A stretch of 64,000 nt of DNA from an uncultured Clostridia bacterium (GTDB lineage: Bacteria > Bacillota > Clostridia > Christensenellales > Borkfalkiaceae): positions 1-64,000 of the forward strand of contig CANQMX010000010.1 in NCBI GenBank assembly GCA_947625095.1, in the 5' to 3' direction. The position numbers were made by a program, and so were the translations under genes. Numbering within the stretch: the first letter of the stretch is position 1; each line of letters opens with the position of its first letter. Of this stretch, positions 1-64,000 are shown piece after piece. A model generated the notes under the pieces. It had not been told where the DNA came from. It saw nothing but the letters and a program-made list of their open reading frames with translations, and did not search any database.

Positions 1-2
1 GA

Positions 3-1742
<1,740 letters not shown>

Positions 1743-1753
1743 CAAGGACAATA

Positions 1754-1790
1754 GAATAAGCGGTCTGACTAACCGCCAAACCGCTTATTC
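1754..1790. repeat. 10-bp inverted repeat after the recombinase gene
   Basis: GAATAAGCGG (1754-1763) pairs with CCGCTTATTC (1781-1790), twelve bases after the recombinase stop codon. There is no T-run directly after it. It could be a weak terminator or a recombinase-binding end of the element; the sequence does not decide. Confidence 0.4.
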
Positions 1791-1837
1791 ATAGAATCCC
1801 TATGGAAGCCACCCTTCCTCGGTTTTTTTGTTGTATA

Positions 1838-1964
1838 TTCCCCACCTCAGTCTCGGCTCCGCCTCGCCAGCTCCTCCCCAAGGAGGAGCTTTGCAAACCC
1901 CCTCCCTCGGGAGGGGGAACAAAAGGGGGTGGGGTGACCCGCCCCCGTAAACGGGGGCAGGTCA
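1838..1964. repeat. GC-rich intergenic hairpin cluster, MITE-like
   Basis: Three near-perfect hairpins follow each other: AGCTCCTCC (1869-1877) with GGAGGAGCT (882-890 of the same kilobase); CCCCCTCCC (1898-1906) with GGGAGGGGG (1909-1917); and GCCCCCGT (1941-1948) with ACGGGGGC (1951-1958), the last extended by TGACC/GGTCA. The layout, including the CCTCAGTCTCGGC lead-in, recalls hairpin repeats scattered between genes in gut Clostridia. The middle hairpin core recurs near 10045. It separates two convergent genes and may also stop transcription. Confidence 0.5.
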
Positions 1965-1970
1965 TCACCC

Positions 1971-2852
1971 TCATTCGCAGTCGGAGATGTTCGCGATCTT
2001 GCCGCCCTCTACCGTCACGCGGAAGTAGCGGACGTCGAACACGTTTTCCTTCCTCTTATACACGAGCCCCACTTCCCCGTCCCTGTCGGTGGGGACGACG
2101 GAGATAAACCCGCCCAAGAACTCTTTGAGCGCGTCCGCCTTTTCCGCGAGCGCGTCCGTAAGGTAGGGTGCGGGATCGGCGCCGATCAGCGTCGCTTCGA
2201 AGAGCGCCAAGGCATAGGTCGCCGCCGTCGGCTCCCGCCGTGCGCGGAGGGTGAAGGAGAGAAGTTTGCCCCGCTCCCACTCGCAGAGCGCCGTATGGCC
2301 GAGGCTGTCGCGAAGTGGCACTTCCGCCCGCACCACGCTCCCGCGCGCGACCACCTTTCCCTCCGAACGCACGGCGATCTCTCCCGTCCGCGTGAGAATG
2401 CAAAAGCCGCCCCCTCCTTCGAGAAGGAGCTCGTCGCCCGCCTCAAAGATCGCGGCATTTTCGAGCTCGTCGGGCAGGTCTACAAGGTGGAAGCCCGTCT
2501 CGTTTTGCATGGAAAGCTGCACCCTGCCCTGCACATAGAGGGTGATGCGGGCGCCCGCGACGGTCTGTTGTTTGACAACGCGCATTGCGGCGTCCTCGCG
2601 CAGGAAATTTTTGCAGCAGACGGCGACGCCGCTCTTCGTATGGTAGACGGCGACCTGCGGGGGCGGGGCGATGAGGAGGGCTTCGTCGAAGCAAAATTTC
2701 ACGGGAAGGAAGCCCGAGAGGGGCTTGCATTCGATGAAACACCCGTCCGAGGGGTCGAGCTCCGCCGTACGCTCGAAACCGTCCACCGTGCCGAGGTAGA
2801 GCCCGTTCACGGTGAGGGCGGCAAGTTTTTCCGATAAAAAATAAACGTGCAT
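1971..2852 (-). CDS. Conserved-looking hypothetical protein, beta-rich
   Basis: A 293-aa protein that I do not recognise. The first residues are MHVYFLSEKLAALTVNG, and the sequence alternates short hydrophobic and polar runs through to residue 220, as in an all-beta protein; it has no signal peptide or membrane helix. A more helical stretch (about 225-265) with an Ala/Leu-rich segment follows. The frame stays open upstream to 3518, but that part lies antisense to the next gene and is not credible, so I start at the ATG at 2852. No strong Shine-Dalgarno precedes it. It is divergent from the gene at 2913 across a 60-bp A/T-rich gap, which suggests shared control. A cytoplasmic role is inferred only from the lack of export signals. 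Confidence 0.6.
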   Translation of the reverse strand: MHVYFLSEKLAALTVNGLYLGTVDGFERTAELDPSDGCFIECKPLSGFLPVKFCFDEALLIAPPPQVAVYHTKSGVAVCCKNFLREDAAMRVVKQQTVAGARITLYVQGRVQLSMQNETGFHLVDLPDELENAAIFEAGDELLLEGGGGFCILTRTGEIAVRSEGKVVARGSVVRAEVPLRDSLGHTALCEWERGKLLSFTLRARREPTAATYALALFEATLIGADPAPYLTDALAEKADALKEFLGGFISVVPTDRDGEVGLVYKRKENVFDVRYFRVTVEGGKIANISDCE

Positions 2853-2912
2853 CGCTATATGAAATGTATAATGCGACAAAATTATGTCAACAATTTCCGT
2901 GAGGTGATGGTT

Positions 2913-3482
2913 ATGAACAAAATCAACGGCTACACGGAAGAGGAAGCGACGGGGCTCATCGAGTACATCTACACGGGGAAAAACGCGGGCAAGACGCTCT
3001 CCTATCTCTTCGAGACATACGGCAAAGAGCACAGCCGCGCCAAGGGGAGCGTGCGCAACTACTACTATGCGTTCTTGAAGAGCAAGGACGATTCGCGCGT
3101 CAAGAAGATCCTCGAGGGGAAGAACCTCTCGGCGGGCACGATCAAGCCCTTCACCGAGGAAGAGACGGAAGATCTTCTCGGAAAAGTTTTGGAAGGGCGG
3201 CGCAAGGGCTACTCCGTGCGGCGCAGCATCATGGAGGCTTCGGGCGGCGACGAGAAGCAGATGCTCCGCATGCAGAACAAGTACCGCAATCTCTTGAAGA
3301 AGCAGCCCGAGCGGGTGGAACAGGCGGCGCGCGAGGCAGGCATGCCCGCGAATGCCTTCCTGCAAAAGCGTTTGGAACGGGAGATCGACGCCCTCTATGC
3401 CCGCATCGCGGCCGATCTTCGCAGCGAAAACGAGCGTCTGCGCGCCGAAATCGAAAAACTTCGGGGAAAGAACGCCAATTAA
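2913..3482 (+). CDS. Hypothetical protein with two Myb-like helical repeats and a C-terminal coiled coil
   Basis: A 189-aa protein. Two segments of about 50 residues resemble each other: residues 7-56 beginning YTEEEATGLI and residues 67-118 beginning FTEEETEDLL, each followed by basic helices (GSVRNYYYAFLK; RMQNKYRNLLKK). This pattern recalls Myb/SANT-type DNA-binding repeats as in RsfA-like regulators, though the tryptophans typical of Myb are absent. The last 40 residues (RSENERLRAEIEKLRGK) form a likely coiled coil, suggesting a dimer. The start at 2913 has GAGGTG six bases upstream; an ATG at 2907 is too close to that site. A DNA-binding role is inference. Confidence 0.6.
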   Translation: MNKINGYTEEEATGLIEYIYTGKNAGKTLSYLFETYGKEHSRAKGSVRNYYYAFLKSKDDSRVKKILEGKNLSAGTIKPFTEEETEDLLGKVLEGRRKGYSVRRSIMEASGGDEKQMLRMQNKYRNLLKKQPERVEQAAREAGMPANAFLQKRLEREIDALYARIAADLRSENERLRAEIEKLRGKNAN

Positions 3483-3575
3483 GGCGGCAAAAAAGCAGTC
3501 TATACCAAAAATCCCCATACCATGTCCGCGAATAGACCCTTTGTTTTTTCACAAACTGTGGGCATGGAGGATGGT

Positions 3576-3776
3576 ATGGAAAAGTTATTTTGCCTCGGTG
3601 TCGCCATCGGCATGGTGGGCGGCGCACTTCTCGTCGCCAACAGCTACAAGGCGCGCTCTCTCGTGAAGAAGAGCCAGGCGGAGATCATCGAAAAGATGGA
3701 CGAGATGATGGACGAGCGCCTCAAAGCGATGGAAGGCGGCGAGAGCGGCGAAAAAAAGACGCAGAAAAAGAAGTAA
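3576..3776 (+). CDS. Small membrane-anchored hypothetical protein
   Basis: A 66-aa protein with one N-terminal hydrophobic segment (about residues 4-20, LFCLGVAIGMVGGALLV) followed by a charged helix rich in Lys, Glu and Met (VKKSQAEIIEKMDEMM) and a lysine-rich tail. It is probably a single-pass membrane protein with its helix in the cytoplasm. GGAGG lies five bases upstream of the ATG at 3576, which fixes the start over earlier in-frame codons. No family is recognised. A GC-rich hairpin follows the stop, so it seems to be transcribed alone or as the end of the unit starting at 2913. Confidence 0.7.
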   Translation: MEKLFCLGVAIGMVGGALLVANSYKARSLVKKSQAEIIEKMDEMMDERLKAMEGGESGEKKTQKKK

Positions 3777-3782
3777 TGCGGA

Positions 3783-3813
3783 GGGGCGCGCGGCATGGCC
3801 GCAGCGCCCCTTT
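3783..3813 (+). terminator. GC-rich hairpin terminator
   Basis: GGGGCGC (3783-3789) pairs with GCGCCCC (3804-3810), with an inner GCGGC/GCCGC stem and an ATG loop, followed by TTT. It begins six bases after the stop codon at 3776. The T-run is short, so termination may be partial. Confidence 0.6.
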
Positions 3814-3844
3814 CCGTGAATGTTTTTTCGGCAGACGCAAACGA

Positions 3845-3873
3845 TTGCCTTTTTTCGCGGAGTGTGCTATACT
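3845..3873 (+). promoter_or_regulatory. Promoter of ruvX, giving a leaderless mRNA
   Basis: TTGCCT (3845-3850) and an extended -10 TGC-TATACT (3868-3873) are 17 bases apart. The ATG at 3880 lies seven bases past the -10, where transcription should begin, and there is no room for a ribosome-binding site. Confidence 0.65.
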
Positions 3874-3879
3874 CTTTGC

Positions 3880-4626
3880 ATGGAACTTATCGCCGCATTC
3901 GATGTCGGGGATCGCCGCATCGGCGTCGCCTTCTCCGATCCCTTCGGGGAGTACGCCATCCCGTCGGATACCTACTTCCGCACGGGAGATCTTTCGGAGG
4001 ACGTCAAGCGCGTCGCCGCCATCGCGCGCGCTCACGGCGCAGGCAAGATCGTCTGCGGGCTTCCCCTGAACGAGGACGGAACGGAGAGCGTGCAGTCGCG
4101 CAAGACGCGCCGCTTTGCCGAGGCCCTCGAACGGGAATCGGGGCTGCCCGTCATTTTAGAGGACGAGCGCTATTCGACCCGCGACGCCCGCCGCGATCTC
4201 AACGCCCTCGGCGTCTCGGCCAAACGCGACAAAAAGAAGAAGCGCATCGATTCCCATGCGGCGGCCTACATTCTCGAAAATTATCTCGCACAAACAAGGA
4301 GTGAAGCTATGAAAGAGGAAACGAGCAACTACGACGAAGAGGACAACATCGTCGAACTCATCGACGAGGACGGCAAGACCTACCGCTACGAACATCTCAT
4401 GACGTTCGAGTACAACAAGGAATGGTACTGCGCCATGACGCCCGCCCGGCCCGCCGAAGAGAGCGAGGAGGACGACGAGGGCGAGGACGTTGCCATCTTC
4501 CACATCACGGGCAGCGAGGAGGACGAGAGCCTCGAAGCCATCGACGACGATGCGCTCCTCGACGAGCTCTTCGACGAATTCTGCCGCCTCTACGACGAGG
4601 ACGACGAGGAAGGCGACGAAGAATAA
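3880..4626 (+). CDS. ruvX: RuvX (YqgF) pre-16S rRNA nuclease / Holliday-junction-resolvase family, in-frame fusion to DUF1292
   Basis: The N-terminal 140 residues are a full-length RuvX/YqgF domain with an RNase H fold: FDVGDRRIGVAFSD (catalytic Asp), GLPLNEDGTES, EDERYST and the closing RIDSHAAAYILENYL. The family matures 16S rRNA ends and was first annotated as a Holliday junction resolvase. The reading frame continues with no stop into a 105-residue acidic domain (EDNIVELIDEDGKTYRYEHL) like DUF1292/YrzB proteins, which in many Firmicutes are encoded by the next gene after ruvX. A ribosome-binding site and ATG at the junction could also release the DUF1292 part as its own protein. The start at 3880 fits the RuvX alignment; an open frame upstream to 3820 overlaps the promoter. 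Confidence 0.88.
   Translation: MELIAAFDVGDRRIGVAFSDPFGEYAIPSDTYFRTGDLSEDVKRVAAIARAHGAGKIVCGLPLNEDGTESVQSRKTRRFAEALERESGLPVILEDERYSTRDARRDLNALGVSAKRDKKKKRIDSHAAAYILENYLAQTRSEAMKEETSNYDEEDNIVELIDEDGKTYRYEHLMTFEYNKEWYCAMTPARPAEESEEDDEGEDVAIFHITGSEEDESLEAIDDDALLDELFDEFCRLYDEDDEEGDEE
4296..4311 (+). promoter_or_regulatory. Internal ribosome-binding site and in-frame ATG for the DUF1292 domain
   Basis: AAGGAG (4296-4301) is seven bases before an ATG (4309-4311) in the same frame as ruvX, exactly at the boundary between the two domains. Initiation here would give a free 105-aa DUF1292 protein. Confidence 0.6.
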
Positions 4627-4671
4627 TTTTACCGCTTTTCCGGCATTCCGATTGAAACGACATCGGGATAT

Positions 4672-4698
4672 TTGCTTTTTTTCGCAAAAAACTATAAT
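4672..4698 (+). promoter_or_regulatory. Promoter of the pdxS-pdxT-queH operon
   Basis: A perfect -10 TATAAT (4693-4698) is preceded by TTGCTT (4672-4677) at 15 bases, or TTTGCT at 16. The spacing is short, so the -35 is less certain. A palindrome lies directly downstream around the expected transcript start. Confidence 0.6.
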
Positions 4699-4704
4699 TT
4701 TCGC

Positions 4705-4730
4705 CTTATTTCGACAAATATCGAAATAAG
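4705..4730. promoter_or_regulatory. Palindromic operator candidate upstream of pdxS
   Basis: Perfect half-sites TTATTTCGA and TCGAAATAA flank the hexamer CAAATA; an outer C/G pair extends the arms to ten bases. The site sits 6 bases after the -10 and ends before the pdxS ribosome-binding site, the classic place for a repressor. The same 24 bp recur in reverse orientation at 7784-7807. No T-run follows, so it is not a terminator. Confidence 0.65.
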
Positions 4731-4745
4731 AAAGAGAGGTGCAAT

Positions 4746-5621
4746 ATGCAAGGTGAACGTTACGAGCTCAACAAAAATCTTGCGCAGATGTTGAAGGGCG
4801 GCGTGATCATGGACGTCACCACGCCCGAGCAGGCGAGGATCGCAGAGGAGGCGGGCGCATGCGCCGTGATGGCGCTCGAACGCATTCCGGCAGATATCCG
4901 CGCGGCGGGCGGCGTGGCACGCATGTCCGACCCCGCAATGATCAAGGGAATTCAGGAGGCGGTCTCCATTCCCGTCATGGCAAAGTGCCGCATCGGGCAT
5001 ATCGCCGAGGCGCGTATCCTCGAAGCGATCGATATCGACTTCATCGACGAGAGCGAGGTCCTCTCTCCCGCCGACGATAAATACCATATCGACAAGACGA
5101 AGTTCTCCGTTCCCTTTGTATGCGGGGCGCGGGATCTCGGAGAGGCCCTTCGCCGCATTGCGGAGGGCGCCGCGATGATCCGCACGAAGGGCGAACCGGG
5201 GACGGGGGATGTCGTGCAGGCGGTCCGCCATATGCGCGCCATGAACAGCGAGATCGCGCGCATTTCGTCCCTTCGGGAGGACGAGCTCTTCGAAGAGGCG
5301 AAGAAGATGGGCGTGCCCGTCGAACTTCTGAAAACCGTTCACGAGAGCGGAAAACTCCCCGTCGTCAACTTTGCGGCGGGCGGCATCGCGACCCCGGCGG
5401 ACGCCGCGCTCATGATGCTCCTCGGCGCCGAGGGCGTGTTCGTCGGCAGCGGGATCTTCAAATCGGGCGACCCCGCAAAGCGCGCCCGCGCCATCGTGCG
5501 CGCAGTCACGCACTTCGAGGATGCGAAGTATCTCGCCGAACTTTCCGAAGATCTCGGGGAAGCGATGGTCGGCATCAACGAACAAGAGATCGAAATCCTC
5601 ATGGCGGAACGCGGGAAATGA
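4746..5621 (+). CDS. pdxS: Pyridoxal 5'-phosphate synthase, lyase subunit PdxS
   Basis: A 291-aa protein that builds pyridoxal 5'-phosphate from ribose 5-phosphate, glyceraldehyde 3-phosphate and ammonia supplied by PdxT, as a cytosolic dodecamer. The TIM-barrel motifs are complete: Asp23 in [11 protein letters not shown], the substrate-binding Lys80 in VMAKCRIGH, the second active lysine Lys148 in [13 protein letters not shown], and [17 protein letters not shown] near residue 205. Length is typical. GAGAGGTG lies five bases before the ATG. The stop codon overlaps the pdxT start in ATGA, so the subunits are translationally coupled. The operon has its own promoter and a palindromic site that suggests repression. 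Confidence 0.98.
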
Positions 5622-6187
5622 AGATAGGGGTCTTGGCGCTTCAAGGCGCATTCATAGAACATCAACGCGCGGTCGAAAGGCTCGGGATAGCGTGCAAACA
5701 GGTGCGCGTCCGCTCCGATCTTTGCGGCATCGACGCGCTCATTCTGCCCGGCGGAGAGTCGACGGTGCAGGGGCGATTGCTTGCCGAACAGTCGCTCACG
5801 CAACATCTTCGCGGCGAGATCGAGGGGGGCATGCCCGTATTCGGCACCTGCGCGGGGCTCATCCTTCTCGCGAAACGCATTCTCAACGAAGAGAGCGTTT
5901 ATCTGGGTACCATGTCCGCGATCGTACGTCGAAATGCGTATGGACGGCAGCTCGGCTCCTTCTGCGTGACCTCGGACATGGGTGCCATCAAAGACTTCCC
6001 GATGGTGTTCATCCGCGCGCCCTACATCGAGCGCGTCGAAGGGGAGGCGGTCGCCCTCGCGACCGTGGACGGGCACATCGTCGCCGCGCGGGAGAAAAAT
6101 ATGCTCGCGACCTCCTTCCACCCCGAACTTTCCTCCGACCTGCGCGTACACGAATACTTTTTGGATATGGTGCGCGGAAGAAAATGA
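5618..6187 (+). CDS. pdxT: Pyridoxal 5'-phosphate synthase, glutaminase subunit PdxT
   Basis: A 189-aa class I glutamine amidotransferase that releases ammonia from glutamine for PdxS. It begins [15 protein letters not shown] and has the motifs LPGGEST (residues 43-49), the nucleophile Cys78 in [18 protein letters not shown], and the His/Glu pair in SFHPELS near the C-terminus. The ATG overlaps the pdxS stop by four bases, and its own TGA overlaps the start of queH in the same way, so all three genes form one tightly coupled operon. Confidence 0.97.
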
Positions 6188-6771
6188 ACAGGGAAAATTT
6201 TGACAGGCGCATGCTCGGGATCATGGAAAAAGCCGCGGGAAAGCGGCTTCTTCTGCACAGTTGTTGCGCCCCCTGCTCGTCATATTGCCTCGAACAGCTC
6301 GCCCCCGTCTTTCGCGTCACCGTCTTTTATTTCAACCCCAATCTCGATTGCGCCGAGGAATACGAGAAGCGCAAGGCCGAGGAAGTGCGCTTCCTCCGCG
6401 AGACGTGGCTTGCCGATCTTCTCGACTGCGACTACTTGCCCGAACTTTTCGAGGAAGTTGTCCGCGGCTATGAGGGCGAACCCGAGGGAGGGGCGCGCTG
6501 TCCCCGCTGCTTTGAGCTGCGACTTCGTCGCACGGCCGAGGAGGCCATGGCGCGCGGGTACGACTTTTTCGGCACCACCCTCACCGTTTCTCCGCTCAAA
6601 GATGCGGAAAAGATCAACGAGATCGGCTTTGCCCTTGAAAGGGAACTCGGGGTAAGCTACCTTCCCTCCGACTTCAAAAAACGGGGCGGGTATCTTCGCT
6701 CCATCGAGCTTTCGAGGGAGCATCATCTCTACCGTCAGAATTATTGCGGCTGCATTTACAGCAAGCGTTGA
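6184..6771 (+). CDS. queH: Epoxyqueuosine reductase QueH
   Basis: A 195-aa QueH (DUF208) protein that reduces epoxyqueuosine to queuosine, the last step in making the modified wobble base of tRNAs for Asn, Asp, His and Tyr. The metal-binding cysteines are all present: LLLHSCCAPCSSYCLE (about residues 21-36), CPRCFELRLRRTA (about 103-115) and the C-terminal YCGCIYS. GTTLTVSPLKD and the Tyr/Phe-rich segment before it also fit. It starts at 6184, four bases inside pdxT. Pairing queuosine salvage with vitamin B6 synthesis in one operon is unusual and may reflect only shared need. A strong hairpin follows. Confidence 0.95.
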   Translation: MNRENFDRRMLGIMEKAAGKRLLLHSCCAPCSSYCLEQLAPVFRVTVFYFNPNLDCAEEYEKRKAEEVRFLRETWLADLLDCDYLPELFEEVVRGYEGEPEGGARCPRCFELRLRRTAEEAMARGYDFFGTTLTVSPLKDAEKINEIGFALERELGVSYLPSDFKKRGGYLRSIELSREHHLYRQNYCGCIYSKR

Positions 6772-6789
6772 ACGGACGCATCCCAATGT

Positions 6790-6821
6790 TGTGCCCGCCT
6801 GCAAGAAAGCAGGCGGGCACA
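6790..6821. terminator. Bidirectional terminator between queH and the convergent phospholipase gene
   Basis: A perfect 13-bp stem, TGTGCCCGCCTGC (6790-6802) with GCAGGCGGGCACA (6809-6821), and a six-base loop. It is followed by GCCGTTTTA on the plus strand. It ends seven bases before the stop of the minus-strand gene. Confidence 0.75.
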
Positions 6822-6827
6822 GCCGTT

Positions 6828-7679
6828 TTATGGAGTCTGCGGGGCCTTTCCCGTGAGCAGATCGCGCGAGAAGAGGGCCCGCGAGAGGGGCAGATTGCCG
6901 TTGAAGGCTTCGAGGAATGCCTCGATGCACGCCGTGCTCTCCTCCGTCGCGCGCAGGAAGAGGGCGTCGGCGTTCCTGCCCTGTCCCTCGGCATAGCGGG
7001 CGAAGTCCTTCCCGCACAAAAACTCCTTCGAGGGAGTCCGCTCGGGGTAGAAGGCGGCGAGGCCGAAGGGGCGCAAGAGGCGCACCCCGCCCCTGTGGAA
7101 GTGCGTGAGGTAGCGGCGGAAGTTCTTCATCATGCGCCCGAACGCGCCCTCCCTGATGCTTATTCCCATGCTCTTGAACGCGTCAACGAGGAAGGGGTAG
7201 AGCACTTTCTCCCGCGCGATCTTTTTGAGGTCGAAGGGGTACTCGTGGCGGATAGCGGATCGGCTCTTGAGTTCGCGCAAAAAATAGACGTCCCAATCGT
7301 TCTCGATGCGCTGGTGCGCGTGCTTTTCCGTCTCGTTCTGCGCGAGATAGTTGTAGACGAAGGGGTGAAAGACGACGTCGGCCGCAAGATGGGAGCAAAA
7401 TCCGAGGCAGTAGGCGAGGCATTTTTCGAAGGCTTCCCCCGTAAAATCGGGTAGCGCCTTGGTGAGCGCGGTGAAGAACTCGTAGACCTGCCGCCGGTGC
7501 AGCCGCCTGCCGAGATTTTCCGCCTTGCCCGAGAGCGGCTTATAGAAGAAAAAGAGGTCGGGCCCCTGCGCGCCGAGGATATAGTAGTCGTACGCGTGCG
7601 CGATGGGCTCCTTCGCCCCCGCGGGGAGGAGGTCGGTCGCCTCTTCGGCAATGAGTTCGTGCGTGATACTTGCGGGCAT
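6828..7679 (-). CDS. Zinc-dependent phospholipase C family protein
   Basis: A 283-aa protein of the zinc-dependent phospholipase C / S1-P1 nuclease type. Likely metal ligands appear in THELIAEEA (residues 6-14), YILGAQGPDLFFF (about 33-45), the core motif CLGFCSHLAADVVFHPFV (about 90-107), HAHQRIE and THFHRGG. There is no signal peptide, unlike secreted clostridial alpha toxins, so it is likely cytoplasmic and its substrate is unknown. AAGGAG sits six bases before the ATG, and a TATAAT-like -10 is at 7706-7711 on the minus strand. It is divergent from the asparaginase gene, with the palindrome at 7784-7807 between them. The family call is firm; the substrate is not. Confidence 0.85.
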   Translation of the reverse strand: MPASITHELIAEEATDLLPAGAKEPIAHAYDYYILGAQGPDLFFFYKPLSGKAENLGRRLHRRQVYEFFTALTKALPDFTGEAFEKCLAYCLGFCSHLAADVVFHPFVYNYLAQNETEKHAHQRIENDWDVYFLRELKSRSAIRHEYPFDLKKIAREKVLYPFLVDAFKSMGISIREGAFGRMMKNFRRYLTHFHRGGVRLLRPFGLAAFYPERTPSKEFLCGKDFARYAEGQGRNADALFLRATEESTACIEAFLEAFNGNLPLSRALFSRDLLTGKAPQTP

Positions 7680-7783
7680 TTTTGCTCCTTACTTTGCTTC
7701 TTTCGATTATAGACTTCCGCAACAGAAATTAAGCATTTCGCGGAAAAAATCCAAAATTTTTCGATAATTTCAGAAAAAGTCGA

Positions 7784-7807
7784 TTATTTCGATATTTGTC
7801 GAAATAA
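7784..7807. promoter_or_regulatory. Palindromic operator candidate, second copy
   Basis: Half-sites TTATTTCGA (7784-7792) and TCGAAATAA (7799-7807) flank TATTTG. The 24 bp are the exact reverse complement of the site at 4706-4729. It lies 39 bases upstream of the asparaginase -35 and about 73 bases upstream of the phospholipase -10, so it could serve either gene. Confidence 0.6.
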
Positions 7808-7845
7808 GTCAAAGGGGGCCGGATCACGCGGGTTCGGCAAAACGC

Positions 7846-7874
7846 TTGCAAACTTCGGCGAAAGGGGATATAAT
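7846..7874 (+). promoter_or_regulatory. Promoter of the asparaginase gene, near-leaderless mRNA
   Basis: TTGCAA (7846-7851), a 17-base spacer and a perfect TATAAT (7869-7874). The ATG at 7883 starts nine bases past the -10, so the transcript should begin at or within two bases of the start codon. The GGGG run at 7864-7867 lies inside the promoter and cannot act as a ribosome-binding site on that mRNA. Confidence 0.75.
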
Positions 7875-7882
7875 ATTTTCGT

Positions 7883-8866
7883 ATGAAAAAGATCTTACTC
7901 ATCGCAACGGGCGGCACGATCGCATCCAAGCCGACGGAGGGGGGCCTCGCGCCCGCCTTCTCGCCCAAGGAGCTACTCTCTTTCGTGCCCGAGATCGCCT
8001 CGATCGCCCGCGTGGAGACCCTCTCGCTCTTCGCCCTCGACAGTACGAACGTCTCGCCCGCAAATTGGTTGGAGATCGCCCGCACGATCGAAGAAAACTA
8101 CGCGAAGTTCGACGGCTTCGTCGTCACCCACGGCACGGACACGATGGCCTACACTGCCGCCGCGCTCTCCTACCTCATCCAAAACAGCGTCAAGCCCATC
8201 GTGCTCACGGGCTCGCAGAAGTCGGTCTACCTGCGCGATACCGATGCGCGGAGGAACCTCATCGACGCCTTTGCCTATTGCGCGGACGAGGGCGCGCACT
8301 CCGTCCACGTCGTGTTCGACGGGAAGGTGATCTTGGGCACCCGCGCGAAAAAGACGCGCACCCGCAGCTTCAACGCGTTCACGAGCATCGATTATCCCGA
8401 GATCGCCCTCGTAAAAGACGGCAAGCCCCTCTACTATATCCGCGAGGAGCGTCCCGAGGGCCCGCCGCGGTTCTTCCGTGCGCTCGACGAGGACGTGTTC
8501 GTCCTCAAACTCATCCCCGGGCTCAAAGCGGACATCTTCGACTATCTCGACGCCCATTGCAGCGCCCTCGTCGTCGAATCCTTCGGCATGGGCGGGTTGC
8601 CCGCCTACGGCGGCTGGATGGACCGCCTCGAATGCTTCCTCCGCATGGGGAAAACGGCGGTGTTCACGACGCAGGTAGAACGGGAGGGCAGCGCCCTCGA
8701 TACCTACGAGGTCGGCCAGAAGCTCAAGGGGCTGGGCCGCGTTCTCGAAGCACGCAGCATGACGCTCGAAGCGGCCGTATGCAAGCTCATGTGGCTGTTG
8801 CCCTTCGCGGAAGAGGACGACATCGAGCCCCTCTTCTACCGTCCCGTCATGCACGATATCATCTGA
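7883..8866 (+). CDS. ansA: L-asparaginase, type I (cytoplasmic)
   Basis: A 327-aa type I asparaginase that hydrolyses asparagine to aspartate and ammonia. The first catalytic threonine is Thr12 in ATGGTIAS, the second lies in VVTHGTDTMAYTA (about residues 80-92), and the conserved LTGSQ and DARRNL segments follow. ESFGMGGLP (about 234-242) and a small C-terminal domain complete it. There is no signal peptide, which fits the cytoplasmic form. The start is set by MKKILLIATGG. It has its own promoter, with a possible shared operator upstream, and a strong hairpin after it. Confidence 0.95.
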   Translation: MKKILLIATGGTIASKPTEGGLAPAFSPKELLSFVPEIASIARVETLSLFALDSTNVSPANWLEIARTIEENYAKFDGFVVTHGTDTMAYTAAALSYLIQNSVKPIVLTGSQKSVYLRDTDARRNLIDAFAYCADEGAHSVHVVFDGKVILGTRAKKTRTRSFNAFTSIDYPEIALVKDGKPLYYIREERPEGPPRFFRALDEDVFVLKLIPGLKADIFDYLDAHCSALVVESFGMGGLPAYGGWMDRLECFLRMGKTAVFTTQVEREGSALDTYEVGQKLKGLGRVLEARSMTLEAAVCKLMWLLPFAEEDDIEPLFYRPVMHDII

Positions 8867-8881
8867 AATTCAATTTATGCG

Positions 8882-8909
8882 AAACGGCGCCCCGCGGGGC
8901 GCCGTTTTT
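8882..8909. terminator. Bidirectional terminator between ansA and the hydrolase gene
   Basis: AAACGGCGCCCC (8882-8893) pairs with GGGGCGCCGTTT (8896-8907) around a GC dinucleotide and runs into TTTTT on the plus strand; the A-run gives a T-run on the minus strand. The minus-strand gene ends within its edge. Confidence 0.85.
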
Positions 8910-9883
8910 CAGTTCTCGAAGAGAATGCTCTGCGTGTTTTTGAGGGGGTAGAACGCGGGCATGGTACCCTCCAAATCCGTCCGATGCAGGTCGACGGCAT
9001 GGATCGCGCGCTCGCCGTAGGTGGTGTAGTAATAGATGCCCTTGTCCGTGTTGCAGCAGGAGGAATAGACGGTCTCCTCGTACACATTCTCTTTGAGCCG
9101 CACGCAGCCGCGCACCATGGCGACGTTTTCGAGCATATGAAAGAAGGCGCCCACCGCGTCTGCCTCGCTCTCCCCCGCGACGATGTTCGCCCGTGCAAAG
9201 ACGGCGCGCACAAAGCGGGAGGCCGAGGAACTGTCTCCGGGGAGCCCGAGGGCGCCCATGCCGCGGCTGTAACTTTTGAGTTCGACGTTTTCGGAGAAGC
9301 GGTTGACGGGCTCGTAGGGGGTAAGATTGAGGTAGTCGTTGAGCCTCTCGAGCTGCATGGGGAAGGGGGGATTGTTGGTGAGGACGCCGACGGGGTCCTC
9401 GTAAATTTTGAGCCCCTCTGCCGTCGGTTCGGCTACAATACTGCCCGTTTTATCCGAGATCATGAAGTGGAGCGGGGTGAGCGGCAAACCCTTCCCGAAG
9501 GGCTCGTCGATGAGGTTGACCTCACGCACGAGGGCGCGCGCCTCGGCAAGATTTTTGCAGGTGAGGAGCACATAGGGGATAAATTCATAGGGCGCGAGGT
9601 TGTATTTTTTGGGTTGCGGTTTGAGGTAAACGGCGTTTTTCGGGAAGTTGAGCCCGGACATGGATAGCCCGTTTTCGTTCACGGCGTCGTAAAAGAGGGG
9701 GAAGCCGTCGCGCACGATCGCCATTCCGATCATCGCCTTTCCGACGCGCGGCGCCGCAACTTTTTTGAATTTCCAGCCGAGATTTCTCGGAACGACGGCG
9801 ATGCCCTCGCCGAAGGAACCTTCCAGGTCGAGATTGCGGCCGAAGTAGTGGTCGCCCTTTGTCCACGAAATTGCAGTACACAT
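8909..9883 (-). CDS. Choloylglycine hydrolase family protein (bile salt hydrolase / penicillin V acylase type)
   Basis: A 324-aa Ntn-hydrolase. After removal of Met1 the nucleophile is Cys2 (MCTAISW). The usual active-site segments follow: FGRNLDLE (Arg16, Asp19), NENGLSMSGLNF (about 70-81), LTNNPPFPMQL (the oxyanion Asn region), SSASRFVRAVF (the conserved Arg) and SSCCNTDKGIYYYTTY. The family deconjugates bile salts or cleaves penicillin V; the pattern around LTNNPPF is closer to bile salt hydrolases, but substrate cannot be fixed by eye. GGAGG precedes the ATG at 9883 by seven bases; an open frame upstream to 10000 would hide the nucleophile and is rejected. No signal peptide, as usual for the cytosolic enzyme. 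Such activity fits a gut habitat. Confidence 0.9.
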   Translation of the reverse strand: MCTAISWTKGDHYFGRNLDLEGSFGEGIAVVPRNLGWKFKKVAAPRVGKAMIGMAIVRDGFPLFYDAVNENGLSMSGLNFPKNAVYLKPQPKKYNLAPYEFIPYVLLTCKNLAEARALVREVNLIDEPFGKGLPLTPLHFMISDKTGSIVAEPTAEGLKIYEDPVGVLTNNPPFPMQLERLNDYLNLTPYEPVNRFSENVELKSYSRGMGALGLPGDSSSASRFVRAVFARANIVAGESEADAVGAFFHMLENVAMVRGCVRLKENVYEETVYSSCCNTDKGIYYYTTYGERAIHAVDLHRTDLEGTMPAFYPLKNTQSILFEN

Positions 9884-9981
9884 AGCAATGCCTCCGAAGA
9901 AATTGTGCCCCCTGTCCGCAAATTTAGTCCCCCGGGGGTGGATTTTTAAGAAAAAAGAAACATTTGCGGAATTACAGACAT

Positions 9982-10010
9982 ATTTTACCACACGGCTCAT
10001 AAAAAATCAA
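9982..10010 (-). promoter_or_regulatory. Promoter of the choloylglycine hydrolase gene
   Basis: On the minus strand, TTGATT (10005-10010) and TAAAAT (9982-9987) are 17 bases apart. The transcript leader would be about 95 nt and contains a CCCCCGGGGG self-pairing run. Confidence 0.6.
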
Positions 10011-10291
10011 GGACGTATTCAGAATGCGTACCCACCCCCCTCCCCCCCTCCTCGGGAGGGGGCTTATTCCGAACCTCCTCCCTCATTTCGACAACACGAG
10101 TGGACGAGCCCTTTGGGTGGGGGCATGTCGGGGGGGAGGGAAGTAGAAGAGGAAAAAAGAGGGGGGCATGTCCGAAGGGCGGGCTTTCGGGCGAAAAAAA
10201 GGGCGAAAATATGGGAAGGGGTGGGGAATATGCCGAATTATGGTAAAAAACGTCGTGAATTGTTAGGAATTGTTAGTTTTCTCGCAAAAAT
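10011..10291. other. Intergenic stretch before the giant gene, with a GC-rich hairpin
   Basis: No credible gene is present. Around 10041-10062 a hairpin, CCCCCTCC with GGGAGGGGG, nearly repeats the middle hairpin of the cluster at 1898-1917. The rest alternates G-rich and C-rich runs up to about 10150, then becomes A/T-richer towards the promoter at 10292. A weak open frame at 9888-10319 has no ribosome-binding site and low-complexity sequence. Confidence 0.5.
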
Positions 10292-10320
10292 GGTACATGG
10301 GTCGCAAAAGACGCTATAAT
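10292..10320 (+). promoter_or_regulatory. Putative promoter of the giant surface-protein operon
   Basis: A perfect TATAAT (10315-10320) is preceded at 17 bases by GGTACA (10292-10297), a poor -35 match. It is the only good -10 in the 640-bp gap before the gene. Confidence 0.5.
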
Positions 10321-10544
10321 GGTCGAAGACACCCGCGCGGGAGAATTGCAGGCCCCCGCGGAATGGCGTTGAGAACACAACGCACGCCGCAGAGACCGCG
10401 CTCGTCGGTGGGATAGTCCCGACGCATACAAGGGCGTCAATTCAATGATCGAGGAAAAAATTCGAAATAGCCTGATTCGGCTTCATAGAAAACACTCGCC
10501 CTCCGACCGCAGGACGGGATGTTGACGAAATGGAGGTATGGGAA
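10321..10544 (+). ncRNA. Structured 5' leader of the giant gene (candidate RNA element)
   Basis: The ~220-nt leader can fold as a multibranch structure. A closing stem pairs GAATTG (10343-10348) with CAATTC (10438-10443). Inside are GCGG/CCGC plus GCGTTG/CAACGC (10358-10390, loop AGAACA) and CGTCGG/CCGACG (10403-10424). GACGC (10421-10425) can instead pair with GCGTC (10434-10438), which would compete with both neighbours, as in a switch. I do not recognise a known riboswitch class. GGAGG (10532-10536) is the ribosome-binding site of the giant gene. Confidence 0.4.
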
Positions 10545-13500
10545 ATGAAAAGACTTTCATTAACGAAACTGCAAAAGCGATTATTGATCATCTTATCGAT
10601 ATTCTTTTCTGCGCTGATGTGCGGGGCGCTCGTCTCCCTGCGCGGCGCCGGCGCATACGCCGCAACGGTTGATCATCCTCTTTCCAGGTATCTTTATTAT
10701 GGGAATTTGACCACCGTCAATGGAGTTGACGGCTATATCATCACGGGCTTTGAATACCACGAAACCGACGGAAAAGAATTCGGCACGGAAACTAATCCCG
10801 CCGTCATTCCCGCGCAGTTCAACGGCTATCCCATCATCGGCATTGCGGACGGCGTTTTCGGCGGCGCAAACAGTATCAAGCATATCACATTCAACCGTAT
10901 CACCGACGCCAGCGGCGGCGGGGATCCGGCATACCCCGGGGAATCGCCGGCAGAGCGCGCTGCGGCGTTCAACCGCATGCCCGCAGAGTGCCAGGCGATC
11001 GGCACCGCGGTCCGTCAATTCGGGCACAACGTTTTTGCCGCAAGCGATATCGAAACCATCACTTTGCCCGGTTCCCTTGCGGATCAGGGCGACGGCACAT
11101 TCTTCAACTGCGCCAAACTGAAATGGGTCGGCAGCTTTATGACGGCGGAGGAGACGCCGGTCAAAGACATGTCGCACCTGCCCTATCTCAAAAATTACGG
11201 GTCGAAATGCTTCATGTTCGACGCCAACATGAAAGACGTCGTTCTGCCCGATTATACTTTGGGCGAAGGTACCACAACATACTATCCCCAGGGCAAAGGC
11301 TTGGTCGAAATCGGCGACACGTGCTTCTATCAAACGACTGCGAAGAACTCAACATTCGTAATCCCCGCGTCTGCGACCAAAATGGTCGAGGACCCGTTTG
11401 ACGGTCTTGGAAATGTTACAAGTGTTACCGTTAAAGGCGACTCCGGCGGCTATGAAGATTATCCTTGGGGATTTAAGAAGAACCAAATTACTTTCACGGG
11501 TCCGAATACAGAAAATAACGGAACATTTTATTATAATACTCAAACAAAAATCTTGGGACCGCTGATGGCGGGCAAAAGCGGGACAATCACAGTGCCTGCC
11601 GCGATAGGGGCCACTACGTTTGTCGGGCTTGCCCCCGGAACATTTGCGGGAATCAGTGACGACGCAGATAGTACTACTACGATTACCTTTGCTGACGGAT
11701 GGAGTGGCGTGCTTAAAGAATTGCCGTCCGCTTGTTTCAAAAATTCAAGCAAAATAACCACGGTAACAAAATTGCCGGACAGTATAGAAAAAATCGGCAC
11801 AATGGCGTTTTTGAACTGTTCGGGTTTAACAAAAGTCGGCACGACAAGCCACGACAATGCTAACACGATCAATCTGCCGACAAGCTGCACAACGATCGGG
11901 TTTTGGGCTTTTCGGTCAACAAAAGAAACAACCGTAAATATATGGGCTTCTGCTCCCGCCTCCGAATTCTTGGTATCGCAAGCCGCTTTCGTGGGGAACA
12001 GCAACCTTACAAGCGTCAACTTCAAAAATTTGACGGATGGAACTCCGCGCCAAATCGGCAACTTAAAGGAACGCCCCGAAGAGGAAAGCATCTGGAATGA
12101 AAAGACGTTCCCCTTCGGTGCAATCGCAAACGCAAGTTGCAATATAACATATTCCCGCACCAGCAGCGCATCTGCGACAAGCGAGCCCGCCACTGTTTCA
12201 TTTACTCAAAATGGCACCTGGCGCTGTATTATCCTGTCTGATGATTCTGGAGATAAAACAACCGATGTGCAGATCGTACGTACGTCCGGTGTTACTAAAT
12301 CCGGAGCACTCACTATACCGTCAGAATTTTCCAATGGCGGAACAACATATAAAGTCGTCAAATTCGGCAACCCGAACGGCAACAATGACGCGCGCACTTT
12401 GGGAACAGGCAACACGTTAGGCAAACTTATTATCCCCGAAGGCGTGCGGGAAATCGGTTACATGGTTGTAGGCGGCACGATCGGGACCAGCGGAACGCAA
12501 AGTCAAGTAAACCTGCAATTGCCGTCTACGCTCACCAAGATCGACGACTGGGCATTCAGCGGCGTAACGCTGTACACGGCCCTGCATTTGCCGTACAATC
12601 TCCAATATATCGGTCTGCGGTCGTTCCAGGGCGGCACTCACATCTCCAATGAGACATTGGTCATGCCGGCATATCTGAACTATATCCACGTCTCGGCGTT
12701 TGCGAATGCCGTAGCGCCCAACTTGACGGATATCTACTATATGCAGTACCGCACAAGAGAGTCCGACAAGACGTTCTCCCGTGCCGACGGCAAATATTTG
12801 CAGTTTTCGGGGAAGAATTCCTCTTCGTCTGCGGGCTCGGCGGGGATAAAACAATCGACAGGCGGCACGTCGCCGACCGTCCACTATATGGACGACTATA
12901 CGCCCTATGTCTATGAGATCGGCGCGGAAGATCTGAAAAATACCGAGAGGGCAAGTTACCTGCCGGCGGTTTCTCATGCAACGGATAAGGGCAACCATGC
13001 CTACGACATGCCGACCGACGACCCCGTGTTTGCCACCCCCAAAGAGCAGTATGACCCCGTGTTGGGCACGCTTTCAGGGTATGTGGCGGATATTCGGTTC
13101 GGCGTCCGCATGATGACGCAAAAGAATCTTATCGACAATGTCCAAATGCAAAACGGCGGCATTGTGTCGCAGGTAATCAAACAAAATACGAAGTTGGGCA
13201 ACAATACTGTAAAGGACACGGAAGATTTCTATTTGGTCTTCCTGGACGATGTTGTTCCCCAAGGCGATTACGTCTTCAAGATAGGCTACAAAGACGAAAA
13301 GTTGCAAGCAGCTGTCAATGAAAATGGCTTGGAGCTTTATTCCGATACAAACGCTATTTACAATACATATTTCAGCGTCCATATCGATATCTACGCCTCT
13401 GTCAAATTCGAACACGCGCTCACCGAAACCATCGGCGGTCTTATGCCCGGAAATATGAGCGAGGACGATGAAGGCAGAGCGCTCTTGAAGAGCAAGAACC

Positions 13501-16500
13501 GCGTCTACACCGAGAAAACCGGCGACGGATTTACATCTGCTTCCGAGGTCACAGCCAGCGACGGCGACGGCATTATCAGCACGTTAAGGCTTCCCGTGCC
13601 CTCGTTCAACCATCAGGCGGCGGAATTTATCGGTTGGACCACCGAACGTTCGATCGGCGGTCAGGTGTGGATCGGCGAACCCGAAGAAGGCCAATATACC
13701 GCAATCGGCGAAGATTTCAGTGTCTCCCTCGACCAGTTGGACGAAAACGACCAGATCACCGTATATTCCGTCTTCCGTCTGAAACTCAACAAGGTCGATG
13801 ACTATGACTGGGATTACGGCGACGACCCCGATAGAGAATTCCATAAACCCACCGACTCGGTCGCCGCGGGCACTTTCACGATGTTCCGAAAGGGCTCCGA
13901 CGGCGTTTGGCGTGCGGAAGAAGTTGTGGATGTTGCGGCGGGCGGTCTCGGCGTAGCGTTCTTGAACAACTTTAACGAATCGACCCACGCGGGCGAATGG
14001 GTCGTCTTGCAAGGCGCACAAAAGGAGGCATGGGAAGCCGCAAAGGGGGCAGGCACCGACACCGAATTTGAAGCGTTCTGCAACGGGTTGTACGGCGCGG
14101 GCACCAGCTATGATATTTCGGACTTCACCGTCGACAAACTTGAGATAAGCCCGACTGTGAGCTCCACTGTGTCCGAGCCTTACGGCTCGCATATCTATGG
14201 CAATTATAAAGGCGAGTATGCGGACGGCAATTCTTCCATTGAGGAATACCTGTACGGAGAAGACAGTTCGGGAAGGCCGTTTATCACTACCAACCCCAAT
14301 TTGCCCGGTACCCAGACGAATAAGGACGCGTTCACCATAACGTTGAGCGGGGGCAAGAGCGGCGAGCCCGCTCCGCACGTCGGAGAGACGATCACCTATA
14401 CGGTCGCCGTTAAGACGGACGCCGCAAAGGGCATCGAGGACTATGTCATATCGGGCGGGCGCACGTCGGGAACGTACACGGTCACCGCGCGCGAGCTTGC
14501 GCTCAATATCGAGCTCGTGCGCGACATGAAAGACAGTTCGCCGAAGCAAACACTGTCCGCTACGTTAGAGAACGGCGTCAATACGTACACCTGGACGTAT
14601 TACGGGAAGCAGGGGTATGAAAGCATCGAGGTTGCGCCTTCGGATACGCAGCCCGTAAACGGCGGGTTCGTCTTTGCCGACAATGCGGAGGCCGCTTTCG
14701 GCACCTACGTCCCGCACTTTGATCTTGAAGAAGTCAAGGCGGGGTCGTACAGCATTTATGTGCAGTTGACAAGCGCGGCGGATAGCCATCTGAACGACGA
14801 CTACAATATCACGCTTATCAACAACCGTGCCCCGGACGGCGGAAAGACCGACGACGGCTATCTCGCCGCACACGTTACCATAAATAAGTTGCAGATCACA
14901 TCTCCCACGTTCAAAGAGATGTATTTCGGCACGGAAATCACAAAAGAAAAACTGCAATCGTATATCGACGCGCATGCGGAAGTCGTCGTTCCCGAAGGCA
15001 CAAACGAGCTGCCGTCGAAGTATTGGGACGAGGAGCGCTTCAATGCGCTGCTCGGCGGGGATGCCTCCGCGCCCACGATCTACACAATGGGCGATCCCGT
15101 TGAGGGCGGCACCCATCACTCGGAGAAGGCAGAGGGGCTCACCAATCCCGCGGACTATTGGTATGCGGGCACTTATGTCGCGCCCTTCACATTCACGGAT
15201 GCCACAAACTACGCATGGCAGGGGCAGGCTTCGGACGCGGCGACGCTCAATGCGAACTTCGAGATCAAGAAGGCGGTGTTGCTTCTTACCACAACGCAAA
15301 ACCGCATTGTGTATTACAACGGTCAGAATTATAACTATTACGATACATTTGATAACCCCGGCGAACAGCGCGAAAAGGGCCTTGTGCATGTTACGATCTA
15401 TAACAATCAAGGCAGTCAAGCGGCGTTGCAGATTTGGGGCGGACAGGGAAGCGGCCCCTCCACAAACGATTGGTCTACGCGTGTGTTCAAGTTCGACGGC
15501 AGCGTCACAACGGCGCTCACCAACGCCGGAACCTATACATACCACTTCGAATTGCAGGGCGACGGCCGCACGAACTTCGTGATTTACGAAGTGCCCGAAG
15601 CAAGCGCTCCCCCGGGTTCGCCCGAAGGGCAGAGCACGTGGCAAAACGTCACGGAATATTCCGCAGAGATCGACTACGTCATCAGAAAGGCGCAGTTCAA
15701 GCTCGAACTCACAAGTGACCTTTCGACCGACGCTGTCTACTACGACGGCACGGATAAGGCGACGGAGCTCTTCGCGAACCACTTCAAGCTCACCAACGTC
15801 AACGCGACCGCAACATACACGTACGCCGTGCCCGCATACAACGGCGACGCAGGTGTCCACGGCTATCGCGTGACCTATCGCCCGTCGACCACGGAAACGG
15901 GCTTCGGCGCGACCACCGCGATCGACGCGGGGTTCTATGTCCTCATCGTCCAGTTGCAGGGCGTCGACGCCACCAACAACATTGAATTTGTAAGCGGCGA
16001 AAACTATTCTCTCACAAGCACTACGCAGATCACTTGGGACGGCGTGTATGGTGACGGCAACGTCACAATGGACGGCTACGACGGAACAACCGCTCCCAAC
16101 GGCACCGTGCTTGCCATCAAGCCCGCGGAGATCGAGGTCACCGTGGACGGCACAGCCCGCTATTTCCAGAACGTCGCGTATAACGTGGCGGATATCGTCA
16201 AGCTCCAAAGCAACGGCAACGGCTCTATCGCCAACCTCACCACGAGCGACTACATCATCACGCTGACCGGCTTCAACCCGGTGAATGCGGCGTACACTTC
16301 CGAAACGGCATACCCGGGCGGCGATATTTCGCTCCTTCACGCGGGTAGCTACGGCTTCGCGGTGGCGCTTACCAACGACACAAACGCCAACACGACGAAT
16401 AACTACCGCTTTGTGGTAAATGGGGACGTCTACACGGTAGGCGCCGATACGAGCGCGGAGGATACGATCACAAGTTCGGCAAAAGCGGACGGCAAACTGC

Positions 16501-19500
16501 AAATTGAGATCAAGCCCGCTTCCGTGGCGGGAAATGTGCTGATCTATGCCCCGGGAAATGAGTTCTCTCGCCAGTACACGGGCGACGAGACCTCGTTGGG
16601 TCTCATCGTTGCCCTTACATACGGAGAAAACAATCCTCGCACACTTCCTTCCCAGAGCAGCGAGAACGGCTACGACTGGCTGATCTCCGTTGACGGAGCC
16701 GAGGCGCAAACGGCATCCGATGTGCACATCAAGGACGTCGCAAAATACACCATTACGATCGGGCTGTACGGCTCCGCCGCAAACGATTACGCCGCGGGTG
16801 ATTGGCAGTTGGTCTATGAGATCACCAAGGCGACTATAAGGGTAAGCGACCCCGAACGCGCGACTTACAACGGCAAAGAACAGGAACCCAACGTGCCCGT
16901 CACTACTTCCGCCGCTGTCATAGAGGGCGCCGAGGGCGACTATACGTTGTCGTATGCTGCCAACGGCGGCACAAATGCCAAATTGGGCGACAACAATAAG
17001 CCTCTCAACGCGGGCACATATACCGTCACGTTCACGCTCACGGAGCAAGGTCAAAAGAACTTGGCGATTTCGGGCGCGGAGGGCGCGGAAAAGACGCTTA
17101 CCTTCGTCATTACGCCCGCGCTTTTGAACATAGAGACGGGCGATGAATCCTATACCTATGACGGACAGCCGCACCAAAAGGTGTCCGGCACGGTAGGCGA
17201 CTACATCATCCTCTCGAACACCGCCAACGAGAGCGTTCTGCCCGAGGAGAGCGGCTATGAAATCAAATATGAATACACCGGTTGGTCGAGCGGCTATCGT
17301 CCCGTAACCACCGATACATTCATCAACGCCGGCACATACAGAGTGACGGTCACTTTGAGCGACAAGAATTATCTCTTCTCCACCGGCAGCAGAGATAATT
17401 ACAGCTTCACCTATACGATCGAGGCGGCAACGCTCGAACTCGACGACGGCAACACGACCTTGACGTTCATCGAGGGCGTAGAACGCAAAGGCGAGGAACT
17501 TTCCGCAACCAAAGACGGCGTCTTCCAATACAATATGGGCGATTGGGAGCCTCTTGCCACGATCTCCTACAAACTCAATGGCGTGGATCATGTCCTGACG
17601 TTGGAGGATGATACCGAATATTCCGTTTCGTATTCCAACAACAGAACGGTCGGCTCCACCGCAACGGTGACGATCCGCGGCCTCAACAACTACACGGGCA
17701 GCATTACGTTGACCTTTGAGATCACCGCCAAGTCGCTCGGCGACGCCCCCGAGGCAGACGGCGATACCCTCACCAACGAACAGTGGGGCGCGGGCACGGT
17801 ATCCGACGGGATCACCGTTGCCGACGTCAACGGCTGGGTCTACTCTGCCTCGGCGCACATCGTGTCGCCCACGGTCACCTATGCAGCAAGCGGAACTACG
17901 GGTTCGCTTGTCTCCGGCAAAGATATGAACTTCACCTTCTGGCGCAAACAGGGCGACAGCTGGGTGAAGCAGTCCTCCAATGAGATCACGGACGCGGGCA
18001 CATACCGCGTGCTTGTCGAGGGCATCGGCAACTACACCGACGCATTGTATGTGGAATTCGAAGTCACGCCTTCGCTGGTGGTTCTCAAACCGGACAGAGA
18101 ATTGACCTTCTCCTACGACCGCACCGCGCACCAAGTCGGCGTGGTATTCTCGTCGACGAGCGTCAACCCGACGGAGAGCGATTACGAGCTTGCCTATACA
18201 TATACAAGCGATTATTTCAAAGCGGATGACGAGCGTTATATCAACGCCGGGCTTTACACCCTCGAAGTCACGCTGACAAACGGCAACTTCGCATGGGATA
18301 GCGAGCATACACATTGGACGCAAGCCTATTCCGGCGCGAAGGACACTGCGCCCACCGATGGTGATACCACAGGCCTCTTCCATTACCCCGACACCGCCGA
18401 GCATGTGATCGTCAAGTTTGAGATCACAAAGGCGCAAGTGTCTGTATCCGGCCTTGAAGATGTCACCTTCAACCGCGAGGTGCAGCTTCCCACGGTCACC
18501 TTCCGCAACAGCACGAACGCGAAGGTCTTGCCCATCCTCGGCGAGGACTGGGGCTATTGGTTCGAAGCCACGAACAAGTGGCAGAAGATCAACATGGCGT
18601 TTGCAAGACCCGATGACCACTTCTTGGGTATCCCCAGCCATGCGGATGAATACAAGGCACACGTCGTGCTCTTGGGCGACGCGCGCGGCAACTTCGAGAT
18701 CGTTGACGCCACGGCCGGAAATGTCGAGGAAACCGTGAGCGTCATCACGGACTATCCCAAAAAAGAGGACGGAACCGTCGACAATACGACGCTTTCGGGC
18801 GGCGATTCGGCGGGGCTCTTATATGCCGCGGAAGTCGCGCCCACCGATGATTTGAAGCCGGGCATGCACTTTGAGACGACCTTCACGGTGTCCCAGCTCG
18901 ACATTCGGCTCCTTCAAGAAATTTCGAGCGTGACATATGACTATGATTTCAGCATTGAGGGGAGTGATGCCGGCGTTGCGGAAGCGCGTCAGGGCCGTCA
19001 CACCAACGACGCGCTCGCAATTAGCTTCATGAACCTCAAAGGCAATGCGGAAGTGGACGACGTGCCGTATAGGCTCTTTGTCTACCGCATGGACGCGCAG
19101 GGCTATTATATCAATGCAGCCGGCGAACGTTACGCCGTGAGCGGGAGTGACAAGGGCAAGACCGCCGCAATGGCAGATGAGCCTTTCCTCGTATTCCACT
19201 ACACGACGGGTACGGAAACGGGCAACTTCGTGCACTTTGGCAAGTGCACTGACGAATGCGACAGTTCCACCGGAGAGGCAACTTCGCACCATCACATTCA
19301 CTTTACCTACGAGGCCGACGGCAAGGTGCGCTACACCGAGGACGCGCTTACCTCGCACTCGACAGAAATTCAGAAGCTGCGCGAAGCGTTTACCAACGCG
19401 GGCAAGTTCGACCTCTATGTCGTGCTCGATAATTGCAGTTACAACATTCAAGGCGGCGAAACGCCTCTCGATGGTTTCAAACCCGATTGCTATCAAGATA

Positions 19501-22500
19501 CTTGCGCATGCGCGATCATGGAGAAGTTCACGTTTGAGATTGCGCAGGCGACGATAACGCCGTATCTGTTCGACAGCAGCTTGGACGCGGAGAGCGCACC
19601 TGCTTTGAGCGGCTCCGCCTTGCAGATCACCTACGACGGCAACAGCCACCGCCTGTGGGTGTGGTTTACCAACAACAGCAACAACAAGGCTTTGCCCGAA
19701 AGCCGTACGCCCGCCGGCACAAAAGAAGAGCTCACCGCAAGCAAGTACTATGCGCAGTTTGCGTACGAGGGTTGGGCGGGCAACTTTACCAGTAGCTCGG
19801 AAGTTCAGACAGGCACACACGATTACAAAGATGTCGGCAAGTACACCGTGCAAATTTCCTTGCTGGAAACGGGCAATTTCCGCCTTGTTGACGGCTACGA
19901 GACCACGATCGTGTACAACATCAACGCGCAACAGCTCACCATTACCGATGAGAATGTGACCTTTGACTTCATCGAGGATTCCGAGTCGAAGAAGGCTGAG
20001 CTCGACCGCGAGCAAGCCCGGATCAACGGCACGTTCATCTACATCGCCGACGACTGGAAGCCCGTTGTAAAGGTGAGTTACAAGGGCACGGAATTGATCC
20101 TTGTCGATGGAGATTTGGGCGACTATACGCTTTCGTACCTCGCCAACCGCAATGCCTCCGCAGACGCGACCGTGACCATCACCGGTGCACACAATTACAG
20201 CGGCACGATCACGCTCAAATTCACCATTTCGCCCAAGAGCTTGGGCACGTCGAAGTACGACGACGAAACCATCGTCGGCAACGACAGCGAAATCTTCGAA
20301 AGTCAGCTCACCGAGGATTCGAAGGGCTTTGTCTACACGGGCTCGCAGTTGAACTACACGACGATTTTCAGTTACGGCCCGAACGGCGCGGGGAAAGGGG
20401 ATACGGAAAAACTTGCCTCCATGGCGATGGGCGCCGATTACACCAGAACGCTGTATCAATGGAACGGTTCAAGTTGGGATCGTGCGTCGGCGGTTGTCAA
20501 TGCGGGTAGGTACCGCGTTGTGGCAACGGGCACAGGCAACTACCAAGATAACTATGTCATTGAGTTCACGGTCGCCAAAGCGACGGTGAGAGTTGTCGAC
20601 CCCGCCAGCGCCACGTTCAACCGCAAGGAACAAATACCTACGATCGCCTTCGAAAACGTTGACGAAGGCAACAGCGTTGTGCCGCAGCGCAGCGACAGAA
20701 CCTCTTATACGGTTACATACTCTATCTCTGCCGGTGTAGGGAATAATGCCAAATTGGGCACCAATAGCCAACCTTACTTTGCGGGCACCTACGACGTCAA
20801 AGTGACGCTCGAATCGGAGAACTTCCAATTCGCGGACGGCGCGACAGAAGAAACCGTACCATTCGTCATCGACCAGCTCGGCGTGTTCGCCGTTCAGATC
20901 GTGCCCGAGGAAAGCTACAACGGCGCGTCGAACTTCAAGGGCGATATTTACGGTACGACTGCCGAAAATCGCTACGGCGGCAACGGGGCATGGACCTTCA
21001 ACTTCAATTCGGTCAACGGCACGGACGTCGGCGGCATCGGCTACACCGTCACCTTCACGGGGACGGACAAGGAAGGCCGCGAACACACCGTCGTCGTCAC
21101 GCTTGGCGGCTACAAGATGGGCGACCCCGCCACCTTGCTTGAAGATACCTTCACTTTGGACGGGGAAGAGAGCACTTGGGACGCTATCTCCGCGCTCGGT
21201 CTGCTCACCGATGTCAATTGGGATGGCAAGATCAAGCCCTACACGCTCACGTTAGGCTTTGCGGACGGCAACTATAAGTTCGAATCTGGAACCAACACCT
21301 TCAACTTTACCGTTACTCCTGCGATCGTGACGTTGGATAGCATCGAAAGCAAGGTCTACAACGCAGAGGAGCAGACCCCCGACATCACGTTCTCGCTTCT
21401 CTATACCGACAGCGTCCTGTCCAAAGAGCAAGCCAATTCCGAATTGGCGGATCAGTTCACCCTCAAATACAGGGTAAACGGCAGCCGTGATTCGTTCGGC
21501 AACAAGAAACCTCTCGATGTCAACAAGTACGACGTCGAAGTTACGATCACCAACCACAACTACGCCTTTGACCGTAACGGGACTGACGTCGGCACCCAGA
21601 CCTTTGAAATCACGCCGCTCGATATCAACAGCGTCACGTACTTCGAAGTTACCATACCCGAAAAGGTGTACACGGGCAACGAGATCACCAATGCGCTCAC
21701 GGAAGTCAAAGTGACGGTCGGCGACAAGGAAATCACCTTCAAGCAGAAGGCAAGCGCAGACAACGAAGTTGAGTTGACCGACGATTGGTTCAAGATCATC
21801 GCTTACGACAGCAACATACACGTTGGCTATGCAAACGTAACGATACAGGCGGGCAAGAACTTTACCGGCACCCGTCAGGTATTGGGCGGCTTCAAGATCG
21901 TGGCGCGCAACATCATTGTGCGCATCGCAAGCCACGAATCCGTGTATGGACAGGACGTTACTGTAAGCAGCGTTCAGGGCACGGGTTGGGACGTCGTCGA
22001 TCCGTCCGATTACACCAAGTATCCCGAATTCGATTGGAACTGGGAGGCCGATTGGTCCTCAGTCGAATCCAATCCCAATCACTATGTCGTTTTCCGTAGC
22101 GATAGCCTCGGGATCGAACTCGGGATCGACGACGGCAGATACAGTGCGGCCGAGAGCGGCGCATTGCTCGTCGGCAAGTATTCGATCAGCGACCACAGCA
22201 TCCATATCGCGGGCAATGCCGACTACAACATCACCTTCGTGGGCGATTGGGACGGCGAGGACGAATACAACGGCGCGGCAGGCACCTACACCGTCACCCC
22301 GCGTGAGATCGTTCTCTCGATAGGCGACATGAGCAGCCAATACGGCGACCATATGCAAGAAGCAATCGAGGCGGGTGGCATGCTCGACAAGGATACTTTG
22401 CTCTCCGCCATCAGCGCCCATGATAGCTATACCGGTACTGCCATTCTCGAAGCCGACAGGGAGATCCTGTTCGGCGGTATCACGCTGTCCATTGTTCACA

Positions 22501-25500
22501 ATAACAATTGGAGCGAGGGCGCAAACAAGTGGCTCAATGCGGGCTCCTACGCAATCGTTGCCAAGTACGCTGTCGGCAGCACGTCGGCTACCTACTATAT
22601 CGACGGTGGAGAGGGCGACACCTACAATGTGGGCGACCAATACAAGATCACCCTTGCAGGTAACTTTGCGGGCGAGGGCGAATATGACGCGGACAGCGGG
22701 TTCGAGGGTACTCCCGCCTACAACGGCCACGCGGGTATCTTCGAAGTGACCGCCCGTGAGATCACGATCACGATCACCCATATTCAGCACGAGTACAACA
22801 AGGCAGAACCTACCGACGAAGAACTCAAATGGGAGCTCAAAGCGGGCAGCAACCTTGCAGAAGGCGACAGCAAGGACATCCTCGGCGTTAAGCTCACAAA
22901 AGACCCCGGCGTTGACGTCGCTTTCTACTCCGTCAACGGCGCGTACACGGAGAGCGGTAGCTACATTGTCAAATTCGAAAACGGCGTCAACGCGGTGGAG
23001 ATCACCCGGCGCAAAGTCACCGTGACGCTGAAAGCGCAGTCCTCCGTCTACGGCGAAGATGAGGTAGTCGGCAACGTAAAGGACGAAAATTGGACAGCCG
23101 CGCTTTCGAATAGCAGCACCTACTTCGGTCAAGAAGGTGTGGAGGCAATCGTCGTCGGCGATGACCTTAACATCAACATCACCAAAGATTTGGGCGCAAA
23201 CGTCGGCACGTATAATCTTAACGCCACCTACTCCAACAACAACTACGAAGTGACCTTTGAGGGTACGGATAAGAATTACGAGATCACAAAGCGCAACATC
23301 ATCATCGAGATCGGCGACAGATCGTCCGCCTACGGCGAAACGCTGAATATCAATGAGAGCGTTTGGCACGTCGTGGAGGATACGGCGCAATACACAGAGG
23401 ACACTCTGACACAGAACTGGACGGGCAACCCTCATTACAACGACGAGAACCTCGGCGTCAAGCTTCGCATTGCCTCCGAGGGTTACACGGGCATAAGCAG
23501 CGTTCTCAAAGTGAAAGAGGGTGGCTACGCCATCATCGTGGACGGCAGCAGCCTCAACCCCAACTACAACTTCTACTTCAAGGGTGCATGGGAAGGCGAC
23601 GGTAGCTATGCGGGCGGCGACGCACCCATGGGAGGCGCGTACAGCGGGCACGCGGGCAAATATACCGTCGAAAGGCGCGCAATCGTCATCACTCCCACGG
23701 ACGCAAGCAGCACCTATGGCGAAAAGCTGCTCGATGAGATCAATGCGGAAATTTCCGATAAGTCCGCTTGGAACGCGACTTCCGAGTATGCGGGCAACGC
23801 GATCTTGGCGGCCGACCTCGACGAGCTCGCGCAGTACATCAGCTTCAGCCTTGCAGGCACCGACGGCAAGATCCGCACGAGCGGCTATCTCGGCGCGGGC
23901 AGCTACGCTATGGTGGGCAACTTCGACACCGCGCACGACGTCGGCAGAATTTGCGACAACTACGAAGTGACCTTCAAGGGCAGCTGGACGGGCGAAGAAA
24001 ACAACGGCACGGCGGGCACTTACACCGTTGAAAAGAAGTCGATCACCGTCACGATCAATCCCGGCGTCATGACGTATGAGTATGACGGCGAAGATCATAC
24101 CGATATCCTCGCATTCGGCACGGAATATGCCGAAACCAAGGCAGACGGCTGGACGTTGGACGACGTATTCACTTGCACAGACCTTGTCAAAAAGGCTGCC
24201 GACGGGAGTGCGGACGATACGCTTGAAACGCTTCAAATCACCCTCACAAAGGATACGGGTGCAGACGTGGGTCGCTGGTCCGTTACGCCTTCGTATGAAA
24301 ACGAGGATTACAGCGTCACGTTCGAAGGCGCCACGCAGGCGGTTGAGATCACCCAGCGTCAAATCATCGTACACATTCACGATCAATATGCCGTCTACGG
24401 CGAGGCCGAAACTGTAAACCGTGAGATGGGCGCGGACGACAAAACCGGCGCATGGCATGCTACCTTCGCAGAGGAGAGCGTGTACACCTCGGGCAATGCC
24501 ATTGCGGCAGATGACGATCTCAACCTCTACCTCACGAAGAACTTCGGGGCGGCGGTTAGCGAAGTCGGCTATGCCATTTACGGCACTTACACCAACTCCA
24601 ACTACAAGGTCACCTTCGAGGGCAGCTTTGAGGGAAGCGGACAATATCAGGACGGCACGCTGTATGCGAAGCACGCGGGTACCTATCATATCGTCGCGCG
24701 CAAGATCGCAGTCGAAATTCTCGACCAGCACAACACCTACGGCGAAGTGCCCAAACTTTCCTCTACGCAGGGCGTTGCTTGGAAGCTCTACGAGGGCAGC
24801 TTCACTCCTGCATACGATGAGGATGTTAAAGCCATCAACGACAACACCCTCGTCAACAGCGACAGCCTCAGGTTTAACTTTACAACCGACGCAACCCAAA
24901 CGACCAAGGTCGCGGACAAATGCGATATCACCGTTACCTACGAAAACGCCAACTATGATGTGACGTTCTACTATAAAGACAGCCGGCTCCCGTCCGAGGG
25001 CGGCGAAGCCACGGCAGAGGGCGCGCTCATCACCGATAAGCGTGCGATCAGTATCACCTTGCAGGGCGTAACGGTGAAATATGGCGAACTTCCGAAGGGT
25101 GCAGTACTTTATCGTTACGAAAACGACGGACAGGGCGGTCACAGCGAGCTGCTCATCGGCAACGAGATGGGGAAAGATTGGATCGCTCGCAGTGCTTTGA
25201 GCGGCAATGGCGCAGCAATCGTCAATAACGACAACCTTGTGCTTGTCATAGGTATTTGGTACTACGATACGGAAACGCGCACAGGCAAGCCCTACGAGGC
25301 GGGCATTTACGTCGCCGATGCGGGCAAGTGCTATGTCTATGCACGTCTTGCCACGGCAGAGGACCAAGCGGCTGCCTCGGGTAGATTCACCGACCTCGGC
25401 GACAATGCCAACTACGACATTATGGTCGTCGGCAACCCCGAGTTCCCCAATGACAACAGAGACCCCAGAGGTATCTACGAGATAACCAGCGGCGGCACAA

Positions 25501-28500
25501 AGTACACGAGCGGCGCGGCGACCCTGACCATCGAAAAGCGCAATGTTACGGTAACGCCCGTGAGCCAAGAAGTGGAATACGGCACGGAGTATGCCGAAAA
25601 ATCCATCGAATGGACGGACGGCGGCGACCGCTACTTTGACGATGATAGGGCAGCGTTCAAGGAATTGGGCGGAGTTCAGTTCGAAACAGAGCCGCAGAGA
25701 AGCACTTCCGGCCATATCAAGGTCGGCAGATACACGCTTGTTTTGAAGCCAATCGAAGATACCGACCTGCCCGCCCGCGCAAACTACAATATCACGCGCG
25801 AAACGGGCACCTATACGGTCACGCCCAAGGCGATCTCCGTTGCAATCACCAATGGGGAAGGGCAGTACACGGGTCAACGTCCCACGGGTCTTGAAGCGAT
25901 GGTACTCGCAGTCAAGGACGGCTTGCTCGAAGGCGACTTGGTGAGCATTGCGCGCGCCGTTTTGCCCAATGTGGACGGCACGTGGAATGTAGGCAAGTAC
26001 CCGATCCAAGGCACCGTCATGGGCGATGACAGCTCCAACTACACCGTCACGCTGACAGGCGACTGGACAGCCACGGGCGGAGCGGGTACCTTTACCGAGG
26101 CTTCGGACGGCAAGAACGGCGTTTATGAGATCAAGCCCATTGCGATCACGGTCGAATTCTCGAAACAAAGCTCCGTCTACGGCTCCGGGAGCGCGACTTT
26201 GGCTACAAATTACAGTGCGATAAACGGCATCGGTTGGAGCGTTACAGACGGGCGCATGGTCGTAGGCGAAACGCTTACGTTCGACGTGGCAATTCTTAAT
26301 GCAAACTACTTCGCAAGCTACTACATCCTTGCGGGCACGTACGACGTTAAGCTCACCTATACGCAGAACAAGAACTACACGATCACGTTCAAGTATAGCA
26401 ATGAATCGTTCGGCAAGAACGATGAGATCACTCCCGCCGACGGGTCGTTGACGGTCGTTGGTGCCTTCGAAGTCCAGCAGCGTGCCATCAACGTACGCAT
26501 CAACGACAAGGGTCATACCTACGACGGCACCGAACTCGGCAGCGGGGCATTTGGCACAGGCGATTACACCGTGGTTTCGGTCACCAACGATACAGGCGAA
26601 GCGGTGGTGATATACGGCGGCACGCGCGACAATCTCAATATCACATTGAGTAAAGCCGAAGGTGTGAACGCGGGTACCTATGCAATCACCGGTACGTGCG
26701 GGAACGATAACTACGCCGTGACATGGCAAGGCAGCTGGGCGGGCGCAGAAAATCGCGGCGTGGCCGGCACTTACACGATCTACAAGAAGGCCATCACCGT
26801 GCAGATCGGCGACCAAAACGGCGTGTTTGCCGGCAAGTCGGCAAAGGAAAAGTACACCCTTGTACAGGACGGCGGTTATTGGAGCGTCGTCGGCGACGCG
26901 CTTGTCGATGCGGATAAGGCAGACGGCAAGTTTACCGTCACGCTGTCCATTGTCAATAGCGAGGGCGAATGGCATGCCAAGTCCTATGCGATCATGGGCG
27001 AAGTCGGCGGAGCTTCCAAAGACAACTACGAAGTGACGTTCAGCGGCAGCTGGGGCGGCGCCGACGAAAATCTCAACAAGGCGGGCACCTACACTGTCAG
27101 CCCGCTTGAACTTGCAATCGAGCTCAAAGATCAAACGAGCGTCTACGACGGCAAAGAACCCACCGCTCTCAATGTCAAGTACGGCGAGGAAGAGGCGTGG
27201 GTATTCACGGCAGACGCCATCAGAACGCTTGGCGAACTGCTTGACGGCACCACTTTGGACGGCGAGTCCATCGACGATGTGCTCAAACTTACGCTGAGCA
27301 AGGCTATGGGCTTCAATGTAGGCGCCTACACGATTACCCTCGATGGGTGGGACAACGGTGACTACAAGCTCACGGTCAGCAACGAGGAGAACGAGGCATA
27401 CTCCATCACCCCCCGTCCCGTTACCGTCACCGTAAACGGCCAGCACGGCGTCTATGGCGACGCATTGACGGTGCAGGGCGTCGACTACACCGTCGAAGCA
27501 GCCGATGCGGACAGCGGCCTCGTGGGCAGCGACAACCTCAACATCACGATCACGCTTGCAGAGGCAGGCGAAGGTCAAACTTCCACAAGCGGCAATCGCA
27601 AGGTGGGTTGGTACAGCCTCATCGTCACTTACAGCAACGAGAACTACACCGTAACCTTCAAGGGTGACAACTCCAACCTCGAAGGGATGGAGGGCTACAC
27701 CCCCAACACGAGTTCAGAGATCACAGAGAACGAAGCGACGATCCCCAATTCGTTCTATGTCGAAAAACGTCAGATTTTGGTCACCATTCATGACCAGAAC
27801 GCGATGTACGATTCTTCGCTCTGCGGCACGCTCGACGGAGACAAACCCAACCAAGAGAAGGGCAAGGCGTGGACGGCGGTATCTTCGACCAACGGCGTTG
27901 GCGACGCCATCATCGGCGCAGACGAGCTGGATATCACCATCTCCACGGTGGAAAGCCCCATCGACGCAGGCAAGTATTATCTGAAAGGCGCGCTCGGCGA
28001 GGGCGGTGACAGCGAAAACTACTCTGTCGAGTTCAGCGGCAGCTGGGAAGGAGGCGAGGACGTCGACAGCAGCACAGCGGGCACCTTCACCATCAACCCC
28101 GCAGAGCTCACGATCAAGATCACGGAGCAAACGCACGAGTACGACGGCACGGCAGGCACGATCGGGTCCGCCATGACCACGAATTGGTCTGTCACGGACG
28201 GCACGCTGTATGGGCGCGACCAAGCTGACTTCACCAATGCGGAGAGCGGTCTCAAACTCGTACGCGCCGCAGGCAACGATGTCAACACATATCGTCTGTA
28301 CAGCGAGTTCACGCACAAGAACTACACCATCACTTGGGTCGAAAGCGAGTATGAGATCACCCCTCGTAAGGTAGTGGTCACGATCCTTGACCAAGAGCAT
28401 CTCTACGACAGCACCGTGCCCGCAGTGGGGAGCGAAAAGGATACCAATTGGACGGTCGCGCTGAGCGAGTCGAGCACCTACCACGACACAGAAGCAGCGG

Positions 28501-31500
28501 CCATTGTCGCGGGAGATAAGTTCGGCATCACGCTGAGCAAGGCGGACGGCATTGACGCGGGCAAATATCCCATTACGGGCGTCTGCGACAACTCCAATTA
28601 TTCCGTGACATGGGTAGGCAACTGGGATAAAGACGGTGACACCGACGTCAATCCCGACAACGACGGCAAAGCGGGCACCTACACGGTCAACCCGCGCACG
28701 GTGACCGTGCAGCTCCTGCCGCAAAACAGCGTCTACGGCGACCCCGCCAGTCCGAACAGTCTCAAAGACATTGCGTGGAAGGATATTTCCGCCTCCAAGA
28801 GCCAAGACGGCATTTTGCCCATAGAGACTCTCACCATTGTCTTTGAATTGCCCGAGCAGACCAGTGACAAGTACAACGCAAGCCATGTGCTCCTTGTCGG
28901 GAAGTATGCGTTGACGGTCACCTACACCTACAATAAGAACTACATTGTCACATTTGTGCTCGAAGACGGAAGCACGATCGAAGGTTTGGCGAAAGAGGAT
29001 TACACCGCATCTGTCGCCGACCTCTACGAAGTGACGAAGCGCCAAATCTCCGTTACCGTCACCGCACAGGATCACATCTACGACGGCACGGCGGGCACTG
29101 TAAGCAATGATGCCAAGTACTTCACGGTGGGGTCCGCGCTCAATGCGCAGACGATCGTAGCATTGGCAGCGGGCGACACGTTTGAAAGTCTCGCTCTGAG
29201 CCTCACCCGCGAAGGCACGAGCGACCCCGACAACGTCAACGTCGGCTATTACGATTTGATCGGTATCTGCGGCAATAAAAATTACGACATTCAGTGGAAT
29301 GGACTCGAAGGGGCATTCCACATCGTGGGCAAGCAAATCACGATCGAGATCCAAAATCAGGAAGGGACCTACAACGGCAAGAACAATGCGCACTCCGCCC
29401 AAAACGGCGAAAGCTATTGGACGATCGTTGACGGCGAATTGATCGCAGGCGACAAGAATGATTCGGGCAAGTTCGACGTCACGCTCACAATCGAGAATGA
29501 CGGCGAGTGGAACGTCGGTACCTATGCGATTTACGGCAAGGTAACGGGTACTTCCGCAGGCAACTACACGATCGTCTGGCAGGGCGATTGGTCCGGCAGG
29601 GAGCACAACCTCACCGCGGGCGTTTATACCATCAACGCAAAGGATATCACCGTCACGATCGACGATGTACAATCCACCTACGGCGACGGTGAGGAAGCCC
29701 TCACTTGGAAGATCGACGAACACGACCTTGCCGAGGGCGACACGGAAGCCGATCTCGGCGTCAACCTGACGAAGGAAACGGGAAGCGACGCGGGCGAGTA
29801 TGCGATCACCGGTACCGCAAACGGCAAGAACTACAACGTGATCTTCAAGGGCAACTGGGCAAAAGAAGACGAAAACAAAGAAAAAGCGGGCGTCTACACC
29901 GTAACGCAGCGCCCCGTCACCGTCACCGTTTACAGCCAGAGCGGCGTGTACGGCGGCAATCAGGATAAGAGTATCGACTCCGCTCAGTACAACGCATGGG
30001 TCGTGACGGAAGGAGACGTGCTGGCGCGCGACAATTTGGAGATCACGATCAGCATCGATTTCGATGAGGGCGACATCAGCGAGTTGGGCAAACAGCTCAA
30101 CGCGGGCTGGTATTCCATCATCGTCACCTATCACAACGATAACTACAAAGTAACGTTCAAGTGCCAGCACAATATCGTTACCACCAGCGGCAACGTGACC
30201 GAAGATGATGTCACCAATCATCCGATTGAGGGTACAGACGACGGCGAAGGTACCTACACCGTGCAAAACGGCTACCGCATCTACCCGCGCCGCCTTGAAA
30301 TCACCGTTGCCGACCAATCGGACGATTACAAGGGCACGAATGTTGAGCCTACCGTCAAGCAGAAGGGCGAAGGGCTCCCGAACGCGTGGACGGCTACCAA
30401 CGTCCTGAACGGCAGTATGCCTCCGTTTGTCACCGATGAGGAAGCGAATGCCTTTGCAGTCCTGCTCAAATTGGAGAGCAGTGACAAGTGGAATGCGGGC
30501 ACCTACAAGATCATCGGCGAAGTTACCAACGAAGTCGACAAAAACAACTATGTGATCGACAGCATCCAGAACGGCACGTTCACGATAAGGCCGCTCGATG
30601 TCACCGTCACCGTGAAGGAGCAGACCTATGCGGTCTACAACGGCACCGACTGGGCGACCGAATTCCTTGCAAGGACGCAAGCCGTCACCAGCTATGCCGA
30701 AAACGGTTTCTGGACGGCGGTTGGCGTTCTGGACGCCGACCAAGACCTGTTCGCAAAGGCAATTGAGCTCAACCTGTTGGGCGAAGCCAAAAATGCAAAC
30801 GTCTACTCCGCAAACGGCGCATGGCGCGCCGACGCGGATGCGGATATCAAGCTCAACTATGTTGTCACCTATGAGGGCGGCAATGTGTTCACGGTCCAAA
30901 AGCGCAAATTGAGCGTTGCGATCGAGGACGCGACCTCCGTCTACGGCGAGGACATCGCCGTTCTCAAAACGGGCACCATCTCCTGCACCAACGACGAGAC
31001 CGAAGAAACGGGCAGCAGGGGAAGCATCAACGGCGACGACCTCGGCATCACGCTGTCCAAGTTGGGCGGCACAAATGTCGGCAAGTATGCCATCACGGGT
31101 AGCTGGAACAACAACTCCAATTACGAAGTGACCTTCACGGGCAGCTGGGAAGGCGAGGGCGCCGAGAACGGGCAGGCAGGCACTTACACGATCACCGCAC
31201 GTAAGCTCACTGTCCACGTCAACGATCAGGGCGGCGTGTTCGGCGGACGCACCTACACCAACCTCAGCCAGTTCCAAGGGGACGACGCGAATAGCGGCGG
31301 TTGGTACATCGTCGGCTTCACCGAAACGGAGGGTATCTCCGAGCACAATCAAAACACAAATTACTACATCATCACCGGCGACAACTTGCTCATCGTGTTG
31401 GAGCTCAACAACGATACGAGCAGCGAGGACTACGCGGGCAAGTGCGCGATCTCGGCAGTTTGCAACAATCCGAACTACGAAGTTAAGTTCACGGGCAGCT

Positions 31501-34500
31501 GGGAAGAAGAGGACGAGCACAAGGGCACAGCGGGTACCTTCACGGTGCAAAAGCGTAAAGTCACCGTGACGTTGCGCGATCAAACCGTCACATATGACGG
31601 TGCGACCCACACGGCGGGTGAATTTAATGAGAGGAACAGCGGTTGGACGGAACGGGTCACAAACGATCCCGATAACAACACCGTAACGTTCGTCACGCCC
31701 GTCGAGCTCGGCGGCGGCAGAAAGAGCGCGCCCGAAATCACGATCACGCTGCGCATGGACGAAGCAAGGAATGTCGGCGCCTACAAGGTACACATCGTGA
31801 TCACGCGCGACGGCGAGACCATCTTCGACAGTGCCGAGACAGCGCTCGGCGATACCGTCAGACTTCTTGATAACGGCAGCGTCGTCATCTCCACCAACGA
31901 GTACGAGATCACCGTGGTGGGCACGACCGTGCGCGATAAAGTCGGCGAAGAGAGCGACGACGTCAGGGCGTGCGGCGTGTACACGATCACGCCGAAGGAC
32001 GTCACGCTCACCATCGATGACAAGACGTCCATGTATGGCGAAGCCGAAAGAGAGCTCACTTGGAAAGACCTTTCAAGTGGCATCGTGGCTGCCGATTGGG
32101 ATGCCGTCAAGGCCGCCATTCAGCTTGCGATCGAAGGCAGGGAAGATCACCTGCGCGGAGACAATTACCTTGTCGCAGGCAGCTACCATATCACGGCGAC
32201 GGTTGAGTCGGTGGAAGCTACAAAGAACTACAACTTCAGCTTTGTCGGCACAACGGGCACGCCCAACCACGGCAGCTACACCGTCAGCAAGCGCAACATC
32301 GGTCTGCGTGTCGATGACGAAACCGTGGTTTACGGCACGGAACCGACATTTACTTACACAATAGTCAACCTGCCGGGCATTACAGGCGATGTCATTCTCT
32401 CTTGCGATCAAGAGCTGTTCGACGGCGCTATCAAGTACACGATAATCAATCAAGAGCTCAATACGACAGGAGTTCGTTTGAATGTCGGCACATATCCTAT
32501 TTGGATAAGTTTGGATCCGGATGCGGTCAACGTCGATCTGATCACCGACAACTACGACATCACATTCACCGGTCTGTGGAGCGGCTACGAAGTGTCCGGC
32601 ACCGAGCCGGGCGCCGCGGGCACGCTGACAGTCAGGCAAAAGACCATCACGGTGACCGACATCACGAGCACGACCAACGCCGACCGCACGAGCGAGTACG
32701 GCGACGCAGTTCCCACCGATTGGAGCTATGTTGCGGCAGAGGGCAGCGTGCTCGAAGGCGACACCGTCACGGTCGTGTACAGCACTTTGGCAAGCGAAAA
32801 GGCCAATGTCGGCACATATCCCATCACGGTCGCTTTGGCGGATAGTGCGGAGGGCAACGACAACGCCAACTACACGATGTCGATGAGCCGCACCGTCAAC
32901 TACATCATTACGAAGCGCGTCGTAAAGGTGAATATCCCCGAAGCAAACGCCATCACCTATGGCGAAGAAAGAGTGTATCCCGAAGTTGTCGTGACGAGAA
33001 CGAGCGGCGAGGGCGTGTGGAATGAATACGCCGGCGGCGAGCTCATCTCCAACGTCGAGATCAGCTGCACGGTCGTGGATGCAACGCTTTCCGCAAGCGG
33101 ATTCCTGCGCGTCAAGATGCAGAGCGGTGCGATCATAGGCTATGATATCACCGTGTCTTTGAGCGGCGATAACGCGAGCAACTATCAGATCGACGGCACG
33201 ACGACGTTCGATGAAAAACTCATCGTCAACAAGCGTCCCGTGACGGTCACCATCGAGGATAAAGAATCCGTCTACGGCGAATCCGAGCAGGATCTCACTT
33301 ATCTGGTGAAAGGCCTTGCCGAAGGCGACGAAGAATCGCTGCTCGGCATCACGCTCACCCGTCAGGGATTGAGTGCGGGACAAAGCGGCGTCGGCAAGTA
33401 TGCGATCACGGGTACATTCAACTGCACCGACTACGAAGTGACGTTCAGCGGCAACTGGAATGATGCCGAGAGATATACCTCCTATAACGAGAAAGCCGGT
33501 ATCTACACGATCACAACGCGTGCGGTGCGCATCGAGATCTACAACCAGTCCGCACCGTACGGCGAGACCATAACCGTCGGTTCGGTGGAAAAAGCCAACT
33601 GGAAGGCATTGTCCGGGGAAGAAGTCGATGGAATAAAATATTATTCCGTCAAGCCGGGCGACAGCCTCGGTATCACGCTTGAATTGAAGAAATTGTCGGA
33701 AGTAACCGGAAGCCTCACGCGCGGCGCATACGAATTGTCGCTGGATGAGACCACGATCAACCCCAACTACACGGTGACAGTCGTTCGCACGGAATTGCCC
33801 GACGGCGATGAGGCGAACAGGCTATTCCCCAAAGATTTCAATCGGAGCGGAACTTCCATCGGAAGTATGATGTGGGGTTACAGCACGCCCATTTCGACCG
33901 AGTTGCAATGGGCAAACCACGGTATGTTCTTTGTGACCATCCGCGATGTGGACGTCCTCATCAGCGACCAAAGCGGTGTCTACGGCGAGGCATTTACATT
34001 GTCGCAGTATGCAGAAAGCGGTGCTTACTCGATCTCCCTCACCAAGGATACGGGCACCTCGGGCGCCGTGTTTATCGACGGACTTGATGTGACGTTCGAT
34101 TTGGTAACGACGGCGTTTGACGGCGCTACCGCCGCGGGATTGGCAAGAGGCAAGCTCTCCTATGCCGGCCAATATCCTATTTTCAGCAGCGGTATCACGG
34201 CAACGCAAAACGGCGAATCGCTTAAAGATCAATCGATCTTGCAGAACTATCGCTTTAACTTCAAGGGCGGTTGGTCGATCGGCGGAACCTATCCGAGCGG
34301 AAGTCCCTATAACGGGCGCGTCGGCGTGTTCACGGTACAGCAGCGTAATGTCACCGTCACGGTGAACGACGTCAGCACGACCTACGGCGCTACATACAAA
34401 GACCTCAACGCAGCGGGCGGCGAATTCGATCTTGCCAATCAAAAGGGCTATACTGCGCTTGTCAACAACGGTACGGGCAAGGCGTTTGTCACCGAGGACG

Positions 34501-37500
34501 ACGAGGCTCTGTTCAACATCGCACTGACAGTCAAATATACTGCGGAGCAGGTCAGCACGGGCAAGGCGCTTAAAGCGGGCAGTTACCCGATCACGGCAAG
34601 CAAGCGGGAAAGCTACGAAGAAAGCGCGGCATTCAACAGCTATGTTGTGACATTCGCCTCCACGGAGCCGCACCTGACTGTCGACAAAGCCAACATCACC
34701 ATCAGCATTTTGAGCGGCGTAAAGGGCAGCGTTTATGGAGATACGCTCACGGTAGGCGATGTCTCGTGGAACAGCAAGGATCATCCCGAACTGTTCGACG
34801 CCACGGTGGGCGGCGGTTATGTCACGGGCGACGTACTCGATTTCGATATGTACGCTTCCCTGATAGACGACGTGAGTGCAGGCAGATTTGCCAAAGCCGG
34901 GAATTACGCGATTTATGCAAGCGGATGGCTCAGGCTCGCCGACAATGTAAACTACAATACTCCCACGTGGACGGGTTCGTTTACAGGCGGCGTGAATTCG
35001 GACGACGCGATCTATGTAAACACGGCGGGCATCTATACCGTCGACAAGAAGCCGATCGAGGTCACGATCAACGACGCCGAATCCGAATACGGCGAGACGA
35101 TCGACAGCAGGATCTTCGGCTATACACTGCCCGAGGGGTGGCAGGTCGGCGACGATACGGCGGATGACCTTCGCATCAGACTTTCCACCGATGCGACCGC
35201 AAGCTCGCCCGTCAGCGCAACAGGCTATGCGATCAACGGCTATTCGAACAGCGACAACTATGAAGTGACCTTCAAGGGCAGCTATCTCAACGGCACAAGC
35301 GGCACGCTGACCATCGATCCTCGCAGGATCGTGGTGGTCATCCGTCCTCAGAGCAGCGTCTACGGCACCAACCCCGTGGCAAGCTACGAAACGAGCAAGT
35401 GGTTTGTCGTGAGGGGCGGCTCCGAAGTCAACGCGGACAATCAAGCTACCGAATGGGCAAGCGTGTTCGGCGCGGCCAAAGAGAGGAATATGGGTGAATT
35501 GCTCATCACGCTCACAAAGGGCATCACCTATGTAGACGGCAACAGGTGGAGCAACGGCAACGGTCTGTTCGTGGGTCAATATGCGATCACGGGTCGTTGC
35601 GACAATCCCAACTTCGACGTGGTATTCCGCGGCTACAACAGCGAATACGACGAATCTGTCGAGAAGTACGCCCCGGCTCTTTCCGCAGAGACGGAAAAAG
35701 AAAAAGCGGAAGAGTGGGGCAAAGTGTCCGACACTTGGGGCGTATATACCATCACGCCGCTCGATGTCACGGTCAAGATCAAGAATCGCACAGGCGTCTA
35801 CGGCTCGATCCTGACGGACGGCGAGACCCAGCTTCGCTACAACGCGAAACTTGTCAACACGCAGAGCGTCGCATGGACGTACGGCGAAGGCAGCGGGAAA
35901 TTCACCGTCGGTCACGAGCAGTACCTCGACTTCTATCTGCGCGGCGACGCGGCGAAAGGAAATATCTTTGCCGATGTAGGCGACCATCAGATCGAAGGCT
36001 TCTGGGCGGAGACCATTGCCGAAGGCGATACGAACCTCTATGGCATCAAGCTGAACTACAATGTCACATTCGTCAACGAAAAGGGCGATGGCGATCGCGG
36101 CGTGTTTACGGTCACCCCTGCGGAAATCCGTCAGAACACACGCGAGGCAGAGGGCGACGAGACCTTTACGGGTACGCTTTGGAACCAGACGCAACTCTAC
36201 CGCGGCACGAACGTGGAATATTCGCTCAAAGTCGACGAAAGATTCTTCTTCTTCGAAGGCGAATTGACATTCGGCAAAGATGTCCTGAATGGCGGCTCCG
36301 TGACGTACGGTGCGGCAACGGTCACCTACACGAACCTCAAGAAAGACAATCAAATGATGCACGCGGGTGTAGTGCCCGAGGATCAACTTAAAATCACAAC
36401 CTACGGCGTATGGACGGTTGAAGTGACCATCGTCAAGGATAACCACAAGGAGGCGACCTTCACGCTTTCGCTCACCGTGGTGCAGGCAGACCTCACCGTC
36501 ACGTTGAAAGCGGGGGTGCACTTCACGGCCACCTACGGCGAATATCTTGCAAGCGGGCAGGATGCCAAGGACGGCGCAAAGACGTTCGACGAGTTGAAGG
36601 AAGCCCTCAAAGCATGGCTGTTTGATACGGCGGTCATCGAAAAGATCGAGGGCGCCGAGAACATCGCGACCGACCTCAAGACGCTGATAGAAATGCTCTT
36701 GAAGATCGAGGGCGACGACGCGATCACCGTGTCCATCATTACCACAGACGATCACACGAGTACGGGCGGCTATCTGAATGCAGGCAACTATGTCCTCAAC
36801 TTCGAGGTGAACGGCAACATCAAGATCAAGTTTGCCGAGATCTACTCCGCCGTGACAGTCGCAAAGCGGGAACTCAACATGACGTGGGAGCCCGCAGAAG
36901 GCGATGAGCCCGAAGTGGCAGGCAACACCTTCACCTATCGGTACGACGGCGAGAACCACAACGTGGTCGCAATGCCCACCGATGTGCTCGGCGGCGATAT
37001 GGTCGCGAACTTCGGTATGTCGTACTATCTCGTCAGAGGCAGCGAAGAGATCACCCAGTTGGAGATGAAACTTGTCGGCGAGTATCGCGTAAGGATCGTT
37101 GTGGATAGCAACTCTGCGGCAGAAGGCAACCGCGACATCGGCAACTACGATGTCCTGCCCGTCGAATTGACGGTCATTATCAGGGCGATCAACATCACGG
37201 TGCGCATCAACGACCGTACGAATGAGTATGGCGAGCAGGAGCTCGACCCGAACGCTGACGGCGCTTGGGAGATCATCGAGGGCGCAGATACCTTGCCCGA
37301 GGGCGAGGATCTTCAGATCACGCTTGAGTTCGCCTCGTTCGACGGCGAGAGACGTCCCAGCGGCACATATAAGATCTCCGGCCGTTCCGGCAACGCGAAC
37401 TACACAGTCACATTCGTGGGTAGCTATGGCGGGTCTGACGGCGATTGCGGCACATACACCGTGACAAAGAGGAAGATCATCGTCACTGTCCACGACATCA

Positions 37501-40500
37501 CCGCCATGTACGGCGACTACACGCGCGAAAGCCTTGCGGACTACAACTTTGTGGCGCTCGGCGATCGGGCATATCACACAAGCCGTCCCGACGGACCTGT
37601 CGGCTATTCGACGATGGCGCAGACCAGCACGGTCACCATATTCCCGGATGATATGGAAACGTTGGCGCCGAGCATAACGCTCGATCCTGCAAGCGCGCAA
37701 TATACTATGGAAACGGGCTATCTGAAAGCGAACGAGGCGGGATACAGGCTCATCTGCGACTACAATAGGGGATTCAATTATGATATCACCTTCATGCTGG
37801 ATAGCGGAGATCAGTACAACGGAGCCGACAATACGTCCAAACTCATCATCAACAAGAAGGCGTTGAACGTAACCATCCATACGAGGGGCGCGGTCTACGG
37901 CGATGATCGTCCCACGATGCCCATGAATTACAGCGTCAGCGGCTTCGCGCCCGCAGACATTACATGGTTTGATGAAAACCGTGATACGGCGCGATCCTTC
38001 CTGAAATTCACGGTCAGAAACGCTCTGACGGGCAATGAGCTGGACGAGAGCAAGACATTCGATCCCGTCGGCGTGTACATCATATTGCTCGAAAGCAATA
38101 CGTCCAACGGCCATGATATCGGCAGCAACTATGAGATCACCGTTACCGGCGAGTGGACGGCATTTGGCGAATATACCGATGCCAAGTTTGTCGGCAAAGC
38201 GGGTAAATATGAAGTCACTCCTCGCTCGGTCACCATCATGATCCACTCCGCAAGCGGCGAGTATGGCGATCCCGATGTGGCGGCGCGCTTCACGGTCGAT
38301 ATCATGAGCACGCAGTTTGCTCCCGGCGATACGGCGGATAGCATCAAGAGCATGATAACCTTTGATACGTCCAACGTATTCGATGAACTCGGTCACACCA
38401 AGGCCGCAGGCTTCGGTTATGATGTAACCGCAGAGATCTTGTCACCCAACTATACGCTTGACGGCACGCTTACCGCACAATATCAAGTGCTCCCGCGCCA
38501 GATAGACCTTATAGCGCTTGACCGTACAAGCGAATACGGCGACCTCCATCAATTCCTTGTCGCGGATGGAGGATACTCGCAAGGTTGGGACGCGGTTCGC
38601 TCCGGCGGCACGGCGGGCGACGCTATCGCCTATGCGACCGACGAGATATACGACCTCATCAAAGTGGCGACGGACGCGTCAAGCATTGCGGATGCGGGCA
38701 CCTACAGGATCTACATCGATGTAAACACGATCAATCTGGATAAGAACTATCATATCAACAACATGACGGACGGCACGCTCACAATCGAGCGCCGCAAGAT
38801 AAGAGTTCGCGTCAATCCGCAATCCAGCGAATACGGCGAAGAGCATGTGCTTTCCGATAGATATGAGCAGGATTGGACTGCGGAGCGCTTCTCGGCGGCG
38901 ACGAAGTATTCGGACGAGAACGTGGTCGTATTGCCCAGTGATATCTACGATATCGTCCTTAGGTTCGCAACCGACGTCGACAGGACTTCACCCGCGGGAG
39001 AATACGACATCGCGGCGGAATTCAACAACAAGAACTATGTCGTCGCATTTGTCGATGGCAAGTACACCATAACGCCGCGCAAGATATCCGTGAGGATAGA
39101 AAACGCCTCCGGCGAGTACGGCGATCCCGTGAGCGAACTCCGTTGGACGGCAAGCCGCGTCGGCGGCAACGCCATCGTCAACGGCGACGTGCTCGACATC
39201 ACGCTAAGTGCGGTCTTGACGGACGGCAGGCTTGTTGATACGACCATCGGCATCGGCACATATCCCATCATTGTCACGGCTGCTGACAATCCCAATTATG
39301 AGATCACCTACACGGGCGACTACGACGGCACGCTGCCCGAGAGCAGTAAAGGCAACGCGGCAGGCAACTATGAGGTGACAAGGCGCCGCATCATCATGAC
39401 CTTCAACGGCGAGAGCGAATACGGCGACGAGATCGATCCTTTCGGCGCAAGCTACCGCGCGGACGGAAAGGAAGGTCCCGCTCTCGTCAACGGCGATAAG
39501 TTGGGCTATGGCTACGAATGGATAGACGACCCGTATGCGTCTGAGCATATGGTAAGCGGACATCCCGCAGTCGGCGAATACAGGTTGCAAGTCAGCAAGC
39601 CGACATCGCCCACCGCCGAGCAAGACAATTACGAAGTGGTGAGCGACAATGTCAACTATTCCAGCGTCTACAAAGTCGTGCCTCGTAAGGTGACTGTCCG
39701 CGTCATGGACGGCGGCAGGACGTATGGCGATGAGTTTATCGATCCGAATACGGACATCATGGGTAAACTCGACATAACGCGCACGACGCCCGGCAAGAGT
39801 GGCGATCCCATCCTCAACGAAGACATCGAATTCTTCTCGCTGAAAGTAGTAGACGGCGACGTGGCCCGGTTGACCGGTGGCATCCCGTACTTTGCAGGTA
39901 CGTATCACTATGACCTCAGATACACCCTTGACAATCCCAACTACGAGCTGCAAGTTGTCTATGGCAACTATGTCGTTTCGCCCAAGGCCATAGCGGTGCA
40001 TATCGACGACAAGACCCAAAACTACGGCGAAGACTTGCTTGAACTCACGCACAGCGCGATAGAGGGCGTCCTCGACGGCGATGATCTCGGCTTTGCACTG
40101 TCCGTGCTGTGGGGCGAGGATCAAGAGGGCTTGACGTGGCACAATGCGGGCGAGTATCGCATCGAGGCAAGCGCCGCCAATCCCAACTACAAGTTGGTCA
40201 TCGAGGGCTCGCTTGGCGACGCAGGCAAATACACCATCTTGAAGGTGCGCAACTCGTGGATCAAAGAGTACTCTGTCGAAAGATTGTTGCAGGGCAATGA
40301 GCCCGATCCGGAACTCCTTCCCGAGGCGGAATGGGGTGACGTGATCGTCAAATACTATCTTGACGCGGAGTGCACGCAGGAATTGGGACGTGACATCAAA
40401 TACGCCGATCTGGGCACATACTTTGTCAAAGCCACCGTCCTTGACACCATCAACTGGGATGGGTTGGAGAGCGTCTATACCCTCGAAGTTTACAACGACT

Positions 40501-40622
40501 TCCTCAACATCGACGGAAAGGATATCACGGCATATGTGTGTCTGTTCGCATCTCAATTCATCATCGGCCTCTGCGCCCTGCTCTTCGTCGGGCGCAAGAA
40601 GAAGCAAAAAAATAAAAAATAA
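10545..40622 (+). CDS. Giant MBG-repeat surface protein (10,025 aa), membrane-anchored
   Basis: One uninterrupted frame of about 30 kb, a protein of roughly 1.1 MDa. Residues 1-39 are a signal peptide ending in GAYA. About residues 65-750 are BspA-type leucine-rich repeats (IGIADGVFGG, IETITLPGSL, LTKIDDWAFSG). A mixed region follows to about 1250, then MBG-type beta repeats to about 9,900: some 18 divergent ones first, then about 55 regular ones of ~110 residues with the pattern VTVxIxDQxSVYGE ... NYEVTFxGSW ... AGTYTVxxR. The protein ends with a membrane helix (AYVCLFASQFIIGLCALLFVG) and a lysine-rich tail; there is no LPXTG. It is very poor in cysteine. The start is set by GGAGG eight bases upstream of the ATG at 10545. 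It is likely a long cell-surface stalk displaying the leucine-rich domain, an adhesin by analogy. It is probably co-transcribed with the gene at 40688. Confidence 0.95.
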   Translation: MKRLSLTKLQKRLLIILSIFFSALMCGALVSLRGAGAYAATVDHPLSRYLYYGNLTTVNGVDGYIITGFEYHETDGKEFGTETNPAVIPAQFNGYPIIGIADGVFGGANSIKHITFNRITDASGGGDPAYPGESPAERAAAFNRMPAECQAIGTAVRQFGHNVFAASDIETITLPGSLADQGDGTFFNCAKLKWVGSFMTAEETPVKDMSHLPYLKNYGSKCFMFDANMKDVVLPDYTLGEGTTTYYPQGKGLVEIGDTCFYQTTAKNSTFVIPASATKMVEDPFDGLGNVTSVTVKGDSGGYEDYPWGFKKNQITFTGPNTENNGTFYYNTQTKILGPLMAGKSGTITVPAAIGATTFVGLAPGTFAGISDDADSTTTITFADGWSGVLKELPSACFKNSSKITTVTKLPDSIEKIGTMAFLNCSGLTKVGTTSHDNANTINLPTSCTTIGFWAFRSTKETTVNIWASAPASEFLVSQAAFVGNSNLTSVNFKNLTDGTPRQIGNLKERPEEESIWNEKTFPFGAIANASCNITYSRTSSASATSEPATVSFTQNGTWRCIILSDDSGDKTTDVQIVRTSGVTKSGALTIPSEFSNGGTTYKVVKFGNPNGNNDARTLGTGNTLGKLIIPEGVREIGYMVVGGTIGTSGTQSQVNLQLPSTLTKIDDWAFSGVTLYTALHLPYNLQYIGLRSFQGGTHISNETLVMPAYLNYIHVSAFANAVAPNLTDIYYMQYRTRESDKTFSRADGKYLQFSGKNSSSSAGSAGIKQSTGGTSPTVHYMDDYTPYVYEIGAEDLKNTERASYLPAVSHATDKGNHAYDMPTDDPVFATPKEQYDPVLGTLSGYVADIRFGVRMMTQKNLIDNVQMQNGGIVSQVIKQNTKLGNNTVKDTEDFYLVFLDDVVPQGDYVFKIGYKDEKLQAAVNENGLELYSDTNAIYNTYFSVHIDIYASVKFEHALTETIGGLMPGNMSEDDEGRALLKSKNRVYTEKTGDGFTSASEVTASDGDGIISTLRLPVPSFNHQAAEFIGWTTERSIGGQVWIGEPEEGQYTAIGEDFSVSLDQLDENDQITVYSVFRLKLNKVDDYDWDYGDDPDREFHKPTDSVAAGTFTMFRKGSDGVWRAEEVVDVAAGGLGVAFLNNFNESTHAGEWVVLQGAQKEAWEAAKGAGTDTEFEAFCNGLYGAGTSYDISDFTVDKLEISPTVSSTVSEPYGSHIYGNYKGEYADGNSSIEEYLYGEDSSGRPFITTNPNLPGTQTNKDAFTITLSGGKSGEPAPHVGETITYTVAVKTDAAKGIEDYVISGGRTSGTYTVTARELALNIELVRDMKDSSPKQTLSATLENGVNTYTWTYYGKQGYESIEVAPSDTQPVNGGFVFADNAEAAFGTYVPHFDLEEVKAGSYSIYVQLTSAADSHLNDDYNITLINNRAPDGGKTDDGYLAAHVTINKLQITSPTFKEMYFGTEITKEKLQSYIDAHAEVVVPEGTNELPSKYWDEERFNALLGGDASAPTIYTMGDPVEGGTHHSEKAEGLTNPADYWYAGTYVAPFTFTDATNYAWQGQASDAATLNANFEIKKAVLLLTTTQNRIVYYNGQNYNYYDTFDNPGEQREKGLVHVTIYNNQGSQAALQIWGGQGSGPSTNDWSTRVFKFDGSVTTALTNAGTYTYHFELQGDGRTNFVIYEVPEASAPPGSPEGQSTWQNVTEYSAEIDYVIRKAQFKLELTSDLSTDAVYYDGTDKATELFANHFKLTNVNATATYTYAVPAYNGDAGVHGYRVTYRPSTTETGFGATTAIDAGFYVLIVQLQGVDATNNIEFVSGENYSLTSTTQITWDGVYGDGNVTMDGYDGTTAPNGTVLAIKPAEIEVTVDGTARYFQNVAYNVADIVKLQSNGNGSIANLTTSDYIITLTGFNPVNAAYTSETAYPGGDISLLHAGSYGFAVALTNDTNANTTNNYRFVVNGDVYTVGADTSAEDTITSSAKADGKLQIEIKPASVAGNVLIYAPGNEFSRQYTGDETSLGLIVALTYGENNPRTLPSQSSENGYDWLISVDGAEAQTASDVHIKDVAKYTITIGLYGSAANDYAAGDWQLVYEITKATIRVSDPERATYNGKEQEPNVPVTTSAAVIEGAEGDYTLSYAANGGTNAKLGDNNKPLNAGTYTVTFTLTEQGQKNLAISGAEGAEKTLTFVITPALLNIETGDESYTYDGQPHQKVSGTVGDYIILSNTANESVLPEESGYEIKYEYTGWSSGYRPVTTDTFINAGTYRVTVTLSDKNYLFSTGSRDNYSFTYTIEAATLELDDGNTTLTFIEGVERKGEELSATKDGVFQYNMGDWEPLATISYKLNGVDHVLTLEDDTEYSVSYSNNRTVGSTATVTIRGLNNYTGSITLTFEITAKSLGDAPEADGDTLTNEQWGAGTVSDGITVADVNGWVYSASAHIVSPTVTYAASGTTGSLVSGKDMNFTFWRKQGDSWVKQSSNEITDAGTYRVLVEGIGNYTDALYVEFEVTPSLVVLKPDRELTFSYDRTAHQVGVVFSSTSVNPTESDYELAYTYTSDYFKADDERYINAGLYTLEVTLTNGNFAWDSEHTHWTQAYSGAKDTAPTDGDTTGLFHYPDTAEHVIVKFEITKAQVSVSGLEDVTFNREVQLPTVTFRNSTNAKVLPILGEDWGYWFEATNKWQKINMAFARPDDHFLGIPSHADEYKAHVVLLGDARGNFEIVDATAGNVEETVSVITDYPKKEDGTVDNTTLSGGDSAGLLYAAEVAPTDDLKPGMHFETTFTVSQLDIRLLQEISSVTYDYDFSIEGSDAGVAEARQGRHTNDALAISFMNLKGNAEVDDVPYRLFVYRMDAQGYYINAAGERYAVSGSDKGKTAAMADEPFLVFHYTTGTETGNFVHFGKCTDECDSSTGEATSHHHIHFTYEADGKVRYTEDALTSHSTEIQKLREAFTNAGKFDLYVVLDNCSYNIQGGETPLDGFKPDCYQDTCACAIMEKFTFEIAQATITPYLFDSSLDAESAPALSGSALQITYDGNSHRLWVWFTNNSNNKALPESRTPAGTKEELTASKYYAQFAYEGWAGNFTSSSEVQTGTHDYKDVGKYTVQISLLETGNFRLVDGYETTIVYNINAQQLTITDENVTFDFIEDSESKKAELDREQARINGTFIYIADDWKPVVKVSYKGTELILVDGDLGDYTLSYLANRNASADATVTITGAHNYSGTITLKFTISPKSLGTSKYDDETIVGNDSEIFESQLTEDSKGFVYTGSQLNYTTIFSYGPNGAGKGDTEKLASMAMGADYTRTLYQWNGSSWDRASAVVNAGRYRVVATGTGNYQDNYVIEFTVAKATVRVVDPASATFNRKEQIPTIAFENVDEGNSVVPQRSDRTSYTVTYSISAGVGNNAKLGTNSQPYFAGTYDVKVTLESENFQFADGATEETVPFVIDQLGVFAVQIVPEESYNGASNFKGDIYGTTAENRYGGNGAWTFNFNSVNGTDVGGIGYTVTFTGTDKEGREHTVVVTLGGYKMGDPATLLEDTFTLDGEESTWDAISALGLLTDVNWDGKIKPYTLTLGFADGNYKFESGTNTFNFTVTPAIVTLDSIESKVYNAEEQTPDITFSLLYTDSVLSKEQANSELADQFTLKYRVNGSRDSFGNKKPLDVNKYDVEVTITNHNYAFDRNGTDVGTQTFEITPLDINSVTYFEVTIPEKVYTGNEITNALTEVKVTVGDKEITFKQKASADNEVELTDDWFKIIAYDSNIHVGYANVTIQAGKNFTGTRQVLGGFKIVARNIIVRIASHESVYGQDVTVSSVQGTGWDVVDPSDYTKYPEFDWNWEADWSSVESNPNHYVVFRSDSLGIELGIDDGRYSAAESGALLVGKYSISDHSIHIAGNADYNITFVGDWDGEDEYNGAAGTYTVTPREIVLSIGDMSSQYGDHMQEAIEAGGMLDKDTLLSAISAHDSYTGTAILEADREILFGGITLSIVHNNNWSEGANKWLNAGSYAIVAKYAVGSTSATYYIDGGEGDTYNVGDQYKITLAGNFAGEGEYDADSGFEGTPAYNGHAGIFEVTAREITITITHIQHEYNKAEPTDEELKWELKAGSNLAEGDSKDILGVKLTKDPGVDVAFYSVNGAYTESGSYIVKFENGVNAVEITRRKVTVTLKAQSSVYGEDEVVGNVKDENWTAALSNSSTYFGQEGVEAIVVGDDLNINITKDLGANVGTYNLNATYSNNNYEVTFEGTDKNYEITKRNIIIEIGDRSSAYGETLNINESVWHVVEDTAQYTEDTLTQNWTGNPHYNDENLGVKLRIASEGYTGISSVLKVKEGGYAIIVDGSSLNPNYNFYFKGAWEGDGSYAGGDAPMGGAYSGHAGKYTVERRAIVITPTDASSTYGEKLLDEINAEISDKSAWNATSEYAGNAILAADLDELAQYISFSLAGTDGKIRTSGYLGAGSYAMVGNFDTAHDVGRICDNYEVTFKGSWTGEENNGTAGTYTVEKKSITVTINPGVMTYEYDGEDHTDILAFGTEYAETKADGWTLDDVFTCTDLVKKAADGSADDTLETLQITLTKDTGADVGRWSVTPSYENEDYSVTFEGATQAVEITQRQIIVHIHDQYAVYGEAETVNREMGADDKTGAWHATFAEESVYTSGNAIAADDDLNLYLTKNFGAAVSEVGYAIYGTYTNSNYKVTFEGSFEGSGQYQDGTLYAKHAGTYHIVARKIAVEILDQHNTYGEVPKLSSTQGVAWKLYEGSFTPAYDEDVKAINDNTLVNSDSLRFNFTTDATQTTKVADKCDITVTYENANYDVTFYYKDSRLPSEGGEATAEGALITDKRAISITLQGVTVKYGELPKGAVLYRYENDGQGGHSELLIGNEMGKDWIARSALSGNGAAIVNNDNLVLVIGIWYYDTETRTGKPYEAGIYVADAGKCYVYARLATAEDQAAASGRFTDLGDNANYDIMVVGNPEFPNDNRDPRGIYEITSGGTKYTSGAATLTIEKRNVTVTPVSQEVEYGTEYAEKSIEWTDGGDRYFDDDRAAFKELGGVQFETEPQRSTSGHIKVGRYTLVLKPIEDTDLPARANYNITRETGTYTVTPKAISVAITNGEGQYTGQRPTGLEAMVLAVKDGLLEGDLVSIARAVLPNVDGTWNVGKYPIQGTVMGDDSSNYTVTLTGDWTATGGAGTFTEASDGKNGVYEIKPIAITVEFSKQSSVYGSGSATLATNYSAINGIGWSVTDGRMVVGETLTFDVAILNANYFASYYILAGTYDVKLTYTQNKNYTITFKYSNESFGKNDEITPADGSLTVVGAFEVQQRAINVRINDKGHTYDGTELGSGAFGTGDYTVVSVTNDTGEAVVIYGGTRDNLNITLSKAEGVNAGTYAITGTCGNDNYAVTWQGSWAGAENRGVAGTYTIYKKAITVQIGDQNGVFAGKSAKEKYTLVQDGGYWSVVGDALVDADKADGKFTVTLSIVNSEGEWHAKSYAIMGEVGGASKDNYEVTFSGSWGGADENLNKAGTYTVSPLELAIELKDQTSVYDGKEPTALNVKYGEEEAWVFTADAIRTLGELLDGTTLDGESIDDVLKLTLSKAMGFNVGAYTITLDGWDNGDYKLTVSNEENEAYSITPRPVTVTVNGQHGVYGDALTVQGVDYTVEAADADSGLVGSDNLNITITLAEAGEGQTSTSGNRKVGWYSLIVTYSNENYTVTFKGDNSNLEGMEGYTPNTSSEITENEATIPNSFYVEKRQILVTIHDQNAMYDSSLCGTLDGDKPNQEKGKAWTAVSSTNGVGDAIIGADELDITISTVESPIDAGKYYLKGALGEGGDSENYSVEFSGSWEGGEDVDSSTAGTFTINPAELTIKITEQTHEYDGTAGTIGSAMTTNWSVTDGTLYGRDQADFTNAESGLKLVRAAGNDVNTYRLYSEFTHKNYTITWVESEYEITPRKVVVTILDQEHLYDSTVPAVGSEKDTNWTVALSESSTYHDTEAAAIVAGDKFGITLSKADGIDAGKYPITGVCDNSNYSVTWVGNWDKDGDTDVNPDNDGKAGTYTVNPRTVTVQLLPQNSVYGDPASPNSLKDIAWKDISASKSQDGILPIETLTIVFELPEQTSDKYNASHVLLVGKYALTVTYTYNKNYIVTFVLEDGSTIEGLAKEDYTASVADLYEVTKRQISVTVTAQDHIYDGTAGTVSNDAKYFTVGSALNAQTIVALAAGDTFESLALSLTREGTSDPDNVNVGYYDLIGICGNKNYDIQWNGLEGAFHIVGKQITIEIQNQEGTYNGKNNAHSAQNGESYWTIVDGELIAGDKNDSGKFDVTLTIENDGEWNVGTYAIYGKVTGTSAGNYTIVWQGDWSGREHNLTAGVYTINAKDITVTIDDVQSTYGDGEEALTWKIDEHDLAEGDTEADLGVNLTKETGSDAGEYAITGTANGKNYNVIFKGNWAKEDENKEKAGVYTVTQRPVTVTVYSQSGVYGGNQDKSIDSAQYNAWVVTEGDVLARDNLEITISIDFDEGDISELGKQLNAGWYSIIVTYHNDNYKVTFKCQHNIVTTSGNVTEDDVTNHPIEGTDDGEGTYTVQNGYRIYPRRLEITVADQSDDYKGTNVEPTVKQKGEGLPNAWTATNVLNGSMPPFVTDEEANAFAVLLKLESSDKWNAGTYKIIGEVTNEVDKNNYVIDSIQNGTFTIRPLDVTVTVKEQTYAVYNGTDWATEFLARTQAVTSYAENGFWTAVGVLDADQDLFAKAIELNLLGEAKNANVYSANGAWRADADADIKLNYVVTYEGGNVFTVQKRKLSVAIEDATSVYGEDIAVLKTGTISCTNDETEETGSRGSINGDDLGITLSKLGGTNVGKYAITGSWNNNSNYEVTFTGSWEGEGAENGQAGTYTITARKLTVHVNDQGGVFGGRTYTNLSQFQGDDANSGGWYIVGFTETEGISEHNQNTNYYIITGDNLLIVLELNNDTSSEDYAGKCAISAVCNNPNYEVKFTGSWEEEDEHKGTAGTFTVQKRKVTVTLRDQTVTYDGATHTAGEFNERNSGWTERVTNDPDNNTVTFVTPVELGGGRKSAPEITITLRMDEARNVGAYKVHIVITRDGETIFDSAETALGDTVRLLDNGSVVISTNEYEITVVGTTVRDKVGEESDDVRACGVYTITPKDVTLTIDDKTSMYGEAERELTWKDLSSGIVAADWDAVKAAIQLAIEGREDHLRGDNYLVAGSYHITATVESVEATKNYNFSFVGTTGTPNHGSYTVSKRNIGLRVDDETVVYGTEPTFTYTIVNLPGITGDVILSCDQELFDGAIKYTIINQELNTTGVRLNVGTYPIWISLDPDAVNVDLITDNYDITFTGLWSGYEVSGTEPGAAGTLTVRQKTITVTDITSTTNADRTSEYGDAVPTDWSYVAAEGSVLEGDTVTVVYSTLASEKANVGTYPITVALADSAEGNDNANYTMSMSRTVNYIITKRVVKVNIPEANAITYGEERVYPEVVVTRTSGEGVWNEYAGGELISNVEISCTVVDATLSASGFLRVKMQSGAIIGYDITVSLSGDNASNYQIDGTTTFDEKLIVNKRPVTVTIEDKESVYGESEQDLTYLVKGLAEGDEESLLGITLTRQGLSAGQSGVGKYAITGTFNCTDYEVTFSGNWNDAERYTSYNEKAGIYTITTRAVRIEIYNQSAPYGETITVGSVEKANWKALSGEEVDGIKYYSVKPGDSLGITLELKKLSEVTGSLTRGAYELSLDETTINPNYTVTVVRTELPDGDEANRLFPKDFNRSGTSIGSMMWGYSTPISTELQWANHGMFFVTIRDVDVLISDQSGVYGEAFTLSQYAESGAYSISLTKDTGTSGAVFIDGLDVTFDLVTTAFDGATAAGLARGKLSYAGQYPIFSSGITATQNGESLKDQSILQNYRFNFKGGWSIGGTYPSGSPYNGRVGVFTVQQRNVTVTVNDVSTTYGATYKDLNAAGGEFDLANQKGYTALVNNGTGKAFVTEDDEALFNIALTVKYTAEQVSTGKALKAGSYPITASKRESYEESAAFNSYVVTFASTEPHLTVDKANITISILSGVKGSVYGDTLTVGDVSWNSKDHPELFDATVGGGYVTGDVLDFDMYASLIDDVSAGRFAKAGNYAIYASGWLRLADNVNYNTPTWTGSFTGGVNSDDAIYVNTAGIYTVDKKPIEVTINDAESEYGETIDSRIFGYTLPEGWQVGDDTADDLRIRLSTDATASSPVSATGYAINGYSNSDNYEVTFKGSYLNGTSGTLTIDPRRIVVVIRPQSSVYGTNPVASYETSKWFVVRGGSEVNADNQATEWASVFGAAKERNMGELLITLTKGITYVDGNRWSNGNGLFVGQYAITGRCDNPNFDVVFRGYNSEYDESVEKYAPALSAETEKEKAEEWGKVSDTWGVYTITPLDVTVKIKNRTGVYGSILTDGETQLRYNAKLVNTQSVAWTYGEGSGKFTVGHEQYLDFYLRGDAAKGNIFADVGDHQIEGFWAETIAEGDTNLYGIKLNYNVTFVNEKGDGDRGVFTVTPAEIRQNTREAEGDETFTGTLWNQTQLYRGTNVEYSLKVDERFFFFEGELTFGKDVLNGGSVTYGAATVTYTNLKKDNQMMHAGVVPEDQLKITTYGVWTVEVTIVKDNHKEATFTLSLTVVQADLTVTLKAGVHFTATYGEYLASGQDAKDGAKTFDELKEALKAWLFDTAVIEKIEGAENIATDLKTLIEMLLKIEGDDAITVSIITTDDHTSTGGYLNAGNYVLNFEVNGNIKIKFAEIYSAVTVAKRELNMTWEPAEGDEPEVAGNTFTYRYDGENHNVVAMPTDVLGGDMVANFGMSYYLVRGSEEITQLEMKLVGEYRVRIVVDSNSAAEGNRDIGNYDVLPVELTVIIRAINITVRINDRTNEYGEQELDPNADGAWEIIEGADTLPEGEDLQITLEFASFDGERRPSGTYKISGRSGNANYTVTFVGSYGGSDGDCGTYTVTKRKIIVTVHDITAMYGDYTRESLADYNFVALGDRAYHTSRPDGPVGYSTMAQTSTVTIFPDDMETLAPSITLDPASAQYTMETGYLKANEAGYRLICDYNRGFNYDITFMLDSGDQYNGADNTSKLIINKKALNVTIHTRGAVYGDDRPTMPMNYSVSGFAPADITWFDENRDTARSFLKFTVRNALTGNELDESKTFDPVGVYIILLESNTSNGHDIGSNYEITVTGEWTAFGEYTDAKFVGKAGKYEVTPRSVTIMIHSASGEYGDPDVAARFTVDIMSTQFAPGDTADSIKSMITFDTSNVFDELGHTKAAGFGYDVTAEILSPNYTLDGTLTAQYQVLPRQIDLIALDRTSEYGDLHQFLVADGGYSQGWDAVRSGGTAGDAIAYATDEIYDLIKVATDASSIADAGTYRIYIDVNTINLDKNYHINNMTDGTLTIERRKIRVRVNPQSSEYGEEHVLSDRYEQDWTAERFSAATKYSDENVVVLPSDIYDIVLRFATDVDRTSPAGEYDIAAEFNNKNYVVAFVDGKYTITPRKISVRIENASGEYGDPVSELRWTASRVGGNAIVNGDVLDITLSAVLTDGRLVDTTIGIGTYPIIVTAADNPNYEITYTGDYDGTLPESSKGNAAGNYEVTRRRIIMTFNGESEYGDEIDPFGASYRADGKEGPALVNGDKLGYGYEWIDDPYASEHMVSGHPAVGEYRLQVSKPTSPTAEQDNYEVVSDNVNYSSVYKVVPRKVTVRVMDGGRTYGDEFIDPNTDIMGKLDITRTTPGKSGDPILNEDIEFFSLKVVDGDVARLTGGIPYFAGTYHYDLRYTLDNPNYELQVVYGNYVVSPKAIAVHIDDKTQNYGEDLLELTHSAIEGVLDGDDLGFALSVLWGEDQEGLTWHNAGEYRIEASAANPNYKLVIEGSLGDAGKYTILKVRNSWIKEYSVERLLQGNEPDPELLPEAEWGDVIVKYYLDAECTQELGRDIKYADLGTYFVKATVLDTINWDGLESVYTLEVYNDFLNIDGKDITAYVCLFASQFIIGLCALLFVGRKKKQKNKK
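21900..40250 (+). repeat. Regular MBG-repeat array inside the giant gene (~55 units)
   Basis: Each unit is about 330 bp and encodes about 110 residues. The recurring landmarks are a basic linker (often R-K/R-x-I/V), a beta strand ending in VYGE, VYGD or YDG, a segment with GDxLxITL, and NYxVTFxGSW ... AGTYTV. I counted about 55 units by eye between residues ~3,790 and ~9,900. Units differ clearly in sequence and length, so the array is old and diverged, unlike a recent slippage array. Confidence 0.85.
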
Positions 40623-40687
40623 AGGAAACAGTATTATGTCGGTCAAACGATATAATTCAAAAGAATGAAAAAAGGTAGGTAATAATC

Positions 40688-43600
40688 GTGGAAAACAGTT
40701 TGAACGCACTTACTCTTTTCGGCAAAGAGCTCCCCTGGAATCTGGACACGGCGCTGTTCTGGTTGTTGGTCGCCCAGGTCGCGCTCATCATGTTCTTGGT
40801 GATCGTGTTTGCTGTGCTCATTCACCGCGTGGGACGGCGGAATGACAACACCACCATCGTCATCAAGGAGCCCGGGGAAGCAGAGAAGGAAGCCATCGAA
40901 GAACCGCAAGCGGAAGCTCCCTCCATTGAATTTCCCGAAGAGCTCAGAGGCATTTGGGGGATCGAAGGGCACGACGACATTCGCGTTGTCATCGGCACAA
41001 GCACATTGTCCGTGGACGGCGTTGTGGCTACGGGTATCACCGAGACCGAGACGGAAGGCGAATATGCTTTCCTGCTTGGCGATGTCGAGCATACGTTGTT
41101 CTTGAAGCGCGCAAGAAAGCGCGAGGAGACTCCCGCCGAGAATGTCGAGGCGCCCGCCGAAGGGGCGGCGACCGAAACGCCCGAAGTCATCGAAGAGGCG
41201 GCAGTGGCGGCGGATGCCGAGAAAGCCAAAGAGGACGACGGCAATCTTCGTCTCATCAACGGCGGTGACTACTCCTATTCCAAGCTGTACAAGTGGGTCA
41301 AGGAGACCGCTCCCGAAGTCGAGCCCGAACCTCTCGTCATCACGTTCCCCGATTCGCTCAGGGGTGATTGGATCGTCGAGGGCCACGAGAGCGTGCATGT
41401 GCGCATCGAGGAGCATACGCTGTTCATCGACGGCATCGAGGCGACGGATATTGCGCTGAACGCCGACAAGCCCACGGAATATATGTGCAAAGTCAACGGG
41501 CTTGATTATGTCGTCGCTTACGACACGTCCGACGAGAGCGGATTCAGAAATATCAGCGGCGGCGAATTCAAAGCCTGCGCGCTTGTCGAACCCTTCGAGG
41601 CGGAAGCTCCGCTCGAACCCCAGTCCGAGCCCGAGGCCGAATCCGAGACGGAGACCGCTTCCGCTTCCGCGCCCGTGGAGATCCTCATCGTGAACAACGG
41701 TAACGAGCCTGAGCCTGAGCCCGAACCCGAACCCGAGCCCGAACCCGAACCCGAGCCCGAGCCTGAGCCCGAGCCTGAGCCTGAACCCGAGCCCGAACCC
41801 GAGCCCGAACCCGCGGTGGAAGAGCCCGAGCCCGTGATTATGCCCATCGTTCTTTTGAACGATGACGAGGTCGATGAGGGAGCTGTGGGCGAACCCGAGC
41901 CCGTGGAGGCCATCTATCTTCCCGACGGTACGCTGTTCGACGAGAGCCTCGCCGACGACGAGCAGTATGTTTCCCGCTACGACAGGAGCTACACGGCCAA
42001 ACTCATTCAGGCGTCCGACGACACCAAGGAATGGTACACGCTCATCAAGAACGAGCTCCTTTCCTACGAGAGGGTGAAGTCGCGTATCAGCTGGAAGAGG
42101 GAGACCTTCAAGCACCGCAAACTCGTGGCCGCCAAGCTCACGATGCGCGGCAAGACGCTCTGCCTCTACCTGCCGCTCGATCCCGAGACCTATACCGATA
42201 CCAAATACAAGGTCGAACCCGCGGGCGATGCGAGTTCCGTGCTCGACGTACCCTGCCTTTACAGAATTAAAAACGGGCGTCGCGCCCGCTATGCCCTCCA
42301 ACTCATCGCCGACAGCATGGCGATCCTCGGCGTCGGGAAGGTCGAGCACGAGCCCGAAGAATTCCCGATGCCCTATGAGTCCACGGCGCGCTTGCTTGCC
42401 CGCGGCCTCATCAAGATGAAGGACGGCACCGAAGTCCCGCCCGAACTCGTCGCAGGACTCCTTACGGAACTTAAAAATCTGACCGATGCCAAGCCCGCCG
42501 AAGAGCCCGTAAAGCCCGCCGCGCCCGCCGAAGCGGCCGAACCCGTTGTGGCGGAGAGCGCCGAGGAGACGGAGGACGAAGAGGAGAACGAGGAAGAGCT
42601 CGCGGAAGATGCCGCCGATGCCGAAGAGGGCGAAGTGCAGGAGGGCGAAGTGGCCGTTGCGGCCGTTCCCGTTCCCGCTCCCGAAGAGGCGGAGAGAGCC
42701 GCGCGGCTCAACCGCAGTTACAGGGCGAAGCTCATACAGGCCGACGACGAGACCAAGCGCCTTTATAGCCTCGTCAAGAACGAACTCCTCTCCTACGAGA
42801 AAGTGAATGCAAGGACGAGTTGGAAGCGCGAGACCTTCAAACAGCACAAGAACGTCGTCGCGAAGCTCACCGTCCGCGGCAGAACGCTCTGCCTCTACTT
42901 GCCGCTCGATCCCGCCGATTACGCCGAGACCAAGTATAAGGTGGAAGAGGCGAAAGGCGAATCCTTCAAGGATGTCCCCTGCATGTACCGCGTGAAGAAC
43001 TCCCGCCGTGCGAACTACGCATGCGACCTCATCGCCGTAGTCATGGAGCGGCTGGGCTACACCAAACTCAACCGCAGGAACGTCGATTATACGATGCCTT
43101 ACCAGTCCACGGCGGCCCTGTTCTACGGCGGCCTCATCCGTGCCAAGAACGGCCAGACTGTTGTGTTCTCCGAAGAGGAGATCGCGGCGGCGCGCGCAGA
43201 AGTTGAGGAGCGCGTCATCGCCGACGGCGATTTGGAAGCGCAGGCGAAGGCGGAAGCGGAAGCCAAGGCCCAAGCCGAGGCCGAAGAGAAGGCAAGGTTA
43301 GAAGCCGAAGCCAAGGCACAGGCCGAGGCCGAAGAAAAGGCAAGGTTAGAAGCGGAAGCCAAGGCCCAAGCCGAGGCCGAAGAGCAAGCAAGGTTAGAAG
43401 CGGAAGCCAAGGCCCAAGCCGAGGCCGAAGAAAAGGCAAGGGCAGAAGCCGAAGCCAAGGCCCAAGCCGAGGCCGAAGAGAAGGCAAGAGCAGAAGCCGA
43501 AGCCAAGGCCCAAGCCGAGGCCGAAGAGCAAGCAAGGGCAGAAGCCGAAGCCAAGGCACAGGCCGAGGCCGAAGAGCAGGCGAGGGCAGAAGCGGAAGCT

Positions 43601-44299
43601 AAGGCACAGGCCGAGGCCGAAGAGCAAGCAAGAGCGGAAGCCGAAGCCAAGGCCCAAGCCGAGGCCGAAGAGCAGGCAAGGGCAGAAGCCGAAGCCAAGG
43701 CACAAGCCGAGGCCGAAGAGCAAGCAAGGTTAGAAGCGGAAGCCAAGGCGCAAGCCGAGGCCGAAGAAAAGGCACGGGCAGAAGCGGAAGCCAAGGCCCA
43801 AGCCGATGCCGAAGAAAAGGCAAGGTTAGAAGCGGAAGCCAAGGCCCAAGCCGAGGCCGAAGAGCAGGCAAGGGCAGAAGCGGAAGCCAAGGCCCAAGCC
43901 GAGGCCGAAGAGAAGGCAAGAGCAGAAGCGGAAGCCAAGGCACAGGCCGAGGCCGAAGAGCAGGTTCAAGCCGAAACGGTGCAGCCCGAGGAGGAGCCCG
44001 AGATCGAGGAGCTCTCCAAGAAGGAGATCAATGACGTCGAGCGCTATAAGGAAGTCGAAAGAGACGAGAACGGTATCGATGTGGTGGGCGTCATGTTCCG
44101 CCGTCGCGGCAGAAAGGTGTATTGGTTCGACCCTGACGGCAAGCAGTGGCAGAAAGGGGAGATCGCCCTCTACAAGTCGCCCGAAAATCCTCCGCAGGAG
44201 GTCATCGTAGTCGACAACACGAAGCTCTCGCCCGATAAGCTGCATCTGCCGTTGAAGCCGCTCTGCAAGGCATCGCGTGCTCCCAAGTCCAAGAAATAA
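40688..44299 (+). CDS. Membrane-tethered partner protein with duplicated unknown domains, Glu-Pro linker and Ala/Glu helix repeat
   Basis: A 1,203-aa protein. Residues 22-45 ([20 protein letters not shown]) form a membrane helix followed by HRVGRR, so by the positive-inside rule the rest lies in the cytoplasm. In order: a small beta domain twice (about 78-145 and 216-300; [19 protein letters not shown] and [19 protein letters not shown]), an (EP)18 linker (340-375), a ~150-residue basic domain twice (about 428-578 and 676-821; [15 protein letters not shown] and [15 protein letters not shown], both with LYLPLDP and MPYxST), 15 tandem 16-residue repeats (856-1095), and a C-terminal domain with [19 protein letters not shown]. 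It starts with GTG, with AGGTAGG eight bases upstream, 65 bp after the giant gene and without a terminator between. It is likely the cytoplasmic partner of the giant protein. I do not recognise any of the domains by name. Confidence 0.9.
41705..41812 (+). repeat. Hexanucleotide Glu-Pro repeat, 18 units
   Basis: Eighteen in-frame Glu-Pro dipeptides, written with mixed GAG/GAA and CCT/CCC codons. Glu-Pro runs form stiff, extended, protease-resistant spacers, as in TonB. The six-base period means copy-number change would keep the frame. Confidence 0.9.
43253..43972 (+). repeat. 48-bp tandem repeat, 15 units, coding for an Ala/Glu/Lys/Gln helix
   Basis: Fifteen units of 48 bp encode [16 protein letters not shown] or close variants; the last four residues vary between KARL, QARL, KARA and QARA, and unit 12 has QADA. 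The DNA units are nearly identical, so the array is young or homogenised and likely varies in copy number between strains. The peptide should be one long helix resembling the middle domain of TolA. Confidence 0.95.
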
Positions 44300-44310
44300 A
44301 ACAATCATCA

Positions 44311-44342
44311 AAGAAGGGCCATACACATGGCCCTTCTTTTTT
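44311..44342 (+). terminator. Terminator of the giant-protein operon
   Basis: AAGAAGGGCCAT (44311-44322) pairs with ATGGCCCTTCTT (44327-44338) around ACAC and runs into TTTT. It starts 12 bases after the stop codon of the 1,203-aa gene. Confidence 0.9.
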
Positions 44343-44552
44343 ACTGTAAAATTTCTCGTCGAAATGAGAAGATAGGGGAAGCGATAAAAAGCGCATTTGA
44401 GCAAATCGAGCCCACCCATGTCCGCGATAGGGGGCTCAAATTATAATATTTATAAGATTGGCGAAGGGGATATTTTGGAGCGGAGGTCTTTCATGGAGCA
44501 TACCCCGCAAGAAAAACTTTGGGGAGAATTTTGAAAAAAGACTTAAAAACGC
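44343..44552. other. Intergenic stretch upstream of tRNA-Gln
   Basis: About 210 bp with no gene. An A/T-rich patch with TATAAT at about 44439 could be a distal promoter, but no matching -35 is visible. A minus-strand open frame over the tRNA is an artefact. Confidence 0.4.
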
Positions 44553-44581
44553 TTGATAATTCGGGCGAGGTTTGATAAAAT
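44553..44581 (+). promoter_or_regulatory. Promoter of tRNA-Gln
   Basis: TTGATA (44553-44558), a 17-base spacer and TAAAAT (44576-44581). The tRNA begins 13 bases downstream. Confidence 0.7.
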
Positions 44582-44593
44582 GATAATCGTTAT

Positions 44594-44668
44594 TGGGGTG
44601 TCGCCAAGCGGTAAGGCAACGGACTCTGACTCCGTCATTCGTTGGTTCGAATCCAGCCGCCCCAGCCA
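44594..44668 (+). tRNA. tRNA-Gln (anticodon CUG)
   Basis: A 75-nt tRNA with all arms: acceptor TGGGGTG with CGCCCCA (one T-G pair), D arm GCCAAGCGGTAAGGC, anticodon stem ACGGA/TCCGT with loop CTCTGAC and anticodon CTG at 44626-44628, T arm GTTGG/CCAGC with TTCGAAT, and an encoded CCA tail. It closely matches bacterial tRNA-Gln(CUG). Its 3' end is the likely attachment site of the ICE to the right. Confidence 0.97.
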
Positions 44669-44673
44669 TTTTT

Positions 44674-44713
44674 GAGAGTTTATTGCAGATTTTGTAATAA
44701 ACTCTCATTTTTT
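44674..44713 (+). terminator. Terminator of tRNA-Gln
   Basis: GAGAGTTTATT (44674-44684) and AATAAACTCTC (44696-44706) form an 11-bp stem, followed by A and six T. It starts five bases after the CCA end. If the ICE crossover lies in the tRNA, this terminator is supplied by the ICE. Confidence 0.8.
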
Positions 44714-44761
44714 ATGGCTTTTTCGTGTTTCAATCTTTCTTTTAACCTCGGAAAAACCGCG

Positions 44762-44793
44762 ATTGGGGGATAAGATTGGGGGACATTGGGGGA
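44762..44793. repeat. Three direct ATTGGGGGA repeats at the ICE end (integrase arm-site candidates)
   Basis: Exact copies of ATTGGGGGA are at 44762-44770, 44775-44783 and 44785-44793, between the tRNA and the integrase gene. Short direct repeats at this place are typically bound by the N-terminal arm-binding domain of tyrosine integrases such as those of Tn916. Confidence 0.6.
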
Positions 44794-44850
44794 TAGAACC
44801 CTTACTTTTGGCAAGATTTTTTGATTTTTCTGCCTGTTTCGGCAGTCCCA

Positions 44851-46122
44851 TCAGATCTCGTAATTTACCTTTTCCGCTTCCGAGAGAAGATATGCTTCCG
44901 AATAGTCGGTATATCCCCTATCCACGCGCGAGGTCACAACGCCTGCTTCCTGTTCGTGTCCGTCCCAAAGCATTACCACTTCGGGATTTACACCGCACTC
45001 TTTACACCTTGTGATGTAGGTATAACGGAGTTCATGCGGGTGGTGATTGGGGAACAGCCGTTTCACTTGGGATGCGATCGCTCGCGGATTGGTGTCCCTT
45101 GCCTTGTCAAAGTCCACGAGAGGAAGTACCCTCTTGAAGGCAGGAGTAAACGGGATCTTCCGTTCTACGACATTCTTGCCCATGCGCTCTTTGCTTGTAT
45201 CGCAGACAAGGTATTTCCCGTCAACAATCCGCAAACTTGCAAGTTCGGATTGCCGAAGCCCAAAGTAGAGAAGAACGAGAAGTGCGGAACTTGTTGCGCT
45301 GTCCGTTTTCGAGCGGCAATACTCTACAAGTTTCTTTTCCTCTTCCTTTGTGAACGCAGACCCTTTCTTGCTCTCGAAGTGCGGCAGAACGATCTTCCTC
45401 ATCGGCGACGGGATCTGGAAATCTTCCGTTGCCATATCAAAGATACAGTTAAGCTGTAATTTCAACTTCTCTGCCGTCCTTCCCTTGCCCTCATTGACAA
45501 ACCCGAACAGAAAGTCCTGTATCATAGCACGATCAATATCGGCAAGAAACATATCTCCGAAAATCGGTTTCAAGTTGACATTGAAAGAACGAACATACTC
45601 CTTGAATGTGGAAGGTTTCGTCGTCTGCTCTTTGATTTTGAGCCATTCTTCCCCGTACTCCGAGAAAGTCACCGTCTGTGCGGTGCGCCGCCTTTGCCTC
45701 GGCTGTTTGGTCGGTATTCCCTTTGCGTGATCATGGAGCTTCTGAATGAATTTTTGCTTCATCACCTCAAAGCTGACGGAGCAGACCTCGATATTGAATC
45801 CGTTTCTACGGTATCGGGCTTCATAAACTCCTTTGTGGATGCGATAAGTTACGATTTCACTGTTGTAGGCGAAAATGTGTCTGTATTTCTGCGGCATTTT
45901 TTGTATCTCCTTTTCCGTAAATTTGATTTTGCCGCAAAGTTTCACATTGCCTTCCCGTTGTTCAAGTTCTCTCACGCTTTCGCGTGATGTGTGTTGCCCT
46001 TGCGGGGCAACGGGCTGTTCTGCAAGCATTCTTCGGTATGCTTCTGTCTGCAAGGACATAAACCTTGCGAATAGCTCGTCCATGCTTGCCGAGTTTACCG
46101 ATAATGTCTCCTTATTTTTCAA
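44851..46122 (-). CDS. int: Tyrosine integrase of the ICE
   Basis: Up to 423 aa; drives integration and excision at tRNA-Gln. The N-terminal ~150 residues hold an arm-type DNA-binding region (KYRHIFAYN, YEARYRRNGFNIE), then a SAM-like core-binding domain beginning TFSEYGEEWLKIK, then the catalytic domain: Arg in GLRQSELASLR (about 290-300), HELRYTY (His363, Arg366), GHEQ (His389) and the nucleophile tyrosine in RGYTDY (Tyr404 or Tyr407). The N-terminus is uncertain. The longest frame starts with TTG at 46122, only two bases after AAGGAG; an ATG at 46083 has no good ribosome-binding site. The gene points towards the tRNA, as in other tRNA-targeting ICEs. Confidence 0.93.
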   Translation of the reverse strand: MKNKETLSVNSASMDELFARFMSLQTEAYRRMLAEQPVAPQGQHTSRESVRELEQREGNVKLCGKIKFTEKEIQKMPQKYRHIFAYNSEIVTYRIHKGVYEARYRRNGFNIEVCSVSFEVMKQKFIQKLHDHAKGIPTKQPRQRRRTAQTVTFSEYGEEWLKIKEQTTKPSTFKEYVRSFNVNLKPIFGDMFLADIDRAMIQDFLFGFVNEGKGRTAEKLKLQLNCIFDMATEDFQIPSPMRKIVLPHFESKKGSAFTKEEEKKLVEYCRSKTDSATSSALLVLLYFGLRQSELASLRIVDGKYLVCDTSKERMGKNVVERKIPFTPAFKRVLPLVDFDKARDTNPRAIASQVKRLFPNHHPHELRYTYITRCKECGVNPEVVMLWDGHEQEAGVVTSRVDRGYTDYSEAYLLSEAEKVNYEI

Positions 46123-46238
46123 GTCTCCTTATCAATGTTCGTGTGCGGCATTGCAAGGCAAACTGCCGCTTCGTGGTATCTCTCCTTATTCTCTCCGTAA
46201 TTCTGCCAAAGCATTACGTCCTACTTTGGGATCCATAC

Positions 46239-46469
46239 CTATGTTCCGTTATAGCTACCTTTAATCTGCTCCTGTAAAGCACGATAGCCCTGCCGGATGA
46301 GTTCTACTTTGGTAATGCCGTATTTCTTCAAAAACGCATTTACTTCTTCAAGTTCGCTTCGCGGCAAATAAGTTCCGAACGTACCATTCGCCGCTTTGCG
46401 TTTGTCTTTGTTTTTTTCTTCGTATCTGCGCTTTATAATGCGGCTCGGTGTATCTTCTTTCTTTTCCAT
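46239..46469 (-). CDS. Small basic protein, possible DNA-binding regulator or excisionase
   Basis: A 76-aa protein with a basic N-terminus (SRIIKRRYEEKNKDKRK) and a C-terminal part (YLPRSELEEVNAFLKKYGITKVELIRQG) shaped like a strand-helix-helix unit, as in ribbon-helix-helix proteins. It begins at the ATG at 46469, with GAGGTG four bases upstream. It lies between tnpV and the integrase in one short operon, a position often held by excisionases or regulators in ICEs. The function is inferred from size, charge and position only. Confidence 0.6.
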   Translation of the reverse strand: MEKKEDTPSRIIKRRYEEKNKDKRKAANGTFGTYLPRSELEEVNAFLKKYGITKVELIRQGYRALQEQIKGSYNGT

Positions 46470-46477
46470 GTAACACC

Positions 46478-46840
46478 TCAATCCACACAGACAACTTCGG
46501 ACAAAATCTCGTCCTCGATAGCCTTGTTCATCGCGGTCAAACGCCGCAAATCTTCCATGAAATCGCCCGTGCGCTTGTACTGTTCGCTCTTGGAGAGCTT
46601 CTCGCGCAACACTTCGTCCATTTCCTCTGCCTGTCGGTCAATTCCATGCAGATATTCGGGCAAGTTCACGATCCCCCACATCTTTGCGGGATTGTGTTCT
46701 TCAAGGTAGCGAAGCGCAAGCGTTCCGTACTTCCCGTAAACGTGGTGGACGGGCTTTACAAGTTCTTGATACCGTTTGATTTCTTCCACGGTCATGCCTT
46801 CATTCCCTTCGGCTTTTGCCAAAATCTCAGCATCGTTCAT
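46478..46840 (-). CDS. tnpV: TnpV-family protein
   Basis: A 120-aa protein resembling TnpV of Tn4451-type elements: HHVYGKYGTLALRYLEEH followed by a helical region with IDRQAEEMDEVLREKLSKSE. TnpV proteins are common in Firmicutes mobile elements; their role is not settled. AGGAGG lies six bases before the ATG, and a good sigma-70-type promoter is just upstream. It ends eight bases before the start of the small basic protein, so tnpV, that gene and the integrase probably form one transcript. Confidence 0.75.
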   Translation of the reverse strand: MNDAEILAKAEGNEGMTVEEIKRYQELVKPVHHVYGKYGTLALRYLEEHNPAKMWGIVNLPEYLHGIDRQAEEMDEVLREKLSKSEQYKRTGDFMEDLRRLTAMNKAIEDEILSEVVCVD

Positions 46841-46874
46841 AGTTTACCTCCTGTTTTGCGTTTGTCGTAAGCAT

Positions 46875-46903
46875 ACGATACACTATATTTCCCTGTTTGT
46901 CAA
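46875..46903 (-). promoter_or_regulatory. Promoter of the tnpV-integrase transcript
   Basis: On the minus strand a perfect TTGACA (46898-46903), a 17-base spacer and TATCGT (46875-46880). It is the clearest promoter in the ICE part of the window and lies between the conjugation genes and the integration genes, so the two modules can be controlled apart. Confidence 0.8.
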
Positions 46904-46941
46904 GGGTTTTTCTGAAAATTTCTGCTCCGCGCGAAAATTTT

Positions 46942-48918
46942 TTATGTTACGAGCGTCGCTATCCCTCTGACGAGGAACGGACAGGCAACGAGAATAGCGA
47001 AGATAACGACGATACCGATAATGTAGTTCACAAGCATCTTCTTTGCTTTTTCCTTATCCTCATTCTTGCGGGCTATGATGATTGCAACGCCGATCGCAAT
47101 ACTCCATACTCCGGCTGTGGCGATGAATACCCAAACCATATAAGGTCGGTACTGCTCAAAGAGGTATTCCACATAGTTAGCCACTTCCTCGTATTGGTCG
47201 CCAAGTTCTTGCGTATATTGATCCCCGCAGACGGAACAGGTATATGTTCTTTTTGTGATCCCATTCGCAGACTGTACATCTGTAATTTCATAGCTGTGTC
47301 CAAGCGCTTTTATGGTTACTTCGTAAGAATATCCGCAGGTGTCGCATACACTTTTTCGTAGCCCCTCCCCCGTACAAGTCGCGGTTCGAATAATCGTACT
47401 CGTATAATCGTGTCCCGCGGGCAAGCTCCCGTCCGATTCGGATATCTCGTAGTCGCAAACCTGACACTTTTTCACCGTTTTGCCGCCCTCTGTACAAGTC
47501 GGAGGCACTTCGGTAGAATTAAAGTTGTGTCCGAGCGGTTGAGAAACATTGTCCCTGTAATTATCCCCGCATCGGCTGCACTCATGTAGCGTGTAGCTCC
47601 CCTCGGTGCAGGTCGCAGGAAATGTCCTCTCCACATAGTTATGCCCCGTCGCTTGTGTGATTCCGCTCCTGTATTCATGGCTACACCTACTGCAAGTATA
47701 GAGCGTATAGCCATTCGCCGTGCAAGTTGCCGATACGACCGAAGCCGTATAGTTATGACCGAGCGCCCGCGCCACGGTATCTTGATAGCTATATCCGCAT
47801 TTTGAACAGGTATAGACGGTATAGCCGTCCTCGGTGCAAGTCGCCGCAGTCGTTTTCGTCGTGAAACTATGTCCCGATCCGTTCTCGTTCGTGGTTTCCG
47901 TATAGCTGTACTGACAGCGCGAACAGGTATAGACGAACTTCTCCCCCGTGCAGGTGACAGACGTTTCAACCGTATAACTGTGTCCATAAGCCGTTATTCG
48001 GTTGTCCACATAGGTCGTCTTACAGCGAGAACAGACGTGGGTAGTATATCCATCTTTCGTGCAAGTAGGCGGCGTGGTCGTGCTGTCATAGCTGTGACCG
48101 AGTGCCTCCGATTGATTGCTCGTGTAGGTATGACCGCATCTCGTACACTTATTTGTCGTATAGCCGCCCGACGTGCAAGTAGGCGGCGTGGTCGTTGCGC
48201 TGTAACTATGTCCGAGTGCGGACGTTCTATTGTCCGTATAGGAATCACCGCACGAGCATCTATGAGTTGTATAACCTTCTGTCGTGCAGGTCGGCTTCGT
48301 TACGGTCGAAGTGTAGCTATGAACATGGTAGTCGATCTTAAAGGAGAACGTGCAAATGATTTGAACGATGCGTTGCACCGTTCGGATAGGACTTTCCTGT
48401 TCCCAATCGGTTTCACCCTTAAATTCGACGTAGTACATTCCGTCGCTCAACGTTGCTTCTATCTTTTGGTGTTGACCCACATGGGAAATTGTGTTTTTGG
48501 CGACGACATTTCCCGAAGCATCTTTGATTGTGAAGAAGTTGCCATCATATTCGGAAATTGCAACGATTGTAACCTCCCTCGATTTGATTGTCCCACCCTG
48601 CGCGAGTGTCCCTGTCGTGTCATCATAGTAACTTCCGTAGATTTCAAACTCCACCTCGCATTTATTCCCATACTTGTAAGGGTGCGCATCAGATTTTAGC
48701 ACATTCGTTTTTTCTGTTACAAGTCTGGGGGTCGGCTTGGATGTCCCCACGAGCGTTCCGCTGTAATACTTGTAATCGAAGTAGATATTATATTTCGGCG
48801 TCCCCGCCGCCGAAGCGGTTTTTACACCGCCCGTCGGCACAAACAGAAGCAACAGAGCAAGTCCGCATAATAGTGCCGCAAACAGCCCTATAAAAATGCC
48901 CTTTCGTTTAATCCCCAT
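46942..48918 (-). CDS. VirB2-like pilin fused to an extracellular Cys-repeat domain
   Basis: A 658-aa protein. Residues 1-37 are a signal peptide (GLFAALLCGLALLLLFVPTGG). About 38-215 form a beta-rich domain. Ten Cys repeats of ~43 residues follow (about 216-560), with the pattern GHSYxxTxTPPTCTxxGYTT-x2-CxxCGxxY. The last ~85 residues carry two membrane helices around a basic loop (ARKNEDKEKAKKM, then NYIIGIVVIF) and clearly resemble the 98-aa VirB2-like pilin encoded at 52829-53125. So this is a pilin with a large ectodomain on its N-terminal, outside-facing end. AAAGGAGG six bases before the ATG at 48918 sets the start, which overlaps the virB4 stop by 11 bp. It could be a minor or tip pilin, or an adhesin using the pilin fold as a membrane anchor. 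Confidence 0.85.
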   Translation of the reverse strand: MGIKRKGIFIGLFAALLCGLALLLLFVPTGGVKTASAAGTPKYNIYFDYKYYSGTLVGTSKPTPRLVTEKTNVLKSDAHPYKYGNKCEVEFEIYGSYYDDTTGTLAQGGTIKSREVTIVAISEYDGNFFTIKDASGNVVAKNTISHVGQHQKIEATLSDGMYYVEFKGETDWEQESPIRTVQRIVQIICTFSFKIDYHVHSYTSTVTKPTCTTEGYTTHRCSCGDSYTDNRTSALGHSYSATTTPPTCTSGGYTTNKCTRCGHTYTSNQSEALGHSYDSTTTPPTCTKDGYTTHVCSRCKTTYVDNRITAYGHSYTVETSVTCTGEKFVYTCSRCQYSYTETTNENGSGHSFTTKTTAATCTEDGYTVYTCSKCGYSYQDTVARALGHNYTASVVSATCTANGYTLYTCSRCSHEYRSGITQATGHNYVERTFPATCTEGSYTLHECSRCGDNYRDNVSQPLGHNFNSTEVPPTCTEGGKTVKKCQVCDYEISESDGSLPAGHDYTSTIIRTATCTGEGLRKSVCDTCGYSYEVTIKALGHSYEITDVQSANGITKRTYTCSVCGDQYTQELGDQYEEVANYVEYLFEQYRPYMVWVFIATAGVWSIAIGVAIIIARKNEDKEKAKKMLVNYIIGIVVIFAILVACPFLVRGIATLVT

Positions 48919-51550
48919 CTTCATCCTCCTTTCTGTTTTCGTCGAAGAGTTCCTGCGCATAGTCGCCCGCTTTGATACGGACGCAAGCGCGAAGTTCGGT
49001 AGAGCCTACAAAGAACGCCTGTCCCGTCACCGCCGAGATGATCATGCGCTGTTCCTCGTCGTTGAAACTGTCCCCCGCACGGTACACGTCCAAAACATCT
49101 TTCATGTCGGGCGCGGCGAGCTTGAAGATAAAGTTGTATTGACTGTTCTTTAAGATCGTCGAAGTCTTGTTCCGAAGTTCCTCGTTCGCGTTCCAGTCCG
49201 CGATGTTCTGCGTGGCGGGAATGAACGCGCCGCCGTACTTTCTGATTCGCTTATTCATCGAATAGAAGAAGTCGAGCGCGATCGGGAACTTCGCATCAAT
49301 GAACAGGTGCGCCTCGTCCACGACGATCATGGTGTGCAGATTCGCCCCGTTCTTGTTGCGCTCTCTCGCATTGATGACCTCTTGCTCGATGAAGCGGAAC
49401 ACAAGCAGCATCTGCGCGTTCGCAACGACGTTGTTTTTATTCGCAAAGAGCGATTGGAAGTCGAAGTCGATGATGTCTGCCCCCACTTGCAACGTAGACG
49501 GCGCATTCCAAATATCCGAATATCTTCCGTTGACGAATTTCTGTAAGTACAGTTCTGCCGTGCGCAGATCCCGCTGTGTGAGCGCGTCCATGTCCTCTGT
49601 CTTTTTGCTTTGGAGCGTTTCCATGAGATCGGAAAAGAGCGGAAAGTAGTCCGCAGGGAAGTTCGAGCAATCGGTATTCTCGGTAATTCCCATTCTCGCA
49701 TACGTTTCCACCGTAAGGTTATTGATGAGTTCGATCACGTCCGTAGGCGCATCCGCAAGCACGATCTTAAAGAAACTTTCGAGCATCTTCAAGTGCGTGT
49801 TGAACGTCACTTTGCTGTCTGCGGGCGTTCCGTCCTCGGTCAAAATCTTGTAGATATGGAACGGGTTGATACGTCCCTCCCGCGCATTGCCGACGTTGAT
49901 GATATTGCCGCAAAGATTTCTCGTGAGCGCAAGATACTCCGCTTCGGGGTCAAGGACAATGACTCTCGTCCCATTCGCCCACTCATTGAGAATGAGATTT
50001 TTGAGGAAGAAGGACTTCCCGCTGCCCGACTTGCCGATGATCATAGCGTTGCTGTTCTGATACAGGTTCCCTCTCTTCCAAAGATTGAAGATGAAGGGAT
50101 AGCCGTTGGTCTTATTCTCTCCGAGCAAAATGCCGCCCTCGTCCATGACGAACGTCCGCACAAACGGGAACGCCGCCGCGAGGGAAGAGCTGTTGATGCC
50201 CCGCTCTTGGTTTTTGAGCGTAGACACGGGCGATACCGCCGCCGTTTTGAAACCGTCGACCTGTAAGCCATAGAGCGTAGACGGGCGGAAGTTGCCCGTG
50301 AGCATTGCCCGCCGCACCGCTTTCTTGTAGCTGTCGTTTTTGAGATAGTTGTAGGCGGTCACGGTGAGCGTCACGTCAAACAGGCTCTCGTTCTCTGTCT
50401 GCAATGCGTCGAGCAGGGTGTTCATCGTCTCTTGATGAATTTCCGCGCTGTTCGCGTCGCTTGCCTTGTCCGAGATGATCTGTTTCGTCTGCATTTCGCC
50501 TATCACCTTGTCTATGCGGCGGATGGCTTTCACCTTATCCACCGGCTTGACGTGCATGACGACCTTCGTATTAGGGATATTGAACAGTTCTGCACCCCAT
50601 GCGTTCTTGACACGGAGCGGGTAGTCCGATACCGCAAACGTCGCCGCTTCCGTGCCGTCGATCTCGTACTTGTTGCCGCGGAATACCACTTCTTTCGGCT
50701 TGACCCACGCGACGAGTTCCTCGCTTGGAATATCCTTGCTCTCCCGCTCGTCGAAGTTGCGGGAAAAGCTGTATTTCAAGAATACCGCCGTTTCTCTCAT
50801 GCCGAGAAGTTTCGTGTTCAGCCCGCACTTTGCGATCTCTGCCGCAACGTTGACCGCCGTGCTTTCAAGGTCGAGTTCATTTCTGCCGTACAAAACTATG
50901 TAGTAGTCCGAAAGATACTGTTTGCGGATATTGTTGAGCTTGTCAATGCGGTCGATGCGCTCCCGCAAGATACCTTCCTTGATCTCCTTGACATCGGAAT
51001 ATTCGTCGCCCTCTGCGACCGTTGAAAGTCTGCCGAACAGTTCCTCGGCAAAACCGTCCAAGTTCACGGGGCGGTCGATCTTCACGATGTCCGCGCTTTG
51101 GTTTTGATCGAGAAGTTTTAAGGCGTTCGCAAAGTAATTGATGTCAATGTTCTGCTCCGTAACGTCCTCAATGCCGAAGTTCTTCTGCCCGACCTTGATG
51201 ACGCGCCCAAACGTACCGCCGCCGTACAAGAGTAAACCGTTGTCCTTGATCTCCTTTAAGGAGTAGAGCGCGTCCACGTTCTCTTTCGGGTTCTTCGCGT
51301 CCGACGTGTATTTCTTCTTCGCAAACAGGAATTTGACGTTCTCGAAGATGAAGGTATAGAAGATGCCGTCGGGCGTCGGCATAAACATCACCACGGCGCA
51401 CAGCCCCATGATGACGGCAAATACCCATGCACCCGCCGTGATCGCAATGAAGATAATTCCAAACACCACAAGGGCGACGATCACGTCTGCCATTGAGTAG
51501 CACTTCCATACCGTGTTTTTTACTTTTATTTTTTTGGGAATGATTCTCAT
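48908..51550 (-). CDS. virB4: VirB4-type conjugation ATPase with an N-terminal VirB3-like membrane segment
   Basis: An 880-aa ATPase that powers pilus assembly and DNA transfer at the inner face of the membrane. The first ~75 residues (MRIIPKKIKVKNTV, then two membrane helices) look like PrgI/VirB3 proteins, which are usually separate. The VirB4 body follows, with Walker A GKSGSGKSF near residue 507, Walker B IVVDEAHLF near 743 and the later motifs RKYGGAF and ATQNIADW. Length is typical with the extra domain. GGAGG lies nine bases before the ATG. The start overlaps the stop of the VirB6-like gene in ATGA, so the two are coupled. Confidence 0.95.
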   Translation of the reverse strand: MRIIPKKIKVKNTVWKCYSMADVIVALVVFGIIFIAITAGAWVFAVIMGLCAVVMFMPTPDGIFYTFIFENVKFLFAKKKYTSDAKNPKENVDALYSLKEIKDNGLLLYGGGTFGRVIKVGQKNFGIEDVTEQNIDINYFANALKLLDQNQSADIVKIDRPVNLDGFAEELFGRLSTVAEGDEYSDVKEIKEGILRERIDRIDKLNNIRKQYLSDYYIVLYGRNELDLESTAVNVAAEIAKCGLNTKLLGMRETAVFLKYSFSRNFDERESKDIPSEELVAWVKPKEVVFRGNKYEIDGTEAATFAVSDYPLRVKNAWGAELFNIPNTKVVMHVKPVDKVKAIRRIDKVIGEMQTKQIISDKASDANSAEIHQETMNTLLDALQTENESLFDVTLTVTAYNYLKNDSYKKAVRRAMLTGNFRPSTLYGLQVDGFKTAAVSPVSTLKNQERGINSSSLAAAFPFVRTFVMDEGGILLGENKTNGYPFIFNLWKRGNLYQNSNAMIIGKSGSGKSFFLKNLILNEWANGTRVIVLDPEAEYLALTRNLCGNIINVGNAREGRINPFHIYKILTEDGTPADSKVTFNTHLKMLESFFKIVLADAPTDVIELINNLTVETYARMGITENTDCSNFPADYFPLFSDLMETLQSKKTEDMDALTQRDLRTAELYLQKFVNGRYSDIWNAPSTLQVGADIIDFDFQSLFANKNNVVANAQMLLVFRFIEQEVINARERNKNGANLHTMIVVDEAHLFIDAKFPIALDFFYSMNKRIRKYGGAFIPATQNIADWNANEELRNKTSTILKNSQYNFIFKLAAPDMKDVLDVYRAGDSFNDEEQRMIISAVTGQAFFVGSTELRACVRIKAGDYAQELFDENRKEDEDGD

Positions 51551-52767
51551 TCTTCGCTACCTCCCTCTGCTGCTCCTTCTTCCGCGCCGCTATCCGACGC
51601 ACCGCTTTCGCTCTCCGAATACTTGTCGCCGTCATCCGAACCGGACGAACCACCGTCTCCCGAATCACTGTCCTTGCCTTTCTTTCTATGGGACACAATG
51701 TGTGCAATGCCCTTGATACCTTTTGCCGCAAGTCCTATCGTCATGCCGCCGATAATTCTGCCGCCATAGAACGCGCTCCGAAGGAAGCCGCCGCCCGCGT
51801 GCATATCGTCTGCTTGCCCGAACAACCGTGCAAAGAGTGTTTGACCTGCGGGAATTACCATAGCCCCGCCAACAATCATAAATACTGTAAACATCGCATT
51901 CCCGAAGCCGCTCACATTCGGCAAACTCATCTGCGACACAAACGGCAAAATAAGTACAAAGATATTTACCGAAAGCACAGCACCATAGGCAAGTATGATT
52001 TTCGTAACGAACTGTTCTCTCCAATTTTTGAATCTCGCTCCGTCGTCAAGCACAAGCGTTGACATCGACACAGGCATACAGAAGTATAAGTAGACGATCT
52101 CATACACTCTTTTTGCGAGGTTGAGCGTTGCAATGATTAAAGCGATGCAAAGCGCCACGCCTGCAATCAACGCGGGCAGATACATGAACGTGTTCGGGTT
52201 CACCATGCCGTTGCACTTCCACGAGGTGGGCCATATCCCAAACAGCGCGGCATTGTAGCTGCCGAATATGTCACCAACCGAGTAAGAAGTAATATTTATT
52301 CCGTTGATCGAATGTCCGTTTACCCAATCACCAACACAGGCGTTGAAGATTGCATTCGAGAGCTTTGTCGTATTCCCGATTTGGAAAATCTGTGCGAGAA
52401 GCTGTAACAACCCTCCCGCAATCATAATACCGAGGAATACCACGGCGAGCATCGCCATTGTGCCGAGAAGTGCAAGGAAAAACTTACCGACAATGGTAGA
52501 TACATTTCTGTTGTTAGCAATCATATTCTTGACAAGCCCGACAATCGTAAAGATACACGTCAAGCCAACGGCAAGTATGAAGATACACCAAAAAATCGCC
52601 CCAACGGTTGCATCACCGACAAGCAGTTCTATGATATTGACCTGCTGTCCGTGATAGTTGACAGATGCAACGCCCGAAATCGCGGAGAATATTTCCATTA
52701 TCCCGTCAATCAGTTGTAGCATCCATAGGAACAACTGCAAGCCGATCTCTTGAAAAAAGATTAGCAT
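51547..52767 (-). CDS. VirB6/TrbL-like polytopic membrane protein
   Basis: A 406-aa protein with about seven or eight hydrophobic segments and a soluble C-terminal tail, probably the channel component of the type IV secretion system. Segments include FWCIFILAVGLTCIFTIVGLV, FFLALLGTMAMLAVVFLGIMI and ALIAGVALCIALIIATLNLA. A central stretch (GNTTKLSNAIFNACVGDWVNG ... GIWPTSW) is probably outside. After the last helix comes a basic stretch (SHRKKGKD) and a Ser/Asp/Gly/Glu-rich tail. GAGGAGG precedes the ATG by five bases. Position between the pilin and VirB4 supports the assignment, since sequence identity in this family is low. Confidence 0.85.
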   Translation of the reverse strand: MLIFFQEIGLQLFLWMLQLIDGIMEIFSAISGVASVNYHGQQVNIIELLVGDATVGAIFWCIFILAVGLTCIFTIVGLVKNMIANNRNVSTIVGKFFLALLGTMAMLAVVFLGIMIAGGLLQLLAQIFQIGNTTKLSNAIFNACVGDWVNGHSINGINITSYSVGDIFGSYNAALFGIWPTSWKCNGMVNPNTFMYLPALIAGVALCIALIIATLNLAKRVYEIVYLYFCMPVSMSTLVLDDGARFKNWREQFVTKIILAYGAVLSVNIFVLILPFVSQMSLPNVSGFGNAMFTVFMIVGGAMVIPAGQTLFARLFGQADDMHAGGGFLRSAFYGGRIIGGMTIGLAAKGIKGIAHIVSHRKKGKDSDSGDGGSSGSDDGDKYSESESGASDSGAEEGAAEGGSEE

Positions 52768-52784
52768 TTTTCCTCCTCAATTCT

Positions 52785-52816
52785 AAAAGTTTGGGCGGCG
52801 AGTTATCCCGCCGCCC
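52785..52816 (-). terminator. Stem-loop between the pilin and VirB6-like genes (attenuator candidate)
   Basis: GGGCGGCG (52793-52800) pairs with CGCCGCCC (52809-52816). Read on the minus strand the stem is followed by AAACTTTTA, a weak T-run. It is inside an operon whose next gene starts 26 bases later, so it probably stops some transcripts or protects the pilin mRNA, raising pilin over channel protein. Confidence 0.5.
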
Positions 52817-52828
52817 GTTCGCGTTCGT

Positions 52829-53125
52829 TTACGCGCCCACCCAAGCGGACAGACCGTTGATAAGAAGCGGTGCGCCCATAGCGACGACGAAGATGATTAC
52901 AATGCCGATAATCAGGTTCTTGACCATATCGCGGGCATTGATTTTCTCTTCGTTACGGTGCGCAATGGCGATTTTGATACCCACATACGCGCCCCAAATG
53001 ACGACCACCGCCGCCAAAGCAAGCACGATATAGAGCCAAAAGCTGTCCATGAGCGATTGGAGTTTCTCCACGATTTCCGCAAGGCTTTCGTTCAAGCCGC
53101 CTTCTACTGCCAAAAGATTAAACAT
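52829..53125 (-). CDS. virB2: VirB2-like conjugative pilin
   Basis: A 98-aa protein with two membrane helices (FWLYIVLALAAVVVIWGAYV and NLIIGIVIIFVVAMGAPLL) around a basic, cytoplasmic loop (AHRNEEKINARDM). This two-helix shape and size match VirB2/TrbC pilins of Gram-positive conjugation systems. There is a short N-terminal leader but no long cleavable signal. AAAGGAGG precedes the start. Its nearest relative in view is the C-terminal part of the protein at 46942-48918. A stem-loop follows the gene, as is common after highly expressed pilin genes. Confidence 0.85.
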   Translation of the reverse strand: MFNLLAVEGGLNESLAEIVEKLQSLMDSFWLYIVLALAAVVVIWGAYVGIKIAIAHRNEEKINARDMVKNLIIGIVIIFVVAMGAPLLINGLSAWVGA

Positions 53126-53148
53126 ATACTCTCTTTCCTCCTTTCCGC

Positions 53149-54783
53149 TTAATTCTTCTTGTTCTTCTTTTTCTTCTTGATGATGAAATACGCCGCGATG
53201 CCGCCGCCCGCAAGTACGATAAGCACGACGAACAGCACGATTGACGTTACCCCTTTGCTCCTGCTTCCGCTCTGCAGTTCTCCGTCATCGGGATTGACAG
53301 GCGTATTTGGTTCATCGGGGCTGTCGGGGTTATCGGGGGTTACAGGCGTATTGGAATTGCCTTGATCGTCAGGATTGACGGGCGTGTTGGAGTTGCCCTG
53401 ATCGTCTGGATTCGTCGGATTATCGGGTTTCGTCTGATCGTCTGGATTCGTCGGGTTATTGGGCTTCGTCTGATCGTCGGGATTCGTTGGGTTATTGGGC
53501 TTCGTCTGTTCGTCGGGATTCGTAGGGTTATCGGGAATAGACGGTTCGGCGGATGCTTGTTCGCTGATGCCACCCGAAGTGAGCCAAAACGCTTTCAATT
53601 CGCCGCCCTTCTCGTCGATGATTTTTACCTCATACCTCGCATTGAGGTCGGAATAGAACACTTGCCCGTAGGCGTTTATCGTAAGGGGGGTGAAGTTCGT
53701 TCCGTCCTTTGAGCCGAGAACGGTCAAGCCGCCGCTCTTTACGTCGCCGCAAGTACAGACCCGAAGCGCGATGAAGAATTTGCTGTCCGTATTGTCCTGT
53801 ATATAGAGTTGATACGAATGGCTGTGCTGTGCGGGGGGAGTTTCGGGTTCGGGAATATATCCCGTGTCTCCGCTCGTCACGATGTCGGATATGTAGCTGT
53901 AATTGCACTTGATACAGATATGTCTCGTGTACCCGACGCTCTCGGCGGTCGCTTCCACGACGACGTTCAGATACTCATGCCCCGTTGGTATTTCATAGTC
54001 CGTCACAAAGCGGTCACGGCAGGTCGCGCAGATATGCTCCGTGTAGCCGTAGCTCACGCACGAGGGCGGCGTTGTCGTGAGAACATAGTCATGTCCGAGC
54101 TTGTCCGTGTAATCGGCAACATAGCTGTCCTCGCAGTTGACGCAGGTATAGGTCGTATAGCCGCCCGTCGTGCAGGTCGGTTCTACCACCGCTTTCCCGT
54201 ATTCGTGTTCGAGCGCGTCGATAAAATTGTCGTTGTACGAATACCCGCAGACCGAACAGGTGTGCTTTGTGTAGCCTTGCTCCGTACACTTCGCGGGAAA
54301 CGTTTCGTCATCATAGAGGTGTCCCGTTTCGTCCTCGTACTTATCCGAATATTCATAGCCGCAGACGGTGCAGAAGTGTGTCGTATAGCCCTTATGCGTA
54401 CAATTCGCGGGGACGACGATCTCAACATACCGATGACCGAGTTCGGGCGTAGTTGTCTCCCTGTATGTATCGCCGCAGAGCTGACAGGTGTAGAGGTCAT
54501 ACCCTTTGCTCGTGCAGGTCGCGCCGATCGCCTGTACCGTATACTTATGGTCGGTCGCTTTGGTGTAATTGTCTTTCTTCGTTTCGCCGCAAAGCGTACA
54601 GGTATAGAGCGTGTACCCTTGCTCCGTACACTTCGCGGGAACGGTTTGCGTGACCTCATATTGATGTTCGCAAAGTTCGGAAGCACTTGCTTCTGCCGGA
54701 GCATTGCCGAGCGCAAATACGGACCCGATAAGCATTATTGCTCCGAACGCCGCCAACAAAAGCCGTTTTTTCAGTTTCGTCAT
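53149..54783 (-). CDS. Cys-repeat surface protein with Pro/Asn linker and C-terminal anchor
   Basis: A 544-aa exported protein. Signal peptide at residues 1-34 (GAIMLIGSVFALGNAPAEASA), then seven Cys repeats of ~43 residues (about 38-315) with the pattern KCTEQGYTLYTCTLCGxxY ... GH; the seventh has lost its first cysteine. A beta domain follows (about 330-430), then a spacer of NPTNPDDQTKP-type repeats (about 435-505), one membrane helix (IVLFVVLIVLAGGGIAAYFII) and KKKKKNKKN. No LPXTG is present. The repeats match those in the pilin fusion four genes downstream. AGGAGA is six bases before the ATG. It lies inside the conjugation operon, so a role in donor-recipient contact is likely, though unproven. 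Confidence 0.85.
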   Translation of the reverse strand: MTKLKKRLLLAAFGAIMLIGSVFALGNAPAEASASELCEHQYEVTQTVPAKCTEQGYTLYTCTLCGETKKDNYTKATDHKYTVQAIGATCTSKGYDLYTCQLCGDTYRETTTPELGHRYVEIVVPANCTHKGYTTHFCTVCGYEYSDKYEDETGHLYDDETFPAKCTEQGYTKHTCSVCGYSYNDNFIDALEHEYGKAVVEPTCTTGGYTTYTCVNCEDSYVADYTDKLGHDYVLTTTPPSCVSYGYTEHICATCRDRFVTDYEIPTGHEYLNVVVEATAESVGYTRHICIKCNYSYISDIVTSGDTGYIPEPETPPAQHSHSYQLYIQDNTDSKFFIALRVCTCGDVKSGGLTVLGSKDGTNFTPLTINAYGQVFYSDLNARYEVKIIDEKGGELKAFWLTSGGISEQASAEPSIPDNPTNPDEQTKPNNPTNPDDQTKPNNPTNPDDQTKPDNPTNPDDQGNSNTPVNPDDQGNSNTPVTPDNPDSPDEPNTPVNPDDGELQSGSRSKGVTSIVLFVVLIVLAGGGIAAYFIIKKKKKNKKN

Positions 54784-54794
54784 GTTTGTCTCTC

Positions 54795-57023
54795 CTATTT
54801 GTTTTTTGCTCGCGCTTGCAGTTCATTGAGTTTTACAAGCGCGGATTTGATGTATTTTGCCAACTCTTGAAGTTTCTGATTGATGCTTCCCTCATATTGA
54901 TCCATAATGGCGTTCAAAAGCATGATCTTATCTTCAAGCTTGGCTTTCTGTAACGCCACGGCATCCTGTTCGTCGAGCACCTCACCGATCTTCAATACCT
55001 TTGCGTGGATCTCATCCACTACCTTGTCCCATTCTTCGTCGAGCTTCTTGATGCGCTCGGCTTCCTGTTCCTTGTCGTACCCTTCCCGCTCCGCTTCTTC
55101 CTGTTCGCGGCGCTCGATGCCGTCAAGTATCTTTTCTTCCTCTTTCGCTTGATTGCCGCCCAAAATATCAAAGACGTATTCCCGTTTATCGAACAGCCGT
55201 GCTTCGCGTTTTCCAATGTCCGCTTTGCCTGCGGCAAAGTAAACGTCTTTGAGTTCGTAAGACGGCGTGAACCTCGCCCAAATCGGCTCATAGCCTCTGA
55301 CGGACACGATCGCGTCCCCCTTTTCGTTGCCGTTCAGACGTTCAAGCATACCCACCGTGATGAGCGGCTGATTGCTCGCCCCAGTATTGCTCGACGCGGG
55401 ATTTTCGGCGTTCGTATTGACCGAGAAGTTTTTGACTTTCTTCTGCCCGCACAGATCCGAAAACTCCTTTCTCGTTTCGGGGTCGTCCGAGCCGATGAAG
55501 ATTTTGACGTTACAGTTGGTCTTGATGATGTCGCCGATGTCCCTGCCGTACTTTGCGGTGAGCTGTGAAAAACTCTGCAAAACGAACAGATAGCGGATTC
55601 CTCTCGACCGTCCGACCGTCACCATGCCCTCAATGTTCTCAAATTTCGGTAGATTGCCGAACTCGTCAAGCACGAAGTACGCTTTCCGTTTCAGAATCGC
55701 CGTGTCCGTCTGCTTGCGGCGCAGATTAAGGTTGGCTTTTTCAACCAATTCCTTGTACATCTGTGTAACAAACAGCGTTACGAAGCGGTGGCGCGTTACA
55801 CGCTCATCGGGAACGATGATGAATACGGCGTTGGGCTCTTCGTCCATGTTCACAATGTCGAGGTCGTTTGCACTCGTCATGGAAAGGATGCCGTCGTCCG
55901 AGAGTTGCTGTATGTAGCTATTGACTTCGGATAGGTAGCTTGTGAGCGTTTTGTCGCTCGTGATAAGCACCGTGTTGACAAGTCCCCTTACCTTTGAGTA
56001 TTCGTCCCGCCCTTCGAGAAGATAGGTTTTAAGCGCCGTCGTATCTTCCGAGCAATACTTCGTAATGTTGTGGTAAAGATTGAAAAGCTGTAATTGCTTT
56101 TCGTCCATTTTGCCCTTGATTACGTCCTCGCAGAACGCAAGTACAAGTCCGAAGATAAGGTTTCTCGCGCCCTCCTCCCAAGTGGGCTGGTCTTTGTTCT
56201 GCACGGGGCAGAGCGTGTACACCAAGTCCATCGCGTTCTCGTAAATCTCGTCTTTGAGTTCCTGAACCCTCGTCCTCGCGTCCCTATGGGACAGGAACAC
56301 TTCGTCCCCCGCATAATACTTGCCGTCTTTCTGCACGAGGTTGTTTTCAAGGTCTTTTACCAAGCGGATGCGGCGGAGCAGAACTTCCATCGGATTCCAC
56401 CGCGCCGACGAATACGGTTCACGCAGATCCAAAACGGAAATTTTGTAGCCCTCGCTCTCGAGCTGTTTGGCGTGTTTTTCGTAAAGTTCCTTCTTCGGGT
56501 CTGCCACGACGATGCTCGGCTTCCCTTTGCTTCTTCCGAGAATGGCGATATTCTGATCGACGAATCCCGTCGTCTTGCCGCTTCCCGTTGTACCCACGAT
56601 GAGCGCATGAAGTTGGCTTGTCGAGATAATCTCCACCCCGCCCTTTCTCGTCTTTTCCGCACCGATGACGATTTCGTCGTCGCAGTTCTTTACGCCGTCC
56701 CATGTCGTCACGGTGAACTCTTTCATTTTGCGGAGCTTCTTCGGCGTGAGCCACTCGGTATCTTCAAGATCGTTTTCCCGCAAGGCGATATTCTGCGCGT
56801 CGATGCGGTACATGAACAAGTATCCGATAAGCAGCAGTCCGTTCACCACCCCGACCGTGAGATAGTAGTTCTTATTCCCGAAAATGCCGCCGAAGTCTTG
56901 CCCGAACAGCGAGAAAACGAACGCTATGAGTATGCTGATGAACACAAACAGAAACAGCCACACGGGCAGTCCCGCCTTATGGGATTTTCGCTTTTTGTGT
57001 TTGAACGCTTCGCTTCTATCCAT
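54795..57023 (-). CDS. virD4: VirD4/TraG-type coupling protein
   Basis: A 742-aa type IV coupling ATPase, which brings the relaxase-DNA complex to the secretion channel. Two N-terminal membrane helices (LPVWLFLFVFISILIAFVF and YYLTVGVVNGLLLIGYLFMY), Walker A VGTTGSGKTT near residue 147, Walker B YFVLDEFGNLP near 451, and the motif LFVLQSFSQLTAKYG. The C-terminal ~130 residues are a charged coiled coil (EEEKILDGIERREQEEAEREG), longer than in many relatives, which may bind the relaxosome. It starts one base after the relaxase stop. Confidence 0.96.
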   Translation of the reverse strand: MDRSEAFKHKKRKSHKAGLPVWLFLFVFISILIAFVFSLFGQDFGGIFGNKNYYLTVGVVNGLLLIGYLFMYRIDAQNIALRENDLEDTEWLTPKKLRKMKEFTVTTWDGVKNCDDEIVIGAEKTRKGGVEIISTSQLHALIVGTTGSGKTTGFVDQNIAILGRSKGKPSIVVADPKKELYEKHAKQLESEGYKISVLDLREPYSSARWNPMEVLLRRIRLVKDLENNLVQKDGKYYAGDEVFLSHRDARTRVQELKDEIYENAMDLVYTLCPVQNKDQPTWEEGARNLIFGLVLAFCEDVIKGKMDEKQLQLFNLYHNITKYCSEDTTALKTYLLEGRDEYSKVRGLVNTVLITSDKTLTSYLSEVNSYIQQLSDDGILSMTSANDLDIVNMDEEPNAVFIIVPDERVTRHRFVTLFVTQMYKELVEKANLNLRRKQTDTAILKRKAYFVLDEFGNLPKFENIEGMVTVGRSRGIRYLFVLQSFSQLTAKYGRDIGDIIKTNCNVKIFIGSDDPETRKEFSDLCGQKKVKNFSVNTNAENPASSNTGASNQPLITVGMLERLNGNEKGDAIVSVRGYEPIWARFTPSYELKDVYFAAGKADIGKREARLFDKREYVFDILGGNQAKEEEKILDGIERREQEEAEREGYDKEQEAERIKKLDEEWDKVVDEIHAKVLKIGEVLDEQDAVALQKAKLEDKIMLLNAIMDQYEGSINQKLQELAKYIKSALVKLNELQARAKNK

Positions 57024-58349
57024 TCAATTTTTGATGTCCTCCTCTTTTTTCTTCTTGTCTTGTTTTTTCCTCTCGCGCTCTATTTCTTCCTCAATGTCTT
57101 GCAATCGGTGGGAATAGTCACGCTCAATGATGTCACACTCCTGCCCAAAACTCGAAAAGAATTTTTTACAGCTTCGGCTAATGATCTTGCGGGAAATTCC
57201 GAGCGAGCGTTTGAGCGCAATATCATTCGGCTTTGTCACCTTGCTTTCGTAAAATTCGGGCTTGATGTACTTTGCCAATTTCAACACAAGATTTCCCTGC
57301 CGCCGCCGATAGTCCGCTTCCAAGTCCTCAATGATGTGGATATTCTTTTCGTCGATTTTGTTACGATACTTTGGAAGATTGCTTTCCATTGCCGCCGCCG
57401 ATACATTTGTATCAGAATAGGCGAACGGCATCGTTCCGCAGATGTTTTGGATCTCCCGCTTCCGCTTTTCTACCGCTTGATGAAACCGCATATTTGCCCG
57501 CCGCGCCCGCCCGTCACAGAAAAGTAGCATCCGCACGATCCTGTCCACCCTATCGCGGTATGGTTCCATATCCTTGCTCCCATAGACAATGCGCGCTTCA
57601 TCCTCATTCGGCAAATCCTTTGCAAGCGCAATGATCTCTCTTTTGATTTCTTCACTGTTTGCCATTGCCCGCTTGACATAGGTCAATCCCCGCAACTCTT
57701 TGATCGCTTTGTCCCGCGCTTTGTAGACACGGTTCCTATCGTCGCCCAAAAACAGCCCTGCCTGGACAAAGAAATTGTCGATTGCTTTTTTCTCGATCTT
57801 CCCTCGGCGGCGATATTGAAGTTTGCCGCGCGTGTCCTTGAATTTTGGCTCTTTCTCCCAAAAGACAAAGTGAATATGTAAGTGTTCGGGGTGGTCTAAA
57901 TGCAGGGCGCACATGAGATCTATGTTGTCCTTATTGAGCTTCGCGTCCGAGAAAAACTGCGGGAATGTCCGCTTGACAAGCTCGATACATTTTTCGGGCG
58001 TGTCGATCTTATGCGATTCTTCCTCGTTGATCGAGATAAAACCGTGCCAGATATTCCCCTTGTTCTCTTTCAGCCGTGCTTTCATTTCCGCGGCCTTTTC
58101 TTTTGGGATAACGCCCTTGTCGTTGAACACTCCCGTACTCTTTTGCAGATACTCAAACGCGGTCAATTTCTTCGTTCGCTTGCCCGTCTGTTTTTCTTCC
58201 GTAGTGATATACTCGTAAATGTTTTTTACACCCGTCATATCGTAGAAAGCTCGCTCCCGAACGTGTTCTGTCCGCTCCCTCGCCGTCGCCGATTTCGGAA
58301 GAGAATAGGGCGTGTATTGAATGTTGAACACGACAGGTTGATAGCTCAT
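57024..58349 (-). CDS. Relaxase (MobP/MobL type)
   Basis: A 441-aa conjugative relaxase, expected to nick at oriT and stay bound to the transferred strand. The three-histidine metal site is in LHLDHPEHLHIHFVF (about residues 151-165). A tyrosine nucleophile is likely near the N-terminus (IQYTPYS or RAFYDMTG), as in MobP-group enzymes; GNIWHGFISINEEE also fits the MobL group. The C-terminal third is helical and highly charged. The start overlaps the stop of the upstream accessory gene in ATGA, the usual arrangement of relaxosome genes. The exact MOB subclass is not certain. Confidence 0.88.
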   Translation of the reverse strand: MSYQPVVFNIQYTPYSLPKSATARERTEHVRERAFYDMTGVKNIYEYITTEEKQTGKRTKKLTAFEYLQKSTGVFNDKGVIPKEKAAEMKARLKENKGNIWHGFISINEEESHKIDTPEKCIELVKRTFPQFFSDAKLNKDNIDLMCALHLDHPEHLHIHFVFWEKEPKFKDTRGKLQYRRRGKIEKKAIDNFFVQAGLFLGDDRNRVYKARDKAIKELRGLTYVKRAMANSEEIKREIIALAKDLPNEDEARIVYGSKDMEPYRDRVDRIVRMLLFCDGRARRANMRFHQAVEKRKREIQNICGTMPFAYSDTNVSAAAMESNLPKYRNKIDEKNIHIIEDLEADYRRRQGNLVLKLAKYIKPEFYESKVTKPNDIALKRSLGISRKIISRSCKKFFSSFGQECDIIERDYSHRLQDIEEEIERERKKQDKKKKEEDIKN

Positions 58350-58807
58350 TTCTTGCTACCCCCAATCGCTTTCAGCCCTTTCAGCTCGTAGCTTTCAAGG
58401 TAGTCGGGCGTACCCGCAAAACCGCCCTCCGCGAACTCTTTTCCGTAGCTCTCTTTGCAGGCATTGAAGATAGATGACAGCATGGATTTGTTGATGGTTT
58501 CGTTCAGCACGATTTCTTTCAGAAGTCTGACAATGATCTCGTAAAACGCATCGTCCTCTCCCCCGCCCGGAGACTCCCGAAGCACATCGAAAATTTCATG
58601 CGCTTCCTCTTTTAATTCGCCGAACAGCTTTTCGTAGAGTACGGGAACGCCATAGAACAGCGCGTCGCAAATTGCCTGATTGAAGCTGTTGTATTGGGGC
58701 AATTCCATGATGCGGTTGAGCTTGTCCTTGATGTCGGCATCGGTGATGCGGATATGCTTTTGTATCCCGATTTCTTCCTTTCTTCCTCTCAATTTATCGC
58801 CCCCCAA
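58346..58807 (-). CDS. Relaxosome accessory protein, ribbon-helix-helix type (MobC-like)
   Basis: Up to 153 aa. The segment KHIRITDADIKDKLNRIM (about residues 17-34) followed by FNQAICDALFYG looks like a ribbon-helix-helix DNA-binding unit; the C-terminal part is helical. Proteins of this kind bind oriT and help the relaxase. There is no ATG: the frame opens with TTG at 58807, and a second TTG at 58792 with GGGGGG seven bases upstream is the better start. It overlaps the relaxase start by four bases. The candidate oriT lies directly upstream. Confidence 0.75.
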   Translation of the reverse strand: MGGDKLRGRKEEIGIQKHIRITDADIKDKLNRIMELPQYNSFNQAICDALFYGVPVLYEKLFGELKEEAHEIFDVLRESPGGGEDDAFYEIIVRLLKEIVLNETINKSMLSSIFNACKESYGKEFAEGGFAGTPDYLESYELKGLKAIGGSKK

Positions 58808-58874
58808 GTGTCGCAGACACGCAAATGTGGGTTTCCCACCATTTGCCGCTCGAAGGTGGGAATTATACCACCTT
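58808..58874. other. Candidate oriT (three inverted repeats upstream of the relaxase genes)
   Basis: In the only gap of the transfer operon next to relaxase genes are three inverted repeats in 67 bp: GTGTC/GACAC (58808-58820), GCAAATG-TGGG with CCCA-C-CATTTGC (58821-58846), and AAGGTGG/CCACCTT (58853-58874). A partial copy of the last segment, ATTTATACCACTTCCT, lies at 58902-58917. oriT sites usually sit here and have this make-up. No nic sequence is recognised. Confidence 0.55.
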
Positions 58875-58898
58875 CCTTATCCTGCCTCCCGTTTTTCC

Positions 58899-59891
58899 TC
58901 AATTTATACCACTTCCTCCTCCGTCTTTCGCAGCATCTTCCTCCGCGTTTTGAACGGCTTTTTCGGGAATTACCTTGTCGATCCGCTCCTTCGCTTTTTG
59001 CAAATATCTCTCGTTCAGGTCGATGCCGATATACTCTCTTCCGAGCCTCTTTGCGACCGCTCCCGTCGTCCCGCTTCCGAAAAACGGATCGAGGACTACA
59101 CCGCCGATTCTGCTTCCTGCAAGGATACACGGCTCAATGAGCCGTTCGGGGAACATCGCAAAATGTTCGTCCATTTTATAGGAATTGGTACTTACTTCCC
59201 ATACATCCCGCTTGCGCCTAAACTGCCCGTCAAAATGCGAGAAGTCCTCTGCGGGGCGTGAGATGTTTTGCATCTTTGCGTACTTGTTCCCGTCCGCCCG
59301 ACCACGTTTGTAACGGGCTTTGGTCGCCTCTGCCACGGGTTCTTGAATTGCCCGATAGTCAAAGTAGTAATGCGGAGATTTTGCAAACAGAAAGATATGT
59401 TCGTAACACTTTGTCGGTCTGTCTTTGATGCTCTCGGGCAGGCAGTTGGTCTTGTGCCAAATGATGTCCGACCGCAAATACCAACCGCGCTCCCGAAGCG
59501 CAAATGCAAGCATCCACGGTATCCCAACCATGTCCTTCGGCTTGATGCCATCCCACTTTTTGGGCACTTCATAGATGCGGCTTTGCATATTGAACACGTC
59601 TTTGTTCTTGCCGTTTGCGGAAAGCGTCATCGGTCCTTTCCCGCTTCCCGCATAGCAGTCGCCGATGTTGAGCCACAACGTGCCGTCGCTTGCAAGCACC
59701 CGATACACTTCGTCGAACACAGCAACAAGCCGTGCTATGTATCCGTCGGGTGACGGTTCGATCCCGATCTGCCCGTCTGCACCATAGTCGCGCAGACCAT
59801 AGTAAGGCGGACTTGTCACACACATATTGACGCTTCCTGCGGGGAGTGTTTTCAAGCATTCCCCCGCATCGCCACAAAAAGTTTTACTCAT
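58899..59891 (-). CDS. DNA methyltransferase (TSPPY type, N4-cytosine or N6-adenine)
   Basis: A 330-aa beta-class DNA methyltransferase. Catalytic motif IV is TSPPYYGLRDYG at residues 26-37; the S-adenosylmethionine-binding part comes last, with LDPFFGSGTTG near residue 269 and EYIGIDLNERY. The middle (about 130-230) would read the target. TSPPY is more usual for N4-cytosine methylation. There is no restriction partner, so it probably protects ICE DNA in new hosts. The start at 59891 (MSKTFCGDAG) overlaps the stop of the upstream gene in ATGAGTAA and has AAGGG ahead of it. Confidence 0.92.
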   Translation of the reverse strand: MSKTFCGDAGECLKTLPAGSVNMCVTSPPYYGLRDYGADGQIGIEPSPDGYIARLVAVFDEVYRVLASDGTLWLNIGDCYAGSGKGPMTLSANGKNKDVFNMQSRIYEVPKKWDGIKPKDMVGIPWMLAFALRERGWYLRSDIIWHKTNCLPESIKDRPTKCYEHIFLFAKSPHYYFDYRAIQEPVAEATKARYKRGRADGNKYAKMQNISRPAEDFSHFDGQFRRKRDVWEVSTNSYKMDEHFAMFPERLIEPCILAGSRIGGVVLDPFFGSGTTGAVAKRLGREYIGIDLNERYLQKAKERIDKVIPEKAVQNAEEDAAKDGGGSGIN

Positions 59892-60213
59892 CGTTGCCCT
59901 TTTTTGCCTTGCCCGCCGAAAATCTGACATTCCCGATCAAAACGCCGAATCCTCTCGTGCCGTTTGCCGCCCGTTTGTTTTCCGCGAGTTTTTCCGCACC
60001 TTTTTTCCCATTGGCGGCATTCATAGCGGAAACGTCAAGTTCCCGTTGCGCATAGAGATATATACCTTTGAGATATTCGTCTTTGGTCGTGAGCGGCTTG
60101 TTCTCGAACACATAACCGCAGAGTCCCTTCACGAACTCTCCCGCCTGCTTGTCCGTCATTCCTTTGACGGCATTTGCGAAACCTTCTTTGAATTTGAAAC
60201 TTTTTTCTCTCAT
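59884..60213 (-). CDS. DUF6291-like small ICE/phage protein
   Basis: A 109-aa protein beginning MREKSFKFKEGFANAVKGM, with TDKQAGEFVKGLCGYVFENK and YLKGIYLYAQREL, like short proteins called DUF6291 that occur beside replication genes in Firmicutes phages and ICEs. The second half (NAANGKKGAEKLAENKRAANG) is basic and may bind DNA. No enzymatic motif is visible. AAGGAG lies six bases before the ATG. Family assignment is from memory of the motif and is moderate. Confidence 0.7.
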   Translation of the reverse strand: MREKSFKFKEGFANAVKGMTDKQAGEFVKGLCGYVFENKPLTTKDEYLKGIYLYAQRELDVSAMNAANGKKGAEKLAENKRAANGTRGFGVLIGNVRFSAGKAKKGNDE

Positions 60214-60231
60214 TTTTTCTCCTTTTCGGGG

Positions 60232-60822
60232 TTAAACCTCGTTGCCCCAACAGTCCCAACCGTCCGCGTATTGTCGCGCAAACAGTTCAATTCTCGGCAC
60301 GTCGCCGAACAGTTCCACGATCCTTTCCCGCACGGTCATCGGTTTTTTACTGTGTTCTTCGACGTGCGAAAGCACCACCGAAGAAACCGAATGTGAACGC
60401 CGTTCGAGGATTTTTCCTCTCGTTCCGAGCAAGCAAAACTCCGCGTTAGAACGGGTATAATAGCCCATACCCGTGAACAGTCCGTCGCTCTTTCTGTTCT
60501 GCTTCACCCATGTAAATGCCACCGTTTTGTAGGTATATCCCCACGCCGATATGAGGTCTATTCCCTCTAACAAGTTCGGGGCAGTTACCCACAAAAACAA
60601 TACGCTGTCATCCGCCGCAATTCGCTCTACGGGAAGTCTTTGAATGTCCTCTTTTGACATCGTTGGATAGTGCCTTTCCGCACCTCTTCCACCACCTTTT
60701 TCCGACCAAACCGTGAACGTCCACGGCGGATCAGCGTAGATAACTTTGTACTTCTTGTCCGTTGTAAAGATGTCTGTTCTGATGTTACACCTCGTTTCCC
60801 CAACAGTCCCAACCGTCCGCAT
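60232..60822 (-). CDS. MT-A70 family adenine methyltransferase, copy B (start codon in doubt)
   Basis: An MT-A70 family N6-adenine methyltransferase with catalytic DPPW in IYADPPWTFTVW and the later motifs YTYKTVAFTWVKQNRK and GYYTRSNAEFCLLGTRGK. The last 27 residues are identical to those of the neighbouring copy A. By alignment its first codon should be at 60781-60783, where copy A has ATG, but here it is ATC, one base after the stop of copy A and four bases after GAGGTG. Either AUC is used, or translation starts at the ATG at 60822, reported here, inside copy A. With the aligned start the protein would be 183 aa, against 182 in copy A. It probably marks ICE DNA against restriction. Confidence 0.88.
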   Translation of the reverse strand: MRTVGTVGETRCNIRTDIFTTDKKYKVIYADPPWTFTVWSEKGGGRGAERHYPTMSKEDIQRLPVERIAADDSVLFLWVTAPNLLEGIDLISAWGYTYKTVAFTWVKQNRKSDGLFTGMGYYTRSNAEFCLLGTRGKILERRSHSVSSVVLSHVEEHSKKPMTVRERIVELFGDVPRIELFARQYADGWDCWGNEV

Positions 60823-61333
60823 ACTGTCTTGCGAACAACTCAATGCGGGGAACATCGCCGAACAGTTTTACGATACTTTCACGGACAATGGGCGGCTTGA
60901 CGGAATGTCCCATGCGCGGGTGCATGACCACTTGTCGAACGGTTTTATCCGCGCTTTTAAGGTGTCCTCTCATGCCCAATAAGCACAACTCGGCGTTTGC
61001 CTTTGTGTAACTTCCCATGCCCGCAAGCGGACTTCCGTCTTTCTTCGTCTTGATCCAAGTAAAAGCACAGGTCTTGTAATGAAAGCCCCACGCTTGCATG
61101 ACTTTGATTGCATCGGGCAGACAGGGCATCGTTGCCCACATCAGTAACGCACAATTCTTTGCGGCTATCCTTTTAATATCAAGGGCGCATATTTCATCTG
61201 TTGACATTGTGCTGTAATGTTTTTCGGGCGCAAAATGCCCGCCGTCTTTGCCTTTGCCCCACAAGTATGCCCACGGTGGATCTGCATAAATGATGCTGTA
61301 CTTTTTCTCCGTTTCAAAGATGTCCTCTTTCAT
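60785..61333 (-). CDS. MT-A70 family adenine methyltransferase, copy A
   Basis: A 182-aa N6-adenine methyltransferase of the MT-A70 family, with DPPW at residues 18-21 (IYADPPWAYLWG), GFHYKTCAFTWIKTKKDG and GSYTKANAELCLLGMRGH. The C-terminal VRESIVKLFGDVPRIELFARQ and the residues after it match copy B. It begins three bases after the stop of the ArdC-like gene with no clear ribosome-binding site, so translation is probably coupled. The two copies sit head to tail and arose by tandem duplication; they differ in the middle, so they may have different targets. Confidence 0.93.
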   Translation of the reverse strand: MKEDIFETEKKYSIIYADPPWAYLWGKGKDGGHFAPEKHYSTMSTDEICALDIKRIAAKNCALLMWATMPCLPDAIKVMQAWGFHYKTCAFTWIKTKKDGSPLAGMGSYTKANAELCLLGMRGHLKSADKTVRQVVMHPRMGHSVKPPIVRESIVKLFGDVPRIELFARQYADGWDCWGNEV

Positions 61334-61336
61334 CTT

Positions 61337-63046
61337 TTACGACTTCGCGTTGATGCCGAAATGCCCGCCTTTTCCACTACCCGAAGAACGGATAGGTGTA
61401 CTCGGTTGCTTGCCTTTCAAGCCCTCGACGAACTTGATTTCATCCTTTATCATCTTCTGATAATAGGAGTTCGGCTTCTCGTCGCGGTACTGCCCCGACG
61501 ATTTGAGGATGCGCATGAGTTGCTCTTCGTCGGTCGTAAACATGGCAAGACGGCAAAGCAAAGAACGCTCGTCTTTGGCTTCGCTTCCGAGAAGCGATGC
61601 GCCGTTGTAGAGCTGATCGAACTTCGTCCCGCTCTTCGTCGCCTTTGCACGTTCGACAACATCTCTGTCGCTCAAATGCGTAAGACTGTCGATGCCCCTG
61701 CCCGCCATGTCCACGGTGGCAATCGTCGCTCCAACGACGGCTCGCGCCGCGATTTCCTGTGCGGCAATCTCGCTCGGTCTGATATAGATGTCGGACTGCG
61801 CCTCTTTCACTTCCTCTCTGCGGCGCTCGCTCTTTTCCGTTTCCGCTTCTGCGTTCTTCAAACTGATTTCCTGAAGCTCGTCAAGACTGACTTCTTTCAA
61901 TTCTTTTCCCTCATAGAACGGAAGTTCCTGCATCTTGCCGACCTCTGCCATAAGTGCTTCGCGGCTGTCAAACGCCCCTGCAAGAGCCTGACTGACCTGC
62001 CCATGTTCGGTTGCCATATAGAGCCTGTAAATAGGTTCGCCAAGCTCGTTCGTGTCCTCTTCGACGGCAAAGTGTTCGACCTCTTTCTGCTGTTCCTTTG
62101 CCATGACAAACTTCGTAATTCTATCCGCATCGGCGATTGCTGTGAACAGCACGTTCGGGTTCTCGCTGATCCTGTCCTTCCACGACTGTATGTACGCCGC
62201 GTTATTCTGAATGTGGCTCTCACCCATGTCGATGCCGAGGTCTTGCGCGATGAACATGGAAGCAATTTCCGCGCGAAGTTCTTCCTCTGCATACGACGGT
62301 GTTCCGAAGCCGTCCCCCATGTCCCTGTTCAGACGGGACTCGTGTCCCGTAGAATGTCCGACCTCGTGAAGAGCCGTCCCGTAGAACTCCTGTAAATCAT
62401 AGAACTGATCTCTCTGCGGCAGGTGTATTCTGTCTGTTGCCCTTTGGTAATACGCCTCGTTGCCGCCATAGATGATAGGCGACTCCGTTTCGCTCCACGT
62501 TTTCAGAATTGCTTCTGCCCTTTCCGAATACCCGCTTGTGTCCACTTCATGCTTCACCCTGTCGGGGATGCCCTGAATGATGTCGCCGTTGAAAACGCGA
62601 TAATACTTGCGAAGAGGAAAGACGTTCTCCTTCATGTACTCCTCGCGTTCGTCCGCGCTCATGCCGTCCAAGACGTGCCTGTCAAACGGTTGCTTTGTTT
62701 CCTTATCCCGAAGCTCGAAGAACTCAATGGCAACGCCAGCACCTTTGCCGAGGGTGTTCCCCTCGGCATCGGTCTTGAACTCCCAACCCTTGTCATGGAT
62801 TTGCTTGTACGTCGCCCAACGGTTGTCCGAATACCCGTTTGCCATTGCCGCAATCGTCAGAAAGAAGTTGTTGATACCGTGATACTTCTTCCCCGTGATA
62901 GCCGACTCAGGCGCACCTGCGGAGATCCAGCCCTGCTGCCAAAGAGCGCCGTAGTTGTTGAGGTTCTTCATCACGGCATCGACGAGCTGTTTTCTCTGCG
63001 GAGTCAATTTGTCGTAGATTTCGTTATTTATCGTCGTTTCGCTCAA
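61337..63046 (-). CDS. ArdC-like antirestriction protein with metallopeptidase domain and C-terminal primase-associated domain
   Basis: A 569-aa protein. Residues 1-130 are like the single-stranded-DNA-binding domain of ArdC (LWQQGWISAG, KKYHGINNFFLTIAA, WATYKQI). A zincin-type metallopeptidase domain follows with HEVGHSTGHESRL near residue 228 and YAEEELRAEIASMF. A charged linker (about 395-440) leads to a C-terminal helical domain (SDRDVVERAKATKSG, FDQLYNGASL, QLMRILKSSGQYR) that matches the C-terminus of the neighbouring primase-polymerase. ArdC shields incoming plasmid DNA from restriction. The start is a TTG at 63046 with GGAGG 12 bases upstream, overlapping the preceding small gene by 23 bp; no ATG is nearby, so the exact start is unsure. 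Confidence 0.88.
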   Translation of the reverse strand: MSETTINNEIYDKLTPQRKQLVDAVMKNLNNYGALWQQGWISAGAPESAITGKKYHGINNFFLTIAAMANGYSDNRWATYKQIHDKGWEFKTDAEGNTLGKGAGVAIEFFELRDKETKQPFDRHVLDGMSADEREEYMKENVFPLRKYYRVFNGDIIQGIPDRVKHEVDTSGYSERAEAILKTWSETESPIIYGGNEAYYQRATDRIHLPQRDQFYDLQEFYGTALHEVGHSTGHESRLNRDMGDGFGTPSYAEEELRAEIASMFIAQDLGIDMGESHIQNNAAYIQSWKDRISENPNVLFTAIADADRITKFVMAKEQQKEVEHFAVEEDTNELGEPIYRLYMATEHGQVSQALAGAFDSREALMAEVGKMQELPFYEGKELKEVSLDELQEISLKNAEAETEKSERRREEVKEAQSDIYIRPSEIAAQEIAARAVVGATIATVDMAGRGIDSLTHLSDRDVVERAKATKSGTKFDQLYNGASLLGSEAKDERSLLCRLAMFTTDEEQLMRILKSSGQYRDEKPNSYYQKMIKDEIKFVEGLKGKQPSTPIRSSGSGKGGHFGINAKS

Positions 63047-63179
63047 AATGCAACTTCACCTCCTCAACGTAAATGGGCGCTTCTTCGCCGAAGTCGTCAT
63101 CGTCGAAGTCCAAAACTTCATCGAGGCGATACCCTGCGGGGACTACCACTTCGGGAATACCCTTTTGTTCATTGTTCAT
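63024..63179 (-). CDS. Small acidic ICE protein (51 aa)
   Basis: A 51-aa protein encoded between the primase-polymerase and the ArdC-like gene. It starts MNNEQKGIPEVVVPAGYRL and has a strongly acidic centre (DFDDDDFGEEAP). AAGGAG lies five bases before the ATG, overlapping the stop of the gene before it, and its 3' end overlaps the ArdC-like start by 23 bp. The signals and tight packing make it likely real. Acidic DNA-mimic antirestriction proteins exist, but this one is too short to claim that role. Confidence 0.65.
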   Translation of the reverse strand: MNNEQKGIPEVVVPAGYRLDEVLDFDDDDFGEEAPIYVEEVKLHFERNDDK

Positions 63180-63188
63180 ACTCTCTCC

Positions 63189-64000
63189 TTATGCTTTGCT
63201 GTTCCCGCCGCCCGATGCTTTGGGTGCGGAATTGCTTGCTTTGGGCGGCGTGTACGCGGGGGACGATTTCACGGCTTTCATCGCCGTATATTCATAGTAG
63301 CTCTGCGGTTTATCGGGACGGTACAGCCCGCTCGTCGCAAAGATGCGAAGCATCTGATCCTTGTCGTGTCTGCACCAAAACGCAAGCTGATTCATGAGGC
63401 TCATGTCCGAATTGCTGTGGTTGTTCTTGATGTCCTCGCCGTTGTAGAGCCGCTTGAATGTGTCGCCGTTTTTCGCGCCCATTGCCTTTTCGAGAACTTC
63501 CCTGTCGTCCATGACCGACAAACCGTCGATGCCCGCGCCTGCACCCTTCCACTCGGTGCGTTTCTCGCATTTTTCCGAAAGATACTCGCGCATCCCCGTA
63601 TTGTCGAGATTTTTGAGTTCCTTGCTCGGAACGCTTTGAAGCGGGTTGCCCGTCATGGCGATGAAGTGCTTGTCTTGATAGAACTCCAAGTCGCCGTCTT
63701 TCGAGAATGCCCTCACGTCGAGATTTTGCATCTTGCCGAAAACGTGGATACCCCTGCCGCTGATCGAACGCTCGCTGTACGTCCCGTTGCCGAAGCCCGC
63801 CGTCGTCGCACCAACCGAATTGATGTTGCCAACCTCGTCAAGACAGCCGTCCACGTCGATGCAGACGATATTGTCCTGCCCATCGAGAGCATAAGCGAGC
63901 GCGACACCGCCGTTTTCTTTGGCGTATTGGCAAGCCGTGTCGAAGTCCGTCCACGTCGAAGGATCGTTGCTCTTCGCCGCTTTGCCCGTATGTACATCGA
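63189..64000 (-). CDS. Primase-polymerase-like replication protein (partial, N-terminus beyond the window)
   Basis: The last 269 residues of a protein that runs off the right edge. It shows the archaeo-eukaryotic-primase-like segment DPSTWTDFDTACQYAKENGG ending in NIVCIDVDGCLDE (metal-binding Asp residues), SERSISGRGIHVFGKM, and FIAMTGN, as in the PrimPol enzymes of phages and ICEs. The C-terminal helical domain (MDDREVLEKAMGAKNG, FKRLYNGEDI, QMLRIFATSGLYR) recalls the template-binding bundle of the NrS-1 phage polymerase and is shared with the ArdC-like protein. The role would be priming or replicating ICE DNA. The open frame begins at the edge, so an internal GTG start at 63854 is rejected. 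Confidence 0.82.
   Translation of the reverse strand, partial: DVHTGKAAKSNDPSTWTDFDTACQYAKENGGVALAYALDGQDNIVCIDVDGCLDEVGNINSVGATTAGFGNGTYSERSISGRGIHVFGKMQNLDVRAFSKDGDLEFYQDKHFIAMTGNPLQSVPSKELKNLDNTGMREYLSEKCEKRTEWKGAGAGIDGLSVMDDREVLEKAMGAKNGDTFKRLYNGEDIKNNHSNSDMSLMNQLAFWCRHDKDQMLRIFATSGLYRPDKPQSYYEYTAMKAVKSSPAYTPPKASNSAPKASGGGNSKA

Follow-up and report, generated by a model that had tools for sequence, protein, structure and literature searches.

A single open frame of 30 kb in a bacterial contig raises the question of whether it encodes a genuine surface protein, how a protein of that size would be held at the cell, and whether it works alone or together with the gene that follows it. The window (the whole stretch of DNA analysed, 64,000 nucleotides; G000:C10:1-64000) belongs to a genome of 1.78 Mb in 37 contigs, estimated to be 94.8% complete.

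The giant gene and its domain architecture

An open frame runs on the forward strand from 10530 through 40622, with no internal stop and no N, so the uninterrupted 30-kb frame of the original prediction is borne out. Translation gives 10,025 aa from the ATG at 10545 and 10,030 aa from the ATG at 10530; the former is the likely start, since a GGAGG lies just upstream of it, and the gene is therefore placed at 10545..40622 (+). The GC content at codon positions 1, 2 and 3 (0.525, 0.425 and 0.712) fits a coding gene, and comparison with four relatives yielded dN/dS values of 0.47 (G088, 4,358 codons), 0.48 (G052, 5,807 codons), 0.38 (G008, 1,962 codons) and 0.28 (G041, 1,126 codons), which indicate selection on the protein. 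Collapse or expansion of repeats in the assembly had been named at the outset as grounds for rejecting the protein. An artefact of this kind appears unlikely because no 25-mer is duplicated within the gene (eight 20-mers are), no tandem array is listed inside it by TRF, and relatives from other assemblies are colinear with it over thousands of residues. With a median identity of 25% among the repeats and no duplicated 25-mers, a short-read assembly would have little to collapse or expand.

Hydropathy revealed exactly two TM-like segments, at aa 18-36 and 10003-10021 (10,030-aa form). The first forms, together with preceding Lys/Arg residues, a predicted signal peptide region (10545..10664, +). 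The protein was then scanned against PFAM in 10 pieces of 1,000 aa, covering aa 31-10030. A head of BspA-type leucine-rich repeats, with approximate limits 10665..12899 (+), was recognized in piece 1 as LRR_5 (E 3.2e-31; 108.3 bits, over the cut-off of 27.7) in four stretches, the best at aa 655-750. The head is what the giant shares with BspA-type LRR surface proteins, from which it differs in its far greater length, its MBG stalk and its TM anchor; a weak HupY/LrrG match reached 24 bits against a cut-off of 1250. MBG_2 was found in 15 stretches of pieces 5, 6, 7, 8 and 10 and MBG_3 in one stretch of piece 4, with no MBG match in pieces 1, 2, 3 and 9; the curated MBG_2 cut-off was passed by pieces 6, 7, 8 and 10 only, and also by single repeats.

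A profile trained on the giant itself detected 61 repeats at a domain E <= 0.01 (60 at 1e-5), compared with three in the reversed giant (none at 1e-5) and none in ten shuffles. Of these, 53 make up a dense array at aa 3790-9894 (21897..40211, +) with a median spacing of 106.5 aa, and the other eight are sparse and diverged, at aa 1317-3685 (14478..21584, +). One repeat pair was modelled by AlphaFold2 as beta structure with a pLDDT of 96.2. The final segment, 40236..40619 (+), comprises a membrane-proximal stretch, a TM helix (about 40536-40592) and a KKKQKNKK tail, and this end is conserved in relatives. Thus, the signal peptide, LRR head, MBG stalk, C-terminal membrane helix and lysine-rich tail of the original prediction are all supported, and the profile search along the protein that it had proposed as a check found both the MBG and the LRR families. 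Its estimate of 70-75 MBG repeats exceeds the 61 detected, and about 86 would fit if the whole of aa ~800-9990 were MBG-like. A stalk reaching some 300 nm would follow from an assumed length of 4 nm per domain.

Anchoring and giants across the genus

Reading the last 130 residues of the giant directly, we found no LPXTG-type motif before the C-terminal helix. Among 103 genomes of the genus no sortase was found over the cut-off, with one sub-threshold fragment in G003, in a search that matched its positive controls (B. subtilis, C. glutamicum and L. lactis); a TM anchor is thus the rule in the genus. Among the loci fetched, 13 giants were complete at both ends (stop to stop) and were counted. 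These span 5,003-11,419 aa: G006 (5,003), G082 (5,008), G005 (5,673), G045 (6,061), G034 (6,129), G002 (6,384), G099 (6,512), G041 (7,373), G098 (7,562), G088 (7,828), G094 (8,916), G056 (9,443) and G093 (11,419). Giants cut by a contig or stretch end (G052, G049, G091, G008 and G003) were left out of the count. By hydropathy, each of the 13 carries a hydrophobic segment at the N-terminus and a TM-like one at the C-terminus, with one or two extra segments barely above the threshold in G088, G093 and G098. The claim that very few bacterial proteins are this large therefore stands in general but not within this genus, where giants of 5-11 kaa are common and their heads differ.

The modelled beta MBG repeats and the LRR head distinguish the giant from Ebh of S. 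aureus, whose repeats are helical and of the FIVAR type (FIVAR/GA-type); FIVAR/GA-type PFAM families were absent from the 10 pieces of the giant at E <= 0.1. The likeness to Ebh lies elsewhere: Ebh is reported to be a protein of ~1.1 MDa, thus of about equal size, with a secretion signal and an anchor of transmembrane/cytoplasmic domains in the place of a sortase signal (PMC6548404). Given this precedent, the lack of sortases over the cut-off and the TM-like ends of all complete giants, the proposal that anchoring without LPXTG is unusual for such a protein is not supported, and both its size and its anchor are normal for the genus. Extracellular giants of 3,000-8,000 aa are also encoded in the small genome of Apilactobacillus kunkeei (Giant1-5); unlike the giant of the window, these are described as having no transmembrane domain, an SH3b-like C-terminus and long helical repeats (PMC12863079).

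Orthologues with both the same head and the same anchor had been suggested as a further check, and the two ends of the protein gave different answers. Among 60 other genomes of the genus, three contain relatives of the head (1,195 aa), namely G008 (77%), G041 (46%) and G003 (40%), whereas the last 331 aa are matched in 42 of 103 genomes, own genome included, some of these matches being to MBG repeats only; MBG_2 is present in 72 of the 103. The giant aligns with G088 over aa 5623-10029 (69%), the head of G088 being dissimilar, and with G052 over aa 4158-10029 (68%). When ten heads of giants or MBG proteins were scanned with PFAM, LRR_5 was assigned in G041, Beta_helix in G002 and, slightly under the cut-off, DUF6273 in a protein on contig C9 of the own genome; the heads of G088, G005, G094, G056, G093, G098 and G045 gave nothing at E <= 0.001. 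At G031:C2 (about 24872-45218), two MBG giants of 4,105 and 4,275 aa stand in tandem with identical match scores, apparently the product of a recent duplication.

The downstream partner and its linkage to giants

Behind the giant, after 65 bp, a gene with a GTG start encodes a protein of 1,203 aa (40688..44299, +), which recurs behind giants and which we call the partner; the original prediction had not noted it. It consists of a short N-terminus, one TM helix (40766..40822, +; hydropathy and alignment A3), acidic linkers, a 146-aa domain present twice and named AKLIQ in this study, a Glu/Ala-rich array (43235..43964, +; TRF, 15 copies of a 48-bp unit) and a conserved C-terminus. The first AKLIQ domain (41978..42415, +) was delimited by alignments A1/A2 and modelled by AlphaFold2 with a pLDDT of 95.7, and the second (42710..43141, +) is 62% identical to it. 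Against PFAM and NCBIfam the partner gave low-complexity matches only, with no secretion family and no ribosomal domain, and among 55 AKLIQ members no PFAM match, whether to the YjbR/YdhG superfamily or to any other family, fell below E 0.0022 and none was common to more than four. AKLIQ thus appears to be an undescribed domain, with no family in either database. The AKLIQ domains are probably cytosolic, because the C-terminal flank of the partner TM is more positive than the N-terminal one in 21 of 21 alignment rows and because a protein of the own genome (G000:C5:39-1103, L103) fuses AKLIQ to a ribosomal L15-type domain (E 1.3e-10) and has no TM. In the partner of G005, the region following the TM shows a weak, below cut-off likeness to Big_3 (E 0.013), a usually extracellular family.

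Loci were collected from both sides of the gene pair. The giant's tail defined 30 loci, of which 28 had an anchor match; after removal of the own locus and two cut by contig edges, 25 could be assessed. A partner-type TM gene lies directly downstream in 17 of these, 14 like that of the window and three of a second type (L054, L056 and L060), and is missing in eight (L052, L059, L063, L064, L065, L066, L068 and L069), three of which (L063, L064 and L068) carry an rny-like gene by inspection. For the other set the AKLIQ domain was the sole query, 79 loci being retained out of 233 relatives, and the nearest same-strand upstream gene was counted, with 26 MBG genes omitted from the controls. An MBG gene stands upstream of 19 of 67 AKLIQ genes versus 0 of 629 control genes, and an upstream gene with a C-terminal TM was found for 32 of 67 versus 35 of 629. 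A looser count gave 30 of 81, the partner having a TM in all 30. In the own genome the partner follows three of five MBG genes (C4, C9 and C10, but not C5 and C16), and it also occurs behind shorter TM-anchored proteins, e.g., one of 1,364 aa at C4. The specific N-terminal TM family is confined to 17 of 301 genomes of the family and to 1 of 18 genera; something similar to this arrangement was seen on a Bacilli contig (L162). For Ebh, we know of no partner gene of the AKLIQ kind. Among the named AKLIQ loci, 61 of 79 come from 'Lapin' (French: rabbit) isolates, mostly labelled uncultured Clostridia, and judging from its genus-mates the window is probably of rabbit origin as well.

A terminator-like hairpin with a 13-pair stem and a T tail follows the partner (44310..44339, +), and the gap between giant and partner contains none on the coding strand. 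Since such matches are not above chance in the region (5 versus a shuffle mean of 8.0) and the coding strand at 9900-10700, ahead of the giant, yielded no promoter-like site, it is from spacing and conservation that we infer an operon of giant and partner. The recurrence of the partner behind giants in related species is a hint that the two form a surface system of two parts and not an isolated curiosity.

An alternative allele and the proposed apparatus

Contig G005:C25 (L112; CANRJR010000025.1, assigned partly by sequence matches) carries an alternative allele of the locus. It matches the window at 97% over 9855-10012, 95% over 10113-10356 and 94.5% over 41615-44668. Between these flanks, in place of 10357..41614 (the giant and the N-terminal part of the partner), it holds a giant of its own, 5,673 aa long, and a partner N-terminus unlike that of the window, the single match inside being 102 bp at 74.5% within the partner's TM region. 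The join falls in the acidic linker, near a CGAGCC repeat (41704-41813, TRF). Given that giant and partner N-terminus differ jointly between near-identical flanks and the AKLIQ part is retained, they look as if swapped as one cassette, in this single case; no further case of such flanks was found among the 103 genomes. Other matches of G005 to the window's upstream genes are merely 66-75% identical, and so the contig either belongs to a close strain and was misbinned, or was transferred; either way, two alleles exist between the same flanks. The 9,443-aa giant of G056 is flanked by QueH and asparaginase genes, adjoining the site of the window giant, which hints at a recurrent site.

The identity with G005 stops exactly at the 3' end of a tRNA-Gln (44594-44668), downstream of which lie an integrase (44851-46122, -) and TraG-like, TraD-like, MobL, methylase and ArdC genes, which marks 44594-63854 as an integrative conjugative element with this tRNA as its insertion site. 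Past the same tRNA end, G005:C25 (about 8665-12351) has different genes, one HNH-like and a T5orf172 gene with a ResIII helicase, and thus the site may be a hotspot. A C-rich hairpin-like repeat before the giant (about 10017-10063) has dozens of short matches in the 10 genomes searched and is probably a dispersed element of the genus. At the contig start, a gene for a large serine recombinase occupies 9-1742.

With modest confidence, we favour an adhesive fibre that is anchored by a TM helix and coupled to an adaptor in the cytosol, the coupling, topology and ligand being deduced. The giant, first gene of a two-gene unit, would be a fibre exported by Sec and retained in the membrane through a single C-terminal helix, independently of sortase, with some 60-86 serial beta domains keeping the leucine-rich head distant from the cell. 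The head would most likely bind a surface, such as mucus, plant fibre or another microbe. The partner would be a single-pass membrane protein with its N-terminus outside and, on the cytosolic side, a long acidic tail and the AKLIQ domains; its helix would pair with that of the giant, and it would couple or position the fibre from inside. The locus would then serve as an exchangeable cassette in which the giant and the TM-bearing N-terminus of the partner are replaced jointly and the cytosolic part is kept, so that the head can change. Counted against this explanation are the partner's absence from eight of 25 tail-defined loci and two of five own-genome MBG genes, the Big_3 likeness in G005, a cassette seen on the single contig G005:C25, a terminator-like site not above chance and the missing promoter-like site.

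The absence from eight of the 25 tail-defined loci would also suit an ordinary giant adhesin or steric shield working alone, with the downstream gene as a neighbour of separate role. Such a protein would resemble Ebh, which is reported to be TM-anchored and to act by its size (PMC6548404). We nevertheless hold this to be rather unlikely, as the linkage of MBG and AKLIQ genes is far over the control across species and the giant is replaced jointly with the partner N-terminus. Improbable in our view is a partner that helps to export or assemble the giant, e.g., by tethering the ribosome or nascent chain at the membrane, instead of as an adaptor of the finished fibre: the AKLIQ-L15 fusion and the partners behind shorter TM-anchored proteins would fit this role, but the partner of the window has no ribosomal domain and matched no secretion family. 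That the giant is a product of misassembled repeats or a frame open by chance would fit contigs that are solely metagenome-assembled, but it is hardly credible: the lack of duplicated 25-mers, the colinear relatives in other assemblies and dN/dS well below 1 across thousands of codons speak against it.

Only tentatively do we extend the adhesive fibre with a cytosolic adaptor to a transmembrane apparatus of sortase-less gut Clostridia, in which giant extracellular beta-fibres with exchangeable heads might each be paired through the TM helix with a dedicated AKLIQ adaptor and swapped with it as one cassette. Such an apparatus would loosely resemble an adhesion receptor with a link to the inside of the cell. 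The membrane partner that recurs behind giants, the variety of the heads and the cassette make the system worth following. The partner in particular opens it to testing, since it brings an undescribed domain, is predicted to form a membrane pair and belongs to a recombination unit showing which pieces travel together. Given that 30 kb of a 1.8 Mb genome are spent on one fibre, and that the pattern is found in many species of a genus in which no sortase was detected, the fibres are probably important to these bacteria in the gut; if the proposed coupling is true, a single giant adhesin would be connected to the inside of the cell.
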